Of a stretch of 64,000 nucleotides of DNA, positions 1 to 64,000 are shown piece by piece. The translations under genes were made by a program, and so were the position numbers. The number at the start of each line of letters is the position of its first letter. Within the stretch, counting starts at the first letter, position 1. The DNA is taken from assembly GCA_940746715.1 (NCBI GenBank), contig CALNWN010000006.1, positions 62,001-126,000 of the forward strand. The letters are read 5' to 3'. The notes beneath the pieces were generated by a model. The model saw only the letters and a program-made list of their open reading frames with translations. It did no database searches and was not told the origin of the DNA. This DNA comes from an uncultured Paraburkholderia sp. (lineage in GTDB: Bacteria > Pseudomonadota > Gammaproteobacteria > Burkholderiales > Burkholderiaceae).

Positions 1-1
1 C

Positions 2-151
2 TTGCGCAATGTGCTCAACGAGCACCAGCTGATCTATCGCGCGATCGAACGTCAGGATCCCGACGACGCCCGCGCGGCCATGCGTATGCACCTGAGCAAC
101 AGCCGCGAGCGGCTGCGCCGCGCGCATGAGGCTAGTGAGCGGGGGGAGTAG
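2..151 (+). CDS. C-terminal tail of a GntR/FadR-type (FCD domain) regulator
   Basis: An open frame enters from the left edge and stops at TAG 149-151, giving the last 49 residues of a protein. The text around HQLIYRAIERQDPDDARAAM followed by MHL resembles the end of the FCD ligand-binding domain of FadR-subfamily GntR repressors, where this helical segment and its histidine help form the effector pocket. The DNA-binding part lies outside the window. These regulators usually bind an organic acid and repress a neighbouring catabolic operon, so the AtuA/CitMHS genes that follow on the other strand are a possible target; that link is inference. Confidence 0.8.
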   Translation: MRNVLNEHQLIYRAIERQDPDDARAAMRMHLSNSRERLRRAHEASERGE

Positions 152-179
152 GCGACGTGGAACGCGTCCAAGCAAGCCC

Positions 180-500
180 CTACCCCTCACCCCGCCGCCG
201 CCTCGATCTCCACCCCATCAGCGCGGAACTCAGCGACTTACCGTGCGCATCGAGCGCCAGCGAACGCGTGACGCCGCCGCCGAGCGCATCGCCGAGCAGG
301 AAGTTGAACGCCGCGATGGCGGGCAATTCGTAGCGCACCACGCTCCCCCGCACGACATCGGCGAGATGCGCCTTCACGCGCTCCGGTGTCAGCACGGCGC
401 GCAAATGCTCGTAGTGCCGCGCGTCGTAGCAGATCACCGAGATGTTCAGCGTATTGCCCTTGTCGCCGGTTCGGGAATGAGCAAGCTCGCGCAGTTTCAT
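180..500 (-). CDS. AtuA C-terminal-domain-like small protein
   Basis: A 106-residue protein starting MKLRELAHSRTGDKGNTLNI. The SRxGDKGNT signature followed by VICYD and, further on, NFLLGDALGGGVTRSL is typical of the small domain found at the C-terminus of long AtuA-family proteins or encoded separately just downstream of short ones. Its ATG lies one base after the upstream AtuA stop codon, so the two are almost certainly co-translated and probably form one complex. AtuA proteins belong to acyclic terpene (citronellol/geraniol) and related branched-acid catabolism, but the exact reaction is unknown. The arginine-rich last ten residues are a little unusual and may reflect a base error near the stop. 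Confidence 0.8.
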   Translation of the reverse strand: MKLRELAHSRTGDKGNTLNISVICYDARHYEHLRAVLTPERVKAHLADVVRGSVVRYELPAIAAFNFLLGDALGGGVTRSLALDAHGKSLSSALMGWRSRRRRGEG

Positions 501-501
501 T

Positions 502-1767
502 TCACGCCTCCACCATCGTGAACGCCAGCTTCACGTGCTCGCGCGGCAACAATACGGACTGAACAGCAACGACTTCGCGCGTCGACCGGGTAACGCCGCC
601 GCCACCGGCCGGACCGTTCGTATACAGCGTCTCCACTTCATTGCCGATCCGCACGGCTTGTGTTCCAGCGACGCCGTGCGCCCGGTCACGCGTGCCCGCA
701 CTTCATACGGCTCGGCAAACTCAGCGGCGAGCGTCTCGCCGTGCAAGGCATTCACGCCGATCAGATCGAAGCGCAATTCATGCGTCTTTACGCCGGTCAA
801 CGCGAGCCGCTCGCGCACGATCCCGAGCGCGAGGCGAGCCCGCGCAACCGCGCCTGGACCCGCATACGAAATCTGCCCCTCGCCGATATAACCGTCGAAG
901 TAGGCGACCGACACTTTCAGCGTGCCCGTCCGCGGCGTGCCGTTGCCGCCGCTCACGCGCACGCGGTCCGCGCCTTCCTGCTCGATGCGCACCTGCGAAA
1001 AATCGGCCACCACGTCGGGCTGCAGATAGCGCCGCGGATCATGAATCTCATAGAGCAGTTGCTCCTTGCACGTGGCTTCCGTCACGCGTCCGCCTGCTTT
1101 CGCGAGCTTGGTGATGACCACGGCGCCGTCCGGCCCCGCTTCCGCGATCGGAAAGCCGAGTCTCGCGAGCGAGGACACGTCCTTGAAGCCGGGATCCGCG
1201 AAATACCCGCCGGTGATTTGCCCCGCGCATTCGAGCAGATGGCCGATCACCGTCGCCTGGCCGAGCGCCGGCCGCGAGCGCCTCGACAATCGCACCGGCG
1301 CCGAGGTAAGCATTCGCGGAGACAAGCCGCGCGTCGTAGTCCGCGACACGCTCGCCGGATTCCTCGAAGCGATAGTCGCCGGCGCGGACCGCGTCGAGCA
1401 CGTCGTCGCCCGTCACGGCGGCAATCTTGATGTCGCCAAGCCCGAGAGACAGCGCGATTTCCGCCGTCTTGCGCGCCGCCGCCAGCGGATTCGCCGCGCC
1501 CATGTTCGAGACGATGCGCACGCCGTTGCGCAGCGCCGCGGGCAGTACCGCCTTCATGCGCGTTTCGAGCAACGGGTCGTAGCCGAGTTCGGGGTCTTTG
1601 CTGCGCGCCTGTTGCGCGATGGCGATGGTGCGTTCGGCGAGGCACTCGAACACGAGGTAGTCCAATGCGCCGTGCTCCGCGAGTTCGACCGCGGGCTCGA
1701 TGCGGTCGCCCGAATAACCCGCGCCCGCGCCGATTCGCACAACGCGTTGATGATGAGTGGCTGTCAT
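502..1767 (-). CDS. AtuA-family (DUF1446) protein, two frame breaks
   Basis: Starts MTATHHQRVVRIGAGAGYSG; the IGAGAGYSGDRIEPA segment near the N-terminus and AGCxxQxxGGYFADPG-like segment in the middle (CAGQITGGYFADPGFKD) are family hallmarks. The reading frame breaks near 1265 and again near 658; joining the three frames gives about 421 residues ending KLAFTMVEA, a normal length for the short form of the family. The gene starts 26 bases after the CitMHS transporter stop and is followed directly by its small partner domain, so transporter, AtuA and AtuA_C form one operon. The function is inferred as part of uptake and breakdown of a carboxylic acid; AtuA itself has no settled biochemistry. 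Confidence 0.85.
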
Positions 1768-1793
1768 GCTGCTCACACCTCTTTGCGTCAAGC

Positions 1794-3026
1794 TCAAAGT
1801 GAAAATATCCCCAAGGCGACGCACGCAATCGTCATGACGATGGTGGCGCCGAACAACAAGGGGAACGTGAATCGCTGATGGTCGGCGAGATCGATGCCGC
1901 ATAAGCCGACCACGAGGAAAGTGGCGGGCGTCAACGGGCTGACCGGAAAGCCCGTCGTCATCTGGCCGAGCAATGCCGCCTGGCCGACGTGAACCGCGGG
2001 CACGCCCAGTTGACCCGCTACCTCCGCGATAACCGGCAGGACGCCGAAGTAAAACGAATCGGGATCGAACAGCATGCTAAGCGGCATCGACATGATGCCG
2101 AGTGCGACCGGAATGTGGCTAGCCATTGCCGGCGGAACGAAGCCGACCGCGGCTTGCGCCATTGCTTTCAGCATTCCGCTGCCCTGCATCACGCCAGTGA
2201 ACACGCCGGCCGCGAGCAGGATGCCGGCCATCATCAACGCCGCCCGTGCGTGGGCATCGATACGTTTGCGCTGCATGTCGACGTTCGGGTAGTTGACCAT
2301 CAACGCGACGCATAGACCCACCATGAACATGATGGCGGGCGGAATCTTCTCGCCCATCACGACCATCGTGCCGAGCACGACGAGCGTGAGCACGATGTTG
2401 AACCAGAAATTCTGCGGGCGGCGCAAGGCCTGCTCGTCGGGCGTCAGTTCGCGTTTGGGCATCGGCACGGAACCGCTTGCGGCGCTGAGGCCAAGCCGCT
2501 TTTCCTCGCGGCGTCCGAGCCAGAACGCGACGCCGAACACGAAGACAAGACCGATTGCCTGCACCGGAATGAGCGGATTGAACAACGACGAAACCGGCAG
2601 ATGCAGGGAAGCGGACGCGCGGATCATCGGGCCCGTGCATGGCAGAAAATTGATGCCCGCCGCCATCGACACCGCCGCGGCCAGCACGCGCCGGTCCATT
2701 TTCAGACGGTCGTAGAGCGGCAGCATCGCCGGAATGGTGACGAGGAAACACACCGCGCCCGAGCCGTCGAGGTGAATCAGCAGCGCGAGCAGCGTCGTGC
2801 CCATCACGATGCGCCTGGGCCGCGTGCCGACCGCGCGCAGAATGCGGTCGATGATCGGGTCGAGCGTGCCCGCGTCGGTAACGGTGCCGAAGTAAAGAAT
2901 CGCGAACACGAACATGCCGACCACGGGCGCGAGGCCCTTAAGCCCGTCGATCACGAACTTGCTCGTTTGAAAGCCGAATCCGCCGAGCAGCACGACGATG
3001 GTGGCGAGCCCCAGCAATGGCAGCAT
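1794..3026 (-). CDS. CitMHS-family citrate/metal-citrate:proton symporter
   Basis: An intact 410-residue membrane protein with about ten to twelve hydrophobic segments beginning MLPLLGLATIVVLLGGFGFQ. The sequence around HLDGSGAVCFLVTIPAMLPL and the late segment PLSMLFDPDSFYFGVLPVI match the CitMHS family, which takes up citrate complexed with Mg2+ or Ca2+, or related tricarboxylates, together with protons. It is the first gene of an operon with the AtuA pair and is divergent from a LysR gene 99 bases away. That context suggests the real substrate may be a tricarboxylate or branched dicarboxylate handled by the AtuA proteins. An inner-membrane location is certain; substrate is inferred. Confidence 0.87.
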   Translation of the reverse strand: MLPLLGLATIVVLLGGFGFQTSKFVIDGLKGLAPVVGMFVFAILYFGTVTDAGTLDPIIDRILRAVGTRPRRIVMGTTLLALLIHLDGSGAVCFLVTIPAMLPLYDRLKMDRRVLAAAVSMAAGINFLPCTGPMIRASASLHLPVSSLFNPLIPVQAIGLVFVFGVAFWLGRREEKRLGLSAASGSVPMPKRELTPDEQALRRPQNFWFNIVLTLVVLGTMVVMGEKIPPAIMFMVGLCVALMVNYPNVDMQRKRIDAHARAALMMAGILLAAGVFTGVMQGSGMLKAMAQAAVGFVPPAMASHIPVALGIMSMPLSMLFDPDSFYFGVLPVIAEVAGQLGVPAVHVGQAALLGQMTTGFPVSPLTPATFLVVGLCGIDLADHQRFTFPLLFGATIVMTIACVALGIFSL

Positions 3027-3085
3027 GTCCTTGTCTCCGGTGTTGTTTTTTACTGCGATCCAGCGTAATTTCGATGTACCGATAA

Positions 3086-3105
3086 ATCAATTGAAATGAA
3101 TTGAT
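3086..3105. promoter_or_regulatory. Candidate LysR operator between CitMHS and LysR genes
   Basis: A perfect inverted repeat, ATCAATT-GAAATG-AATTGAT, lies in the 99-base divergent intergenic region, about 20 bases before the LysR start codon and 60 bases before the CitMHS start. It fits the T-N11-A rule for LysR-type binding sites. The AT-rich palindrome stands out from the GC-rich surroundings. Inference: the LysR protein binds here to control its own gene and the transporter operon. Confidence 0.5.
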
Positions 3106-3125
3106 TGCAGCGATTACAAATCATC

Positions 3126-4021
3126 ATGGATCTGAATCTACGGGACATTCGCGCTTTCATCGCCGTCGCGCAAACGGGCAGCTTCACGCAGGCGGCCGCG
3201 CGGCTGCATCTTTCGCAGCCGGCGTTGACGGTGCAGATCCGCCGTCTCGAAGAAACGCTGTGCCTGCGGCTTTTCGACCGCAATAGCCGCAACGTCGCGC
3301 TCACGCCCACAGGCCGCGATCTGCTGCCGCTCCTGCAAAAGTCGCTGCACGACATGGAGCAGGTGCTGGTCGACGCCCGCGCGCTGGGCGACGGCGCGAG
3401 CGGCACCGTACGGATCGCGTGCCTGCCGACCTTCGCGGCGAGTTCGCTGCCCGAGCTGGTGCAGGAACTGAAGAAAGCGGTGCCGCGTGTCGGCTTTCAG
3501 GTGCGCGATGTCGTCGCGAGCATGGTGTCAATACGCTCGTGCGCAATGAAGAGGCCGACATCGGACTGACGGGCGGCGAGCTCGACGACGCCAATCTCGA
3601 AGTGCTGCATGCGGGCATCGACAGGCTAGTGGCTGTTTGCCCGAAGCGGCATCCGCTCGCGAAGCGGCGGCGCATCGCGTTGGCGGATCTCGCCGCGACG
3701 CCGCTTGTGCTGACCGCGCAAGGCACCAGTGTGCGGGCGGTTGTGGACAGCGCGTTTGCGCAGGCGCGCTGCGTGCCGGAGATTTCCTGTGAGTCGACCT
3801 ACATGATGAGCGCGGTCGCGATGGTTCGCGCGGGGCTCGGCGTGACGATCCTGCCGGCGTCGGCGCGCGAGGTGCGGGCCGAGCCGGAACTGGTGGCGCG
3901 TCCTGTCGACGATCCGGCATTCACGCGCCCTATCGCGCTCATCAAGAAGCGCGGGCGGACGTTGCCGCCTGTCACCCAGACTTTCGTTGCCATGTTGATT
4001 GGGAAGCTGGAAGCCGAATGA
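3126..4021 (+). CDS. LysR-family transcriptional regulator, one frame break
   Basis: Starts MDLNLRDIRAFIAVAQTGSF, with a helix-turn-helix (FTQAAARLHLSQPALTVQIRRLEE) at residues about 17-42 and a substrate-binding domain after residue 90. The frame breaks near 3527, within ...RDVVASMV / NTLVRNEEADIGL; joined, the protein is about 298 residues, the usual LysR length. It is divergent from the CitMHS-AtuA operon, so it is probably the local regulator of that operon, responding to its substrate or a breakdown product. The nearby palindrome at 3086-3105 is a likely binding site. Effector unknown. Confidence 0.87.
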
Positions 4022-4161
4022 GCGGGGATCGCCGCGCTGTCCTCGCGTGAACAGGCTAAATTCCGTAGGTTTGTTGATTTGGGCGCTGCAACGCTGGCAC
4101 GCTGTGTGGGCCGCAGCAGTGCCGGCTCTCGCCCCGCGCGAACAATACGGAGACAACCGCG

Positions 4162-4992
4162 ATGCGCTCTTCCCCGCAAACCGACGACAACACGAGCGAC
4201 GACACACTGGAACATTTCGAGGCCCACGGCGCGCCGCCGCTGCCTGCTTCGAACGAGTCGGGCTGGATCGGCCACGAAGGCGCGCGGATCTGGTACGCGT
4301 CTTACGGCACGGGTGCGCCGGTGATTCTGCTGCACGGCGGCCTCGGCCATAGCGGCAACTGGGGTTATCAGGTGCCCGCGCTGCTCGAAGCAGGCCACCG
4401 CGCGGTAGTGATCGACAGCCGCGGCCACGGCCGCAGCACGCGCGATGCGCGGCCCTACCAATATCAACTGATGGCCTCCGATGTGCTCGCCGTCATGGAC
4501 AGGCTATCGCTTGCGCGCGCCGTCATGGTCGGCTGGAGCGACGGCGCATGCGTGGCGATGGTGCTCGGCACGGTCGCGCCGGAGCGCGTCGCGGGCGTGT
4601 TTTTCTTCGGCTGCAATATGGATCCGGGCGGCACAAAAGAATTTGTCGCGACGCCGGTGATCGACCGCTGCTTCAATCGCCACCGCCAGGACTATGCGCG
4701 GCTGTCCGCGACGCCGGATGACTTCGACGCCTTCGTCGCCGCCGTCAGCGAAATGATGAGGACGGAGCCCAATTACGCCGCGCGCGATCTCGCCCGCATC
4801 CGCGTGCCCGTGCTTATCGTGCAAAGCGAACGCGACGAGTTCATCAAACCCGAGCACGCGGAGTATCTGGCCTGCAGCATTCCCGGCGCGCAACTGCGGG
4901 TGTTGCCCGGCGTCAGCCATTTCGCGCCGCTGCAAAGACCCGCATTGTTCAATCAGACGATGCTCGCCTTCGTTGCGCGCGTGCTGGCGTGA
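4162..4992 (+). CDS. Alpha/beta-hydrolase fold protein
   Basis: An intact 276-residue protein. The oxyanion-loop motif LLHGGLGHSGNW is near residue 55, the nucleophile elbow GWSDGA (Ser) near residue 117, an acidic residue in VQSERDEF near residue 220 and the catalytic histidine in GVSHFAPLQRP near residue 254. This is a complete Ser-Asp-His hydrolase triad. The N-terminal 35 residues before the fold are charged and probably disordered. No signal peptide is seen, so it is probably cytoplasmic. The family covers esterases, lactonases and C-C hydrolases, and the substrate cannot be read from sequence. It follows the LysR gene on the same strand but with about 140 bases between, so it is probably transcribed on its own. 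Confidence 0.9.
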   Translation: MRSSPQTDDNTSDDTLEHFEAHGAPPLPASNESGWIGHEGARIWYASYGTGAPVILLHGGLGHSGNWGYQVPALLEAGHRAVVIDSRGHGRSTRDARPYQYQLMASDVLAVMDRLSLARAVMVGWSDGACVAMVLGTVAPERVAGVFFFGCNMDPGGTKEFVATPVIDRCFNRHRQDYARLSATPDDFDAFVAAVSEMMRTEPNYAARDLARIRVPVLIVQSERDEFIKPEHAEYLACSIPGAQLRVLPGVSHFAPLQRPALFNQTMLAFVARVLA

Positions 4993-5361
4993 AGGCGGTT
5001 TCAACAACGCATACATGCCTGTATGGCCGAAGCCCGCAATATTTCACGATGTGACACGCGTCCTTGCTTCGTAAAAAATCGTGGTGCGTAGCACAAATCC
5101 GTCATTTCGCAATGTCCGCCGGCGTTGCACATCGCAAAATCAAACGCGTAAACCGTTGATATTGCGCAATATTTTCGATTCGAACGAACTGCCTAACACC
5201 CGCTTGCGCGGCTGCACACTGACGTAGACTCTTTTACAAGAGCAGGCGATTTATGCGGTGCAGTCGAGTAAATGGGACAATACGCTGTCAGACGTTCCCG
5301 ATACCTGCGCAGGAAGTCGCCAGAACACCGCGAATTTTTATTGGCAATTGGGAGACTAAAA
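4993..5361. other. Intergenic region, 369 bases, no gene seen
   Basis: I see no convincing coding frame. The stretch is clearly richer in A and T than the flanks, repeats short CAATATTT words near 5037 and 5164, and contains a 14-base palindrome (5159-5172). It probably holds the promoter and control elements of the downstream 75-residue gene. Nothing else can be supported. Confidence 0.5.
5159..5172. promoter_or_regulatory. 14-base palindrome, possible operator
   Basis: ATATTGCGCAATAT is a perfect palindrome about 190 bases upstream of the small gene at 5362. TTGCGCAA-centred sites are used by several homodimeric regulators, so an operator is plausible. The binding protein is unknown. Confidence 0.35.
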
Positions 5362-5589
5362 ATGAAAGGCTTTCGCTTTGGATCGGCCCAAGGAGCGTTC
5401 TACATTCTGCCCGGCCAGGACGGTTGGGAAGCAACCTACGGCAACGACAAACTGGGCGAGTTTTCGAGCCCGCAACAGGCGGCTGACGATCTCGCGCGCG
5501 GCTTGACCTGCCCGCATCTGTCGGAGGTCGACACGTCGACGCTCGAAATTCCCGAGAAACTGAGCGACTGGAAAATCGTTCACGTTTGA
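5362..5589 (+). CDS. Small conserved-looking protein of unknown function (75 aa)
   Basis: Starts MKGFRFGSAQGAFYILPGQD and ends SDWKIVHV. It has no signal peptide, no membrane segment and a mixed alpha/beta composition with a CPH motif near residue 50. I do not recognise a family. The ATG follows an AT-rich leader and the gene has its own hairpin terminator 42 bases downstream, which supports a real single-gene transcript. An upstream in-frame extension to 5272 exists but lacks typical codon use, so the shorter start was chosen. Confidence 0.65.
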   Translation: MKGFRFGSAQGAFYILPGQDGWEATYGNDKLGEFSSPQQAADDLARGLTCPHLSEVDTSTLEIPEKLSDWKIVHV

Positions 5590-5630
5590 GGGACCGCATG
5601 ACGCGCGTCCACGTGACAAAGCCGGAAACG

Positions 5631-5656
5631 ACGATGGCGCTCGAAAGCGCCATCGT
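5631..5656. terminator. Hairpin terminator between convergent genes
   Basis: ACGATGGCGCT, a CGAA tetraloop and AGCGCCATCGT form a perfect 11-base-pair stem. It sits between the 75-residue gene and the convergent icd gene and could end both transcripts. The U-tract is weak (TTGTGTT). Confidence 0.75.
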
Positions 5657-5753
5657 TGTGTTGACTGCTTACCTTCAAGCATGTCTGGGTGCATGCATCT
5701 GCGCGTTTCTACGCGCCTCGCACCGCACGCCCGTCAGCCCAAGGCCGACCACC

Positions 5754-7989
<2,236 letters not shown>

Positions 7990-8344
7990 GTTTGATGCTT
8001 TGCTAGGTGAAGTGAGAGACAGAGCGTGGGAAGCGCCATGCCAGCGAATTGCGACGAAGCAGCAAAACGCAGCGCGACCCGCGGCACTACTTTTTACGGC
8101 CCGACCGTGTGTATATGCGTGTTTTCCTCGCTCCGCTGCTAAACAAACAGGCCGAAGAGCCGGGAAAAACTAGCCGAGCGCCCGCCCGGCAAGGGTTTCA
8201 GCGATTTGTCCTATGTCCAAAGACATATGTCTTATAGATGACATGGCGCCAAAAAATTAGCCCGGGTGAGAATCGCTCTCAACCGTGGCGAGGCGGCGCG
8301 GAACATTTAATCAATCGCTTAACATGCGGGCGGAAAGCCGGTGG
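7990..8344. other. Intergenic region upstream of icd, 355 bases
   Basis: No convincing gene. It should contain the icd promoter (read leftwards). An inverted repeat TATGTC-CAAA-GACATA at 8212-8227 overlaps the palindrome GACATATGTC at 8222-8231, an arrangement that could be an operator or a small hairpin. Nothing else is clear. Confidence 0.45.
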
Positions 8345-9297
8345 TCAACCGCCGACCGCATCGCGCTCCCGATAGCTCTGCGCCATTGCGACCACCACCT
8401 TGCGCGGTCCTTCGAATGGGTCGCGGGCGTGCGCCGTCAACATGTTGTCGAGCATCAGCACGTCGCCGGTCTGCCACGGAAACACAATGCGTTGCGCATC
8501 CAGCACGCCGCGAATCTGGCGAGAGCGCGTCGGCTTCGAGCGGCGCGCCGTCGCCGTAATACACATTGCGCGGCACGTTTTCCAGCCCGACGGAGTCGAT
8601 CAGCGCGTCCTGCATGTCTTCGTCGAGTGAAGAAAGGTGGAATAGGTTCGCCTGGTTGAACCAGACCGGCTCGCCCGTGCGCGGGTGCCGCGCCACCGCC
8701 TGGCAGCGCTCGCGCGTGCGCAGCAGCAGTTCGCCGTCTTCACTGTCGCGCCATTCGCATTCGATGCCGCGCGCGCGACAGATGCGCTCCACCACGGCCG
8801 GATCGTCGGAGCCGAAGGCCTGTTCCCACGGCAAGTCGAGCCCTTGCCCGAAGTTGCGCACGTAAAGCAGTTCGCGGCTCGCAAAGCGCGCGACCAGCGC
8901 CGGATCGAGCGCGCGATACACGGCGCGGCTGTCGGCAATCGGCGTCGCGCCGCCGGAACGCGCGGCGAGCGCGCAGTGAAACCAGATGCGCAACGGCCAT
9001 TCGCGCGTGTAAGACTGTTCGTTATGCAAAGGAATCGAGCGATGTGGCGGATATTCCGTCGACGTGTACACCGCGCCTTCCACCGGCTGCGCGGCGTCGA
9101 GGCGAATTCGTAACCGATCAGCGGATGCCCGAACGAAGCCGCGAAACCTTGAAACGTATCGATCGACTCCACACGGAAACCCGTGAACAGCACGCCGCCG
9201 GCACGCTCCAGCCTTTCACGACAATTGCGCGCAGCAACGGCGCCGCCTCGCTCAATGACAGGTTCGCGCCCGCGCGCGGCGAGACGACAGTCAGCAA
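8345..9297 (-). pseudogene. TauD/TfdA (SyrP-like) Fe(II)/2-oxoglutarate dioxygenase, N-terminus cut
   Basis: Joined frames read ERAGGVLFTGFRVESIDTF, then PPHRSIPLHNEQSYTREWP, then GEPVWFNQANLFHLSS and finally MLDNMLTAHARDPFEGPRKV. The HNE (iron-binding His and acidic residue), distal His in LTAHARDPF and the 2-oxoglutarate-binding Arg in GPRKV are in the positions expected for TauD/TfdA enzymes. The HNEQSY form is typical of the SyrP-like branch, which hydroxylates amino acids in non-ribosomal peptide and siderophore pathways. There are frame breaks near 9220, 9085 and 8530. At about 9297 the gene runs into an unrelated alcohol dehydrogenase on the other strand, losing its first 15-20 residues and promoter, so it is annotated as broken. 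No biosynthetic partner gene is present. Confidence 0.8.
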
Positions 9298-9940
9298 CCC
9301 TCGCCATTCTCGACGCCGAACTCACGCTCGGACTGCCGGTCGCGGCGACGGCGGCGACCGGCATCGACGCCATGGTTCACGCGATCGAGGCGTACACGTC
9401 CGCGCATCTGAAGAATCCCGTTTCGGACATGCTCGCGATCAAGGCGCTCGACCTGCTGTCGCGCAACCTGCTGCCTGCGTGCGAGGACGGCTCGAACCGC
9501 GCGGCGCGGAGGCCATGCTGCTCGGCGCGACTTTCGCGGGACAGGCGTTTGGGAACTCGCCGGTCGCGGCCGTGCACGTGCTCGCTTATCCGATCGGCGG
9601 CATTTATCACGTGCCGCATGGACTATCGAACGCGCTCGTGCTGCCGCATGTCTTGCGGTTTAACGCCGAGTCCGCGGCGCATCTTTATGCCGAACTCGCG
9701 GACGTCGTGGTGCCCGGCGTGTCCGGCAGCGCTCCTCACGAGACGAATGCGCTGATCGACAGACTTGAACAGATGATCGCCGCGACGGGCATTCTGGCGC
9801 GATTGCGCGACGTGGGCATCGCGCGCGAAGGGCTCCAGCGGATGGCCAGCGACGCCATGTTGCAGACGCGGCTGCTCGTGAACAACCCGCGGCCTGTCAG
9901 CGAGGACGACGCGCTCGCGATCTATACCGCGGCGTTTTGA
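9298..9940 (+). pseudogene. Iron-containing alcohol dehydrogenase, C-terminal part only
   Basis: Begins abruptly at LAILDAELTLGLPVAATAAT and continues GIDAMVHAIEAYTSAH, then, after a frame change near 9500, EAMLLGATFAGQAFGNSPVA, HVLAYPIGGIYHVPHGLSNA. The His residues of DAMVHAIEAY, AAVHVLAYPIGG and YHVPHGLSNA are metal ligands of type III (Fe-dependent) alcohol dehydrogenases. The NAD-binding N-terminal half, about 170 residues, is missing: the sequence switches directly to the antisense end of the TauD-like gene. No start codon or promoter is available, so the fragment is not expected to be functional. Confidence 0.85.
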
Positions 9941-9983
9941 TCTGTCCGCGCGCCGTTACGTTAAACCGTGCGCGTTACGTAGC

Positions 9984-10175
9984 GTGTGGGCGGAACATCG
10001 GCGGCCGGCGCGCTCGGCGGCGCGCAGCGGCACGGCGGCCAATCCGGTCACCGGGCTCCTGACCGGCTTGACAGGCGGATCGAGCGGCGGCACAGCGTCA
10101 AGCACTAACCCGCTCGCGCCGGTGACCAACCTCGTCGGCGGATTGCTCGGCGGCGTCTCCCCGCAAAATAAGTAG
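9984..10175 (+). pseudogene. Gly/Ser/Thr-rich C-terminal remnant
   Basis: The last 45 residues of this frame read NPVTGLLTGLTGGSSGGTAS ... LVGGLLGGVSPQNK, a low-complexity Gly-Leu-Thr pattern like the C-terminal ends of collagen-like or GL(L/T)GG-repeat surface proteins in Burkholderia relatives. The first 20 residues do not fit this pattern, so only the tail of a larger gene seems to be present. A hairpin terminator follows 10 bases after the stop, as expected for a true gene end. Function unknown. Confidence 0.4.
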
Positions 10176-10185
10176 TAGCCCGAAA

Positions 10186-10218
10186 CGGTCGGGCGCACAA
10201 CAATATAACGCCCGACCG
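10186..10218 (+). terminator. Hairpin terminator
   Basis: CGGTCGGGCG and CGCCCGACCG form a perfect 10-base-pair stem around a 13-base loop, just after the stop codon at 10175. No long U-tract follows. Confidence 0.6.
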
Positions 10219-10243
10219 CTTATGTCATGACGACGAGGATGAC

Positions 10244-11563
10244 ATGACCTCCAGCATCGATACACTCGCGCGTGTCGACGACCCGGCTCCGCGTTCCGCA
10301 ACGCCCTTCACGGCGGGCCTCGCCGGCATGGCGGCCGGCCTGCTGACGCTGTGGCTGGTACGGGACAGCACCGTGGCGTGTCTCGCGATCATCGCAACGG
10401 TGGCCGCTTACGAACTGTTTGTCGCGCGCGTCTATTTGCGCCCGAGCGCGGGGCTCGCGACTCGGGGCATACGCACGCTCAGCATCGCGCGCGTCGCGAT
10501 GCGCCTCGCGGCACTCGCCTGCGTCTATGCAGGTATAGGCACGATCTACTGGCTATTGCCCGAATATCATGGCGCGTTCTACAAGCCGTTCTGGTCGCTG
10601 ATCGCGACACTCGCGCCTTATGTGGCAGTAGCCGCACCGCTCTACTTCGCGTGGATGGACACGCATCAACGCGAAGTAGACGATGTGTACCTGCTCCTCG
10701 CGCGTCTGCTGTTACGCGGCGAGCATCCGTCGAACTGGCGGCCCGTGCGCGAAATGCTGGCCGGCTGGATGGTCAAGGCGTTCTTTCTGCCGCTGATGAC
10801 CGTCTATCTCTCCACCAACGCCGCTCAACTCGACACCTCCCTTTCCGCCGCACTGAACGCGCCGTTCTCTCTGGCAACGTTTCGCTTCATGTACGACCTG
10901 TCGTTTGCAATGGATCTGATGTTCGGCACAGTCGGCTATCTGTGCACGCTTCGCATCCTGGACAGCCACGTGCGCAGCGCCGAGCCGACCACGCTCGGCT
11001 GGCTCGTTGCGCTGATCTGTTATCAGCCGTTCTGGTCGTTGATTTCCAGCCAGTACATCCGTTATGAAGGTTCCGTGTTCTGGGACAGCTGGCTCGGCTC
11101 CATGCCGGCGCTGCGCATCATGTGGGGCACCACGATCATCGCGCTGTTGCTGTGCTATGCGTGCGCGACGATCTCTTTCGGATTGCGGTTCTCCAATCTG
11201 ACCAACCGCGGCATCATCACTTCCGGCCCTTATCGGCTGACGAAACATCCTGCCTATATTGCCAAGAACGTGTCGTACTGGATGGTGTCCGTCCCCTTCA
11301 TCGAACCCCTGGGTTGGCGAGCCGCGCTCTCGCATTGCGCGGCGCTCGTCGCCGTCAACCTGATCTATCTCGTGCGGGCGAAAACCGAAGAGAGACACCT
11401 GATGAGCGATCCGGATTACCGCGCATACGCCGAATGGATCGACAGAAATGGCCTCTTTGCCAGGATGGCCCGCGCGCTCCGCCAGGAGCAACAACCCGAA
11501 TGCGCGAGGCTCTTTCGGCTCGCGGACTCAGTGGCTCGAACAGATTCGCAGGAGGCAATTTGA
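10244..11563 (+). CDS. Multi-pass membrane protein with ICMT/PEMT-like methyltransferase end
   Basis: An intact 439-residue protein with about ten hydrophobic segments. The C-terminal third carries TNRGIITSGPYRLTKHPAYI, then membrane segments, then EERHLMSDPDYRAYAEW, the pattern of the isoprenylcysteine-carboxyl/phospholipid methyltransferase superfamily, where the GPYxxxRHP-like and EE-RHLMxxYPxYxxY motifs bind S-adenosylmethionine at the membrane face. In bacteria the substrates of such proteins are mostly unknown. The long N-terminal membrane part is not typical of the family, so it may anchor or sense something. GAGG six bases before ATG 10244 supports the start. Confidence 0.8.
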   Translation: MTSSIDTLARVDDPAPRSATPFTAGLAGMAAGLLTLWLVRDSTVACLAIIATVAAYELFVARVYLRPSAGLATRGIRTLSIARVAMRLAALACVYAGIGTIYWLLPEYHGAFYKPFWSLIATLAPYVAVAAPLYFAWMDTHQREVDDVYLLLARLLLRGEHPSNWRPVREMLAGWMVKAFFLPLMTVYLSTNAAQLDTSLSAALNAPFSLATFRFMYDLSFAMDLMFGTVGYLCTLRILDSHVRSAEPTTLGWLVALICYQPFWSLISSQYIRYEGSVFWDSWLGSMPALRIMWGTTIIALLLCYACATISFGLRFSNLTNRGIITSGPYRLTKHPAYIAKNVSYWMVSVPFIEPLGWRAALSHCAALVAVNLIYLVRAKTEERHLMSDPDYRAYAEWIDRNGLFARMARALRQEQQPECARLFRLADSVARTDSQEAI

Positions 11564-11643
11564 CCGGACAAACAACTTTCAATAGCATCGTCAGCCACGC
11601 AACTCAGCGACTGCACTATTCGTACAGTCAAGCAAGCCGGCCA

Positions 11644-11931
11644 ATGCTACAGATTCCCCTCTCCGATGCCGACTGGGCACGAGTCGAAAGTCTCTTTCCG
11701 GAGCATGTATCCACTCGCGGACGCCCCCGCCGCAGCGACCGCGAAATCCTCAACGCCATACTCTGGCTGCAGCAAACGAATGAAAAGTGGCACAGACTGC
11801 CCGGCACGTTTCCGCCGCAGCAGACGTGCTATCTGCGATACATGGCGTGGAAGAAGTCAGGCGTGCTCGATCAGGTGAATGAGCGTCTGCCCCAGTGCAA
11901 TCGCCAGCACGCGCCGGGTTGCGACAGCTAG
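11644..11931 (+). CDS. IS5-type (DUF4096) transposase N-terminal domain, solo
   Basis: MLQIPLSDADWARVESLFPE, RGRPRRSDREILNAILWLQQ and the cysteine-containing QQTCYLRYMAWKKSGVL match the DUF4096 domain that starts many IS5/IS4-type transposases. The protein stops after about 95 residues with no DDE catalytic part, and no terminal inverted repeats are visible nearby. It is either the remnant of an IS element or one of the short stand-alone DUF4096 proteins seen in Burkholderia genomes. The last 20 residues (after VLDQVNERL) look out of frame, so one base error near the end is possible. It ends 5 bases from the convergent kinase stop. Confidence 0.65.
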   Translation: MLQIPLSDADWARVESLFPEHVSTRGRPRRSDREILNAILWLQQTNEKWHRLPGTFPPQQTCYLRYMAWKKSGVLDQVNERLPQCNRQHAPGCDS

Positions 11932-11935
11932 CTGG

Positions 11936-13333
11936 CTATGCGGCTGCGTGCGTGTGCGCTGCCACGGCGCGCGGAAAAGACACGCTGATGTGCACGCCCT
12001 TGCCGTTCTCGCCAGGTTCGAGCGTGATGTTGCCTTGATGCGCGTCGGCGATTTCGCGCACGATTGCGAGCCCGAGGCCCGTGCCTTCGGTATCCGTCGA
12101 CGCGCGAAAGAACGGCTCGAATATGCGGCTGCGAGACTCGGCGGGAATACCTGGCCCGTCGTCGAGCACACTGACGGCGACGCTATCCGCATCGGCTTTC
12201 ACCGCGACCGTAACGTGTCCGCCGCGACCCGTGTAGCGGATCGCATTTTCCACAAGATTGGCAGTGAGCGCCTGCAGCAGGCCGCGGTGTCCCGCCACCG
12301 GCGCGCTGTCGCACAGTTCTGCGCCGAGGTCGATGCCGCGCCCTTGCGCAAGCAGCGCGAGGTCTTCCACGACTTCCATGGCAAGCGGCACCATGTCCAC
12401 GGTTTCGACGACAACCTGCCGGTTGTCCGCCGCCTCCGCTTGCGCGAGCAGCAATAGTTTGTTGGTGAGCCCGACCATCGACCGGTTACTGCGATGCATG
12501 GCGGCGAGCGCTTCGTCGAGTGCCGGATTCAGGCCGCTTTGCTGTCGCGCGAATTGCAATTGCGTGCCGAGCAACGTGAGCGGCGTGCGCAATTGATGCG
12601 CCGCGTCGGCGATAAAACGACGCTGCGCGGCAACCTGCACGCCGAGGCGCGCAATGCACTGATTGATCGCTTCGACGATGGGCCGCAACTCCGTATGCAA
12701 GCGGTCCACGCGAATCGGTTCAAGCTGCATCGGATCGCGGTCCGCGACCTCCTCTTTCACTTTCATCAGCGGACGCAGTTCGAACGTGAGGCCGATACAC
12801 ACGAGCGCAACGGCGAGCACGATCATTTCGATCTGCCGAACAAGTTGCGGCTGCCAGAGCTGCTCGGCCATGGCGTCGCGCGAACGCACGGTCTTGCCGA
12901 CCGTCACGCGCACGCGGCGAGTCGCGCCGTTGTCGTACATGAGCCGCACGAGTCCGACAGCGCGCACATCCTGGCCGTAGAGCGTGGTGTCGTAGCGATC
13001 GGGCGTGTCGGCCGCCTGCGAGGGACGCGGCGGAAAGTCGGGCGTGCCCGCGAGCAATTGCCGTCCGTCGACATTCACGCTGTAGAACACCTGATCGCGA
13101 TAGGGCGACGCAAAGATTTCCAGCGCGGCGGGCGGGACATCCACGCGCAGAAAACCGTCCACCCATTCCACCTCGCCCGCAATCATTCGCGCCGACGAAA
13201 TCAGCTGATTGTCCTGCACGAGGTCGGCGGTTTGCCGTGCATTGTCGTATTGCGCCTTGCCGGTCACGAACACGTACAGTGCGAGCGGCACCAGCAACCA
13301 CCACAGCAGACGGACGCGCAAACTATTGGTCAT
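11936..13333 (-). CDS. Two-component sensor histidine kinase, TctE/QseC-like
   Basis: An intact 465-residue kinase. Two membrane helices (residues about 8-25 and 165-185) flank a periplasmic sensor domain of the 2CSK_N type. The phospho-acceptor box FIADAAHQLRTPLTLL holds the histidine near residue 250; NLVENAIRYT (N box), DDGPGIP (G1) and GTGLGLAIV (G2) complete the ATPase domain. Its start overlaps the end of the response-regulator gene by 11 bases, so the two are translated together. TctE-like sensors typically monitor carboxylates or metals. The adjacent divergent ABC importer operon is a plausible target. Confidence 0.94.
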   Translation of the reverse strand: MTNSLRVRLLWWLLVPLALYVFVTGKAQYDNARQTADLVQDNQLISSARMIAGEVEWVDGFLRVDVPPAALEIFASPYRDQVFYSVNVDGRQLLAGTPDFPPRPSQAADTPDRYDTTLYGQDVRAVGLVRLMYDNGATRRVRVTVGKTVRSRDAMAEQLWQPQLVRQIEMIVLAVALVCIGLTFELRPLMKVKEEVADRDPMQLEPIRVDRLHTELRPIVEAINQCIARLGVQVAAQRRFIADAAHQLRTPLTLLGTQLQFARQQSGLNPALDEALAAMHRSNRSMVGLTNKLLLLAQAEAADNRQVVVETVDMVPLAMEVVEDLALLAQGRGIDLGAELCDSAPVAGHRGLLQALTANLVENAIRYTGRGGHVTVAVKADADSVAVSVLDDGPGIPAESRSRIFEPFFRASTDTEGTGLGLAIVREIADAHQGNITLEPGENGKGVHISVSFPRAVAAHTHAAA

Positions 13334-14000
13334 CTTCTTTCTTGCGCAGCAGATAACCGAGTCCGCGCAGCGTGACGATAGCCGCCGAACTGCCGTCGAG
13401 CTTCTTGCGCAAGCGGGAAATGTAGATCTCGACCGCGTCTTCGCTCGGCTCGTCGGCGAGTGTGAAAATCGCGTCGACGAGCGCCGGCTTGGTCACCGTT
13501 TTGCCGAGCCTCAAGATCAGCGTTTCGAGCACCGTGCGCTCGCGCGGCGTGACATTGAGCGGCGCGCCTTTGAGCGTGAACTGGCGCGTGTCGATGTCGA
13601 ATGCCAGGTCGCCGCACACCACTTCGCTCGCCTTGGAGGGCGACTGCCGCCGGATCGCCACCTTGATGCGCGCAATCAGTTCGCGCACTTCGAATGGCTT
13701 CACCAGATAGTCGTCCGCGCCGGCGCCGAGCAGTTCCACTTTCTCGTCGATCGAACCGCTCGCCGTCAGAATCAGAACGGGCGTTGCGTCGCCTCGCTGA
13801 CGCAGCCGGCGCAGCACGTTCTTGCCTGACAGCTTCGGCAGATTGAGGTCGAGCAGGATCACGTCATAGTGATTCGTCTGAAGCAGACGGTCCGCGGAAT
13901 CGCCGTCCTGCACGGCGTCGAGCGCGAATGCCTCCTGCTCCAGCATCTTCGCGAGCCAGTGCGAAAGCGTGGGATTGTCTTCGATGAGCAGCAGCTTCAT
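13323..14000 (-). CDS. OmpR-family response regulator, TctD-like
   Basis: A 225-residue protein starting MKLLLIEDNPTLSHWLAKML. The receiver has acidic residues near the N-terminus (IEDN), the phospho-acceptor Asp in LLDLNLPKLSG and the conserved Lys in DDYLVKPFEVREL. A winged-helix DNA-binding domain follows, with TPRERTVLETLILRLGKTVT and RLRKKLDGSSAAIVTLRGLG. The ATG at 14000 gives the standard N-terminus; an in-frame upstream extension has no family similarity. It is the partner of the overlapping kinase gene and lies divergent from the ABC importer operon 306 bases away. Confidence 0.95.
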   Translation of the reverse strand: MKLLLIEDNPTLSHWLAKMLEQEAFALDAVQDGDSADRLLQTNHYDVILLDLNLPKLSGKNVLRRLRQRGDATPVLILTASGSIDEKVELLGAGADDYLVKPFEVRELIARIKVAIRRQSPSKASEVVCGDLAFDIDTRQFTLKGAPLNVTPRERTVLETLILRLGKTVTKPALVDAIFTLADEPSEDAVEIYISRLRKKLDGSSAAIVTLRGLGYLLRKKEDDQ

Positions 14001-14210
14001 GGCGGAAACGGCGAAAGTCCAGGGCGTTGATTGTGCCGTAAAAAAGGGCCTTGCGCGTAGCGCGCGGGGTTTCCAGCAGGAAGAGTGCGCGTTTTTGCCC
14101 GGCGCCTTCCGCATCTTGTGCACGTTCTGCGGCTTCTGTACGACTCCCGGCGCGATGCACGCTTTCGGCGCTTCGGGGTTAACACTCATGATCTGCCTAC
14201 ATCGCCGAAA

Positions 14211-14285
14211 GCTGGCAGAAGGTTTCCAATTTCTATAATCGCCGTCATTCATCCAAAAAGCGCCGCCTGCAGCGTCGGGCGGCGA
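14211..14285 (+). promoter_or_regulatory. Promoter and leader hairpin of the ABC importer operon
   Basis: A consensus -10 box TATAAT lies at 14234-14239; the -35 position (14211-14216) is weak, which fits activation by a regulator. About 22 bases downstream a perfect 7-base-pair hairpin, CGCCGCC (14261-14267) with GGCGGCG (14278-14284), occurs in the leader shortly before the start codon. The rest of the 306-base divergent region (14001-14306) shows no gene. Confidence 0.45.
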
Positions 14286-14306
14286 CTAAACCCAAGAGAC
14301 TGCCCC

Positions 14307-15326
14307 ATGCGTACCTTGCGCCAGATTGCCGCCGTATCCGGTGTTGCGTTTGCCCTTGCCGCCGCCTCGGCTGCCGCTCACGCGGAGAAACTCACGATCA
14401 TGGTCGGCGGCGCCGCCAAGATCATCTATCTGCCGGCCAAGCTCACCGAGCAACTCGGCTATTTCAAGGACGAAGGTCTCGACGTCGAGATCCTTTCGCA
14501 GCTGGCCGGCGTGGACGCGGAAAACGAACTGCTCGCGGGCGCCGTGCAAGGCGTGGTGGGCTTCTACGATCACACCATCGACCTGCAGAGCAAAGGCAAG
14601 GAAGTCGAGGCGCTGGTGATTTTCGGCCAGGTGCCGGGCGAAGTGGAAATGGTCTCCACGAAAGCTGCCGACACCTTCAAAAGCATGGCGGACGCAAAAG
14701 GCAAGACGCTCGGCGTGACGGGCCTCGGCTCGTCGACGAGCTTCCTCACGCAATATCTCGCGCAGCGCGCGGGCGTGCCGTCCACGCAATACACGCTGCT
14801 GCCGGTGGGCGCGGACAACAGCTTCATCGCAGCGATCAAGCAGAACCGGATCGACGCCGGCATGACGACGGAGCCGACGGTCTCGCAACTGCTGAAAACC
14901 GGCGACGCCAAGGTACTGATCGACATGCGCACGCTGGAAGGCACGCGCGCGGCGCTCGGCGGCACCTATCCCGCTTCCAGCTTCTACGTGCAGCGCGCGT
15001 GGGTCGAATCGCACAAGAGCGACGCCGCCAAGCTCTCGCATGCTTTCGCCCGGACGCTGAACTTCATCGCAACGCATAGCGCCGAAGAAATCGCCGCGAA
15101 GATGCCGAAGGACTACTACGGCAGCAACAAGGACCTGTACGTCGGCGCATTGAAGGCCTCCCTACCGATGTTGACGAAGGACGGCAAGATGCCTGCCGAC
15201 GGCCCGGAAACGGTACTGCGCGTGCTCTCCGCATTCAATCCTTCGGTGAAGGGCAAGCACATCGACCTCGCGAAGACCTACACGAACGACTTCGTGGCCA
15301 CACCGGTCAAGACCGCGGCGCAGTAA
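14307..15326 (+). CDS. ABC importer periplasmic binding protein (NMT1/SsuA-like)
   Basis: An intact 339-residue protein with a clear Sec signal peptide (MRTLRQIAAVSGVAFALAAA, cleaved after AHA). The mature part, KLTIMVGGAAKIIYLPAKLT then GYFKDEGLDVEI, is the usual beginning of NMT1/THI5/SsuA-type binding proteins that deliver sulfonates, taurine, nitrate, pyrimidine precursors or aromatic acids. GVTGLGSSTSFL and DAGMTTEPTVS line the expected ligand cleft. It is followed by its ATPase and permease, making a complete importer. The substrate cannot be decided; the neighbouring TctDE-like sensor suggests a carboxylate or sulfonate. Confidence 0.92.
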   Translation: MRTLRQIAAVSGVAFALAAASAAAHAEKLTIMVGGAAKIIYLPAKLTEQLGYFKDEGLDVEILSQLAGVDAENELLAGAVQGVVGFYDHTIDLQSKGKEVEALVIFGQVPGEVEMVSTKAADTFKSMADAKGKTLGVTGLGSSTSFLTQYLAQRAGVPSTQYTLLPVGADNSFIAAIKQNRIDAGMTTEPTVSQLLKTGDAKVLIDMRTLEGTRAALGGTYPASSFYVQRAWVESHKSDAAKLSHAFARTLNFIATHSAEEIAAKMPKDYYGSNKDLYVGALKASLPMLTKDGKMPADGPETVLRVLSAFNPSVKGKHIDLAKTYTNDFVATPVKTAAQ

Positions 15327-15364
15327 CGTCAACCCACACCACGAGAACTACGAGGCTTAAGCCG

Positions 15365-16159
15365 ATGAACCAACCAATGTCACGCGAGACGCCTGCGATC
15401 GAAATGCGCAACGTGTCCTGCCGTTTCATTTCTCCGGACGGCAAGGCAACCATTGCGTTGCGCGACTTCAGCATGTCGGTGGCACGCGGCGAGTTCGTCG
15501 CTATCGTCGGCCCCACGGGTTGCGGCAAGTCCACCACGTTCAGCATGATTACGGGCTTGCTGAAGCCCACGACCGGCGAAGTCCGCGTCATGGGCGCGCC
15601 CGTCGACGGCATCGACCCGCGCATCGGCTTCGTGTTTCAGGCCGATGCGGTATTCCCGTGGCGCTCGGTGATCGACAACGTCGCAGCCGGTCCGCTGTAT
15701 CGCGGCCGCTCGAAATCCGCCGCCTACGACGAGGCCAACGAATGGCTGCGCCGCGTCGGCCTCGACAAGTTCGGCAAGCACTATCCGCATCAACTCTCCG
15801 GCGGCATGCGCAAACGCGTGGCGCTCGCGCAGACCTTCATCAACCGTCCGGAAATCCTGTTGATGGACGAACCATTCTCCGCGCTCGACATGCAAACACG
15901 CACGTTGATGCAGGACGAACTGCTGCAATTGTGGGGCGGCGCGGGCTCGGTGGTGTTCGTCACGCACGATCTCGAGGAAGCGATTGCACTCGCCGACCGC
16001 GTGTTCGTGCTGACCGCGCGCCCCGCCACACTGAAGAAGGTCTACGAAATCGATCTGCCGCGCCCGCGCACCACGTCGGAAGTTCGGTATGACCCGCGTT
16101 TCATCGAAATCTCGCGCGACATCTGGCACGACCTGCGCGAAGAAGTGCAGATCGGTTAA
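15365..16159 (+). CDS. ABC importer ATPase (SsuB/TauB-like)
   Basis: A 264-residue nucleotide-binding protein. Walker A is GPTGCGKST (about residue 52), Q-loop FQADAVFPWR, signature LSGGMRKRVALAQ, Walker B ILLMDEPFSALD and the switch histidine in VFVTHDLEEAI. FPWRSVIDNV after the Q-loop is characteristic of the nitrate/sulfonate/taurine importer subfamily. It lies 38 bases after the binding-protein gene and 16 bases before the permease gene, in one operon. Confidence 0.95.
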   Translation: MNQPMSRETPAIEMRNVSCRFISPDGKATIALRDFSMSVARGEFVAIVGPTGCGKSTTFSMITGLLKPTTGEVRVMGAPVDGIDPRIGFVFQADAVFPWRSVIDNVAAGPLYRGRSKSAAYDEANEWLRRVGLDKFGKHYPHQLSGGMRKRVALAQTFINRPEILLMDEPFSALDMQTRTLMQDELLQLWGGAGSVVFVTHDLEEAIALADRVFVLTARPATLKKVYEIDLPRPRTTSEVRYDPRFIEISRDIWHDLREEVQIG

Positions 16160-16175
16160 TCAAGGAAAGGCAACC

Positions 16176-17039
16176 ATGTCTACAACCCCTCAACAGACAA
16201 TGCCCGCAGGCCTCGACCCGGCTTCGCTCGAACAGGTCGAACGGGTCGCGCAAAAACGTATCCGCCAACGCCAACTGCTGGTGATTTCGCTGCGTATCGC
16301 CGTGCTCGTGGTCGTGCTCGGCGGTTGGGAACTGGCCGCGCGACTGAAGTGGATCGATCCGTTCTTCTTCTCGATGCCAAGCGCGATTTTCGATCAGATC
16401 GTCGAATGGTTCGTGAACGGCACGTCGCAAGGTCCGCTTCTCACTCAGGTGTGGGTCACGCTGGAAGAAACCGAACTCGGCTTCATTATCGGCTCGGTCG
16501 CGGGCGTGTTCTGCGGCATCGTGCTCGGTCGCAACAAGCTGCTGTCGGATGTGTTTAGCCTGTACATCAAGATCGCCAACTCGATTCCGCGGGTCGTGCT
16601 GGGTTCCGTGTTCGTCATCGCGCTGGGTCTCGGCATGGCGTCGAAAGTCGCGCTCGCCGTGGTCATGGTGTTCTTCGTCGTGTTCGCCAACGCATTCCAG
16701 GGCGTGCGCGAGGCCGACCGCTACATGATTGCGAATGCGCAGATTCTCGGTGCGTCGCGCCGCCAGGTGACCACCTCGGTGGTGATTCCGTCGGCTTTGA
16801 GCTGGATTCTCGCGAGCCTGCATGTGAGCTTCGGCTTTGCGCTCGTCGGCGCAGTGGTCGGCGAATTCCTCGGCTCCAAGCAGGGTATCGGCCTGCTGAT
16901 TTCCACCGCGCAAGGCGCGTTCAACGCAAGCGGCGTGTTCGCGGCGATGATCGTGCTGGCGGTCGTCGCACTCGCGGCGGACTATCTGTTGACCGCCGTC
17001 GAGCAGCGTTTGCTGAAATGGCGCCCCGCCGCCGTGTAA
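16176..17039 (+). CDS. ABC importer permease (SsuC/TauC-like)
   Basis: A 287-residue membrane protein with about six transmembrane segments. The cytoplasmic EAA loop, DRYMIANAQILGASRRQVTT followed by VVIPSALSWILASL, contacts the ATPase. GGWELAARLKWIDPFFFSMP at the N-terminus and GLLISTAQGAFN near the end are typical of SsuC/TauC/NrtB permeases. The start at 16176 is preceded by AAGGAAAGG. It is the last gene of the importer operon and is followed by a strong terminator. Confidence 0.95.
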   Translation: MSTTPQQTMPAGLDPASLEQVERVAQKRIRQRQLLVISLRIAVLVVVLGGWELAARLKWIDPFFFSMPSAIFDQIVEWFVNGTSQGPLLTQVWVTLEETELGFIIGSVAGVFCGIVLGRNKLLSDVFSLYIKIANSIPRVVLGSVFVIALGLGMASKVALAVVMVFFVVFANAFQGVREADRYMIANAQILGASRRQVTTSVVIPSALSWILASLHVSFGFALVGAVVGEFLGSKQGIGLLISTAQGAFNASGVFAAMIVLAVVALAADYLLTAVEQRLLKWRPAAV

Positions 17040-17084
17040 ATTCTGCCAGCCTCGCCGCGTGAAGGCGCGGCGCGAACAAAACCA

Positions 17085-17118
17085 ATGCCGTTCGGTCACC
17101 GACTGAACGGCATTTTTT
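17085..17118 (+). terminator. Rho-independent terminator of the ABC importer operon
   Basis: AATGCCGTTC and GAACGGCATT pair perfectly over 10 bases around a short loop, directly followed by a T-rich run (TTTTTTATT). It lies 46 bases after the permease stop. Confidence 0.85.
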
Positions 17119-17254
17119 ATTGGCCGCGCCTTTGCCGCACGCCACGCGCATCAGCCCGCTGGCGCATGCAGGCCTTTTCCCGCAGCGCGTTTTGCGATAC
17201 GGTTGCAACGCTGACGCCTCACAGGTTCAGTCTTGCACACATTCGACTGGAGCG

Positions 17255-18778
17255 ATGCACATGGGCGACGTCCAACTCGGCAAAGCGGCACAACAGCAAG
17301 CACATGCGCAGAACGACCCCATCCGCCACGTGGTGGTCCTGCTCATGGAAAACCATTCCTTCGACCAGATGCTCGGCTGCCTCGACGAGGTGCACGAAGG
17401 GCTGGACGACATACGCAACGCGGCCTCCAAAACCAACGACGACGGCCACGGCCACACTTTCTATCCGCGCCCCACGCACTCGCGGCAAATGAAGCTGGAT
17501 CCGGATCATGGGCACTCGGCGGTATTGAGCCAGATCGATGGAAACAACGGCGGCTTCGTGCGCTCTTTCGTGAACGACTACCCGAAGAGCAGTCTTGCCG
17601 CGCGGCAAGACATCATGGGTTACTATCCGCGCGGCTTCCTGCCGGCGCTGCATACGCTCGGGGAGCAATTCACCGTTTGCGACCGATGGTTTTCATCGTT
17701 ACCGTCCGACATGGCCCAATCGCTATTTCGCGCTTACCGGCACCTCCAAAGGGCAGGTGGGCATGCCATCCGGTCTCGATGCGCTCAATCGGAAGTGGTA
17801 CACGGAACAGGATCAGGATACGATTTTGACCGCCTGAATGGCGCGGAAAAAACCTGGCGCGTCTACTTCTACGACTTTCCCGCGTCATTGCTGTTGAAGA
17901 ACCAGCGCAAAGCGAAGAACCTGGCGAACTACTGCTACTTCGACACATTCTTTCGCGATGCCGCGGGCCCCGCCGATGCATTTCCCGAGTTCGTGCTGAT
18001 CGAGCCGAAGTACTTCGGCGAGGCGCAGAACGACGACCACCCGCCGCATAACGTGATGAAAGCGGAGAAGCTAATCGCGGATACCTATAATGCGCTGCGC
18101 TCGAACGAGTCGTTATGGCAAAGCACTTTGTTAGTGATCCTCTACGATGAGCATGGCGGCTTTTACGACCACGTGCCGCCGCCTCCCGATGCAGTCGCGC
18201 CCGACGAGCATACGAGCGCCTTCGACTTCAGGCAGCTGGGCGTGCGCGTGCCCGCCATTCTGGTTTCGCCTTGGTGCGACCGCGGCGTCTGTCACGCGCA
18301 ATTCGATCATTGCAGCGTGCTCAAATATCTCTGCGACAAGTGGAATCTGGCGCCGCTCGGCAAGCGCGCGCAAGCGGCGGCCAGCGTCGGACTGGCGATC
18401 CGGACTACCGGCACTGCGCGCGCTGATACGCCGCAGTTCATTCGCGTGAGCAATCAATCGCTCATTCCGGATCACGGGGAACTGGAAAAGAAGTCGTCAA
18501 ACAGCAATCAACTCGGGCTTCATCACTTCGCGGACTTTCTACATGCGGAACTCGACCGGCTGGCCACGGGCGCGGTCATGTCGGCTGCAAACATTGCACG
18601 CGCAGAAAGCCGTTGGGTACGGCTGAAAAGCGCGCTGGGTTCAGCGATGATCGGTTTCGGGCAGTGGCTCAGCAAAGACTTCTATCAGGCAAGGGACGAG
18701 CGGGAAGCGCGCACGAGTCACGCATTCACGCGGCTTTCGCAGCAGGCTGACGACACGGCGAACGCGCGCCGCCCGTGA
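17255..18778 (+). CDS. Phosphoesterase/phospholipase C-family protein, two compensating frame breaks
   Basis: Starts MHMGDVQLGKAAQQQAHAQN; the motif VVVLLMENHSFDQMLGCLDE (with the metal-binding Glu-Asn-His) is the hallmark of the PF04185 phosphoesterase family, which includes phospholipase C and acid phosphatases. Further active-site blocks are LVILYDEHGGFYDHVPPPPD and GVRVPAILVSPW. Frame leaves at about 17705 and returns at about 17823; the interior fits NRYFALTGTSKGQVGMPSGL in the alternate frame, so two opposite base errors restore a protein of about 507 residues. Unlike the Tat-exported enzyme at 61902, no signal peptide is visible. Substrate unknown. Confidence 0.85.
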   Translation: MHMGDVQLGKAAQQQAHAQNDPIRHVVVLLMENHSFDQMLGCLDEVHEGLDDIRNAASKTNDDGHGHTFYPRPTHSRQMKLDPDHGHSAVLSQIDGNNGGFVRSFVNDYPKSSLAARQDIMGYYPRGFLPALHTLGEQFTVCDRWFSSLPSDMAQSLFRAYRHLQRAGGHAIRSRCAQSEVVHGTGSGYDFDRLNGAEKTWRVYFYDFPASLLLKNQRKAKNLANYCYFDTFFRDAAGPADAFPEFVLIEPKYFGEAQNDDHPPHNVMKAEKLIADTYNALRSNESLWQSTLLVILYDEHGGFYDHVPPPPDAVAPDEHTSAFDFRQLGVRVPAILVSPWCDRGVCHAQFDHCSVLKYLCDKWNLAPLGKRAQAAASVGLAIRTTGTARADTPQFIRVSNQSLIPDHGELEKKSSNSNQLGLHHFADFLHAELDRLATGAVMSAANIARAESRWVRLKSALGSAMIGFGQWLSKDFYQARDEREARTSHAFTRLSQQADDTANARRP

Positions 18779-18982
18779 GAAACGGATAGACGTAGGCACT
18801 TGGGGCGCGCGGAACTGGCCGGAACGTCGCTGCCCACAATGCCGTCTTTTATCTCAATTCCAGCAACGATGTTTACCAGAACGGACGATTACTCTCTCCA
18901 GTTTGCAAACCTACAATGCAATCACTGACTGCGAACAACAAGGTTCGTAGCGCAATAAACACCGAACTGGAGGTAGTTCATC

Positions 18983-19300
18983 ATGAAATCGCTTATTCAA
19001 GCCGTTGTTATCGCCACTGTACTGGCCGCTCCTGTCGCTTCGTTTGCGCAGTCCAACCAGCCGGTGACCCGCGCTCAGGTGCGCGCCGAACTGATTCAAC
19101 TCGAAAAAGCCGGCTACCAGCCGGGCCGCTCGGACCCCTACTACCTGGCCGATCTGCAAGCTGCGCAAGATCGCGTTGATGCGCAGAACGGCACCGCCCA
19201 GCCGGCAGTACCCAGCTACGGCGGTGTGGCAAACGGCTCCTCGCAATCGGGCCGCGCTACGTCCGCGAATGGCGCAAAGTCGGTTTACTTCGGCAACTAA
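18983..19300 (+). CDS. DUF4148 secreted small protein
   Basis: A 105-residue protein with a signal peptide (MKSLIQAVVIATVLAAPVAS, cleavage after SFA). The mature part starts QSNQPVTRAQVRAELIQLEK and includes AGYQPGRSDPYYLADLQAAQ, the exact pattern of DUF4148, a family abundant in Burkholderiaceae whose members are small periplasmic proteins, often stress or surface induced. GGAGG lies nine bases before the ATG. It is a single-gene unit with two hairpin terminators behind it. Molecular role unknown. Confidence 0.88.
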   Translation: MKSLIQAVVIATVLAAPVASFAQSNQPVTRAQVRAELIQLEKAGYQPGRSDPYYLADLQAAQDRVDAQNGTAQPAVPSYGGVANGSSQSGRATSANGAKSVYFGN

Positions 19301-19348
19301 GATCTGGCGTTCGCCGCCGGGCGCAATCCGTTTGATCCGTTGCAAATG

Positions 19349-19387
19349 AACTGGCCCGCGATCGGAACAACCGGTCGCGGGCCAGTT
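19349..19387 (+). terminator. Hairpin after DUF4148 gene
   Basis: AACTGGCCCGCGATCGG and CCGGTCGCGGGCCAGTT form a long GC-rich stem (one bulge) around AACAA, 49 bases after the stop codon. There is no U-tract. Confidence 0.6.
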
Positions 19388-19425
19388 CGCTATCTGTTAC
19401 CTCCGTCATCGGCTACCGATGACTT

Positions 19426-19457
19426 CGCCTGGATCCCTCAGGTCTAGGCGCTTTTTT
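19426..19457 (+). terminator. Second hairpin with T-run
   Basis: CGCCT at 19426-19430 and AGGCG at 19446-19450, with imperfect inner pairing, are followed by C and six T residues. It is oriented to stop rightward transcripts from the DUF4148 gene. Confidence 0.5.
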
Positions 19458-19531
19458 GCCGTGCCGACGTATCTCGTTGCGCGTGCAACCAGTTGAGCGG
19501 CGAATCAGTCGCGAGCGATCAGATCGCCCAC

Positions 19532-19743
19532 CTAGCCGCGGCCCGTGACGAGGCAACTCGACAGGAAATTTTCCCCCTGGCTGCTCGCACCGGCCTCGCC
19601 AAGGCCCTTCTTGAGCGCGCCCGCCTTGACGAGTTCCGCGCCCTGCTGGCACGTGATCGTGCCTACTTCACCGGCCTGCGCGCGCATGAGCGCGCGATCC
19701 GCCATCAGATAGCCGAGCAGCAGCACCTGAACGCCTGTCTCAT
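19532..19743 (-). CDS. Small hypothetical protein, probable frame error near its start
   Basis: The open frame ends GENFLSSCLVTGRG and includes LMADRALMRAQAGEVGTITC and QQGAELVKAGALKKGLGEAG. A very good Shine-Dalgarno (AAGGAGGAGACGACCC) is followed by ATG at 19743, but that ATG reads MRQAFRCCC and is closed within a dozen codons; a single base shift joins it to the longer frame, giving about 70 residues. I do not recognise the family. The ribosome-binding site and codon use suggest a real gene. Two cysteines are present and there is no signal peptide. Confidence 0.45.
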
Positions 19744-19846
19744 GGGTCGTCTCCTCCTTCAAAGAGACTAACGCGAAGCCCGCGCGCGTGGTCTTAGGGG
19801 TTTCCCCATTCAGACGTGCATGGCAATGCCATTGAAATCGTGCGAA

Positions 19847-21015
19847 TCAACTCGTGGTGCCGCCCTGACCGGCGCGCGCCGCTGGTGCGTCCGCGCCGGT
19901 ACGCCCGGACTGCAGCCGCCGGATCGCCTGCTGTACGCGCCGCGTGTTCCGCTCGAACAGCAGATAGACCGCGAAAGCGTACGCATAGCAGGCGACCAGC
20001 ATGCCCGCGAGCACCAGGACGCCATCTGCATCGAACTGGATACGCCGCCCGAAACCCACGGCAGCTACAAAGAGAATGAAAAATGCGTGAGGTACAGCGA
20101 ATAGGAAAATCCGGAAAACAGTATCGCGACTCGCGACAAAGCCGCAGGAAGCAAGCGGACGTTTTCACGCAGCACGCAGCGCAGAAAGACAAAGCACGGC
20201 ACGCCGACAATCCAGTCGTTGTCGAGCAGAAAGAGACGCGTGCAGACGAGTGCCGCTAAAAAGGCCGCGTCGCTCGCGAGCGTCAGCCACGGCAGGCCCG
20301 AGCGCGCGCTGTGCGCGGGCACGCGCTTTTCAAGCACGGCGAGCACTACGCCGAGGAGCCACAATCCGAAGCCACTCAGCAGCGAAGGAAAGGCGATCAT
20401 CGTGCCGAGTGCAAACGCGGCAATCGCAAAGGCGCCGAGCCCGCGACGTCGACGCAGCAGCACTGCGCATGCAGGAAACCACAGGTAATACCAGAACTCG
20501 TTGGCGAGGCTCCATAACGGGCCGTTCGATCCGTATGTGCCGCACGACAACTTCTGAAGGAAGACCAGGTTGCAGGCAAGTGTCGCCGCACCGAGATTCG
20601 ATGCGACGTTGATCTGTTGATCGAATGTGCCTTCAGTACCGAGGTAAAACGGCCCGCCTGCCAGTTCGAGACCCAGACGGTCCCAGAAGAGCGTGAGCAG
20701 CAAGGCCGGCAGGAGGACGATCCACAGGCGCGACAAGCGCTCGGTCAGATAGCGCTGCCAGCTCCATGTGCAGGCGTCGAGTTGGCGCAGTACCGAGCCG
20801 CCCACAAAATAGCCGCTCAGCAGGAAGAATACGATGACGGCCGTGTGCCCGTAATTGCTGACGAAATAAAACGCCTTGCCCGCGAGACCGATGTTCACGC
20901 TCGACCGGTAATCGACGAACATCAGATTGCGCAAATGGCTCACGCAAACGGCGCTCGCCGCCAGCGCCCGGATCAGGTCCAGCGTATCGCAATGTGGTTT
21001 ACCGGGGGACGCCAT
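19847..21015 (-). CDS. Acyltransferase 3 family membrane protein, one frame break
   Basis: Starts MASPGKPHCDTLDLIRALAA. The segment DLIRALAASAVCVSHLRNLM contains the family's conserved histidine-bearing first motif, followed by ten or so membrane segments, with NGPLWSLANEFWYYLWFP as the second conserved block. The frame breaks near 20075, after SYSLYLTHF; joined, the protein is about 389 residues ending ARAGQGGTTS. OafA/WecH-like acyltransferases O-acetylate sugars on the cell surface (O-antigen, exopolysaccharide, Nod factors). There is no polysaccharide cluster next to it, so the substrate is unknown. Confidence 0.9.
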
Positions 21016-21102
21016 CTGAACCTGGATCGGACAAGAAGTTTGTCGATCAAATTACGGTCCAGCATGCTTTTAATCCGTACGTTCGCCCACATACATGGCC
21101 GG

Positions 21103-22149
21103 TCAGAACCTCGCTTCGATGTCGTGGATACACTGCTCTATCGCTTGGCGCACCCGCGCATTCGACGGCACGACGAGCAGCGACGACGCAATGATCTGAT
21201 ACACCTTATTGCGCGACACTTTCGAAACCTGCTGCGGATCGAGCCACGCAGCGTTGTCCACGAGCAGCAGCAGCGTTTCGAGGCCGATCAGGATGGGCCA
21301 CAAGCACGCCAGCCGCAGCCGCACGGAAAATGCCGGAATCGCGAGCGTGTAATCGAGCGCCTCGCGGAAATGATCGAGCGTCTTGCGCAACAGCTCGATC
21401 ATCAGCGGACGCGCGCGCAAGGAATTGGCCGGCAGCAAGAGGTCTTGCGGACTCAGGCCGTGCTGCTCCAGCATGGTTTGTGGAAGATAACAGCGGCCAA
21501 TTCCCAGATCCTTGCCGCAATCGCGCAACACGTTGGTCATTTGCAGTGCCTTGCCGAAGCGCACGCCGCGCGTCGCCATGATGTCAGGGCGCTCCTTGAG
21601 CGTGCCGGGCATGTGCGCGTAAGTCATCGTGGTCCAGAATTCGCCGACGCAACCGGCCACCAGATACGTATAACGGTCCAGCTCGCCATACTCGCGCAGC
21701 GCGGCAATGCGGCCCGAGCGTTCGTCGGGAAACGTGCGCAAGTCGAATTCCATGCCTTCGGTCAACGTCGAGACGATCTCGCGCACGGCCTTGCGGTCGG
21801 ACTCGCTCAGTTGCGCGAGCACTTGCAGCGCCGGGCCGAGCGATTCGAGCAGCACCTTCTCGTCCGACTGGCTCTGCTGGCCCGCCACTTCCGCGGCCAT
21901 GCGCTGGAACAGCGCGCCGTCGCTCGCGACGCCGTTGACCTGATCGCGTAACGAGAGCAGCAATTGCAGCCGCTGCCCAGGCTCAATCAGCGAGGTATCC
22001 GCGATGGTATCCGCGGCCCGCGCGAGCAGATACGCAAGGCCGATCGGATCGCGCATGCCTGCCGGCAACACGCGCAGCGTAAGGTAGAACGAGCGTGATA
22101 CGCCTTTCAGGAGCGGGCCGAGAAGAAAGGCCCGGGTCGGAGTCGGCAT
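21103..22149 (-). CDS. Squalene/phytoene synthase family protein
   Basis: An intact 348-residue protein starting MPTPTRAFLLGPLLKGVSRS. The two aspartate-rich motifs that hold Mg2+ and the diphosphates are ARAADTIADTS (about residue 47) and MTNVLRDCGKDLGIGRCYLP (about residue 188). Such enzymes join two C15 or C20 prenyl diphosphates head to head; in Burkholderia the product is likely squalene or a related C30 compound feeding hopanoids. No other hopanoid gene is in the window. A hydrophobic C-terminal segment (PILIGLETLLLLVD) may contact the membrane. The gene is divergent from a marR gene 86 bases away. Confidence 0.92.
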   Translation of the reverse strand: MPTPTRAFLLGPLLKGVSRSFYLTLRVLPAGMRDPIGLAYLLARAADTIADTSLIEPGQRLQLLLSLRDQVNGVASDGALFQRMAAEVAGQQSQSDEKVLLESLGPALQVLAQLSESDRKAVREIVSTLTEGMEFDLRTFPDERSGRIAALREYGELDRYTYLVAGCVGEFWTTMTYAHMPGTLKERPDIMATRGVRFGKALQMTNVLRDCGKDLGIGRCYLPQTMLEQHGLSPQDLLLPANSLRARPLMIELLRKTLDHFREALDYTLAIPAFSVRLRLACLWPILIGLETLLLLVDNAAWLDPQQVSKVSRNKVYQIIASSLLVVPSNARVRQAIEQCIHDIEARF

Positions 22150-22235
22150 GGTGGCGATGTCAGTATTGGCAAAATTCAGGCGGTGCCGAATTGTATACGG
22201 CAAGCCGCGCTAAGATGCGGGATAGCCTGAATCTC

Positions 22236-22715
22236 ATGCCGACCATGACCAAAAACCAGAACTCGACTCTCGAAGCCACCGCCACGCGCGCTCGCCGGCC
22301 CAGCCTGCGGCTCACTTATGTCATCGGCAGCCTCGACCGCATCTTGCGGCGCCGGATGAGCGAGGCGCTCGCGCCGCTCGGCTTGACGCTCGCCCAGTTC
22401 ACCGCGTTATCCGTGCTCGAGGCAAAGGGGCAGGCGTCCAATGCGCAGCTTGCCGAGCGCTCGTTCATTACGCCGCAATCAGCCAATGAAGTGATGAACG
22501 CGATGGCGAGCCGCAACTGGGTCAGCCGCGAGCCGGATCCCACGCATGGCCGCATCGTTCTTCTCCAGTTAACTGACGAGGGCCGCGCCGTGTTGCGTCA
22601 ATGCGAGCAGGCAGTGAAAGCAATCGAAAAGCAGATGCTCGACGGCATCGAACTGGAATCAGCCGGCACAGTGCAGCGCCATCTGGAAACGTTCGTACGT
22701 AACCTGCGCGGATAG
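22236..22715 (+). CDS. MarR-family transcriptional regulator
   Basis: A 159-residue protein (start ATG 22236; a second ATG at 22245 is also possible). The winged helix includes FTALSVLEAKGQASNAQLAE, the recognition region RSFITPQSANEVMNAMASRN and the wing REPDPTHGRIVLLQLTDEG. MarR proteins are dimeric repressors released by small aromatic or oxidised ligands. It is divergent from the squalene/phytoene synthase gene with only 86 bases between, so it may control that gene and itself. Confidence 0.92.
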   Translation: MPTMTKNQNSTLEATATRARRPSLRLTYVIGSLDRILRRRMSEALAPLGLTLAQFTALSVLEAKGQASNAQLAERSFITPQSANEVMNAMASRNWVSREPDPTHGRIVLLQLTDEGRAVLRQCEQAVKAIEKQMLDGIELESAGTVQRHLETFVRNLRG

Positions 22716-22997
22716 AGCCAACGCGCCGCTGGCATTTTATTCAGGATCGCTATCTACCCGCCGCCGGTGCTACCCGGCCTGCGCGCCAGATGCGACTTTG
22801 AAGCGCGCGCCTCGATCTCGCTGGGGTAGGCGTTTCCTGACAAGCGCCTCACCGCAGTGCGCCGTTAAGCAGCGTCGCGCGTACCTGTTTTGTACTTTCG
22901 GGCGCTTGCGAATACAACTTTTCAATTTCGCGCCGGCTGCATGTTGGCGCAGCGTCGTGCAACCGGCCGCTAGTCGCAGTTCAACCGCACACCATAA

Positions 22998-24466
22998 TGA
23001 CCAATCACGAATCGCCGCCCTCTCTTTCGCGCTAACGTTGAAACCGGCGTGCCCGGCCTCGACGAGATTCTCGGGGGCGGTCTCGTGCGCGGCGGCGTGT
23101 ATCTTCTCGAGGGCATGGCCGGTGCCGGCAAAACGATTCTGTCGAGTCAGATCGGCTTTCATCGCGTAAGTCGCGGCGAGAAAGTGTTGTACATGACGCT
23201 CATCGCCGAATCGCATGACAAGCTCCTTGCGCACCTCAAGGGCCTCACTTTCTTCGACGAAAACGCCGTGGCCCAGCAGATGCTTTTTGTGTCGGGCTAT
23301 CACGAGCTAATGCAGGACGGCCTAGACGGCTTTCTGAAACTGATTGTGTCGAGCATCTACGATTACCGGCCGAGCCTGATGATTATCGACGGCTTTCGCA
23401 GCGCACGCGAATTCAGCGAGACGGAGCTGTCGCTGTCCAAGTTCATTCATGAACTGAACGCCCTCGTCGCCGCAATGGACTGCACGACGCTGCTGCTCGC
23501 GCCGCTGTCCGGCAACGAGCCTCATCCGGAACACACGCTCGTCGACGGGCTCATCGAGCTGAACCGCTACAGCGACGGTATGCGCCGCGCGCGAAATCGA
23601 AGTGCACAAGATGCGCGCGCGCAACCACCTGATGGGCAAGCACTACTTTCGCATCGCCGAAAGCGGGCTGCTGATGTTCCCGCGCCTCGAAGCGCAGCAC
23701 GCCGCTCCGAGCGGGCCGGTCGATCTGAAAACGCGGGTCAGTTTCGGTTTGCCGCATCTCGACATCATGTTCGGCGGCGGCCTGTCGCAAGGCTCGACCA
23801 CGACTTTGATCGGACCTTCGGGCGTCGGCAAGACCATGCTTTGCCTGCAGTTTCTTGCAGCCGGCGCGGAGCGCGGCGAACGTTGCCTGTATCTCGGCTT
23901 TTACGAGGGACCGCAAAGACTGATCGGCAAAGCGGAGGCGGTCTCCATTGCGCTTGACGAAGCGCATCGGGATGGCCGGCTTGCGATTCAATGGCAGCCC
24001 GCCGTCGAACTCCCCGTCGACGAAATCGCCGCGAGTGCACTCGCCACCGCCAAGCAGATGGGCGCAACCCGCATGGTGATCGACGGCGTGGAGGGCTTTC
24101 GCGATTCGGCGCTGCGCGTCGAGCGCTTCGGCCTGTTTCTGAACGCATTGCTGCATCAGTTGCGCGAAGCCGGCATTACGACGCTCGTCACGGAGGAAGT
24201 GCCGCTCTACCCGGACTACGGCCATTCGCGAAGCACGCGTGTGTCGGCCCTCACGGAAAATCTCGTGCTGTCGTTACACGGAAACGGACGCGGGTCTGCG
24301 TCGCGCCATCTCTATCGTCAAACAGCGCGAAAGCGCGCATGACCCGTCCACGCACGAGCTGGTGATTTCGTCACAAGGGCTCGAAATCGTCGAAAGCCCG
24401 CTCAGCACCACGGTTTCCTCGGCGTCAGGCCTGTCCGCGACCTTGCAGCCGCGGCGACCGGCGTAG
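22998..24466 (+). CDS. Double-domain KaiC/RecA-like ATPase, three frame breaks
   Basis: ATG 22998 reads MTNHESPPSLSR, then a missing base near 23030 hides the join to NVETGVPGLDEILGGGLVRG. KaiC domain 1 has Walker A GMAGAGKT and Walker B SLMIIDGF; domain 2 begins VSFGLPHLDIMFGGGLSQGS with Walker A GPSGVGKT and Walker B RMVIDGVEGF. Further breaks are near 23585 and 24275; joined, about 489 residues. There is no KaiA or KaiB nearby, so it is not a circadian clock in the cyanobacterial sense. Stand-alone KaiC-like proteins in proteobacteria are tied to stress responses and often sit with receiver or kinase genes, as here. Confidence 0.88.
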
Positions 24467-24471
24467 CGCTC

Positions 24472-24822
24472 ATGAAAACCATTCTGGTTGTGGATGACGA
24501 GTTCGACATCCTCACGATGTGGCGGCTGCTGCTCGAACGTCACGGCTATACGGTGCTGACGGCGTCCAACGGCGCCGTCGCACTCGAGCAGCTACGCAGG
24601 ACGCGGCCCGACATTATCGTGTCGGACTGCATGATGCCGGTCATGTCGGGCCTTCAGTTCTGCGCGGCGCTTTATGCCGACCCTGAACTGCGCGCCATTC
24701 CGATCATCTTGTGCAGCGCGGCCGCCGACATTCCCGTGCAGCCCAATCCGTCTATCGAATATGCGCGCAAGCCGATTGCATTCGACGCGCTGCTCGCCTT
24801 GCTTCAACGAATGTCAGTTTGG
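24472..24822 (+). CDS. Single-domain response regulator next to kaiC-like gene, C-terminal end unclear
   Basis: MKTILVVDDEFDILTMWRLL is a normal receiver start; the phospho-acceptor Asp is in DIIVSDCMMPVMSGL and the conserved Lys in EYARKPIAFDALL. The receiver fold is complete by about residue 117 (LLALLQRMS). After that no stop is met and the open frame simply continues through the antisense of the beta-lactamase gene, which is not credible protein. Either the true stop has been lost by a base error or the end was joined to other sequence. It starts 5 bases after the KaiC-like stop, so the pair is co-transcribed. Confidence 0.78.
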
Positions 24823-24861
24823 CGGCCCTCACGAAACCGCTTCAACACCGTCTCGCCGACG

Positions 24862-25808
24862 TCAAACAGACTCGACCACCAGCGCGCCGACGTTTGCAAT
24901 CGCCGCATTGCAGCGCGCGGCGTCGCCTGCCATCTCAGTCAGATAAACCGCCACGAGTATCGGTCCGCGCCCCGGCCGCCAGAGAATGGCGACGTCGTTC
25001 GCGGTGCCATGATCGCCCGTACCGGTCTGTCGCCCACGCCCCAGTCTTTCGGCAGCTTTGCGCGAATTCGCGCGCCGCCGGTTTCGTTGGCCGCGAGCCA
25101 CGCAAGCAACTGCGCTCGCGACGCGGAACTCAAACGCTCGCCGAGCACGAGTTCGCGCAGATTGCCGAGCATGGCATTCGGCGTGGTGGTGTCGCGCGGA
25201 TCGCCCGGGGTCGCCTCGTTCAGCGTGGGCTCGTTGCGGTCCAGACGCGTGATGCCGTCGCCGAGGCTGCGCGCAAATGCAGTCAACCCGGCGGGGCCAC
25301 CGAAAGTCTGCAGCAGCAGGTTCGCAGCGGTGTTGTCGCTGAGCGTGATCGCTGCCTTGCACAACTCCGCGATGCTCATGCCCGCGTTGCCGGTGAGCTC
25401 GCGCGTATGCTTCGACGTCGCGGGAGAATTCGGCACCAGTTCGCTTTCTGAGTAGACGATGCGCCGCTGCAAGTCTTCTTCGCCACGATCGACGCGCGCG
25501 AGAATCGCGCCCGCGGCGAGCAGCTTGAACGTACTGCACATCGGAAAGCGCTCGTCCGCATGCAAGCCGGCGTGCAGACCCGAAGTCGTATCGACGATCG
25601 ACACGCCGAGCCGCCCGCCGCTTTGCGCCTGGATGTCCTCGAGCCGCGCGCGAATTGCATCCGCTCTGGCAAACGCTTGCCGCTGCCTTGCCGCGTGTGT
25701 CCCTTCGACCGTTTTCGCTGTCCTCGCCCAAGCACCGCTGTTGCCGAGCGCAACACCAGCTATCGAAACACTCAGCATCGCACCCGCGAATTTTCTTCTC
25801 GTGATCAT
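24862..25808 (-). CDS. penA: Class A beta-lactamase (PenA-like), one frame break
   Basis: Starts MITRRKFAGAMLSVSIAGVA with a twin-arginine-like signal. Catalytic motifs are CSTFK (nucleophile Ser and Lys), SDN, and the omega loop LDRNEPTLNEATPGD with Glu166. The KTG motif is disturbed: the DNA reads GGCGACAGACCGGTACGG where one extra A restores GDKTGTGDHGTANDV, and the frame then runs correctly through GRGPILVAVYLTEM to the stop. A single missing base near 25020 is therefore the likely cause. It hydrolyses penicillins and some cephalosporins in the periplasm. The divergent LysR gene is its probable regulator. Confidence 0.93.
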
Positions 25809-25867
25809 TGCCGCTCCTTGTGTGAAGCCGCAACTATCGGTTTTTCGGCTCTGACTGACAAACGATG

Positions 25868-25898
25868 ATAAGTTAATGCGCTCACAAGAAAAACTTAT
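25868..25898. promoter_or_regulatory. Candidate AmpR/PenR binding site
   Basis: ATAAGTT (25868-25874) and AACTTAT (25892-25898) form a perfect 7-base inverted repeat in the 109-base region between the divergent beta-lactamase and LysR genes. LysR/AmpR sites are AT-rich dyads in exactly this position. Inference: PenR binds here and activates the lactamase gene when beta-lactams release muropeptides. Confidence 0.5.
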
Positions 25899-25917
25899 GC
25901 CTCGGCCATGAGAACCC

Positions 25918-26817
25918 ATGAGACCTTATCTTCCGCTTAATGCGTTGCGCGCTTTCGAGTCGTCGGCTCGGCACCTGAGTTTCACTCGCGCCGCGCTCGA
26001 GCTGAACGTCACGCAGGCCGCCGTCAGCCAGCAGGTCAGATCGCTCGAGGAGCGCCTCGGCACCGTGCTGTTCAAGCGCCTGCCGCGCGGCCTCGCCATG
26101 ACCGACGAAGGCCTTGCATTGCGCCCTGTGCTGACGGACGCGTTCGACCGCATAGAAGCGGTGCTCAAGCAATTCGAGGGTGGCCACTTTCACGAAGTGT
26201 TGGCGGTCGGTGTGGTGGGCACGTTCGCGGTCGGCTGGCTCATGCCGCGGCTCAAATGGTTTCGCGAGGCTCATCCCTTTGTCGAATTGCGGCTGCTGAC
26301 GAACAACAACCTCGTGGACCTCGCGACCGAGGGCCTCGACTTCGCCATCCGTTTCGGCGACGGCACGTGGCCCGGTTCGCTCGCCACGCGCCTGCTCGAC
26401 GCGCCGCTCGCGCTGCTTTGCACACCGGAAATTGCAGAGCGATTGTCGAAGCCAGCGGATCTCGCCGACGAAACGCTGTTGCGTTCATATCGCGCGGATG
26501 ACTGGAGCAACTGGTTCGCCGCGGCCGGCATTCCGCCGCGGCCTATCCGCGGACCCGTGTTCGATTCGTCGCGACTGATGGTAGAAGCGGCGATGCAGGG
26601 TGCGGGCATCGCGCTCGCGCCCGCGCTGATGTTCGATCACGAGATCAATACCGGCCGTCTCGTGCGTCCGTTCGATGTCGAAGTGCACGCGGGCAGCTAC
26701 TGGCTGACATGGCTGAAAGGCAAGCCCATGTCGCCCGCGATGATGCTGTTCAGTCAGTGGCTCATCAAGGAAGCGGCTCTTCACCTGCCGGATCAGCACA
26801 GACCGGTGCGACGATAG
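25918..26817 (+). CDS. penR: LysR-family regulator of the beta-lactamase (AmpR/PenR-like)
   Basis: An intact 299-residue protein starting MRPYLPLNALRAFESSARHL. The helix-turn-helix, FTRAALELNVTQAAVSQQVR, has the form shared by AmpR and GcvA. The effector domain has GTFAVGWLMPRLKWFREAHP and DFAIRFGDGTWPG, matching AmpR proteins that sense cell-wall muropeptides. It is divergent from a class A beta-lactamase gene, the standard penR-penA arrangement in Burkholderia. The name rests on this context. Its 3' end overlaps by 25 bases a convergent small gene. Confidence 0.92.
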   Translation: MRPYLPLNALRAFESSARHLSFTRAALELNVTQAAVSQQVRSLEERLGTVLFKRLPRGLAMTDEGLALRPVLTDAFDRIEAVLKQFEGGHFHEVLAVGVVGTFAVGWLMPRLKWFREAHPFVELRLLTNNNLVDLATEGLDFAIRFGDGTWPGSLATRLLDAPLALLCTPEIAERLSKPADLADETLLRSYRADDWSNWFAAAGIPPRPIRGPVFDSSRLMVEAAMQGAGIALAPALMFDHEINTGRLVRPFDVEVHAGSYWLTWLKGKPMSPAMMLFSQWLIKEAALHLPDQHRPVRR

Positions 26818-27047
26818 CCGTTCATTGCAGGGCGGTCGGCTTGCGGCGGAAACACGTTCCAGGAGCCGTCGTCGTGACGGAAGAAGAAGATGGACAGCAG
26901 GCCGCACGGACGTAGCGCCTCGACACGCACAAAGCGCTGATGCAGTGACGCGCGGTGGCAAAACTCGACCACGCGTGCGGGCATGGACGGAGTGGGCGCA
27001 AGCCATTTGTCGACGGCCCAGTGCAAGCTCTTTTCAGCGGCAGCCAT
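26793..27047 (-). CDS. Small hypothetical protein (84 aa)
   Basis: MAAAEKSLHWAVDKWLAPTP with LLSIFFFRHDDGSWNVFPPQ at the C-terminal half. It has the feel of a conserved Burkholderia hypothetical: basic, no signal peptide, aromatic-rich beta strands at the end. GGAGAAC precedes the chosen ATG at a good distance. It lies downstream of and in the same direction as the LRAT-like gene (66-base gap), so both are probably one transcript. Function unknown. Confidence 0.6.
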   Translation of the reverse strand: MAAAEKSLHWAVDKWLAPTPSMPARVVEFCHRASLHQRFVRVEALRPCGLLSIFFFRHDDGSWNVFPPQADRPAMNGYRRTGLC

Positions 27048-27113
27048 GATGTTCTCCTTCATTCCCTCACCGATTTCGTTCACTGAATTCGCTCATCGAG
27101 CTCGTTCATTGAG

Positions 27114-27603
27114 TCAGGCAATCTGCGCGGCAAGGCGGCCCTTCGCGCCGCTTTCCACGAATGCCTTCACGAGGCACATCAACACGTGCATGCCGGTGCG
27201 TGGATGACGCAGGCTGCAATGCACCTGTCCGCTGCGGCTTTCGCCGAGCAGCACCCACGCGCAGAAGTGTTCGCAGTTGTTGGTCAGCAGGCGGTAACGG
27301 TTTTCGCCGAGGCGTGAACGGGCACGGCGCGCCGCTTCTTCGCCGATGTAGCGCGCAGGGCGTCGCGCGAATCGACAGCGGGTGGCCGGCGGCGAAGCGG
27401 TCGATTTCGACTTCTTCAACCGGGCCGCGATGGGCGGAGCCCGCAAAACCTGCGTAATGCACGACACGGCCATTGCCCACATAGATACCGTGATGTTCGT
27501 AGCCGGAACGCATGGAGACGAGGTGCGACCCGATCGGCAAGTCGATGGTGGATGACGATTCACCGCTGGCTTCGCTGCTCGTCTGAAGAGAGTTCGTGTT
27601 CAT
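27114..27603 (-). CDS. LRAT-like (NlpC/P60 superfamily) protein, one frame break
   Basis: Starts MNTNSLQTSSEASGESSSTI. The catalytic histidine region is GYEHHGIYVGNGRVVHYAG, and after a frame break near 27385 the cysteine motif RLLTNNCEHFCAWVLLGES follows. The H...H...NCEHF arrangement defines LRAT-type acyltransferases/thiol hydrolases, permuted relatives of NlpC/P60 peptidases. Joined, the protein is about 163 residues. In bacteria these may act on lipids or as effectors; substrate unknown. It is divergent from the peptide gene at 28067 across a 463-base region. Confidence 0.75.
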
Positions 27604-28066
27604 GGCTGGCCTCGTTTTGTTTCCAACACTGTTGCGAGGTCTTTTGCATCATCCGGGCCATGTGCCGAGAGCCTTTGTTTATAAGGCTTCCAGCGAACGG
27701 CAGCGGTTTTGTACAACACGAGTGTGGGCCGGGAACCGACAGAAAATCGCGTCCATGTGTTGGTGTCAGGCGCTCTTTTTCCGCAATGAAAAGCGGCGTT
27801 TCTGGTTGCTTTCCGGAAGACTCATGGCGGCCGAAAAAGTGTTGGGCGTCACACCGGTTGCAGTGTGCGCGTGTTGGCCGGCGCCCGACCTATCGGTGCA
27901 CACGCTGGTCGGCGCGCAGCGTCGAGGTGGTCCGCATGGCCACGCCAGGCAATGCAATGCGGCAAAACGCATGACGTCGCGTGCGAATTGGCATAGCACT
28001 TGCACCATCCCCGTCCAGATCCCCTCAAGCCGTGCGCGTCGCGTACGCGGTCAACCGGAGAACGAC
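27604..28066. other. Long 5' region of the small leader-bearing protein gene
   Basis: A 463-base stretch with no credible gene. It carries a near-consensus sigma-54 promoter at 27989-28004 and enough upstream DNA for enhancer binding. Several GC-rich imperfect repeats (GTTGGCCGGCGCCC near 27874, CTGGTCGGCGCGC near 27906) are possible activator sites, but I cannot define them. Confidence 0.5.
27989..28004 (+). promoter_or_regulatory. Sigma-54 (-24/-12) promoter
   Basis: TGGCATAGCACTTGCA matches the sigma-54 consensus TGGCAC-N5-TTGCW with invariant GG and GC in exact spacing. Transcription would start near 28016, about 51 bases before the ATG of the small leader-bearing gene. A sigma-54 activator gene (29176-30537) lies in the same cluster. 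Confidence 0.75.
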
Positions 28067-28351
28067 ATGTCTTCCATTTCCGTGAACGACCTTTCGCTCA
28101 ACCTCGCGCTCGACCGCAAAGCCATGGCGGCAATTCGCGGCGGCGGAGCGCCCTGGGTGTATGGCTGGATTCAACCTTATGTGCGGGAAACGCCGAGCAT
28201 TGGGCCGGTCGTGAACCTGTACGAGGTCTCGAACAACTTCTATGCTAACCAGATGATCAACCAGTTCCAGTCGGTCGACGTGCGCAATACCGGCGCAAAC
28301 TCGAACATCAGTGTCTCCCCTGACGCACGCAGCCGAAACGATAAGGTGTAG
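28067..28351 (+). CDS. Small leader-bearing protein 1, candidate secreted peptide (94 aa)
   Basis: MSSISV then DLSLNLALDRKAMAAIRG, followed by GGAPWVYGWIQPYVRETP and a polar, Asn/Ser-rich C-terminus (NTGANSNISVSPDARS). The first 26 residues look like a double-glycine-type leader: amphipathic, with hydrophobic residues spaced before a Gly pair. An almost identical leader occurs in the second 94-residue protein at 40302, and both genes have sigma-54 promoters and flank an ABC-HlyD-TolC exporter. GGAG precedes the ATG. The stop is six bases before the PP2C start, so the two are co-transcribed. I know no family for it; an antimicrobial, signalling or surface role are all possible. Confidence 0.78.
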   Translation: MSSISVNDLSLNLALDRKAMAAIRGGGAPWVYGWIQPYVRETPSIGPVVNLYEVSNNFYANQMINQFQSVDVRNTGANSNISVSPDARSRNDKV

Positions 28352-28356
28352 CCGTT

Positions 28357-29126
28357 GTGATTTGCGCGAGCCAATTTCGATGGACGTCGTCGTCGCGTTC
28401 CGACGCGGGATGCGTGTGCAAAATCAATGAGGACGCGTGCCTCGACGAGGCCGACCTCGGGCGCTGGGCCGTCGCGGACGGCATGGGCGCGCATGCGGTC
28501 GGCGATCTCGCGAGCCGCCTCGTTATTGACGCTCTCAAGCGGCTCGCCCCCCTGTCAGCATGAAAGCGTTCATCGCGGACGCACGCGCCCATTTGCAGGT
28601 AGCCAATCGTCAGTTGAGAGAGGAAGCCGCACGCCGCCAGGTGCAGCGCATTGGCAGCACGGTCGTCGTGCTGCTCGCGTGCGACCGTTTTTGCGGCTAT
28701 GTGTGGGCCGGCGACAGCCGCCTCTATCTGGTTCGCGACGGACAACTGCGCCAGCTCACGCGCGATCACAGTCAGGTGGAGGCACTCAAGTCGCTCGGTG
28801 TCCTTACCGACGAAGAAGCGCGCCATCATCCGGCGCAACATATAATCACGCGCGCTGTCGGCGCGACGGACCTGCTCGAACTCGACGACGATGCGATCGA
28901 GGTCGCGGACGGCGACATCTTCCTGCTTTGCAGCGACGGCCTGAGCAACGAAGTCGGCGAAGACGACATGTTAGCCGTGCTGAGCACCGCCGCGCACGGC
29001 AACGCGCCCGATCAACTGGTCAGCCTCGCGCTCGAACGAGGCGGCCGCGACAACATCATCGCGGTCGTGGTGCGCGCCGAAGATCCTTATGCCGCCGACA
29101 AAACGCTATTGAATCCCTCGCCATGA
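28357..29126 (+). CDS. PP2C-type Ser/Thr protein phosphatase, one frame break
   Basis: GTG start six bases after the small-protein stop. Metal-binding motifs are SDAGCVCKINEDACL, VADGMGAHAVGD, LLCSDGLSNEV and GGRDNIIAVVV, the four blocks of bacterial PP2C enzymes. The frame breaks in a run of six C (28547-28552); one more C gives LAPPVSMKAFIADARAHLQ and restores about 256 residues. It should remove phosphate from Ser/Thr residues. With the double-FHA protein (35500-38062) and the kinase (43933-46106) it makes a phosphorylation circuit like PpkA-PppA-Fha of type VI secretion, here next to a type I exporter. Confidence 0.9.
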
Positions 29127-29175
29127 CGCGCGAGACATGACATTGGGCTGCTGCCGTCGTTAACGGAAATGGCCG

Positions 29176-30537
29176 TCATGCGTCATTGTCATCTTCGTCC
29201 GGCTCTGCTGAGCCGTTTCTGCTCGGTGCGGCGAGGTTGCGATTGCGAAAGTCCTTCGAATGAAGCCCGTGTTTTTTCAGCAGCATTTGCAGATGCGAGC
29301 GGTTCATGTCGATACGCCGCGCCAATTCCGCCACCGTGCCGTTCACTTCCCGCAGCCCGCGTTCGAGAAAGGCTTTCTCCGCATCGTCGCTCGCGGCGCG
29401 TTTTGCATCGCTGAGCGACATCAGATTCGCCACGCTGATCGGCTGCTGGCCCGTGCCGTTGGCGAGGCCTTGCAAGGCCGCCGCCGAGCCGGGCGCAGCG
29501 GGCCGCATGTCGGTCGGCAAGTGGTCGATGTCCGCCATATCGCCCGCGAGGCACGAGATACGGTACATCACATTGCGCAGCTCGCGAATATTGCCTAGAT
29601 ACGCGTAGTTGAGCAGAAAGTCCCGTAAACGCGGGGTCAATCTCACCGGCCTGCGCTTCAGCGTGCCGGCCGCTTCATCGCCGAACCATGCAATCAGCAG
29701 CGGAATTTCGTCGCGGCGTTCGCGCAGCGGCGGCAGCGTGACGTGAATCACACTCAGCCGGTAGAAAAGATCCTCGCGGAACTTGCCCTCCTCGCTGAGC
29801 TTGCGCAAGTTCCGATTCGTGGCCGCGACAATGCGCGTATCCACCGCAATGGTTTCGTCCGAGCCCACGCGTTGAATCTCGTGCGCTTCCAACACGCGCA
29901 GCAATTTGACCTGACCCGCGAGCGGCAACTCGCCGATTTCATCGAGAAAAATCGTACCTGTATGCGCGCTTTCGAATTTGCCCTTGCGGTCGTTTGCCGC
30001 GCCCGTAAACGCGCCCTTGCGATGACCGAAGAGTTCGGACTCCAGCAGGTTGTCCGGAATCGCGCCGCAATTTACGGAGATAAACGGCTTGTCCGAGCGC
30101 GAGCCGTTCGCATGAATGACCTTCGCCATGAGTTCCTTGCCGGTACCGCTCTCACCGTCGATCAGAACCGGCAAGTCGGTCGGCGCCGCCTTCTCCGCAA
30201 TTTCAAGCGATTCGAGCAGGCGCGGATTGTCGCCGAACGTCCCTTCGAAAATGAAGCTGCGCTCCAGCAGAGCCTGTCTGCGCGCACCGCGCGACTGCTC
30301 GGCGCGCTGTTCCGGCTCCGCCGCCACCGCGGCTTGCACGAAGCGCTCCTTGTGCGATAGCTGCATGACTTCGTCGCGCAGCGAGGTGGCCTGCCTCAGC
30401 AGTTTGTCAATGTCGGTACGTTCCAGCCGCGACGACCAGCGCAGCGTCGAGCGCAAAATCTCGATACGCTCGATCAAACCCGCATAGGAAATCGCCGGAC
30501 TGATGTCTTCAATCTGGTCGAGTATCTTCATCATCAC
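29176..30537 (-). CDS. Sigma-54-dependent transcriptional activator (Fis-type HTH)
   Basis: An intact 453-residue protein. The AAA+ core has Walker [16 protein letters not shown], the sigma-54 contact loop [16 protein letters not shown] and Walker [13 protein letters not shown]; the C-terminus has a Fis-like helix-turn-helix ([20 protein letters not shown]). The N-terminal 115 residues are not a receiver or GAF domain but a helical region rich in charged residues, so the input is unknown; direct phosphorylation or protein contact is possible. It overlaps the ABC exporter stop by an ATGA, so it is translationally coupled. It is the natural activator for the two sigma-54 promoters at 27989 and 40376. 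Confidence 0.95.
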
Positions 30538-33316
30538 GCACTCAGTTGTTTCTGCACCAGTTGGTAGTACATGCCACCGCGCTGAAGCAGTTCTTCGTGA
30601 CGGCCCTGTTCGACAATCGCGCCTTCATACAGCACAAGAATCTTGTCCGCACGCATGATGGTACTCAGCCGGTGCGCGATGATCACCGCCGTGCGCCCTT
30701 TCAATATGTCGTGCATATGGCCGAGGATGTTGCTTTCCGATTGCGAATCCAGCGCGGACGTCGCTTCGTCGAATACGAGCAGACGCGGATCGTGATACAG
30801 CGCCCGCGCAATGCAGAGCCGCTGGATCTGGCCGCCCGACAAACCGATTCCGCGCTCGCCGACAATCTGCTCATAACCGAGCGGCATTTTGCTGATGAAC
30901 GCGTGCGCGTCGGCCATCTTTCCACTTCCTCTATACGTCGGCGGTCCGGCGCGTCGTCGCCGCTGGCGATGTTCTCGGCAATCGTGCCGGAGAACAGCAG
31001 ATTGCTTTGCATCACGTAGCCGATTTGCGCGCGGTAATAAGCTTTGTCGACCACGCTGAGGTCATAACCGTCGATCGACATTTTCCCTTCGCTCGGTGCA
31101 TAAAAGCCGACCAGCAGCTTCGCGAGCGTCGTCTTGCCCGAGCCGCTGCGCCCGACAATCGCCACCAGTTCGCCGGGCTTGATGTCGAAGCTGATGTTTT
31201 CAAGCACATAAGCGGAATCGTTGTCGCCATAACGGAAGTAGACACCGCTCAGGCTGATTTCGCCTTGCAGCTCCGGCAACATCACACGTGACGGCAGATC
31301 TTCAGGTTTCTGTTCAGGCTCGATGTCGAGCACATCGCCGAGACGTTCCATTGCCACGCCAGCGTCGTTCAGCATGCTCCACAAACCGACAAGCCCCATC
31401 AGTGGACCAAGCACGCTGCCCATGAATGCGTTGAAGGCGATCAACTGACCAATCGTCATCTCGCGCGCGAGTACGAGATTAGCGCCGACCCACAGAATCG
31501 CAATCGTAGTCGCTGCATTCAGCAACTGACTGCCGAGCCCGACGAGAATGTTGAAAGCGTGTGCGCGGTACTGCACTTCCAGTGCTTTTGCGTATTTCTT
31601 TTCCCAGCGCAAACGCACGGGCCGCTCGATGCCCATGCCTTTGACGGTTTCTACTCCTGCGAGCGCTTCCATGAGGAAGGACTTCGATTCCGTCGACGCA
31701 GTGAATACCTCTCGCGCGTAGTTCTTGATCTTCGGCGTGGCCAGCGCAGTCAGCGCCATGATAGGAATGACAAATCCGATCAGTACCAGTGTCATCTTCA
31801 CGTTGTATACGAACACGATCGTGAAGTAGATAAACACCATGAGCAGATTCAATGCTGTTGTCACGGTGGATTCGGTGAGAAACGCGCGAATGGTCTGGTT
31901 CTCCTGAAAGCGCGCGAAAATGTCGCCGGTTTTGCGCTTTGCGAAGAACGAGAACGGTAGCGACAACGTGTGCTTGAAGAACTGCGACATCATCGCGAAG
32001 TCCATGTTGTGCACCATGAAATTCGCCAGATAAGCGCGTATCGACGCCATCAGCTGCGAGAACACATTGGCAATAATGAGCCCGCCTATCAGCAGATGCA
32101 GGAGGCTCACGTTCTGATGCACGATCACACCGTCGAGAATGTTCTGGATGATGAGCGGCGGAATCACGCCCAGCACCTGAATCACGAATGTCGCGAGAAA
32201 CAGATGCCCGAGAATCTTTCTGTAGGGCTTCAGGTAGCCGACAAAACGTATCCACGGCGAACGCGCCGCCGACATTTGCACCAGATGCGGTCCGCCAGTA
32301 AACAGCAGGCACGTGCCGCTCCAGCCGCGTTCGAAGTCTTCGACTGTCAACTTGCGAAAGCCGAGTGCCGAATCGGCAAGCCACACGTACTCGCTGGACA
32401 GGCCGTACACCACGACTTCCGTTTGCTCGACGAGCGGGAAGCGCCGGATGACTTTTTCGCCGAACTCGGGCTTGCTCTGCAGATCAAGCATGAGCGGCAA
32501 CTTGCGGCGTTGCTCGAGCCGCTTTTGCCGCTGCAATTCGCGGTCGCCGTAACGAATGCGCTCGTCCAGTACTTCGCGCAGTTTCGGATTGCGCTCGAGG
32601 ATGAAATGCACGGTCCGCTCGGGAATGACGAGAAGCCGCGTATCTGTCGACGCAATCGCACAAGCCATCTGCTCCTGCCGCATCAAACACGCCTTCTCGC
32701 CAAATATCTCGCCTTCGCCTAATGTGGCGAGCGTATAGTCGCGCCCTTCCTCATGTCGAACGATCCGCACTTCGCCCTGGCGCACCACGTATAAGCGCCG
32801 GTCGTCGCGCGCGTCCTGCTTGAGAATTTCCTTGCCCGCGGCCACGCGCTTAACGCCGACGCTGCGCACATACTCTTCGAGTTCTGCCTTGTTCAGTTTG
32901 TCGCGCAAATCGAAGAGTTGCGCGACAAAGGCAAGCGCCGCCTGATTGCCCGTGATCACCGGCTCAATCGCGGCACGCGGAATGAACAGCAGTTCGGTTT
33001 TCGCGGATGCCCGTACCGACGCTTCATGCACATACGTGCGGAGCATGGCAATGTCGGCGAAGATTTCGCCCGACTTGCGCACGCCCATGCTCGTCTCCTT
33101 GCCATGCTCCTCGACAAAGATCCGGACCGAGCCCGAGCGAACTATGTACAGACCATCGGCTGTCTCGCCCGCGGAACACACGGTTTCGCCGAACGAGTAG
33201 TAACGCGCTTGCGCATATTCCACTAGACGCTCGATCTCGTCGCGCGAGAAGGGCGACAGTATCTCCACCGAAGCAAGGAATTCGGCGGCGGAAGGCGCGG
33301 TCTGGGGTGCATCCAT
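30534..33316 (-). CDS. Type I secretion ABC exporter with two cNMP-binding-like domains, one frame break
   Basis: About 1000 residues joined (break near 30930). Residues about 15-130 and 150-265 are cyclic-nucleotide-binding-like domains ([40 protein letters not shown]). Residues about 275-345 ([20 protein letters not shown] then [16 protein letters not shown]) match only the C-terminal half of a C39 peptidase-like domain, without the catalytic Cys segment. A six-helix membrane domain (about 355-640) and nucleotide-binding domain follow: Walker [13 protein letters not shown], signature [16 protein letters not shown], Walker [19 protein letters not shown]. It should export the leader-bearing proteins with HlyD and the TolC-like lipoprotein. 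The cNMP-like folds suggest gating by a nucleotide or protein. Confidence 0.93.
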
Positions 33317-33358
33317 AAGCGTGCTTGCCTCGGTTTTGCTTCTGATGGTGACGCCCGG

Positions 33359-34111
33359 TCAGCGCGCTTCGATCACATGCTCCTGCGCCCGCGCGATCAA
33401 CCAGCTTTCGCGCAGCAGCCGCCGGACTTCGGCGGCCACGTCGGTATCGAGCATAGCCGGATATTTGGCAGTCACCGCAAAGATCTCGAAACACGAGCGA
33501 TCCGCCGACGGGAACGGCCCGAGCAGATCGCCCACCGCGGCATTGAAAATCTTCGCCTCGATGTCGGGCTTCAACGAACCGCGCAGCACCTTGCCGATCA
33601 CACCGCCCGCTTCGCGCGTATCGGCAATGGAATGTTCGCGTGCCATGTCGGCGAAACTGTCCGGATCGTCGTGCAGATACGAGATCATTTCCTTCGCCTT
33701 GCCCTCGCTGTCCAGCACGATATGACTCACCTCGATTGCATCGAACTTCGGTGAATTCAGCGCGAAGTATTCTCTGACCGCCGCGTCGTTGCCGACCTCG
33801 TCGAGCATCTTCTCCTGATAGAGGCCGTCTGTAATGAATGCCTCGAATTCGTCGAGGCTCACGTTGAGCACGTCGAGGTACTGGTTCATATCGGTCGCGC
33901 GATGCAGTCCCCGCACGCGGCGAAATTGATCGGCGCGCTCCTGGATTTCGTCGGCGGTGACGACAATGCCCTGCTTCTTCGCCGCATGCACGGTCAGCTT
34001 GTCACGCACGATCTGCTCGATCAAGCTTTCGAACTGCCCAGTCAGTTTCAGAAGACGAATGAACTCACCCACATCCACGACTTCATCGTCGATTCGCACT
34101 ATCGCGGTCAT
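33359..34111 (-). CDS. PpiC/SurA-like peptidyl-prolyl isomerase family protein
   Basis: An intact 250-residue protein. The N-terminal helical part (ESLIEQIVRDKLTVHAAKKQ; VTADEIQERADQFRRVRGLH) resembles SurA N-domains, and the second half has the parvulin-type VSHIVLDSEGKAKEMISYL, DPDSFADMAREHSIADTREA and GGVIGKVLRGSLKPDIEAKI. There is no signal peptide, so it would act in the cytoplasm, unlike SurA. Isomerases of this kind accompany some peptide-exporting type I systems and may hold the substrate unfolded. It sits between the HlyD and ABC exporter genes on one transcript. Confidence 0.78.
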   Translation of the reverse strand: MTAIVRIDDEVVDVGEFIRLLKLTGQFESLIEQIVRDKLTVHAAKKQGIVVTADEIQERADQFRRVRGLHRATDMNQYLDVLNVSLDEFEAFITDGLYQEKMLDEVGNDAAVREYFALNSPKFDAIEVSHIVLDSEGKAKEMISYLHDDPDSFADMAREHSIADTREAGGVIGKVLRGSLKPDIEAKIFNAAVGDLLGPFPSADRSCFEIFAVTAKYPAMLDTDVAAEVRRLLRESWLIARAQEHVIEAR

Positions 34112-34148
34112 GTTGTCCGCTCCTTTAATTAGTGGGTGATCCGCACAG

Positions 34149-35537
34149 TCAACCTGCCACCTGTCTGAACGGATCGAGGCCCAGGTCGATCAGCCGCCGC
34201 TCCCGCACCACGATTTCCGCGCTGGCAGTCATGCCGTAACGCAACGGATAGCGGGTACCGGCGATCTCGTAGTAGTTCTTCTCCAGTGTGACGCGGTCCT
34301 CGTAGACGGGCTGCTTGTCCTGCAGCGAGGGCTTGGTGGCCGGAGAAATGTAGGCGAGCGTGCCGCTGATCAATCCGTAGCGCTGATACGGAAACGCGTT
34401 GAACTTCAGCTTGACGGGCAGTCCCTCGTGCAGAAATGCGCGATCATGCTCGGCGATTTCGATCTTCAGTACCGGCTTCGCGTCTTTAGGCACAATGCCG
34501 CCAAGTGGTGAATTCGCCTGGATCTTGTCGCCTCGCTGGGTGGACGTGACATCGGTGATCACACCGGAAACCGGCGCGAGAATCAGCAGAAAATTGTCCT
34601 TGTCGATGTTCTCGAAACGGATTCGCGCGGCGGCTTCGGATACGAGCCGTGCGCTTTGAAGTTGCAGCCGCACCTTGTCTTCGGCGTCGGTGATGTCGCG
34701 CACTGCGGCGTCGTATTGCAGCTGCAGATCGGTGGTTTGCTGGCCGCTCGTTTCCAGCTCCGCATTCGCTTTCGCGTACTCGTGGCTCAAACGGAAGTCC
34801 AGTTCCGCGAGTTTCGACTGTGCGACGCGGTACGCGTTGTCTGCTTCCAGCGCCGCCGTTCGTTTCTGCTCCACCTGCAATTGCGCAATGCCGCCGCCAC
34901 CTGGCTGCGCAAATAGCTGCGAATAGTGGTCCAGTTCCTGATGTGCGGCCTCGCGCACACGCCGCGCGTTGTCGAGCACACTGCGTGCTTCGTCGAGTTC
35001 GGCCTTCTGCCCTTCGGCGAGCTTGGTCGTGCCTTCGGAAACACGGTTTTCGTGCAGACGGGCCTCCACTTCCATTTGCGCCTTTAATGCAGCGGCTTTT
35101 CGCTCCATCAACGCTTTCTTCTGCGGGAACTGCTTCGAGTCGCGCTCGGCATCCTCGAGTTTCAGTTGCGCTTGCAACGCATTGCTCGCGGCCTCTATCG
35201 CGCCGCGCGCATTCAATCGCGCGAGTATGTCTCCTTTCGACACGGGCTGTCCTTCCGCGATATAGAGGTCGGCCAGCTCGCCGTCGATAGGTGCGTAGAT
35301 GCGGCGCACTTCCGATTCGGGCGACAGCGTGCCCTGCGCGGTGACGATCACATCGGCGCGCCCGACGAACGACCACAGCAAGCCGGCCACGACGAGCGCG
35401 ACCATGGTCCAGATCAGCGCACGCGCGATCCGCACCGGCTCGGCGGTGAGTATCGCGATGCCTTCCACGCTGTGGTCCTCCAGCGCTTCCGCCAGCGGCC
35501 TAGGGTGACTGTCGCGTTTCACTCTGCTCGCCTCCAA
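34149..35537 (-). CDS. HlyD-family periplasmic adaptor of the type I exporter
   Basis: An intact 462-residue protein: short cytoplasmic N-terminus, one membrane helix (ALIWTMVALVVAGLLWSFVG), lipoyl half motif (IYAPIDGELADLYIAEGQPV), a long coiled coil (residues about 115-285), the second lipoyl half (LAPVSGVITDVTSTQRGDKI) and a beta-barrel part ending RERRLIDLGLDPFRQVAG. It links the inner-membrane ABC exporter to the outer-membrane channel. Its start overlaps the end of the FHA gene by 38 bases, so the operon is tightly packed. Confidence 0.93.
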   Translation of the reverse strand: MEASRVKRDSHPRPLAEALEDHSVEGIAILTAEPVRIARALIWTMVALVVAGLLWSFVGRADVIVTAQGTLSPESEVRRIYAPIDGELADLYIAEGQPVSKGDILARLNARGAIEAASNALQAQLKLEDAERDSKQFPQKKALMERKAAALKAQMEVEARLHENRVSEGTTKLAEGQKAELDEARSVLDNARRVREAAHQELDHYSQLFAQPGGGGIAQLQVEQKRTAALEADNAYRVAQSKLAELDFRLSHEYAKANAELETSGQQTTDLQLQYDAAVRDITDAEDKVRLQLQSARLVSEAAARIRFENIDKDNFLLILAPVSGVITDVTSTQRGDKIQANSPLGGIVPKDAKPVLKIEIAEHDRAFLHEGLPVKLKFNAFPYQRYGLISGTLAYISPATKPSLQDKQPVYEDRVTLEKNYYEIAGTRYPLRYGMTASAEIVVRERRLIDLGLDPFRQVAG

Positions 35538-38062
35538 TCAACGCCAGCTTCGCCCTCAGAAGCGAGGGGCCCAGCACCATTCGCAATTCGGTCAGGGAGC
35601 GCCGCTGCAACGTCGTCTCCGCTTCGATATCCGCGAGCAGGCGGTCGAAATCCGCGGGATGGTCCGCTTTCAGTTGCGAATAGATGCGCATACCTTGCTG
35701 CGCAGCCGTCTGTGCATCGGATAGGAGCCGCGCCTCATTGCGAAAACCCGGTGAAATGCCCGCCTCCAGACGCTGCGTGCCGCCAATCGGCCCGCTCGCG
35801 CGATACTGCTTCCACAGGCTTTGCGCACGCGTCAGCGCTTTATCATGCAGCGCGGCGACGTCTTTCTGGATGGATTGTGCGAACCAGACGTCCGTTGAAG
35901 GATCGAGGCTCGCGTAAAAGGACAGCAGACGCTGGTCGTAATCCTTGCCGCCGCGCGTTTTCTGCAGGTCGTTGTATTGATCGAGAAGCGCTTTCTTGTG
36001 GGTCGCTTCGGCAGCCAGCACATCGGACCATGGGCCGGCAGGCATCGACTGCAATGCGGCGAGCGCCTGCTGCGTATCACCGCGTTGCCATGCTGCTGTT
36101 ACGGCGTCGTGCCGCTGGACCACGTCGGCGGAAGGCAGACGCGTCGCCGTAAGTTGCGCATATTGCGCCTGAAACGGCGGCGTGCTGAAACGCGCAGTCT
36201 TCATGAGCGCGAGCAACGTGCTCAACTGACGGCCGAGCGCCGCTTCCAGCACGGCACTGTATTGGCGCAGATCGTCGCGCACGCGGTCAAGGCCGGCGAG
36301 CCGCGGATAGCGTTGCGCGTAATCGTCGAGTACGGATGGCAGCGCCGCGGGCTTGTCACGCGCCAGCTCGGTGCGGATCGTGCCATCCAGGCGTTCGATC
36401 GCGGCAAGGTAAACCGAATCGTCGCTTTCCAGCTTGCGCAGATGACTCATCGCTTGCGCGTAAGGCTCCGTAAATACGGGCACATACGACGCGATTCTGT
36501 CGAGCGCGCGCTGGTGGCTCTTCGGGTCGTCCTTCCAGCGCTGCAGCAAACCGTCGATCGCGGGTTCGTCGTGATAGATGCGAATCGGCGCCTCCACACC
36601 GCCGCGCCCGGCGACGAAGCGCTCGAGATCGTACCCACTGCAGCTCGCCGAGCAGGGACGCTGTGTCCGCATTGTTCGCGGTCGACGACTTCATGTCCGC
36701 AAGCAGCGCATCCGCTTCCTGGAATTGGGCCTTCTGCAGCGCATTGAGCCAGCCGGGCAGCTTCGCCTTGAGCAGCGCTTCGCTGGCGAGCGCGCTGACT
36801 CTCGTGTCCGTGGGATGACTCGCCAGATAGCTCTTCGCGGACTGCACCGCGCTCGTATAGTCGCCGCTCGCCAGCAGATTCTTCAGCTCGCGCTCGGACG
36901 AGCCGCGCATGTAAAGCGTCAACGCGACGGCGGCTATGAGCACGACACCTGTGCCGCCCCACGCCGCGATGCGCCACAGGCTCGCGCGGTCGTCGCCGGC
37001 AAATGCCTTGCCCAGTTCCCTCGCCACGAGCCGCCAGCGTTGCGGCTTGCGTCTCGTTGCGCCGGCAACGCGGCCCGCACTCGAGCCGTTAGCGGCACTC
37101 TCCGCGGCGGGGCCGCCATTCGCGATTTTGGCCGCGCCGACCGCCGCTGCGCCGCCCGACGGCCCGCGTTTTGCCTGTACGGGCGCCGCGTGCGCGGCCT
37201 CGTTGATTTCGTCCTCGCGCTGCCGCGCCGGATCGACGCAGAAAATGTCGAGGAACGGATTCGCCGCGCCGACGAACGTCGTCTTGTCGGCGTCGGCGGC
37301 CTGGTCGGCGGCGGGATCGAGGAGCAGTTGCGTCACGGTCGGTTCGACCTCAGGCGGTGTATGCAACGTCACCCTGTAGACGAAGTGGTCTCCGCCAAAT
37401 GCAACGACGCGCCATCTGCAAGCGGCAGCGCGGATTCGTCAAGCCGCTTTCCGCCGACGAATGTGCCGTTCGTGCTGCCGAGGTCTTCCACGTAAAGCTG
37501 CTCGCCCTTCAGATAGATGTGCGCATGCCGGCGCGAAATGTAGTTGACCTGATGCGGGTAGCGGTCCTTGTAGCGCGAGAAGACTTCGTCCGCCTTGCTG
37601 ACCAGAAATGGAAAGGCCTGTACTTCAATAGGCTGAAGCCCGAGATCGTCTCGCTGCGGCACGAGCAGCAGGCGAGGCGCGCATGTTGCGCTGCTGCCCG
37701 CAACAATGCGAGCGCGCGGCTCGATACTCACGCGATAACACAGGTCGCCGCCAAAGCACAGTTCGTCGCCCGCACGCACGCGGGCCGGGGTCTGCCGCAC
37801 CGGGATGCCGTTGACCGTGGTGCCGTTCTTGCTGCCCAGGTCCGCGACATAAGCCGCGCCATGTTCGATAAAGACGCGCGATGCGCTCGGCGGGGTAATC
37901 GTTGAACGGCGCTTCGCTGCGGCCAATGTCAAACAGACTGTCGACAATGCGGATCGCGTCCAGCGCCGGGCGCTGCCCGGACGCAACGGGAGCAAGCAGC
38001 ACGTCGAAAGCGGTTTCGACTGTCGCACGCGTCTCAGCAATCGATGTTTCGCCGTCGGCCAT
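35500..38062 (-). CDS. Double-FHA-domain membrane protein, three frame breaks
   Basis: Starts MADGETSIAETRATVETAFD. FHA domain 1 reads IVDSLFDIGRSEAPFNDYP ... VADLGSKNGTTVNGIPV; FHA domain 2 reads YISRRHAHIYLKGEQLYVED then LGSTNGTFVGGKRL. A Pro/Ala-rich linker, one membrane helix (GGTGVVLIAAVALTLYMRGS) and a large helical repeat-like C-terminal region (NLLASGDYTSAVQSAKSYL...) follow. Breaks near 37890, 37408 and 36645; the middle one is repaired by reading FGGDHFVYRVTLHTPPEV, which joins what otherwise looks like two genes. Joined, about 853 residues. FHA domains bind phosphothreonine, so this is the probable reader of the Ser/Thr kinase signal at the inner membrane, with a periplasmic part that could touch the exporter. 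Confidence 0.85.
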
Positions 38063-38211
38063 TTTATCCGGATCACTAATCGTTTACCCGCTGCGGCGGG
38101 AGCGCAACGGACTCAGCACGAAGGACGACGGCGAAAAGACCTTGTTTTAAGGAGCGGTCGTAAACACGGCTCCTCAAAGATTGTAAGTCACGCATGGCGA
38201 GTGTCAATTGC

Positions 38212-38233
38212 CAGTCGTCGGTCAGTCGTCGGT
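38212..38233. repeat. 11-base tandem direct repeat
   Basis: CAGTCGTCGGT occurs twice head to tail in the 272-base gap between the FHA and TolC-like genes. Two adjacent copies could be a binding site for a regulator or a slipped-strand duplication. The gap also holds a small inverted repeat (AGGAGC near 38152, GCTCCT near 38169) and no gene. Confidence 0.5.
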
Positions 38234-38334
38234 TAGAGAGCCGCCCGGCGTGTTGCCCGAAGCCCACAAGAGACCTCGTGTGCGCGGCATGCCGGATTAG
38301 CTCAATGTTCCTTTACTTATGCATGGCTTCTGCA

Positions 38335-39879
38335 CTACTTCTCTTTGACCTGTGCCTGCACGTCCACAGTCGGCCAGCCGCCGCCGAGTGCCTTGTACAG
38401 CAGCACCGTGTCGGACAAAATCAATTGATGATTGGCCAACAGCGACTGCTGGGCATCGAGCAGCGGGCGTTCGGTTTCGAATACCTCGAGTTGCGACACG
38501 ACACCGAGCCGCAGTTGCGACTGAATCTGATCGGCCACGATCTGCAAACAATCCACCTGTTGCTGCAATTCAACCCTCTGCGCCTTGTGCGCATTCAGAT
38601 TGACCAGCGCGTTTTCCACTTCCTCGAATGCGCCCATTACCGTCGCGCGGTACTGCTGCTCCGCGACCGTCGATTGCGCCTGCGTCACTTTCACGTGCGC
38701 ACGCACACCGGGGTCGAGCAGTGGAATATTGATGCTCGGCATGAAGCCGAAGGTGAACGACTTCAGCAAGTCGGTCAGCGCGAAGCTCGCGGTGCCGCCG
38801 TGCCCGGTCAAACTGATAGAAGGCAATTGCGCGAGCTTGGCCTGACCGACGAGGTCATACGCCTCGAGCACACGGAACTCCGCAGCCACGATGTCGGGGC
38901 GCCGCGCAAGCAGTTGGGCGGGCAAGCCGTCGGGCACGCCCGGCAGCTGGACGCGTTGCTGCAAATGACCTTTAGGCAGGCGGAATTCGCCCGCGGGTAC
39001 GCCTGTCAGCGTGCACAGCACGTTATTCGCGAGATCGCGCGAGCGCCCCAGTTCGAGCAACTGATTCGTCAGGCGATTGATTTCCGCCTGTTGCCGCAGA
39101 ACCTGCGTCTGCGGGATCAGGCCGCTGCGGCGCTGGCCTTCGTAGATGGAGAGAATCTGCCGGTTCGCGGTGAGGGTTTTTTGCTGCTGGTCGATCTGGT
39201 CGTCGAATTGAAGGATCTGAAAATAGGTGCTCGATACGTTCGACACCAGCTCCAGATAACCGGCACGCCAGTCGGCTTCACTGGCATGGAATTCGGCCTT
39301 CTGCGCCTGCACGCCTTTTTCGAATTTGCCCCAGATGTCGATGTCCCAGTTCACCTGGGTCGCCACGTTATATTGCTTTGAGAACGTCTGGCCAGTGGTT
39401 TTCTGGAAATCGGCGCCGCCGCCGAGATCCATCGTCGGCAGGGCGCCGGCTTTGGCCTCGCCGATTTGTGTGCGCGCCACGTCGATACGCGCGGCCAGCA
39501 CCTTGATGTCGAAGTTGCCGCCTATGGCCTTCGCAATCAGCGAGTCGAGCGTCGGATCGTTAAAGCCCTTCCACCACTCCGGCTCGATCGTGGCCGCCGC
39601 CGAGATGGGGGCGCCGTTCTGGCCGGTCCATGATGTTTTGGCCGGTGTGTCGGGCCGCTTGTAGTCCGGCATGCCGACATCGATACAGGCACACAGCGCG
39701 GCGGCGCATAGCGTTGCAGCGCACAGCCCGCGCAACGCTGCCGTTGTGGGGTGATTGAAGAAGCGCTGAACGATCTGTGAATCAGGCAACGCTGACACGA
39801 TTTTCTCCGGTGACGCCACTTCACTGCGCGACGCAAGTCGCACGCTTTCAGTAAAGCACCTCCCGCGCCGCTTCACCAT
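38335..39879 (-). CDS. NodT/TolC-family outer-membrane channel lipoprotein
   Basis: An intact 514-residue protein. After a 55-residue N-terminal stretch the lipobox-like ATLCAAALCACIDVG precedes the mature Cys; PDYKRPDTPAKTSWTG and EPEWWKGFNDPTLDSLIAKA are the standard beginning of NodT-type outer-membrane factors. Two long helical hairpin repeats (about residues 100-300 and 310-500) build the trimeric channel. A shorter start at a downstream Met may be the true one, since the signal begins late. In this cluster it is the outer-membrane exit of the ABC-HlyD exporter. Confidence 0.93.
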   Translation of the reverse strand: MVKRRGRCFTESVRLASRSEVASPEKIVSALPDSQIVQRFFNHPTTAALRGLCAATLCAAALCACIDVGMPDYKRPDTPAKTSWTGQNGAPISAAATIEPEWWKGFNDPTLDSLIAKAIGGNFDIKVLAARIDVARTQIGEAKAGALPTMDLGGGADFQKTTGQTFSKQYNVATQVNWDIDIWGKFEKGVQAQKAEFHASEADWRAGYLELVSNVSSTYFQILQFDDQIDQQQKTLTANRQILSIYEGQRRSGLIPQTQVLRQQAEINRLTNQLLELGRSRDLANNVLCTLTGVPAGEFRLPKGHLQQRVQLPGVPDGLPAQLLARRPDIVAAEFRVLEAYDLVGQAKLAQLPSISLTGHGGTASFALTDLLKSFTFGFMPSINIPLLDPGVRAHVKVTQAQSTVAEQQYRATVMGAFEEVENALVNLNAHKAQRVELQQQVDCLQIVADQIQSQLRLGVVSQLEVFETERPLLDAQQSLLANHQLILSDTVLLYKALGGGWPTVDVQAQVKEK

Positions 39880-40018
39880 CGAAGCAGTGCATGAACATGG
39901 ACCCGGGAGATGTGCGGTGAAGAGGTGTCGCGTGAAAAGAACGATTGGACGTGCGGACTTTTTGAGGATCGGCTGGCGGACGCGCGGGCCGGCTGGCCTT
40001 TGCGTCCGCCCGTGCCGC

Positions 40019-40302
40019 TTACGACACGTAGATGTTGTTGCTCGACGTCACATGCGGATCGATGGTGGTCGAGACGTCCGCAACGAAGGCGGCGTTGTTG
40101 CCGTTCGCGTTCTGGATGTTCATCGTCGTGCTGATGAGTTGCGTTGCATCCACCTTCTTGCTGTTGTTCGGCGCATAGACCGGGGCGAAGTTCAGATACG
40201 ACGACGACGGATACAGGTAGCCGGTGCAGCCGCGCACAGCGCTCATCGCCTTGCTGTCGAGTTGTTCGTGATGGACAGGTCTTTGATCATCAGCGTGTTC
40301 AT
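40019..40302 (-). CDS. Small leader-bearing protein 2, one frame break (94 aa when repaired)
   Basis: ATG 40302, preceded by CAGGAG, reads MNTLMIKDLSITN and then hits a stop; one extra base near 40262 joins it to LDSKAMSAVRGCTGYLYPSS and a polar Asn/Thr/Ser-rich end (SNNIYVS). The repaired leader DLSITNELDSKAMSAVRG aligns with DLSLNLALDRKAMAAIRG of protein 1, and both repaired proteins are 94 residues. A cysteine follows the Arg-Gly of the leader here. It has its own sigma-54 promoter and lies upstream of the TolC-like gene on the same strand, so it may head the exporter operon. Family unknown to me. Confidence 0.75.
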
Positions 40303-40344
40303 GGCAAATCTCCTGAAGGGAAGGTCACAGCGTTTCGGTTAGGT

Positions 40345-40368
40345 TCGAGCAACTTGTCTGCTCGAGCA
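40345..40368. promoter_or_regulatory. Dyad near transcription start of small protein 2
   Basis: TCGAGCA (40345-40351) and TGCTCGA (40359-40365) are perfect inverted repeats around a 7-base loop, and TGCTCGAGCA (40359-40368) is itself a palindrome. It overlaps the expected start site of the sigma-54 promoter, so it could be an operator or a stabilising 5' hairpin. Confidence 0.4.
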
Positions 40369-40375
40369 TCACTAA

Positions 40376-40391
40376 CGCATGGGCTGTGCCA
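40376..40391 (-). promoter_or_regulatory. Sigma-54 (-24/-12) promoter
   Basis: On the minus strand TGGCACAGCCCATGCG has a perfect -24 half and the invariant GC of the -12 half in exact spacing. Transcription would begin near 40364, about 62 bases before the ATG at 40302. It mirrors the promoter of protein 1 at 27989. Confidence 0.7.
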
Positions 40392-40394
40392 GTT

Positions 40395-40961
40395 TTATTT
40401 CCCGATCCTAAGAAATTTGCGAAGGTGCCTTGAATAAAGGCTTCTAGAGAAATGCGGCGCCGTTGATCGCGCTTGTGACGGCGCCCCGTCGTACGCCATA
40501 TGATGGATTGCAGCCAACAACAGGCGTGAAATGGTTGGCTCCGTGATCTTCTTCGAGTACACGGGCGGGTTGTGCGGGATGTGCATGTCGTCGCCCATCA
40601 GAAGCTGCAACGTATGCTTGCCCGGCGGCAACTGGATCGTGGTTTCAGTTTCGCCGGCGCCGAAGTGCAGGTGATTGCGGTCCGAGGGTATCTCCTTGTC
40701 CAGCGGCGGCAAGTCGGTGTCGATCAGCAGATGATGATGTCCCGTGTTCGGATACTTGACGCCCTTCGGCGCCACGCCCATATAACGCAATCCGAACCAC
40801 ACGCGAAACGGCTTGTTGGCGGGAACCACCTGGCCGTCGTTCGGATAGCCGATATAGGCATACGCGCCGTGAGGCGAAGGCGCCCCGGCCGCCGCGGCGA
40901 AATCCGCCGCGCCCCATGTGGCCGACACGACCAGCGCCGCCACTGCGATGAGCTTGTACAT
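40395..40961 (-). CDS. DUF4399 exported protein, copy 1
   Basis: Signal peptide MYKLIAVAALVVSATWGAAD, then a DUF4399 beta-sandwich: YPNDGQVVPANKPFRVWFGL, PNTGHHHLLIDTDLPPLDKE, IPSDRNHLHFGAGETETTIQ, LPPGKHTLQLLMGD. The His-rich segments (GHHHLLID, RNHLHFG) could bind a metal. The last 50 residues after SKKIT differ from copy 2 and look like run-on sequence, so a frame break near 40545 is possible; copy 2 ends SKKITITVQKD. It lies 48 bases from copy 2 on the same strand. DUF4399 function is not established. Confidence 0.75.
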   Translation of the reverse strand: MYKLIAVAALVVSATWGAADFAAAAGAPSPHGAYAYIGYPNDGQVVPANKPFRVWFGLRYMGVAPKGVKYPNTGHHHLLIDTDLPPLDKEIPSDRNHLHFGAGETETTIQLPPGKHTLQLLMGDDMHIPHNPPVYSKKITEPTISRLLLAAIHHMAYDGAPSQARSTAPHFSRSLYSRHLRKFLRIGK

Positions 40962-41008
40962 GAAGGTCTCTCCGTCCTGAGCAGGCCGCAATGAACGCGC
41001 AGAACGCG

Positions 41009-41516
41009 CTAGTCTTTCTGCACGGTGATGGTGATCTTTTTCGAGTACACGGGCGGCGTATGCGGCACGTGATTGTGGTCACCCAGAATCAGTTGCAGCG
41101 TGTGCTTGCCTGGCGGCAGCTCGATACGCGCATCCGTCTCGCCTGCGCCGAAATGCAGGTGATTGCGGTCCGACGGAATTTCCTGGTCGAGCGCCGGCAA
41201 ATCTGTATCGATCAGAAGATGATGATGCCCGGTGTTGGGGAACACGATGCCTTTCGGGCACACCCATGTTGCGCAAACCCATCCGCACCCACAGCTTGCC
41301 GCCGTGAATCACGGCACCGTCGGGTGGCCAGATGATGTACTCCTCCGCGCCCGGCGGCGATGCAGTCGATTCCGCGAAAGCCGCGAGCGGCAGCGCGGCG
41401 CTGGCAATGGCGACGGCGACGGCGAGCACCGTCCGCGAAACTGCACGCGTGGCGCACAGCCGCATCATGGCTTTCGAACTCGGGTTGGGAACAGCGGGGA
41501 CGTTGGTTCTTCGCAT
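41009..41516 (-). CDS. DUF4399 exported protein, copy 2, one frame break
   Basis: The signal peptide is best read from MRLCATRAVSRTVLAVAVAI; a good GGGAGAG site favours the ATG at 41516, 17 residues earlier. The mature domain parallels copy 1: WPPDGAVIHGGKLWVRMGLR, PNTGHHHLLIDTDLPALDQE, PSDRNHLHFGAGETDARIEL, then SKKITITVQKD. The frame breaks near 41262 (NMGV / PKGIVF). The two tandem copies probably arose by duplication. They lie between the exporter operon and the caspase-like gene; a role in that system is inferred only from position. Confidence 0.8.
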
Positions 41517-41865
41517 GGCGCACTCTCCCGAAGAGCGGTCGTGACCACCTCGACTGCGCAAAGGCAGCGGGGGCGATGGTGCTGCGGTCGCGGGCGCGCG
41601 CGTGATGCGGCCGCCGCGTAGTTAAAACGACCGTGCCGCGTTGCTTGGTGAATTAGCTTAGGACGTAACTTGCCAAAAAGATACGCCATGCTCGTTAACC
41701 GTATAGCGCACTCGGTAAAAGTGTTGGTTGTGGCCCGCCACGCGCGTGCTATGGTTGTTGATACGCTGCAACGCGGCTGGTGAAAAGCGTGTGGATCCAA
41801 CCCATAGCGGCGATGACGCGGTGCTCGAATGCCTATGTTCTGTCCGGAACAAACAGGATGCGAAG
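41517..41865. other. Divergent intergenic region, 349 bases
   Basis: This lies between the leftward DUF4399 genes and the rightward caspase-like gene and should hold both promoters. I see no reliable promoter motif and no good sigma-54 site. No gene seen. Confidence 0.4.
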
Positions 41866-43895
41866 ATGTGGCGAATATTCCTGCTGATGTGGATGGCCGG
41901 GGCCGTTCTGTTGGATTGCGGCAGTGCTTTTGCCGCAGCACCGCGTGAGAGCACAAGCGCGGCGAATGGGGCGGCGGCGGAGCCGGCGCTTTTAACGCTC
42001 TCACCCTTTGCCCTGCGGCATGCTGGCGCCTCGCCCATCGCGCTTGTCATCGGCAATGGCGCCTATGGTCTGCATTCCGCGAACGGTGCAGGTTCGGCGG
42101 ACGGTATCGAGCGCAACGCACCGCGTGACGCAAAGGCCATGGGCGACCGCTTGCGTGCGCGCGGCTACGACGTCGACGTGCTTGTGAATGCAACACCGCT
42201 GCAAATGCGGCGTGCGCTTGCCCAATTCGGCGAGCGTCTGCGTGCCGGCGATGTCGGTTTGTTTTATTTCGCCGGGCATGGCATGCGCATCGGCACGCAA
42301 ACCTTGCTGATTCCCGCCGGTCTCGACATCCGCTCGCCCGCCTCGCTGTTCCGCGAGGGCATCGATCTGAGCGACGTCTTCGAGGCCATGCACGCGTCGC
42401 GCAGCGGCGCGCTGAATATCGTGATTGTCGACGCGTGTCTCGACAATCCATTCACCGGCGAAGTCGCGGGCGCGTCCGCGCTTCCACCCAACACGCTCGT
42501 TGCTTATGCGACCGCGCCGGGCGGCTTCGCAGCGGACGGCAGGCGTCATGGCATCTACACGCATGCGTTGCTGCGCGCCCTCGACGAGACACCCACGCAG
42601 CCTCTCGAGACCGTGCTGGCAAGCGTTGCCGCAGAAGTCGAACAAGCAACCGGCGGCGAACAGAGACCGTGGATCGCGTCATCGTTGCCCGGTCATGGGG
42701 GGCCACGCATGCTGCCGGCAGCGCGGCCGCCGGGACCATCCCCAATGACGACACTGTCGTCGCATTGCACAGCCGAGGCATTTTGCCGAAGGACAGCAGC
42801 GAGCAATACGAAATCACCTTCTGGAATTCGATCAAGGACAGCAACTACCCCGCAGATTACGAAGCGTATCTGAAGGCCTATCCGAATGGGCGCTTCGCCA
42901 CGCTCGCGCATGCGCGAATCGATCGGCTGCGGGCGGCGGCATCGAACGCCCCCGCAGCGACGGCGCCGACGCAGCACGCGGCGCCCTCGGTTCAACCTCC
43001 GCAGCAGAGCGCGCGGCCCGCGACACCCGCAGTGCATGCCGCGCCTGCCGCGCCCGCTGCCTCCGCGACGCAAGATCGCCGGCGCACCGTCACGACGCCG
43101 CCCGCCGCGAGCACGGCTGCGCCTGCCGCGCCGCCGGTGTCAGCGGCGGCGCAGAAACCCGCCGCGCATGCGCCGTCAGCCGGAGAAAGCCGCGACTGCG
43201 CGACGTGTCCTGTCATGATCGCGCTGCCCGCAGGGTCGTTTTCGATGGGCAGCAACAGCGACGACCCGTCGGAGAAGCCCGTCCATCACGTGACGATCGG
43301 CGCGCCGTTCGCTATCGGCAAATACGAAGTGACCGTCGAGCAATGGAATGCATGCGTCGCTGCGAATGCATGCCCGAAGCTCACCCCCGAAACGAATGGG
43401 AACAAGGCCGCTACCGCGCGTGATCTCAGTTGGGACGACGCGCAGCAGTACGTCAAATGGCTCACCAAAACCACGGGAAAACCGTACCGTCTGCCTACCG
43501 AAGCCGAATGGGAATACGCGGTGCGCGGCGGCACGGCCACCGCCTATTGGTGGGGCGACCAGATGCGCAAGGGCAACGCCAACTGCAAGGACTGCGGGGA
43601 GCCGTGGCACAAGGAGGGTCCCGAAACCGTGGGTTCTTTTGCACCGAATCCGTACGGCCTCTACGACATGAACGGCAGCGTCTGGGAATGGACCGCCGAT
43701 TGCTGGCACAACTCCTACCAGTCCGCGCCCGCCGACGGCCGCGCATGGGACAGCCCCGGCTGCGACATGCGCGTGATTCGCGGCGGCTCGTGGCGTGAAG
43801 GCGGCGGCTACATGCTGAGCGCGACGCGCTTCAAATACAGCGCGGGCGTGCGCCAGTCGCAAGACGGTTTCCGTGTCGTGAAAGACCTGAAGTGA
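41866..43895 (+). CDS. Exported caspase-like/formylglycine-generating-enzyme-like fusion, one frame break
   Basis: Signal peptide [20 protein letters not shown] then a caspase-fold (peptidase C14) domain: [19 protein letters not shown], the catalytic His in [20 protein letters not shown] and Cys in [15 protein letters not shown]. After a frame break near 42715 comes a linker with [20 protein letters not shown] and a long Pro/Ala-rich stretch, then an FGE/SUMF1-like domain: [57 protein letters not shown]. Joined, about 676 residues. FGE-like folds often bind sugars or ligands rather than oxidise cysteine. Located in the periplasm, it could process exported proteins; that is inference. Confidence 0.88.
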
Positions 43896-43916
43896 TCTGC
43901 TGAACGAAGCTCGACA

Positions 43917-43943
43917 ACGCGCCGAGCGCACATCACGGCGCGT
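43917..43943. terminator. Hairpin between convergent caspase-like and kinase genes
   Basis: ACGCGCCG and CGGCGCGT form a perfect 8-base-pair stem around an 11-base loop, overlapping the kinase stop codon. It could end either transcript; no U-tract. Confidence 0.4.
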
Positions 43944-46106
43944 GAGGCTTCGTGGTTATCGGCGCAAAATCCGCCAGGATTCTGTCGCGGCCGTATTTCG
44001 CGGCTATTTGCGCGAGTCGCGTGTCGAGTGCACGCAGATAATCGGCGCGCGGTTCCGCTTCGGGACGCGGCTTGTCGAATAGCGGCGCGGGCGTGATCAG
44101 CAGCACGACCATCTCGGAGCCGAACGGTCTGGCAATGACCCAGTCGCCCGCGCTGCCGACCGTCGCCGAGTAGTGCGGCGGTGCCTGGTTGTCCTTCGCG
44201 CGCGGGCTCGGCACCATATGAACGACATTGCCGTCGAGCTGGTAATAGTCGAGGTTCACATACGAGTCGTAGCCGGGCGTGCTGACATCGACAACCAGTG
44301 GATCGCCCTCGCTCAACTGGCCGCTCGGCGGACGCACCTGCAAGCCCGCGACGTGTCCGGCTTGCCAGTTCTGCGTCCAGTACGGCGCAAGCGCCTTCAC
44401 GGTGTCGCATTTGTCGTCGGCAAGCGGCTCGACGTCGAGCTTCAGCGTGTCCACGCCAGGCAGCGCCGTCAAACCATCCTTCAGCCGGGCGACGCCATAG
44501 CGTTGCGACAGGTAGCCGCGAACGCTCAACGTGTGATCCTGCGTCGCGGCCGATAGCGCCGAGCACGGCACCTGAGCGAGCACCGGCGTGACCGCTGCCA
44601 GTTGTCAGCGCGGGCTTCGGCGCAGGAGGAGGCGGCGCGACGAATGCCGCGGAGGCATTTGCCGCCGATGCGTTTGCCGAAGGCAGATTCGCGCTCGCGG
44701 CGTCCGCTGTCCCGCTCGTCGCCGCAGCCACTGTTCCACTCGCCTGCGCCGGCAATGAAGCGACCTCGCCGCCCGCCCCCTGCGATGCGCCCGCGGCCAT
44801 CTGCGCTTCGCTGTGACGGCTCGGCCCCGAACGCCACGCAAACACCGCCACAGCCGCCGCGCAAATCACCGCTGCGCCCGCGAGCCCTGCCTTCGCCAAC
44901 GTCCCTGACTTCTCCGCGCGAGCCTCATTGTCGAACTCGGCGGTGAAGCGTGTCACGCTCGGCATGCGCGTGGCCCGGTCGAAGGAAAGCGCGGCGCGCA
45001 ACGCGCGCCACTGCCTTGCATCGAGATTGGGCGGACGCTGCGGCTTGAACTCGGCGTTGCGCGCCTGAGTGGCCGACAGCCGATCAAACGGGTGATGTCC
45101 GGTGAGCAATTCATACGTGATGCAGCCAAGCGCATAGATATCGTCGCGCGGGTCGGGCTCGCGGTGCTCGATCATCTCCGGGCTCGCGTAGGCGGGCGTC
45201 AAGGCGCCGAGGCTGCCTAGGTCGAACACCGTCGCCGCTCTCTTCTTCCGGCCGCTGAAACACGCGAGCGATGCCGAAGTCGATCACCTTGACCTCGGCA
45301 TTCGTCGTGAGAAAGACATTGGCGGGTTTGAAGTCGCAATGCACGAAGCCGCGTTCGTGCGCGTACGCGGGCGCGCTGCACATGCCGCGCACGATGGGCA
45401 GCGCGGCACGAACCGGCATGCCCTGATAGCCCGGTGTGCGCAACAACTGGCTGAGGGGCTTGCCGGACAGGTATTCCATCGTCAGATAGACGATAGGACC
45501 GTCGCGATCGAAGTCGTACACCGTGATGATGTTGCGATGCGCGAGCACCTGCGCCTTGCGCGCCTCGCGCTGCAACGCCACGAGCGAATTCGGATTGCCG
45601 CGGAACTGGACGTTCAGGACCTTGATCGCAAGATACGGTTTTCTGTCCGACGCCTCGAGCTTGCGCAGATCCAGCGCCTTGTACACCGTTCCCATTCCGC
45701 CGACACCGAGGCACTCTTCGAGAACGAAGCGGTTATTCAGCGTATCGCCGATGCCCTTGATCTGATCGTGTCCCGCCGCGTGGAGTCCGTTAGCTGTGCT
45801 TGCCGACGCGCCAGTACGCGCCGCACCGGCCGGGACCACCGAGGGAATCTCCACTGTGGTCTGTATGCCTGTCTCGTCGCCGCCGGCCGCGACATTCGAC
45901 ACGCGCAGCAACTCGATGCGCCGGCGCACTTCGATATACAGGTCCTCGGGCAGTGGCGCTTTGCGATGCGCGGTGCCGAGCATCTCCAACAGCTGCGTGG
46001 GGCCGAGGCCTTCGGTCACCAGCGTGCTGTCGAGTTGAGCGACGAACTCCTCGCGAGACAGCTCGCCGTTCTGGAAGTCGTGAATTACACACGCAAGGCT
46101 TGCCAT
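43933..46106 (-). CDS. Ser/Thr protein kinase with membrane helix and DUF4384-like C-terminus, two frame breaks
   Basis: Starts MASLACVIHDFQNGELSREE. After a 130-residue N-terminal helical region the kinase domain shows the glycine loop LGVGGMGTVYKAL, Lys in YLAIKVLNV, catalytic loop FVHCDFKPANVFLT, DFG in VKVIDFGIARV, then (after a break near 45230) SPEMIEHREPDPRDDIYALG. HCD in place of HRD is a common bacterial variant. A membrane helix (AGLAGAAVICAAAVAVFAW) and Ala/Pro linker follow, then after a break near 44600 a domain with VNLDYYQLDGNVVHMVPSP and GSEMVVLLITPAPLF, resembling DUF4384. Joined, about 724 residues. It is the likely writer of phosphothreonine marks read by the double-FHA protein and erased by the PP2C enzyme. 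Confidence 0.9.
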
Positions 46107-46191
46107 GTTGTGCGAAATGCCGCCGCTGCCGTCCACCCCGATCGCATGCGAACAGGGGCTCTCCGGCCGATAGGAAAGCTGTCGTAACCAG

Positions 46192-47674
46192 TTACATGTG
46201 CCGCTTCGATACTAGCTCCCGCCCTGTGCTTTCGCAAACCAGGATTGCCCCGCGCGCGGCGCGAGTCACGCTGGTTGCGCTTGTCGCGCGCGATCCAACA
46301 GAATGCGGTGTGCTCGTGCCGCCGCCGCCCAGAATCAGGTGGATCGTGCCCTGGCTTGTGTCGAAGGTGGACGCGCCTGCCGAGATCGCCGACATCACCG
46401 GCTTCGGCTGCAAGGTATCGACCGGGTGGCCCGTCGCGATATCGGTGCCCTTGTGGTGATTGCAGTCGCGCACGGGGTAGCTGCGCTCGTAGTCGTGATC
46501 GTGGCCGCACAGCACGAGGTCCACGCCGTAGCGGTCGAAAAGCGGCAGCCACGCCTCGCGAATGCCCTTGTCGGAACCCGTTCCCCGTCTTCGAGGAGCT
46601 CAGTGCGTCCTGATGCATCTGCACGACGATCCAGTCGATGTCGTCGTCTTCGGCCGCGTGGCGCAAGGTCTTTTCGAGCCAGCGCGTCTGCTCGCCGCCG
46701 CTGTAGCCGCGCACATAAAAGGACGTACCCGGCTGGATCGGCGGATTGCCGGTGCTCGCGGCGGGCACCAGCGGATTCGGTCCGGCCACGAAGGCGGCGG
46801 CGTCCTGATAGACGACGTCGTCGGCATCGAGCGAAATGAACCGCACCGAACTCACGCGGAAGCTATACCAGCGGCCCTGAAAACGCGTGTGATTATCCGG
46901 CAGCGTATAGCGCGCGAGATACGACGCGAAGCCTTGCTCGCCGTTATGGAATTCGATTTCGTGGTTGCCGGGGCACGGCATCCATGGACGATTCGCCGCC
47001 GACGTCTGACAGTTGTTGCCGAAATCGCGCCACACGTCGGGCTGGTGCGTGGGGTTCAGATTCGCATAGCACAGGTCGCCGTTGAGCAGATGGAACAGCG
47101 GCTGAAAGCGCTCGACCGCCTGCACGGCGAAGCGGCTTTGCGGCGACGACAACACCCAGCCGGTGTTCGGTGTGGCGAGGTCCCCATAACTCGTGAAGCG
47201 AAACGGCGCGCGGCCGCGCGGCGCTGTGCGGAAGCTGCCGCTGAAGGGCTGCGCCGCGTTGCTGTCGTTCTCGGCCGTGACTTCGTATTCGTAGCGGGTG
47301 TCGGGCTTGAGATCGCGCAAACGCGCGTGATAGTTGAACACGACCTCGCCGTTCAGGCCGTCGGTGTAGGTGGTTTGCACGCCATGCAAGACGTGCTTCG
47401 CGTCGCCTGTGCGGCCAATGCGCAGGTGCGGCTTCACGGCGGCCCCGAGCGAAGCCCACGACACCGTCACTTCACTCGATGGATCGTTGCCCCAGGTCAG
47501 GTGGACCCGTTCGGGCGTGCCGTCCGGCGTGCTGCTCGCGGCGCGCGCCGTCGACAGCGCATTGGCGGCGGTAGCCAGACCGGATGCGCCGGCAAACTTC
47601 AGAAACCCGCGACGCGAAACGATGGAAGCGCCCTGATCGGCTGGCGAGGCCTTAGCGTTTTTTGTATTCGACAT
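46192..47674 (-). CDS. Purple acid phosphatase-like metallophosphoesterase, Tat-exported, one frame break
   Basis: [20 protein letters not shown] then the twin-arginine signal [21 protein letters not shown] fibronectin-like N-domain ([20 protein letters not shown]) precedes the metallophosphatase core: [47 protein letters not shown] and, after a frame break near 46580, [16 protein letters not shown]. These supply the di-metal ligands. It should release phosphate from organic esters outside the cytoplasm. Total about 494 residues. It begins a leftward run downstream of the hypothetical gene at 47790 and lies next to the kinase gene on the same strand. Confidence 0.88.
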
Positions 47675-47789
47675 GTCTGTGTTTGTGGGTAGGAAGGACT
47701 GGCGGCTTTTGACCCGTGATCCTAGTCGCGAAACGGTGACAGTTGAATGAAAAGGCTCATCGCCAATACGCTCCCACTGATGGCCGGTA

Positions 47790-48209
47790 CTAACGCGTTG
47801 GCGGCTGCGGGCTGTTGGCGGGATTCGTGTCGAACTTCGAAACGCTTTCAATGCCGTGTTCGCCGACGAGCTTCAATAGTTCGTTCTCCATGGCATCGGC
47901 CACCTGCTTGTCATAGATCTGTTCGCCCTTCACATAGACCGTGAACGATCGCAGATACTTGGCTTTCTTGGCGGGATTTGCGATCATGTCGCGCGTCCAC
48001 TGATAAAGCGGGTACTTGTCGATGCCGAGTCGCTCGGCTTCGCTCACGTAGTCCGCAAAAGCGTCGTACTGGCATTTCACAGTCGCATCATGCCGATGCA
48101 AGACTTGCTCAAGCTTTACGTGCGCGTCGCCCGAAGAATCGGCGCGCAGCGCGTTCGCAAGTTCCTCCGACACGGTGAGCCGGAGTTGAAATTTCAGTGT
48201 CGAGTCCAC
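47790..48209 (-). CDS. Hypothetical protein (about 139 aa)
   Basis: Read from GTG 48209, which has GAGG at good spacing: VDSTLKFQLRLTVSEELANA, then YDAFADYVSEAERLGIDKYP and a charged, helical C-terminal part (AMENELLKLVGEHGIESVSK). A TTG start six codons earlier is also possible. No signal peptide or membrane segment. I do not recognise the family. It is on the same strand as the phosphatase gene 115 bases downstream. Confidence 0.6.
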   Translation of the reverse strand: MDSTLKFQLRLTVSEELANALRADSSGDAHVKLEQVLHRHDATVKCQYDAFADYVSEAERLGIDKYPLYQWTRDMIANPAKKAKYLRSFTVYVKGEQIYDKQVADAMENELLKLVGEHGIESVSKFDTNPANSPQPPTR

Positions 48210-48312
48210 TTGTGCCTCGCTGTTCAATCAAAACGGCGCCCGCGCACAAACGCCCTTTCGCGTGAAAGCAGCATCAGCAAGGGCGGGCATCAAGACCGAA
48301 GCGGCCGGCCCC

Positions 48313-50219
48313 TCACGCCTGGTTCAAGGACTGCGCAGACAGCCTCTCGTCGATACGTGCAATTTCGCTGCCTTGCACGGGTCGGCCGAGCAGGAAGCCT
48401 TGTGCATGCGTGCAGCCGGAGCGCCGCACGAAATCCAGTTGCTCCTCAGTTTCGATACCCTCGGCCGTGGTCGGCATGCCGATCTCGCGCGCCAATGCGA
48501 CGATCCCTCGCACCACCGCTGCAGACTCGCGCCGATGCACGGACTCCTTGACGAACGAGCTGTCGATTTTCAGCTTGTCGAACGTGAAGCGCACGAGCGT
48601 GGACATCGTCGAAAAGCCGGTGCCGAAATCGTCGAGCGCGAGGCCGATGCCCAAGGCACGCAGCCGCGAAATATTGCGCCGCGTCACGATGTCGTCGTTC
48701 AGCAGCACGGTCTCCGTCACTTCGATGTTCAGGCGCTCGGGCGGCAGGCGCGTCTTGCGCAGCACGCCCGCCACGATGGAAGCAAACGTCTCCTCGCGCA
48801 GTTGCACCGGCGACACGTTCACGGCAACCGGCGCTTTGTCGCGCCACATGACCGCCTCCTTGCACGATTGCAGCAAGGCCCACTCGCCGGGCGCGAGTAT
48901 CAGTCCGGTGCGTTCCGCGGTGGGAATGAACGCGGACGGCGAGAGTTCGCCGCGCGTCGGATGAGTCCAGCGAATCAGCGCTTCGCGGCCCGTCACGGCG
49001 CCGTTCGCGAGATCCACAATCGGCTGGTACTCCATGCGCAATCCGCCGAACGTGCGCAATGCGCCTTCCAGGTCGCTGCGCAGCAGGCTCAGGCTTTCGT
49101 CGGAGACATGCTGCTCGGCATCGAAAATTACGTAGGCGCTCTTGCCGCTGCGCTTGACCGCGTACAGCGCACGGTCGACGCATGCTCCGGGTACAGCACG
49201 ACGCCCACGCTCGCGCCGATATGCACGAGCGCTTCGCTCAATGAGAATGGCCGCGCCAGCGTCTTGACGATGCTGTCCGCGAGCAGGCGCACATCGCGCG
49301 ACGGTTCGGGCGCTTCTGAAATGACCACGAATTCATCGCCTGCAAGGCGACCGACATCGTCGGACGCCGGCATCACTTCGCGCAGCCGAACCGCGGCTTC
49401 CTGCAGAATCTGGTCGCCCGCGGCATGGCCGAGACTATCGTTGATCGCCTTGAAGCCGTCCAGGTCGATCAGTAGAACAGCGAACAATCCGTCGCGTTGC
49501 GCAGCGCCGGCCGCCGTGCGTTCGAGCAGCAGCTCGTTGATGCGCGCCCGGTTCGGCAAGCCCGTCAGGCTGTCGTGATGCGCGAGCCGCTGACTGCTTT
49601 CGCGTGCGAGCAGCAGGGCCACGGTGTCGCGATTGCTACGCAGCACCACGGTCAGAAAACCAGCTGCGCAAAACGGCGCCTGAAACAGCAGCACGAGTTT
49701 TCCCGAGCCAGGCGACAGCGCGGCGCCGAGGCCGAGCAAACCGAGAATGAAGCCGATTTGCAGCATCACGAGCCGCGGCGTGGCCGCGTTACGTCCCGCC
49801 AGCCCGCCGACAACGCCGACCGCGCACACATTGCCCAGCAGAAAAAGCGTCGCGTCTGCGCTGATATTGCAGATCAGCGCGCCGAGCCCGAACAACGCGC
49901 TCCACAGAATGCTCGCAAACAGGAACGCCGCGGTGGGCGTAGGCAGATTCTGCGCGCTGCGATGGCGGCACAGCCAGATAAGCGCAAGACGCACGAACAG
50001 CAGCGCGACCACGGCGCCCGTCCACGTGGCGTACAGGAGGCTAGGGTGCAGATAGTAAGCGGTCGCGCAGACGCTGATTTCGCAGATGGACGCGAAGACA
50101 ATCGATGCGGTGCGCGTGAAAAGATTGGCGAGGAGTATCTGCCGGTTTTCGGCGCTGAGGTTCTGAGCAGAAGAGACGATCCACCTGAAAAATGGAGACC
50201 TTGGTTCGCTAAAAACCAT
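48313..50219 (-). CDS. Membrane-bound GGDEF-EAL protein, one frame break
   Basis: Starts MVFSEPRSPFFRWIVSSAQN. Six hydrophobic segments (residues about 45-205) form a sensor-type membrane domain. The GGDEF domain has DSLTGLPNRARINELL and RLAGDEFVVIS (AGDEF variant, tolerated for activity). After a frame break near 49180 the EAL domain shows GREALIRWTHP, NVSPVQL, EVTETVLL, LALDDFGTGFSTM, DKLKIDSSFVKE and AEGIETEEQ, the full set of catalytic residues, so phosphodiesterase activity is likely. It would make or break cyclic di-GMP at the membrane. Joined, about 635 residues. No target gene is obvious nearby. Confidence 0.92.
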
Positions 50220-50298
50220 GACCTACGCATTTTTAATGGTGGGTGGATCGAAACCGGCAGCGTGCGGGCTGATTATTACGTAAACGTTGGTCAAAAGG

Positions 50299-50505
50299 TT
50301 AATTCCGCCAGGCGGTGGCGGCGAGGGACGCGCTGCCATCCTCGGTCTCGAACCGGTAGCTTTTGTCGACGCGAACCCAGGGCTGTTCCTGGCGGCGCCG
50401 CGCCAGTTCGTCGCTGCGCCGCGTCAGCTCCTTTTCCGCCTTCAGCAGGTCGAGGCGCGCTGCGAGCCATTGCTCGCGGGTTCCGGTGGTATGTGTCGTG
50501 GTCAT
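50299..50505 (-). pseudogene. DUF899 (thioredoxin-like) protein, N-terminal fragment
   Basis: MTTTHTTGTREQWLAARLDL, KAEKELTRRSDELARRRQEQ and WVRVDKSYRFETEDGSASLA are the usual first 60 residues of DUF899 proteins, which normally run to about 240 residues with a thioredoxin-like fold. Here the frame stops after ATAWRN and the following 80 bases before the GGDEF gene have no trace of the rest. The 5' end and start codon look intact, so the gene has been cut by a deletion or a misjoin. Confidence 0.75.
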
Positions 50506-50628
50506 GGCTCTCTCCGTCGGGTTGGCTTCGTCGTTCGGTCCGTTTGGATACGACGTACTGGTTAGCGGTCGTGCTAGATTAGTATCGGGATTCCTGACGG
50601 TGGGAGTGACAAGTGTGGCGCGATTTCG

Positions 50629-51730
50629 ATGAAGACGGACCCGCTGATTCAGGCCGCGGCGCAGGCGCTCGCAGCCGGTGATCCGCTCAGCGCATTAAAG
50701 CGCGTCGCGCTGCGGGGCATCGCGATGGCGCAGCTCGGCGATCTGATCCGGGCGAAAGCGCGGCGCGCGCGTTCGGCGCGAGACACGCGGTGGCCCGCGC
50801 GCGGTGCGTCGTTGCAGAAGCGGAAATCGCGCTCGCGTCGCGCGATCTGGCGTGGCCGGCCAAGGCGCTCGGCGACGCACGCGCGACACTCGAAGCCTGC
50901 GGCGACCGCGCCAACGCCGCGCATGCAGGCTATCTCGAGGTCCGGCGACTGATGCTGATCGGCCGCATCGACGACCCGAGCGCATGCTTGACGCACTCGA
51001 CCCCGAACCGCTGCCGCCTGCCCTCAGGGCCGCGCACGAGCTGGTCGCAGCAGGCGTCGCGCTGCGGCGTTTGGAAAATGCTTCGCACACCTTGAAACTG
51101 CCGGCCGCGCGTCTGATCGCAGGCGGCGAAGAGCGGCTCTTGCTGCTCGACGAGGTGGAAGCCTTGCTCGCGTCGGACGCGCTGGTGGTCGCCGCATGCC
51201 GGCACGTCGTGCAAAAGGCCGGAACGGTTGTCTCGCTGACACGGCGTCCGGTGCTGTTCAATCTCGCCTATCAGCTTGCGCAGGCGTGGCCCGCCGATGT
51301 GCCGCGCGACACGCTGATCGCGGGCGCTTTCAGGACAAAGCATGCCGATGACACGTATCGCGCGCGCTTGCGGGTCGAAATGAGCCGGCTGCGCACCATG
51401 CTGCGCGCATTTGCTGATGTCGGTGCGACGCGGCGCGGCTTTGCGTTGGCGCCGCATCGCGGCAACCAGGTTGTGCTGCTCGCGCGACCCGTCGACGAAG
51501 CGCACGCGGCGATGCTCGCGCTTCTCGCCGATGGCGAGTCGTGGTCGAGTTCCGCGCTCGCGCTGGCGCTCGGCGCAAGCCAGCGCACCGTGCAACGCGC
51601 GCTCGATTCGCTCGCGGCCGCGGGCAAGGCCCAGTCTTTCGGCCAGGGACGCGCGCGTCGCTGGATAGCCCCGCCCGCGTCCGGATTCGCGACAACCTTG
51701 TTACTCCCCACGCCGGTTACGCTCAATTAG
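50629..51730 (+). CDS. Helix-turn-helix regulator, two frame breaks
   Basis: Starts MKTDPLIQAAAQALAAGDPL. Joined across breaks near 50760 and 50980 it reads through AHELVAAGVALRRLENASHT and AARLIAGGEERLLLLDEVEA, a helical body, to a C-terminal winged helix: LLADGESWSSSALALALGAS then QRTVQRALDSLAAAGKAQSF, and RARRWIAPP. This end resembles DeoR/GntR-like wings used as one-domain readers. About 367 residues. It lies nine bases before the beta-propeller gene, so the two are co-transcribed; the regulator probably controls its own operon. The body domain was not recognised. Confidence 0.65.
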
Positions 51731-51739
51731 GATGACAGC

Positions 51740-52399
51740 ATGAACCGATCAAACGCCACCATCATCCGTGAATACGGCCCGTTTCCCGACGTCCAGCAAG
51801 TGGGCGGCGTCACTTACGACGGCCGGCAGGTCTGGATCGCGGCCGGCAAGACGCTGAAGGCGTTCGATCCCGCGAGCGGCGAAACGCTGTGCGCCATCGA
51901 CATCGCCGCCGACGCAGGCACGGCCTTCGACGGCCAGCATCTGTCCCAGATCGCCGGGGGCCGCATTCACAAGATCGATCCCGCCAGCGGCCGCGTCCTG
52001 TCGACCATTCCGGCGCCCGGCGGCGACGGCGCTTCGGGACTCGCGTGGGCCGAAGGCTCGCTGTGGGTCGGCGAGTATCGCGAGCGCAAGATCCACCAGA
52101 TCGATCCGCAGACGGGCGCGGTGCTCTCCACCATTCAGTCGAATCGCTTCGTGACCGGCGTCACATGGGTCGACGGCGAGCTTTGGCACGGCACGTGGGA
52201 AGACGACGCGAGCGAGCTGCGGCACATCGATCCGCGTACCGGCGAGGTGCTGGAAAGCCTGGAGATGCCCGCGGGCGTCGGCGTGTCGGGTCTCGAATCG
52301 GACGGCGGCGGGCAGTTCTTCTGCGGCGGCGGCAATAGCGGCAAAGTGCGCGCGGTGCGGCGTCCTCAACGCGAGACGGGCGAAGCCGAAGTCAGATAG
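51740..52399 (+). CDS. Beta-propeller protein (YncE/glutaminyl-cyclotransferase-like)
   Basis: An intact 219-residue protein with about five blades of the form VGGVTYDGRQVWIAAGKTLK, FDPASGETL, KIDPASGRVLSTI, QIDPQTGAVLSTI, IDPRTGEVLESLEMP. The repeats match the six-bladed propeller of glutamine cyclotransferase and YncE-like proteins. There is no signal peptide, so it may be cytoplasmic. It is co-transcribed with the HTH gene before it; a sensing or enzymatic role is open. The final 20 residues are Arg-rich and may reflect a frame slip near 52350. Confidence 0.75.
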   Translation: MNRSNATIIREYGPFPDVQQVGGVTYDGRQVWIAAGKTLKAFDPASGETLCAIDIAADAGTAFDGQHLSQIAGGRIHKIDPASGRVLSTIPAPGGDGASGLAWAEGSLWVGEYRERKIHQIDPQTGAVLSTIQSNRFVTGVTWVDGELWHGTWEDDASELRHIDPRTGEVLESLEMPAGVGVSGLESDGGGQFFCGGGNSGKVRAVRRPQRETGEAEVR

Positions 52400-52438
52400 G
52401 CGGCATTCGCGTCGAGCCCGACACCGCGGGTGTGCGCA

Positions 52439-53384
52439 TCAGGCGGCCTTGCGCGCCTCGCGCCGCACGGCTTGCGGCGGCAGTCCAAAACCGCGTATGA
52501 ACGCCTCGCGCAGATGGCGCCGGTCGCGAAAGCCGGTTTCTTTCGCAATCACGTCCAGCGGATGCCGGCTCTGCTCGATCATCAGGCGCGCGGCTTCGAG
52601 CCGCAGACTTTCCACGGCCCGCGCCGGCGACTGCCCCGTTTCCAGCGTAAAGACGCGGCTGAACTGACGCGGGCTGAGGTTCACCTGCTCCGCCAGTTCG
52701 TCGACGGTAAGCGGGCGGCTCAGGTTCTCGCGCGCGTAATTCAGCGCGCGCTGGATGCGGTCCGACTTCGGCGCGAGGTTGAGCATTTCCGAGTGCTGCG
52801 ACTGGCCGCCCAAGCGCCGTTGGTGCATGACGAGCCTGTGCGCAACCGAGCGCGCCACCTCGGCGCCGAGATCCTTTTCGACCATCGCAAGCGCCATGTC
52901 CAGACCTGCAGTCATGCCAGCTGACGTCCACATCGGACCGTCGACGATATAAATGCGATCGTCTTCCACGCGAACGTCCGGAAAGCGCTTCTGCATTTCG
53001 CGCGCGTAGGCCCAATGCGTGGTGGCGCGGCGCTGCGCGAGCAGACCCGCCTCGGCGACCACGAAGCCGCCCGTGCAAATACCGCCGATGCGCCGCGCGC
53101 GGTCCTGTCCGGCGCAGAAACGCGAGTACGTCCTCAGGCGGTGGCACTCCCACTGGATCGTTGACGCCCGCGACGATCCACGTGTCGACCTAGCGGCGCG
53201 ACCCGACCGGCCGCGTACTGATGCTCATGCCCAGCGACGAACGCACCTCGCCGCCCGCCGTCGAAAAATTCTCCACGTGGTAGAATGGTTCGCTTACCAC
53301 GAGGTTCGCATATTCGAACGCCGCCTGAGTCGCGATCGCTATCACCTGAAAACCATCGCTCAGCAAATATCCGATGCGGTGCAT
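52439..53384 (-). CDS. GlxA-type AraC regulator (DJ-1/PfpI + AraC), one frame break and one in-frame stop
   Basis: Starts MHRIGYLLSDGFQVIAIATQ, the first strand of a DJ-1/PfpI domain, and continues VDTWIVAGVNDPVGVPPPED, then (after a break near 53116) IGGICTGGFVVAEAGLLAQR with the nucleophile-elbow Cys. The AraC DNA-binding end is RALNYARENLSRPLTVDELA and FSRVFTLETGQSPARAVESL. An in-frame TAG at 53190-53192 interrupts the DJ-1 domain. The stop is either a substitution error or a true nonsense mutation. The gene is divergent from an SDR gene 108 bases away, a typical regulator-target arrangement. Confidence 0.87.
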
Positions 53385-53492
53385 GCCGATTCCCCATGTC
53401 CGAAAACATGACCATATATGTCATTTGCGCCGTCGCCAAAACAGACCAGAATTCGCTCACACCGTCACAACCCAATGCGAAGGAGCGACACC

Positions 53493-54292
53493 ATGGCTGA
53501 AGCGCACAAAGGCACTGCACTGATCACGGGCGCGTCGTCGGGCATCGGCGCTATTTATGCCGACCGTCTTGCGAAACGCGGCTACGACCTGATCCTGGTT
53601 GCCCGCAACCGCGAACGCCTCGCCGCGCTGTCGAGCCGTATCACGACCGACACACGCTGCAGCGTCGAAATTCTGGATGCGGACCTGAACGACAAGGCGG
53701 GCCTTGCCGCCGTCTAAGCAAAACTGAAGGAAGACGCGAGCATAACGTTGCTCGTCAATACAATAACGCCGGCGTCGGCACGCATACGCCGCTCCTCGGG
53801 AGCGACGTCGACGCCATGCAGCGCATGATCGACCTCAACGTCAGTGCGCTGACACGGCTCACCTACGCGGCCGTGCCGGGCTTCGTCGCGCGCGGCAAGG
53901 GTGCGTTGATCAACATTGCGTCGATCGTGGCCATCGCGCCCGAGGTGCTCAATGGCGTGTATGGCGGCAGCAAGGCGTTCGTGCTGGCCTTCAGCCAGTC
54001 GCTGCATCATGAACTGGGCGACAAGGGCATTCAGGTGCAGGCCGTTCTGCCCGGCGCGACGGCGACCGAATTCTGGCAGACCGGCGACCTGCCGCTCGAA
54101 AACCTCGACAAGGCCATCGTGATGTCCGCCGACGACATGGTCGACGCCGCGCTGGTCGGCTTCGATCGCCGCGAGCTGGTCACCATTCCGTCGCTGCACG
54201 CGGTGCAGAAGTGGGAAGACTACGAGGCTGCGCGCCGCGCGATGGCCCCGCTGCTGTCGACCAATACGCCGGCCGCGCGCTATAAGGCCTGA
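53493..54292 (+). CDS. Short-chain dehydrogenase/reductase, in-frame stop plus 5-base duplication
   Basis: Starts MAEAHKGTALITGASSGIGA, containing the TGxxxGxG nucleotide-binding motif. NNAGVGTH and the active-site YGGSKAF (YxxxK) with an upstream Ser are present: FVARGKGALINIASIVAI and GVYGGSKAFVLAFSQSL. An in-frame TAA at 53715-53717 replaces what should be a Glu or similar codon, and CAATA is duplicated in tandem (CAATACAATA, near 53757), shifting the frame by five bases until NNAG. Without these the protein would be about 264 residues. Both lesions together suggest a genuine pseudogene more strongly than a single indel. Divergent from the GlxA-type regulator. Confidence 0.88.
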
Positions 54293-54307
54293 CCCGCAGC
54301 AACGAAC

Positions 54308-54346
54308 AGCCGGGCCGCGTCAGATTGGATTGCACGCGGCCCGGCT
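54308..54346. terminator. Hairpin terminator between SDR and MFS remnant
   Basis: AGCCGGGCCGCGT and ACGCGGCCCGGCT form a perfect 13-base-pair stem around a 13-base loop, 15 bases after the SDR stop, between convergent genes. Confidence 0.7.
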
Positions 54347-54361
54347 CGCTGCCCGGTCCAT

Positions 54362-54640
54362 TCAGGCATGCCGATGGCCGTGCCCGTTGCCGCTCATCGA
54401 CTGCGGCTCGTCGTACTCCTCTGAGATGTCCTTGTTCGTGTAGTCGCCGAGACGGGAAGCGGCGAACAGGCTCAGCAGCCCGCACACGAACACATAGAAG
54501 GCGATGGCGTAGCCCGAGTGATAGTAAGCGAACAGCGCGGTTGCGATGAGCGGCGCCGGGCCGCCCGCGATCACCGACGCCAGCTGATAGCCAAGCGATG
54601 CGCCGCTATAACGCAGCCGCAGCGGGCGCGGCTTTAGCCA
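54362..54640 (-). pseudogene. MFS transporter (MHS-type), C-terminal fragment
   Basis: The frame ends with YSGASLGYQLASVIAGGPAP, IATALFAYYHSGYAIAFYVF and then SRLGDYTNKDISEEYDEPQS, the last two membrane segments and tail of metabolite:proton symporter (MHS) proteins; RYSGASLGYQLASV is a family hallmark. Beyond about 54640 the sequence no longer fits and no upstream membrane segments exist. The rest of the gene, about 340 residues, is missing. The His/Gly-rich end (SGNGHGHRHA) is normal for the family. Confidence 0.78.
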
Positions 54641-54832
54641 GCCGCACGCGCTGCAACGTGGCGACTTCCGACTGCAAATCCGCAGACCGCACACACCATG
54701 CATGGTAAAAAAGCGCTGTCAGCGCGACAATTCACACCCATTCTTACTAACGGGCGGCGCGCCCGACTCTGCCCCGCCGGAAACTCAAGCAGAACAAATG
54801 GCGGATAACGACTGACCTATCACGGAGCCGGC

Positions 54833-55184
54833 ATGACCCTTCGTCCAACCTCCAGCATTCGCAGCTGGCACGCGCATGTCTATTTCGACGCGACGACTCG
54901 CGACAGTGCGTGGGCCTTCCGTGAGCAAATCGAAGCGCACTGGCAGGGCAAACTGCAAATGGGCCGCTTTCACGAGCGCCCCGTCGGGCCGCATCCGATG
55001 TGGTCGTATCAGCTCGCGTTCGCTCATGAGCAGTTCGGCGACCTAATCGGCTGGCTCACGCTCAATCACGGCGCGCTCGACATCTTTCGTGCATCCGAAC
55101 ACCGGCGACGCGCTGCGCGACCATCGCGACGCCGCGCTATGGATTGGCCGCTCGCACGAGCTCTCGCTCGGCGCGTTGATGTGA
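54833..55184 (+). CDS. DOPA 4,5-dioxygenase family protein, one frame break
   Basis: MTLRPTSSIRSWHAHVYFDA contains the WHAHVYFD motif whose His residues bind iron; GRFHERPVGPHPMWSYQLAF and LTLNHGALDI then (after a break near 55087) FVHPNTGDALRDHRDAALWI complete the domain, ending SLGALM. About 117 residues, standard length. Members cleave catechol rings such as DOPA, but bacterial substrates are mostly untested. It is convergent with the HiPIP gene (22-base gap). Confidence 0.86.
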
Positions 55185-55206
55185 CGAATCCGCCGCCGCG
55201 CGCCGC

Positions 55207-55512
55207 TCACATGTTCGTGTACGAACTGCACCAGCCGCGCGCCGCAACCTGTTTGTCGCCGAACAACGTGCAGCCGCCGTACGCGTCGGTGGCCTTGCCC
55301 TGAAACAGCGAACACGTGCCGCACTTCTGGTCCGCCGCATACTGCGGATACTTCGCCTTGTCGACCTTCGACGCGTCCTCTTTATAGCCCAGCGCCTGCG
55401 GATCGCTCTCGCTCAACGTATTGGCATCGGCGGCAAAGGCTGTGCGCGACAACACGAGCGAGGAGCCGACGCTCACGCTCATCAAGAGAAAATGGCGGCG
55501 CGAAGTTTTCAT
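55207..55512 (-). CDS. High-potential iron-sulfur protein (HiPIP)
   Basis: An intact 101-residue protein with a twin-arginine signal (MKTSRRHFLLMSVSVGSSLV). Four cysteines in the HiPIP pattern, KCGTCSLFQG, GGCTLFG and RGWCSSY, hold one [4Fe-4S] cluster that cycles between +2 and +3 in the periplasm. HiPIPs carry electrons for photosynthesis or for respiratory or oxidative reactions in non-phototrophs. It has its own start region next to the nitroreductase gene, on the same strand. Confidence 0.94.
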   Translation of the reverse strand: MKTSRRHFLLMSVSVGSSLVLSRTAFAADANTLSESDPQALGYKEDASKVDKAKYPQYAADQKCGTCSLFQGKATDAYGGCTLFGDKQVAARGWCSSYTNM

Positions 55513-55576
55513 TGTTTTTCTCCGAGAGTGATGGTGGGGCGTGCACGAACGAGAAGCGCGTTTTATTCGCGACCGC

Positions 55577-56335
55577 TCAATCGAGGAATCGCGTGAATTG
55601 TTCAACCGGTTCGCGCTCCGTGCGCAGTGCATTGACGGGCGCGCTTTCGTCGGCGAAACCGAGCGACATGCCGCACACCAATTGCTCATTCGGCGGCAGC
55701 CCGAGTTGCTCGGCGATCACCTGATGAAACGGTGTGAACGCGGCCTGCGGACAGGTATCGAGGCCACGCCCGCGCGCCGCCGTCATGATGGCTTGCAGGA
55801 ACATGCCGTAATCGAGCCAGCTGCCGCGTCCCATCACGCGGTCGATGGTAAAGAAAAGACCCACGGGCGCGCCGAAGAAGCGATAGTTCTGCGCGTGCTG
55901 CTCATGCATGCGCGCCTTGTCGCTCTTGCCGATTCCGAGCAGGCTATACAGATCTCAGCCGATCTTGCGGCGGCGGTCGATATAAGGCGACACCCATTCG
56001 CGTGGATAGTACGCATATTCCTCGCGATACAGCGTGTCGCGCTGCGGGTCGTCGTAGGCCGCCAGTAGCGCCTTCGAAAGACGCGTGAGCGAATCGCCCG
56101 TCAGCACATACACTTTCCACGGCTGCGTGTTTGTGCCCGACGGCGCGCGGCTCGCCACTTCGAGAATCGCCTCGAGGTCGGCGCGCGGCACGGGCGTTGG
56201 GAGAAACGCGCGGACCGAGCGGCGCGTGATCAACGCGGCATCGACCGCATCGACCGCATTGACAGCGTTGACAGCGTTGGCGGCGTTGGCGGCGTTGGCA
56301 GCTTGATAAGCGGCGTCATGAGCAGGACGGGTCAT
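55577..56335 (-). CDS. Nitroreductase family protein with in-frame stop and repeat-rich N-terminus
   Basis: MTRPAHDAAYQAANAANAAN begins with an Ala/Asn/Val/Asp repeat encoded by seven 9-base units, then ALITRRSVRAFLPTPVPRAD, SRAPSGTNTQPWKVYVLTGD (FMN contacts) and, late, GLDTCPQAAFTPFHQVIAEQ and CGMSLGFADESAPVNALRTE. All segments share one frame, but TGA at 55955-55957 interrupts ...RRRKIG / DLYSLLGIG where TGG (Trp) is expected. About 251 residues if read through. It would reduce nitroaromatics or quinones with NAD(P)H and FMN. The stop is one of four in this part of the window. Confidence 0.88.
56238..56300. repeat. Seven 9-base tandem repeats in the nitroreductase gene
   Basis: Units GCATCGACC (two), GCATTGACA, GCGTTGACA, GCGTTGGCG (two) and GCGTTGGCA follow each other without gap. 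They encode a three-residue repeat in the N-terminal extension before the catalytic fold. The unit length keeps the frame, so copy number can vary without killing the gene. Confidence 0.85.
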
Positions 56336-56542
56336 CGGCGGAATTCCGGCTGAAGCGGCATACGAATGGGCCGCAACGATTCTAGCGCGAGCGGCCGCTC
56401 TCACGCGGGCAGGCACGCAGCTTACTATCTGAATGCAAGCCGGAGCACCCGCGAACGCAACTGTCGTTTTGCGTTTATCCTCTTTGGACGCTTTTCGCAG
56501 TGTTCTCCATCGCAATCGTTTCGTTCCATTCCGGAGTTGAGC

Positions 56543-57555
56543 ATGCAATACCGCAAATTCGGCCGCACGGGCCTGACCGTTTCCCGCTTGTGTCTCGGCG
56601 CACCATGACTTTCGGCCTGCAAACCGAAGAAGACGCTTCGCGCCGCATTCTCGACACGGCTGCGGATGCAGGCGTGAATTTCATCGACACCGCCAATGTT
56701 TATCCGCTCGGCGGCGGCGAGGACATTGCAGGACGCGCCGAGGAAATCGTCGGGCGCTGGCTGAAGGGCAAGCGCGACCGCTTCATTCTGGCCACCAAGG
56801 CCGTGGGCAAAATGGGCCCGTCGGCATGGGACCAGGGCGCGTCGCGCAAACATCTGCTCGACGCCATCGACGCCTCGCTGCGGCGTCTCGGCACCGATTA
56901 CGTGGACCTTTACCAACTCCATTCCGACGACGCCAACACGCCCCTCGACGAAACGCTCGAAGCGCTGGATGTGATCGTGCGTTCGGGCAAGGCGCGCTAC
57001 ATCGGCGTGTCGAACTTTCTTGCGTATCGGCTCGCGCGTGCGCTTGGCCGCGCGGACGTGCTGCGCGTGGCGCGCTTTGTGTCCGTGCAGCCGCGCTATA
57101 ACCTGCTGTTTCGCCAGATCGAACGCGAACTGCTGCCTCTCGCCGCCGAGGAGCAACTCGCCGTCACGCCGTACAACCCGCTCGCGGGCGGCTTGCTGAC
57201 CGGCAAGCACAAGCTCGATGCCACGCCCACGTCAGGCCGCTTCACGGAAACCGTCGGCAAGGCGGGCGCGATGTACCAGGAGCGCTACTGGCATCAACGC
57301 GAGTTTGAAACCATCGAGCGGCTCAAGGCGATTGCCGCGCCGACCGGCAAGTCGCTCACGCGCATCTCGCTCGCGTGGGTGCTGGCGAATCCGCTCATCA
57401 CGTCGGCGATTATCGGCGCGAGCCGAGCCGAGCCGAGCCGAGCCGAGCAACTGGCGGATACGCTCGCAGCATCCGAGTTCGTGCTGGACGACGACATCAA
57501 GAAGCAACTGGATGAAGCCAGCGTCGAATACCGTTGGGGCGATGCCGCTCGCTAG
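56543..57555 (+). CDS. Aldo/keto reductase, one frame break
   Basis: Starts MQYRKFGRTGLTVSRLCLGA; a single base error near 56605 hides the join to MTFGLQTEEDASRRILDTAA. Catalytic residues are in NFIDTANVYPLGGG (Asp, Tyr), ILATKAVGKMG (Lys) and VDLYQLHSDD (His); the NADPH contacts are in the C-terminal GASRAEPSRAEQLADTLAA. The last segment carries a five-unit AGCCG microsatellite that adds residues relative to the usual GASRxEQ. About 337 residues, a normal length. Substrate range is wide and unknown here. Confidence 0.92.
57421..57448. repeat. Pentanucleotide microsatellite (AGCCG)5 inside the aldo/keto reductase gene
   Basis: Five exact AGCCG units plus AGC lie in the coding sequence. Loss or gain of one unit would shift the frame before the C-terminal 45 residues, whereas three units add five residues. 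Slippage here could switch the gene on or off. Confidence 0.85.
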
Positions 57556-57606
57556 TTCGAGCGTCGCGGCACAGCGCGCGTGCTTGCTATCCGCAATGTG
57601 CCGAGA

Positions 57607-58186
57607 TCAGCGCCCGTATCTCAGCACCGTGCTCGTGGCCGCAATCACATGATCCTTCATGGCGGCGAGGAGCGCGTCTCTCATCAAGCCGGCGGGCAGC
57701 GCATCGGGCGCGAGATCGAGTGCATAAACCTGCGCGATATAGTGATGCGGCACCTCGCCGACCGGCGGGCACGGTCCGAAATATCCGGGGCCGCCCGTCC
57801 GGTTCGTTCCGCCGATGCTGCCGGGCGGCGCTGCGTCCCCTGCACCGAGCGCTGTGACCGAAGGCGCAATGCCGTAGAGCACCCAATGCACGATGCCGAG
57901 CCCCTTCCGCGCCATCGGGGTCGAAGATCGTCACGGCGTAGCTTTTCGTGGCCGCCGGCGCGTTGCGCCATTGCAGCGCGGGCGACACGTTGCCGCCGCC
58001 GCAGTTGTTCGCACTGGCCGCGTGTGACGAGTCCAGCGTGCCGCCTTCGGCCAGACCGGGCGACGTCAGCGTGAACGCGGCGTCAGCCGCATACGCATTT
58101 AACTGCACCGCGGCGAACGCGAACGCGGCGCCTGCAACCAGGCAAGTCAGGCGCCGTAAAGCGCCAGGTTGAGGCTTTCGAGTCAT
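57607..58186 (-). CDS. YbhB/YbcL-type PEBP (Raf-kinase-inhibitor-like) protein, one frame break
   Basis: MTRKPQPGALRRLTCLVAGA with a signal sequence ending AYA, then AAFTLTSPGLAEGGTLDSSH and CGGGNVSPALQWRNAPAATK, SYAVTIFDPDG, and after a break near 57913 IVHWVLYGIAPSVTALGAGD, GTNRTGGPGYFGPCPPVGEV and HHYIAQVYALDL. The DPD, HWV and GPCPP blocks shape the anion-binding pocket of PEBP-fold proteins. About 193 residues, probably periplasmic. Bacterial roles are not settled. Confidence 0.88.
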
Positions 58187-58220
58187 CACTGTTTGCTCCG
58201 GCCATTCTTGCCAGTCGAGG

Positions 58221-59075
58221 TCACTTGAACTTGCCCGTGCGCGCATTCGCTTCGGGCAACTGACGCGTTTCGCGCACCGATCGCGGATGCCACAGCCGCG
58301 CGCCGCCCTCGATGCCGGCATCGTTCGAGACGGTGGCAACGTTGGCGGGCAGCTCGAATTTGAGGCGCGCCGCGTTGCCGCCGCCGATCCACAACTTGTC
58401 GTAATTCACGAGCGATTCGAGAATGCCGATCACCTTGTGAACGCGCCGGTTCCAGCGTTTATTCCCTGCCTTTTCGCGCGCGGCCTCGCCGATGTACTCG
58501 TCGTAAGCCACGCCTTTCTTACTGACCGGATGATGCGCAAGCTCGAGATGAGGCATCAGCTCGCCGTCGCGAAAAAGCGCCGTGCCCGCGCCGGTGCCGA
58601 GCGTCAGCACAAATTCGATGCCCTTGCCTTCTATCGCGGCAAAGCCCTGCATTTCGGCGTCGTTGATCATACGCACAGGCAGACCGCCGAGTTTTTGCGC
58701 GAGCAGGTCGGCGAGCGCAAAGCCGTGCCAGCCTTCCACGCCGAAATGCGGCGCCGTCAGAATGCGGTTGTCGCGCACCACGCCGGGAAAGCCGATCGAC
58801 ATCAGCTGCGCAGGCGCCTTCGCGATGAGCGGCTGGACGAGTGCGGCCAACGCGTCGACGAGTTGCTCCGGCGTGCATGGATGCGGCGTCGCCACCCGCA
58901 CGCGTTCGGTTTGCATCTCGCCATTCGCGTTGATGATGGCCGCTTTCAGACCCGTGCCGCCGACGTCGATTGCAAGAATCCGTTCGTTCCTGGTTGCCGC
59001 TTTATCTTTGGATGTCGCCACGGTGCCCCCCGTTGGTGTGGTTGTGCTTGAGGTTTTACTTCTTTTCGACTGCAT
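58221..59075 (-). CDS. ROK-family kinase, polyphosphate-glucokinase-like
   Basis: An intact 284-residue protein. The ATP/phosphate-binding DVGGTGLKAAIINANGEMQT is followed by MSIGFPGVVRDNRILTAPHF, the sugar-contact INDAEMQGFAAIEGKGIEFV and LTLGTGAGTALFRDGELMPH. YDEYIGEAAREKAGNKRWNR and LWIGGGNAARL match polyphosphate-dependent glucokinases, which phosphorylate glucose with polyphosphate or ATP. Its start overlaps the zwf stop by 20 bases, so the two are translated together, consistent with glucose 6-phosphate production and oxidation in one transcript. A Thr/Ser-rich N-terminal 25 residues precede the fold; a later start is possible. Confidence 0.87.
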   Translation of the reverse strand: MQSKRSKTSSTTTPTGGTVATSKDKAATRNERILAIDVGGTGLKAAIINANGEMQTERVRVATPHPCTPEQLVDALAALVQPLIAKAPAQLMSIGFPGVVRDNRILTAPHFGVEGWHGFALADLLAQKLGGLPVRMINDAEMQGFAAIEGKGIEFVLTLGTGAGTALFRDGELMPHLELAHHPVSKKGVAYDEYIGEAAREKAGNKRWNRRVHKVIGILESLVNYDKLWIGGGNAARLKFELPANVATVSNDAGIEGGARLWHPRSVRETRQLPEANARTGKFK

Positions 59076-59808
59076 CGCGCTTCAGTGGACGCCACGCGCG
59101 GCCGTCGCGAGCGAGCAGCGCATCGGCCTCCGCCGGGCCTTCGCTGCCGGCCGCATAGCCGTGCACGGCAACCGCGCCGCCAGTCTTCGGATGCAACACG
59201 CCGTCCACCGCGCACCACGTCGCTTCAATGCTGTCGGCGCGCTGGAACAGCGTCTCGTCGCCGAGCATGCAGTCGTATAACAGCGTTTCATAGCCGACGT
59301 TCGCGCTTTGTGCGAAAAAGTCGCCGTAGTCGAACGAAGACTGCACCGGGCCGATCTGCATCACCGGGCCCGGCGTCTTCACATTGAAATCGAACGACGT
59401 GCCATGCGCCGGATCGATCCGCAAGGTCAGCACGTTCGGCGTAAGCGCGTCGACCGGCGTGTCGCGAAAGAGCCGAAACGGCACGGGTTTCAGCTGCACG
59501 GAGATTTCCGTGCGGCGCGCCGCAAGCCGTTTGCCGGCGCGCAAATAGAACGGCACGCCGGCCCAGCGCCAGTTTTCGATAAACACGCGCGCGGCGGCGT
59601 ACGTTTCCGTCGCGCTGTCCGCCGCGACATCCGGTTCCTCGCGATAACCCACGCCCGCCGGACCTTTTTCATATTGACCGAAGACGACGTCGTCCGGCGT
59701 GAGCGGCAGGATCGCGTCGAAAATTTCCGCCTTCTTGTCGCGCACGGCTTCGGCGTCGAACGAATTGGGCGGCTCCATGGCGACCATGCCGAGCAGCTGG
59801 AACAGGTG
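59056..59808 (-). pseudogene. zwf: Glucose-6-phosphate dehydrogenase, C-terminal half only
   Basis: Begins HLFQLLGMVAMEPPNSFDAE, a very conserved zwf segment, and runs VGYREEPDVAADSATETYAA, FYLRAGKRLAARRTEISVQL to DALLARDGRAWRPLKRDAVE. The N-terminal NADP-binding domain and catalytic His, about 240 residues, are absent: at 59809 the sequence changes to the N-terminal part of a glycogen debranching enzyme. There is no proper start codon. If the join is real the cell lacks this copy of Zwf; if it is a misjoin, a normal gene is hidden. Confidence 0.92.
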
Positions 59809-59810
59809 GG

Positions 59811-61328
59811 GTTCGGACGAATCGAGCGGTCCACGGTGCCGCTGACATGATCGACGTCGACGTTGTCGAACAGCGCGCCCGTCGACGGATCGACGAAACG
59901 TTCATGAAACGCTTGCAACGCTCGCGCGGCCGGCTGTTGCCAGGCGCCGTTCCAGGTTGCTGCAATGCGCAACGCGTTGATCCAAAGCGCCTCTACTTCC
60001 ACCGGTTTGCCGATGCGCGGCGTGACGACCCAATCGCCGACCTTGGCGTCCATCCACGTAAGCTGCACGCCCGGCACGCCTGCGCACAGCAAACCGTCTT
60101 CCGCGCACGCCTTGATGTTAAAGCGCGTGCCTTGCGTATAGCCGGCGAGGATCGCTTCGGCGGCTGCCTGCAGGCGCACTGTTGTCGCGGCACCCGCGTG
60201 ATGCGTTGCCAGATAGTCGTGCACGGCGACGATGAACCACAGTGAAGCATCCACCGAGTTGTATTCAGGCGCGTCGCCGTAATCGGGAAACCGGTTGGGC
60301 AGCATGCCCTCGGATAAAGTGCCGGACCATTCGAGCAGAATCGCTTCCGCGGCGTCCAGGCGGCCCGACGCAATAAGCAAACCGCGCATTGCGACGAACG
60401 TATCGCGGCCCCAGTCCGTGAACCATGGAAAACCCGCGAGCAGCGTGCGGCCCTCGTTGCGCTGCACGACGTAGGCATCGGCGGAACGTTGCAGGCGCGA
60501 GCCGAGTGCATGGCGGCGCTGCTGTTCGAGTTCTTCCAGTTCGCCTGCGCGACTCGTTGCTGCGGCTTTTGAGTTTGCACGAGCCTCGTTCGAAGCGCTC
60601 AGGATCATCACCGCGTCAGCTTCTGCCAGATCGAAGCTGAATACGCCCGGCGTCGCGAGGTCTTCGGTGAAATCCAGGCCGCGCTCGCGCTCGCGAACGT
60701 AGCAGAAGTTGCGGTACCAGTCGGGCGCGTGCGTGTAAGTGCCGTTGCTCGCCGCATGAATACGCGGCAGGTCGCCGTAGGGTTGCCAGCTCGCGCCACT
60801 CGCGTCGTCGCTGATTTGTGCGGCGAAGTTGAACGCCGCGTTCTCGTGATGCAGCGCGTGATAGTCGCGGCCCGAGAGTAAAGGCCTGACTTTCAACGTG
60901 AGCGCGTCTCTTTGCGATCGCCCTTGCGTGTTTTGCCACCGCCAACGCAATACCGTTTCGCACGTTGCCTTGCTGACGAACACTTCCGCCGTGATCAGCG
61001 TCTGCGCATTGAACTCGAAACGCCAGGCCGGCCACGGTTTGGTGGTGAATTCGACGAGGTTCGCCGCGGCATCCGGATACAGGACGTCGGGCATATAGCG
61101 CTGCATGCTGAGCGGATAACGCTCACCGTTCGCTTCGAGCCATGCTTCGACGCCATTGACCAACACCACACGCCCGCCTGGCGCGCGCGTGGCCGTGAGC
61201 AGCAACGCGTAATAGCGGCGTGTGCGCAGCGTGCCCACGGTTCCCGACGCAAAGCCGCCGAAGCGGTCTGCCTCGAGCCATTCGTCTTCGAGGCGCGTCA
61301 TGTCGAAAGGTCGGTCAATGCGTGTCAT
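59811..61328 (-). pseudogene. Amylo-alpha-1,6-glucosidase (glycogen debranching) N-terminal part
   Basis: An open 506-residue stretch starting MTRIDRPFDMTRLEDEWLEA, with GGFASGTVGTLRTRRYYALL (the N-terminal sugar-binding domain) and the catalytic-domain blocks LLAGFPWFTDWGRDTFVAMR (general-acid Asp region), GMLPNRFPDYGDAPEYNSVD and FNIKACAEDGLLCAGVPGVQ. It breaks off after VDHVSGTVDRSIRPN, just where the family normally continues QIFAxGG, and is directly joined to the zwf tail. About 150-200 C-terminal residues are missing. It would trim alpha-1,6 branches of glycogen; as found it is probably inactive. Confidence 0.87.
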
Positions 61329-61505
61329 GGCGTGAGCAATCGTGCGGGAGAAGGCGCTGCCGTGTCCATTCTCCTACTTGTCACTTTCCGATTCCTTTCG
61401 AAGAACTCACAAATACGGGTCATTTTTTCCACTCGCAAACGTTTCACAATTATTTCTTGAAAGGGTTGGAGACTGCATCCGCTTTCACGAAACCGGATGT
61501 GAGAC

Positions 61506-61844
61506 ATGAGTAGAGATCAACGCTTTGTCGTCGCCCTCTTCGTTGCGCTCGCAACGTTCGCGCTGAACGGCTGCGGCGCGGATGACGCCGCGTCCGCGAA
61601 TGCTTCGTCATCTTCCTCTTTATCGGCGAATGGAGGCGCGAGCGGTGCGCCGGTACCGGGCGCGGCATCGCCTGCTGCGCTGCCTGCCGCAGCCATGCCC
61701 GACGCGGCGTCCACGCTCGCCGCGAACCCCGCTCTCGCGTCCAACGCGATCGCACAGAACATGCAAGCCACGCTCGCCGCCGACAGCCGGCAAGTGCCGC
61801 CCGTCATGCGTTATGCGCCGGGCGACAGCGCGGACAGCAACTGA
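61506..61844 (+). CDS. Small predicted lipoprotein
   Basis: MSRDQRFVVALFVALATFAL followed by NGC, a lipobox (ALNGC), then a very Ala/Ser/Pro-rich tail (SSSSSLSANGGASGAPV...) without a clear fold. It lies 57 bases before the phospholipase C gene on the same strand and may be co-transcribed as an accessory or chaperone-like lipoprotein. The family is not recognised and the composition is partly driven by GC content. Confidence 0.55.
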   Translation: MSRDQRFVVALFVALATFALNGCGADDAASANASSSSSLSANGGASGAPVPGAASPAALPAAAMPDAASTLAANPALASNAIAQNMQATLAADSRQVPPVMRYAPGDSADSN

Positions 61845-61901
61845 CCGATTCCACCGGCGCGCGAGGCGCGCTATTCTCTCCCCCGCAGAAGGTAATATTC
61901 C

Positions 61902-63960
61902 ATGACATCAAATAGCCGTCGCCGTTTCCTGCAGACCGTGGCTTCATCCGCCGGCGCTGCCGCCGCGCTGCCCGAGTCTATTCGCAATGCGCTGGCCGTT
62001 CCCGCGTTTTCGCGCACGGGCACCATTCGTGACGTCGAGCACATTGTCGTGTTCATGCAGGAGAACCGCTCGTTCGACCACTACTTTGGCCATCTGCGCG
62101 GCGTGCGCGGCTACAACGACCGCTTCCCGATCCCGCTGCCGAACGGCAAGCCGGTTTGGTATCAACCGTCGAAGGCAGACCCCACCAGGCCCGTGCTGCC
62201 GTTTCACCTGAATACGTCGACCACCAGCGCGCAATGCGTGGGCGACCTGGACCACACGTGGTACAAGACCCATGCCGCCATCGACGGCGGCCGCTACGAT
62301 CAGTGGCCAGCCACCAAGACCGACATGACGATGGGCTATCACCTGCGCAGCGACATTCCGTTCCACTACGCGCTCGCCGATGCCTTCACGATCTGCGATG
62401 CGTATTTCTGCTCGCTGCCGGGACCGACGCACCCGAACCGCTCGTATCTGATGACCGGCACCGTGAACCCGACCGGCAAGTTCGGTGGACCGCTGCCGAT
62501 CCGCTGAACGGCAATTACGGCACGAACATCCTGCAGAACTTCAGCAACTTCATCAACGCGCAGCCCGGCTCGCCGTTGTATGAGCGCGCGCAGACCGTGC
62601 GCACCATCGACGACCTGAAGGCCGACGTGCTCGCGAACAGGCTGCCGCAAGTGTCCTGGCTGTGCCCGCCCGCCGCGTACTCGGAGCATCCGCAGTACAC
62701 GCCCGCGTATGGCACCGAATACACCTCGCAGATTCTCGACGCGTTGACCTCGAACCCCGAGGTGTGGAGCAAGACCGTGCTCTTCATCATGTACGACGAG
62801 AACGACGGCTTCTTCGATCACATGGTGCCGCCGCAACCGGCCACCACGGCTGCGCAAGGCAAGTCGACGGTCAGCACGGAAGGCGAAATTCACAACGTGG
62901 TCAATCCGGGGCGCGGCGGCAGCTATACCGCCGACGGCCTACCCTACGGCCTCGGCCCGCGCGTGCCGATGACCATCGTCTCGCCGTGGAGCAAGGGCGG
63001 CTTCGTGTGCTCGCAGGTGTTCGACCACACGTCGGTGATCCGCTTCATCGAAACGCGCTTTGGCGTGTATGAGCCGAATATCACCGCATGGCGTCGCGCC
63101 GTGTGCGGCGATCTCACCACGGCGTTCGACTTCCGCACGCCGGATTCGCGCATTCCGCCGCTGCCGGACACGAGCAACTACAAGAGCATCGCCGACAACC
63201 AGTGCGCGACGCAGCCCAAGCCGACGGTGCCCGCCACGCCCGGCGCAATCGATCCGCAAGGAAAGCGGCATTCGTTTCGCCCGCGCGTTGCCCTATGAAT
63301 TGCACGTGAACGGCCACGCGGACCCGAAGCAAAACACGTTCGATATTTCGTTCGCCAATACCGGCGGTCAAGGCGCGCACTTCTATGTGTACTCGACGAA
63401 CCGCACGGACGGTCCGTGGCGTTATACCGTGGAAGCTGGCAAGTCGCTCGGCGAATCGTTCGATCTGACGGCGACCAACGGCGCGTACGCGTTCGAAGTC
63501 TTCGGGCCGAATGGCTTCGTGCGCAAATTCGCGGGCAATACGCAGGCGGCGGTGCAGGCTGCGGCGCAAGCTGAGACCTAGGCCGCGCAGCTCGCCGGCG
63601 GCCATCACCACGACAAAGCGCCGCAGCCCGAAGTGAAGGTGCAATACGACGTCGCGAACGGCAACGTGTTCCTCAAATTCAGCAACAAGGGCGGCGGCCT
63701 CGCGCGTTTGACGGTGACCGACAACGCGTATGGCGCGCGTCCGCGCCCGGTGATCGTGCCGGCGGGCGCGCATATCGAGGAGGCATGGGTGCTGGCGTCG
63801 AGCCATCACTGGTACGACCTCACGGTGACGAGTAGCGACGACGACAGCTTCTCGCGTGGCGGGTCACGTCGAGAACGGCCGGCCGAGCATCAGCGATCCG
63901 GCTGCTATCGCGCCGGTGCTGGTGGCGAACCGACGTGTCGAACTGACGCGGAGAGCGTGA
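61902..63960 (+). CDS. Tat-exported phospholipase C, three frame breaks and one in-frame stop
   Basis: MTSNSRRRFLQTVASSAGAA is a twin-arginine signal. EHIVVFMQENRSFDHYFGHL holds the metal-binding ENRSFDH; SLPGPTHPNRSYLMTG, VLFIMYDENDGFFDHMVPPQ and GPRVPMTIVSPW complete the catalytic part. The two C-terminal DUF756 domains follow (YELHVNGHADPKQNTFDISF; VKVQYDVANGNVFLKFSNKG), as in phosphocholine-preferring PlcH/PlcN enzymes. Breaks near 62500, 63265 and 63855 and a TAG at 63579-63581 interrupt it; joined, about 686 residues ending ELTRRA. It would cleave phosphatidylcholine or sphingomyelin outside the cell. Confidence 0.9.
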
Positions 63961-64000
63961 GACTCCGGTTGGACGCGCGCGATGTCGGCGCGTCTGGCCG

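Follow-up and report, generated by a model that had tools for sequence, protein, structure and literature searches.

Sequence evidence for a putative sigma-54-controlled C39 type I exporter of double-glycine-leader proteins linked to kinase, phosphatase and FHA genes in Paraburkholderia

The locus combines genes of a type I exporter with small leader-bearing proteins, a sigma-54 activator and kinase, phosphatase and FHA genes. It lies in a 64,000-nucleotide stretch of DNA from an uncultured Paraburkholderia sp. (the window), and domain-model searches of the window recovered all families named in a preliminary description of this DNA at about the places assigned to them (Table 1). The two cNMP domains reported for the ABC exporter were likewise found, while the C39 peptidase carried by its relatives had been missed, and the gene set, although present, contains frame breaks in the window copy that had been overlooked. 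The C-terminal part of the kinase corresponds to a DUF4384-like domain at a score below the Pfam cut-off. No Rfam match at gathering score and no tRNA were found in the window.

Table 1. Features of the locus, with positions in the window.
Feature	Position	Strand	Remarks
LRAT/NlpC-like gene	27106..27603	-	frame-broken, two frames; Pfam LRAT 2.8e-8; 167 aa in L037
sigma-54-like -24/-12 site upstream of LRAT gene	27645..27660	-	score 14.0 of 16
sigma-54-like -24/-12 site of S1, TGGCATAGCACTTGCA	27989..28004	+	score 15.4 of 16
S1, 94-aa GG-leader protein	28067..28351	+	intact
PP2C phosphatase	28357..29126	+	frame-broken; 256 aa in L033
sigma-54 activator (bEBP)	29176..30537	-	intact; Sigma54_activat 1.7e-70
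ABC exporter, two cNMP-like domains + TMD + NBD	30534..33316	-	frame-broken; C39 core missing
PpiC/SurA-like (parvulin) protein	33359..34111	-	intact; Rotamase 4.4e-10
HlyD-type membrane fusion protein	34149..35537	-	intact
double-FHA protein	35500..38062	-	frame-broken; 869 aa in L033
NodT-type outer-membrane channel	38335..39879	-	intact; OEP 7.3e-49; outer_NodT above cut-off
S2, GG-leader small protein	about 40019..40302	-	frame-broken in leader
sigma-54-like -24/-12 site of S2, TGGCACAGCCCATGCG	40376..40391	-	score 13.7
DUF4399 protein b	40395..40991	-	Pfam 1.7e-35
DUF4399 protein a	41009..41561	-	frame-broken
caspase (C14) + FGE-sulfatase fusion	41866..43895	+	frame-broken; uninterrupted in L033 and L152
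Ser/Thr kinase	43933..46136	-	frame-broken; 756 aa in L152

The window copy of the locus is probably decaying. Eight genes are frame-interrupted (kinase, FHA, PP2C, ABC, S2, LRAT, DUF4399 a and caspase-FGE) while S1, NodT, HlyD, PpiC and the activator have intact frames, and the ABC protein has lost its C39 catalytic core through a deletion of about 230 bases. Decay is suggested by the contrast between these eight broken genes and one intact-looking 16-kb housekeeping contig of the same genome, one of 51, which carries whole frames for rpoB (identified by Pfam) as well as for rpoC, ribosomal genes and others (recognised by eye). Sequencing noise as the source of the frameshifts was rejected on the basis of the whole frames on this single contig and the C39 deletion; bad local assembly may account for the breaks. 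The system in the window strain is, judging from its genes, probably dead or dying.

The gene set is conserved across related genomes. Loci were located via PpiC, so that loci lacking PpiC could not appear in the set, and the best 80 of the 102 loci obtained were compared, a gene being counted as present where a tblastn match covered >40% of the query. NodT, double-FHA, HlyD, PpiC, ABC and sigma-54 activator genes occur together in all of these 80 best loci, with PP2C found in 78, each of the two small-protein genes in 77, DUF4399 a and DUF4399 b in 77 each and LRAT in 75; counts for LRAT, caspase and LysR are lowered by flank length. The kinase, PpiC and S1 are present in an identical set of 24 of 59 genomes, the window's own genome included. 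The expectation of the preliminary description that exporter, small proteins, FHA, PP2C and kinase would stay together across genomes was thus borne out. Median dN/dS values range from 0.03 to 0.25 across the locus proteins (ABC 0.030, S1 0.075, S2 0.253), and it is this low dN/dS, combined with the order and content conserved in the best 80 of 102 loci, that places the locus beyond chance. These 80 loci, all of them named, belong to Paraburkholderia and Caballeronia; P. xenovorans LB400 (locus L037) and P. phenoliruptrix are examples of laboratory strains whose copy is intact. A named Burkholderia stagnalis record yielded tblastn matches to NodT, FHA, HlyD, PpiC, ABC, activator, PP2C, S1, LRAT and kinase. 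Within the family of the window organism, a sample of 299 genomes includes 105 with PpiC.

Conservation extends to G866, a genome of another family. PpiC, HlyD and the cNMP-C39 exporter also recur in four distant genomes, at least one of which belongs to the Magnetococcales. Neither kinase nor PP2C was found on the G866 contig read (15.5 kb) or on the contigs read of the four distant genomes (4.6-17.6 kb), and the phospho-enzymes may therefore have joined the system later or be encoded elsewhere. The four distant loci showed no recognisable substrate.

The exporter of the relatives contains a C39 peptidase. In locus L033 the ABC protein is 1018 aa long with a full C39 domain (Pfam C39 5.3e-38), and among the best 80 of 102 loci the C39 Cys and HWEGYHY motifs and the Walker B motif are present in 80 of 80 relatives and the C39 Asp motif in 79 (77 with the first pattern). 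The canonical cyclic-nucleotide cassette pattern was found in none of these 80. Since relatives' copies carry the peptidase, the ABC protein is predicted to be a leader-cleaving exporter: as in a PCAT, C39 Cys and His are fused to TMD and NBD in the relatives, with the core missing in the window, and a HlyD-type adaptor and an outer-membrane channel accompany it in all of the best 80 of 102 loci. PCAT1 (4ry2, 4.6e-133) and HlyB (7sgr, 1.3e-141) align over about 700 residues spanning C39 or C39-like domain, TMD and NBD; they differ from the locus ABC protein in that the matches begin at residue 304-312, past its two cNMP domains. NHLP bacteriocin export models (TIGR03796, TIGR03794) stayed below cut-off for both the ABC protein (557.6/853.3 bits) and HlyD (70.1/156.2), as did TIGR04500 ('putative peptide maturation') for PpiC (1.4e-26, 93.5 bits, cut-off 180). 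The NodT frame reaches >=85% of the L033 length in 49 of the best 80 of 102 loci, the short frames probably reflecting start-site differences.

A double-glycine leader is common to several families of small proteins, whose genes group at the locus. The S1 leader reads ...LDRKAMAAIRGGG and the mature part starts with GAPWVYGWIQPY, while the S2 leader is split by a frame change in the window and open in the relatives read. S1 and S2 had been described as leader-bearing paralogs: the leader is present, alongside a C39 leader peptidase in 80 of 80 relatives (best 80 of 102), and 'paralogous' holds for the leader only, because relatedness of the mature parts was not demonstrated. Across 59 genomes, 81 of 98 matches to the leader pattern fall within 30 kb of PpiC or the kinase, and such matches occur near one of the two in all 24 exporter-bearing genomes; double-glycine-leader substrates thus lie near the exporter, as PCAT-type systems require. 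One further family, S5, is unlinked to the locus and present in two genomes. The core residues of S1 are invariant, with Trp, Gly, Pro, Asn and Gln kept, and the protein is among the more constrained of the locus. It matched no Pfam or NCBIfam family, its profile gave nothing convincing against the PDB, and its AlphaFold model was unusable (pLDDT 41), showing nothing beyond a short helix in the leader (residues 17-24). The one example inspected of each of S1, S2, S3 and S5 is Asn/Gln-rich and charge-poor.

Promoter-like sites point to sigma-54 control of the small-protein genes. Among the best 80 of 102 loci, a sigma-54-like site lies upstream of S1 in 77 of 77 (1.2 expected), of S2 in 66 of 76 (2.0 expected) and of the LRAT gene in 59 of 76 (2.0 expected), where the score is our own measure of consensus match and the expectation comes from mononucleotide shuffles. 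Sites were also found at the kinase-side S2-like gene in six of six loci (L152, L154-L157, L161) and at both S5 genes, and at none of 15 S3/S4 genes. Within one window the bare pattern is not beyond chance; the S1 site has the top score among the 13 window sites scoring >=13.5. The activator carries the GAFTGA motif in 79 of 80 relatives (best 80 of 102) and gave no match to a receiver domain. This pairing of -24/-12 sites, identified by consensus match, with a GAFTGA activator is that of a sigma-54 regulon and supports the previously proposed sigma-54 control, which would act at the small-protein and LRAT genes and not at the machinery genes. Sites at the FHA gene number 11 in 80 against 2.6 expected (best 80 of 102 loci).

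The kinase, phosphatase and FHA proteins form a type VI secretion-like trio with conserved active residues. Kinase motifs are conserved in all seven loci read. Among the best 80 of 102 loci, four of five PP2C motif patterns occur in 77-78 of 78 and the fifth, RDN[IV]T, in 60 of 78, and the FHA motifs are found in 79-80 of 80. The double-FHA protein, which accounts for the only two FHA matches of the window genome at E<=0.001, contains a single hydrophobic stretch, and the profile of its long C-terminal part gave nothing convincing against the PDB. Assignment to the TagH/Fha type of type VI secretion was rejected (TIGR03354, 29 bits against a cut-off of 120; the intact protein of L033 gave no listed match at E<=0.01). 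Conservation of these motifs and co-inheritance suggest that phosphorylation probably gates the exporter. Of the accessory genes, LRAT keeps its H-motif in 74 of 76 of the best 80 of 102 loci; in the caspase part, [IV][IVL]DAC matches in 11 of 76 and the GHG motif FAGHG in 55 of 76 of the same set, and this part may be inactive because the catalytic Cys is unclear. The closest PDB chain to the FGE domain is PvdO (5hha, 2.9e-41), and the FGE part may parallel TagR of the type VI pathway. A defence system was considered and rejected, as PADLOC gave hits to kinase models of a generic kind, and its caspase and PP2C hits were weak.

Taking the computed composition, linkage, conserved motifs, leader family and promoter-like sites together, we consider it likely that the locus encodes a sigma-54-driven C39 type I exporter of double-glycine-leader proteins coupled to a kinase/phosphatase/FHA module. 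The ABC subunit would be the PCAT of a dedicated ABC/HlyD/outer-membrane channel exporter, its C39 peptidase cutting the leaders of 60-100-aa proteins (S1, S2, S2', S3, S4, S5) whose mature parts would be exported. The locus's own activator would turn on the substrate genes from their -24/-12 promoters, and the export operon is possibly transcribed by read-through from S2. By analogy with type VI secretion, which is gated by kinase, phosphatase and Fha, the kinase, PP2C and a presumably membrane-anchored double-FHA protein would probably do the same for the exporter or the activator via threonine phosphorylation. The exported proteins would most likely be a conserved extracellular matrix, surface or signal component and not fast-evolving bacteriocins. 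A more specific version, which we offer tentatively, is a separate kind of sigma-54-fired secretion line in which kinase, PP2C and FHA act as a firing switch of the PCAT, with the kinase and the caspase-FGE protein sensing the stimulus through their outer parts and the Asn/Gln-rich proteins co-assembling into a conserved extracellular matrix or fibre.

Double-glycine leaders, PCAT, HlyD and an outer-membrane channel are the arrangement of microcin systems, and the small proteins could accordingly be antibacterial peptides exported by the PCAT, as the sub-threshold matches of the ABC protein to bacteriocin-export models would also allow. The strong constraint on S1 (dN/dS 0.075, invariant core residues), the several substrates per locus and the fact that no locus gene stood out as an immunity gene on general inspection make such a bacteriocin quite improbable. 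Somewhat less improbable, though still unlikely, is that the FGE-like and LRAT-like enzymes modify exported S1 and S2 in the manner of RiPPs. The proximity of the FGE domain to PvdO, the resemblance of PpiC to the peptide maturation model below its cut-off and the invariant Trp, Gly, Pro, Asn and Gln of S1 fit such a role, whereas no classical modification enzyme was recognised and the four distant loci read contained no match to caspase-FGE or LRAT. Finally, the leader might serve the kinase/FHA pathway as a docking tag, with the small proteins staying unexported and the exporter carrying other cargo. S1 does occur together with the kinase as strictly as with PpiC, but what the families have in common is a leader ending in GG, the kind cut by C39 domains. 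The catalytic motifs of C39 are conserved as well, and we regard this reading as very improbable.

The literature searched contained no description of this gene combination, and three systems resemble parts of the proposed phospho-regulated exporter. According to the available parts of two papers (PMC4997328, PMC9981879), Synechococcus elongatus EbfG1-4 are 9-10 kDa GG-leader proteins whose efficient secretion needs the C39 transporter PteB, so that, by description, several small GG-leader proteins with a C39 peptidase transporter are common to both systems; amyloid-prone EbfG1-3 can be set alongside the Asn/Gln-rich, charge-poor examples of S1-S3 and S5. The locus differs in its sigma-54-like sites and its kinase, PP2C and FHA genes, and the available text of PMC4997328 does not mention PpiC, FHA or HlyD. 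HetC of Nostoc PCC 7120, as far as the available text describes it, likewise joins a cNMP-like domain, C39, TMD and NBD in a single exporter, and its cNMP domain binds ppGpp in vitro; it has one such domain where the locus ABC protein has two, the paper reports no membrane fusion gene nearby, and PpiC and FHA are absent from that text (PMC10986499). The threonine phosphorylation pathway of type VI secretion (PpkA, PppA, Fha1) shares a membrane kinase, a PP2C-type phosphatase and an FHA reader, going by the accessible part of the source (PMC12133291), whereas here the trio is linked to a type I exporter and the FHA protein matches the type VI model weakly.

If the proposed coupling is correct, kinase/FHA gating would not be special to type VI secretion but would act as a portable switch, with a type I exporter also under its control. 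Paraburkholderia, Caballeronia and at least one Burkholderia (B. stagnalis) would then possess a secretome of tiny uncharacterised proteins.

The exporter genes form a conserved unit that is linked across genomes to small double-glycine (GG)-leader proteins, the putative substrates, and to a phosphatase and a kinase. Among the 80 named loci, the best 80 of 102 found through PpiC, all encode NodT, the double-FHA protein, HlyD, PpiC, the ABC protein and the activator, with PP2C present in 78 and S1, S2, DUF4399a and DUF4399b in 77 each. LRAT is found in 75/80 and the caspase-FGE protein in 61/80, flank length cutting some of these counts. Four loci (L102, L103, L107 and L111) carry PP2C-S1-LRAT as an inverted block. 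PP2C lies kilobases from the activator in L061, L063, L064 and L070 and is absent or beyond the stretch covered in L054 and L062. A Burkholderia stagnalis record contains the same gene set together with the kinase. In a sample of 59 genomes, PpiC at 73% identity or more, the kinase and S1 occur in the same 24, with 11 other genomes giving weak parvulin matches only. A distance of 9.2-15.0 kb separates the kinase from PpiC in all but one of the 24; in the remaining genome the two genes are on separate contigs. The linkage of exporter genes, small proteins, FHA, PP2C and kinase proposed in the preliminary description is thus borne out by the 80 loci and the identical 24 genomes.

Median dN/dS among close loci, used as the measure of selection, is 0.030 for ABC, 0.039 for HlyD, 0.048 for PpiC, 0.051 for the activator and 0.075 for S1, followed by NodT (0.126, 13 sequences), PP2C (0.127), FHA (0.148), LRAT (0.181), DUF4399a (0.192) and S2 (0.253).

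A common leader, L-D-x-x-A-M-x-x-[IV]-x-G-G, heads the otherwise dissimilar small proteins S1 (GAPWVYGWI), S2, S2', S3 and S4. Fifteen S2 genes deviate from the strict pattern, for example at Ala or Met, with GG retained in the sequences examined. Searched as a DNA pattern, the leader gives 98 matches in the 59 genomes, 81 of them near the locus and covering all 24 exporter-bearing genomes; nine lie elsewhere in these genomes and eight in the 35 others, and the backwards pattern, as a control, gives nine by our own count. Two of the matches elsewhere in exporter-bearing genomes look real and represent S5 (G019 and G034). None of S1-S5 matched a family in Pfam (E<=0.1) or NCBIfam (E<=0.01). Judged from one example each, mature S1-S3 and S5 contain 17-19% Asn+Gln vs 7% in the machinery and carry fewer charges, a composition not shared by S4.

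Sigma-54-like sites, defined by a simple score of at least 13.5 of 16 within 300 bp upstream, are concentrated at S1 (77/77 loci, 1.2 expected), S2 (66/76, 2.0 expected) and LRAT (59/76, 2.0 expected). By the same definition there are none upstream of PP2C, ABC and the activator, two at NodT, one each at HlyD, PpiC, DUF4399b and caspase, 5/77 at DUF4399a (2.2 expected) and 11/80 at FHA (2.6 expected). A site also precedes the S2-like gene on the kinase side in 6/6 loci (L152, L154-L157 and L161). None was found at the 15 S3/S4 genes read, which would fit S3 and S4 belonging to an operon downstream of S2' wherever the genes are neighbours. A hairpin 3' of S2 stands out against shuffles in four of the five loci folded and by eye lacks a T-run; these features fit transcription running on from S2 into the export operon, as we infer.

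Positions of features in relatives and in the window
Feature	Position	Observation
S5	L158:4571-4756; L159:4953-5138	61-aa GG-leader protein, unlinked, own sigma-54-like site; two genomes
Strong hairpin after S2	L033:4046-4140; homologous stretches of L037, L059, L084, L095	in 4/5 folded; sequences differ
S2-like genes	L121:16453-17345	three tandem copies; sigma-54-like site only at first
Purple acid phosphatase-like gene	window 46085-47851	abuts kinase; first part matches Pfam, end out of frame by eye
GGDEF/EAL protein (by eye)	window 48313-50219	split over two frames

The phosphorylation-related motifs are retained: FHA motifs in 79-80 of 80 loci, four PP2C patterns in 77-78 of 78 and a fifth in 60, and kinase HCDFKP and DFG in 7/7 loci read. 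The activator keeps GAFTGA in 79/80. In L033, an intact reference locus, the FHA protein contains a single long hydrophobic stretch (373-391) and an extended C-terminal part. PvdO is the closest PDB entry to the FGE part, and conservation of the caspase catalytic Cys is not clear-cut. The likeness to the type VI secretion threonine phosphorylation pathway (accessible part of PMC12133291) is one of working principle and not of membership, because the FHA protein falls outside the type VI FHA family model.

In the window, Pfam and NCBIfam matches confirm the gene families named in the preliminary description, and its genome (5.18 Mb, 51 contigs) yields just two FHA matches at E<=0.001, both of them domains of this locus. 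Uninterrupted frames remain for S1, NodT, HlyD, PpiC and the activator. PpiC shares 99% identity with its counterpart in Paraburkholderia phenoliruptrix LMG 22037 and identity over the main aligned DNA stretches is 94-95%, marking the host as a Paraburkholderia-like species. Kinase, FHA, PP2C, ABC, S2, LRAT, DUF4399a and caspase-FGE are each split over at least two frames, and the ABC protein lacks the C39 leader peptidase core. Where the window has pieces, L033 has single open frames for FHA (869 aa), ABC (1018 aa), PP2C (256 aa) and caspase-FGE; the kinase of L152 has 756 aa. Against L033, most of the listed changes in length are deletions, the list including some cross-alignment between the two DUF4399 genes. 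A 16-kb contig of the same genome with rpoB and neighbours has whole frames for the genes recognised there. We read the window copy as decaying. The substrate genes adjoining the kinase in relatives have no match in the window, and similarity to L152 stops at 46304. On the side of the kinase occupied in the window by the purple acid phosphatase-like gene, L152 carries S2', S3 and S4. The split GGDEF/EAL frame may be another trace of decay, here beyond the locus itself.

The PpiC profile matches 105/299 genomes of the family (8/25 genera) and 3/399 in a draw from the order, all three in that same family. In a class draw, the S1 profile matches 2/369 genomes, the window's own and G866. The latter keeps the gene order of NodT, FHA, HlyD, PpiC, ABC and the activator, with identities of 30-69%, has a caspase gene and encodes an S1-like protein on a different contig; kinase and PP2C were not found on its 15.5-kb locus contig. 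A phylum draw gave 7/398: the window's own, two family members and four distant genomes. PpiC, HlyD and ABC match in all four distant loci, the activator in three and FHA in three (a tblastn match in L178 and L181, a Pfam match in L179); the contig of the fourth locus is 4.6 kb long. All three long distant ABC proteins have two cNMP stretches, C39, TMD and NBD, our DCGxA pattern fitting only that of L178. OEP genes occur in L179 and L181, whereas the stretches examined gave no recognisable GG substrate, kinase or PP2C. The activator, PpiC, HlyD and the double-cNMP C39 exporter occur together in L178 (Magnetococcales), L179 and L181. With the most similar distant PpiC as query, 12 related proteins were obtained; three of these carry a Magnetococcales name, one of them identical to the query.

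No paper on this gene set was found in the literature searched, most subscription papers lying outside its coverage; the nearest biology to this exporter and its small proteins, going by the accessible parts of PMC4997328 and PMC9981879, is EbfG/PteB. The L033 ABC protein combines two cNMP-like domains with a full C39 peptidase, TMD and NBD, and the C39 catalytic Cys motif and HWEGYHY are present in 80/80 loci and the Asp motif in 79/80. The canonical cyclic-nucleotide cassette pattern occurs in none of the 80 ABC proteins, and their cNMP-like domains may therefore have a different ligand. HetC offers an analogy, since ppGpp is bound in vitro by the cNMP domain of that protein (PMC10986499).
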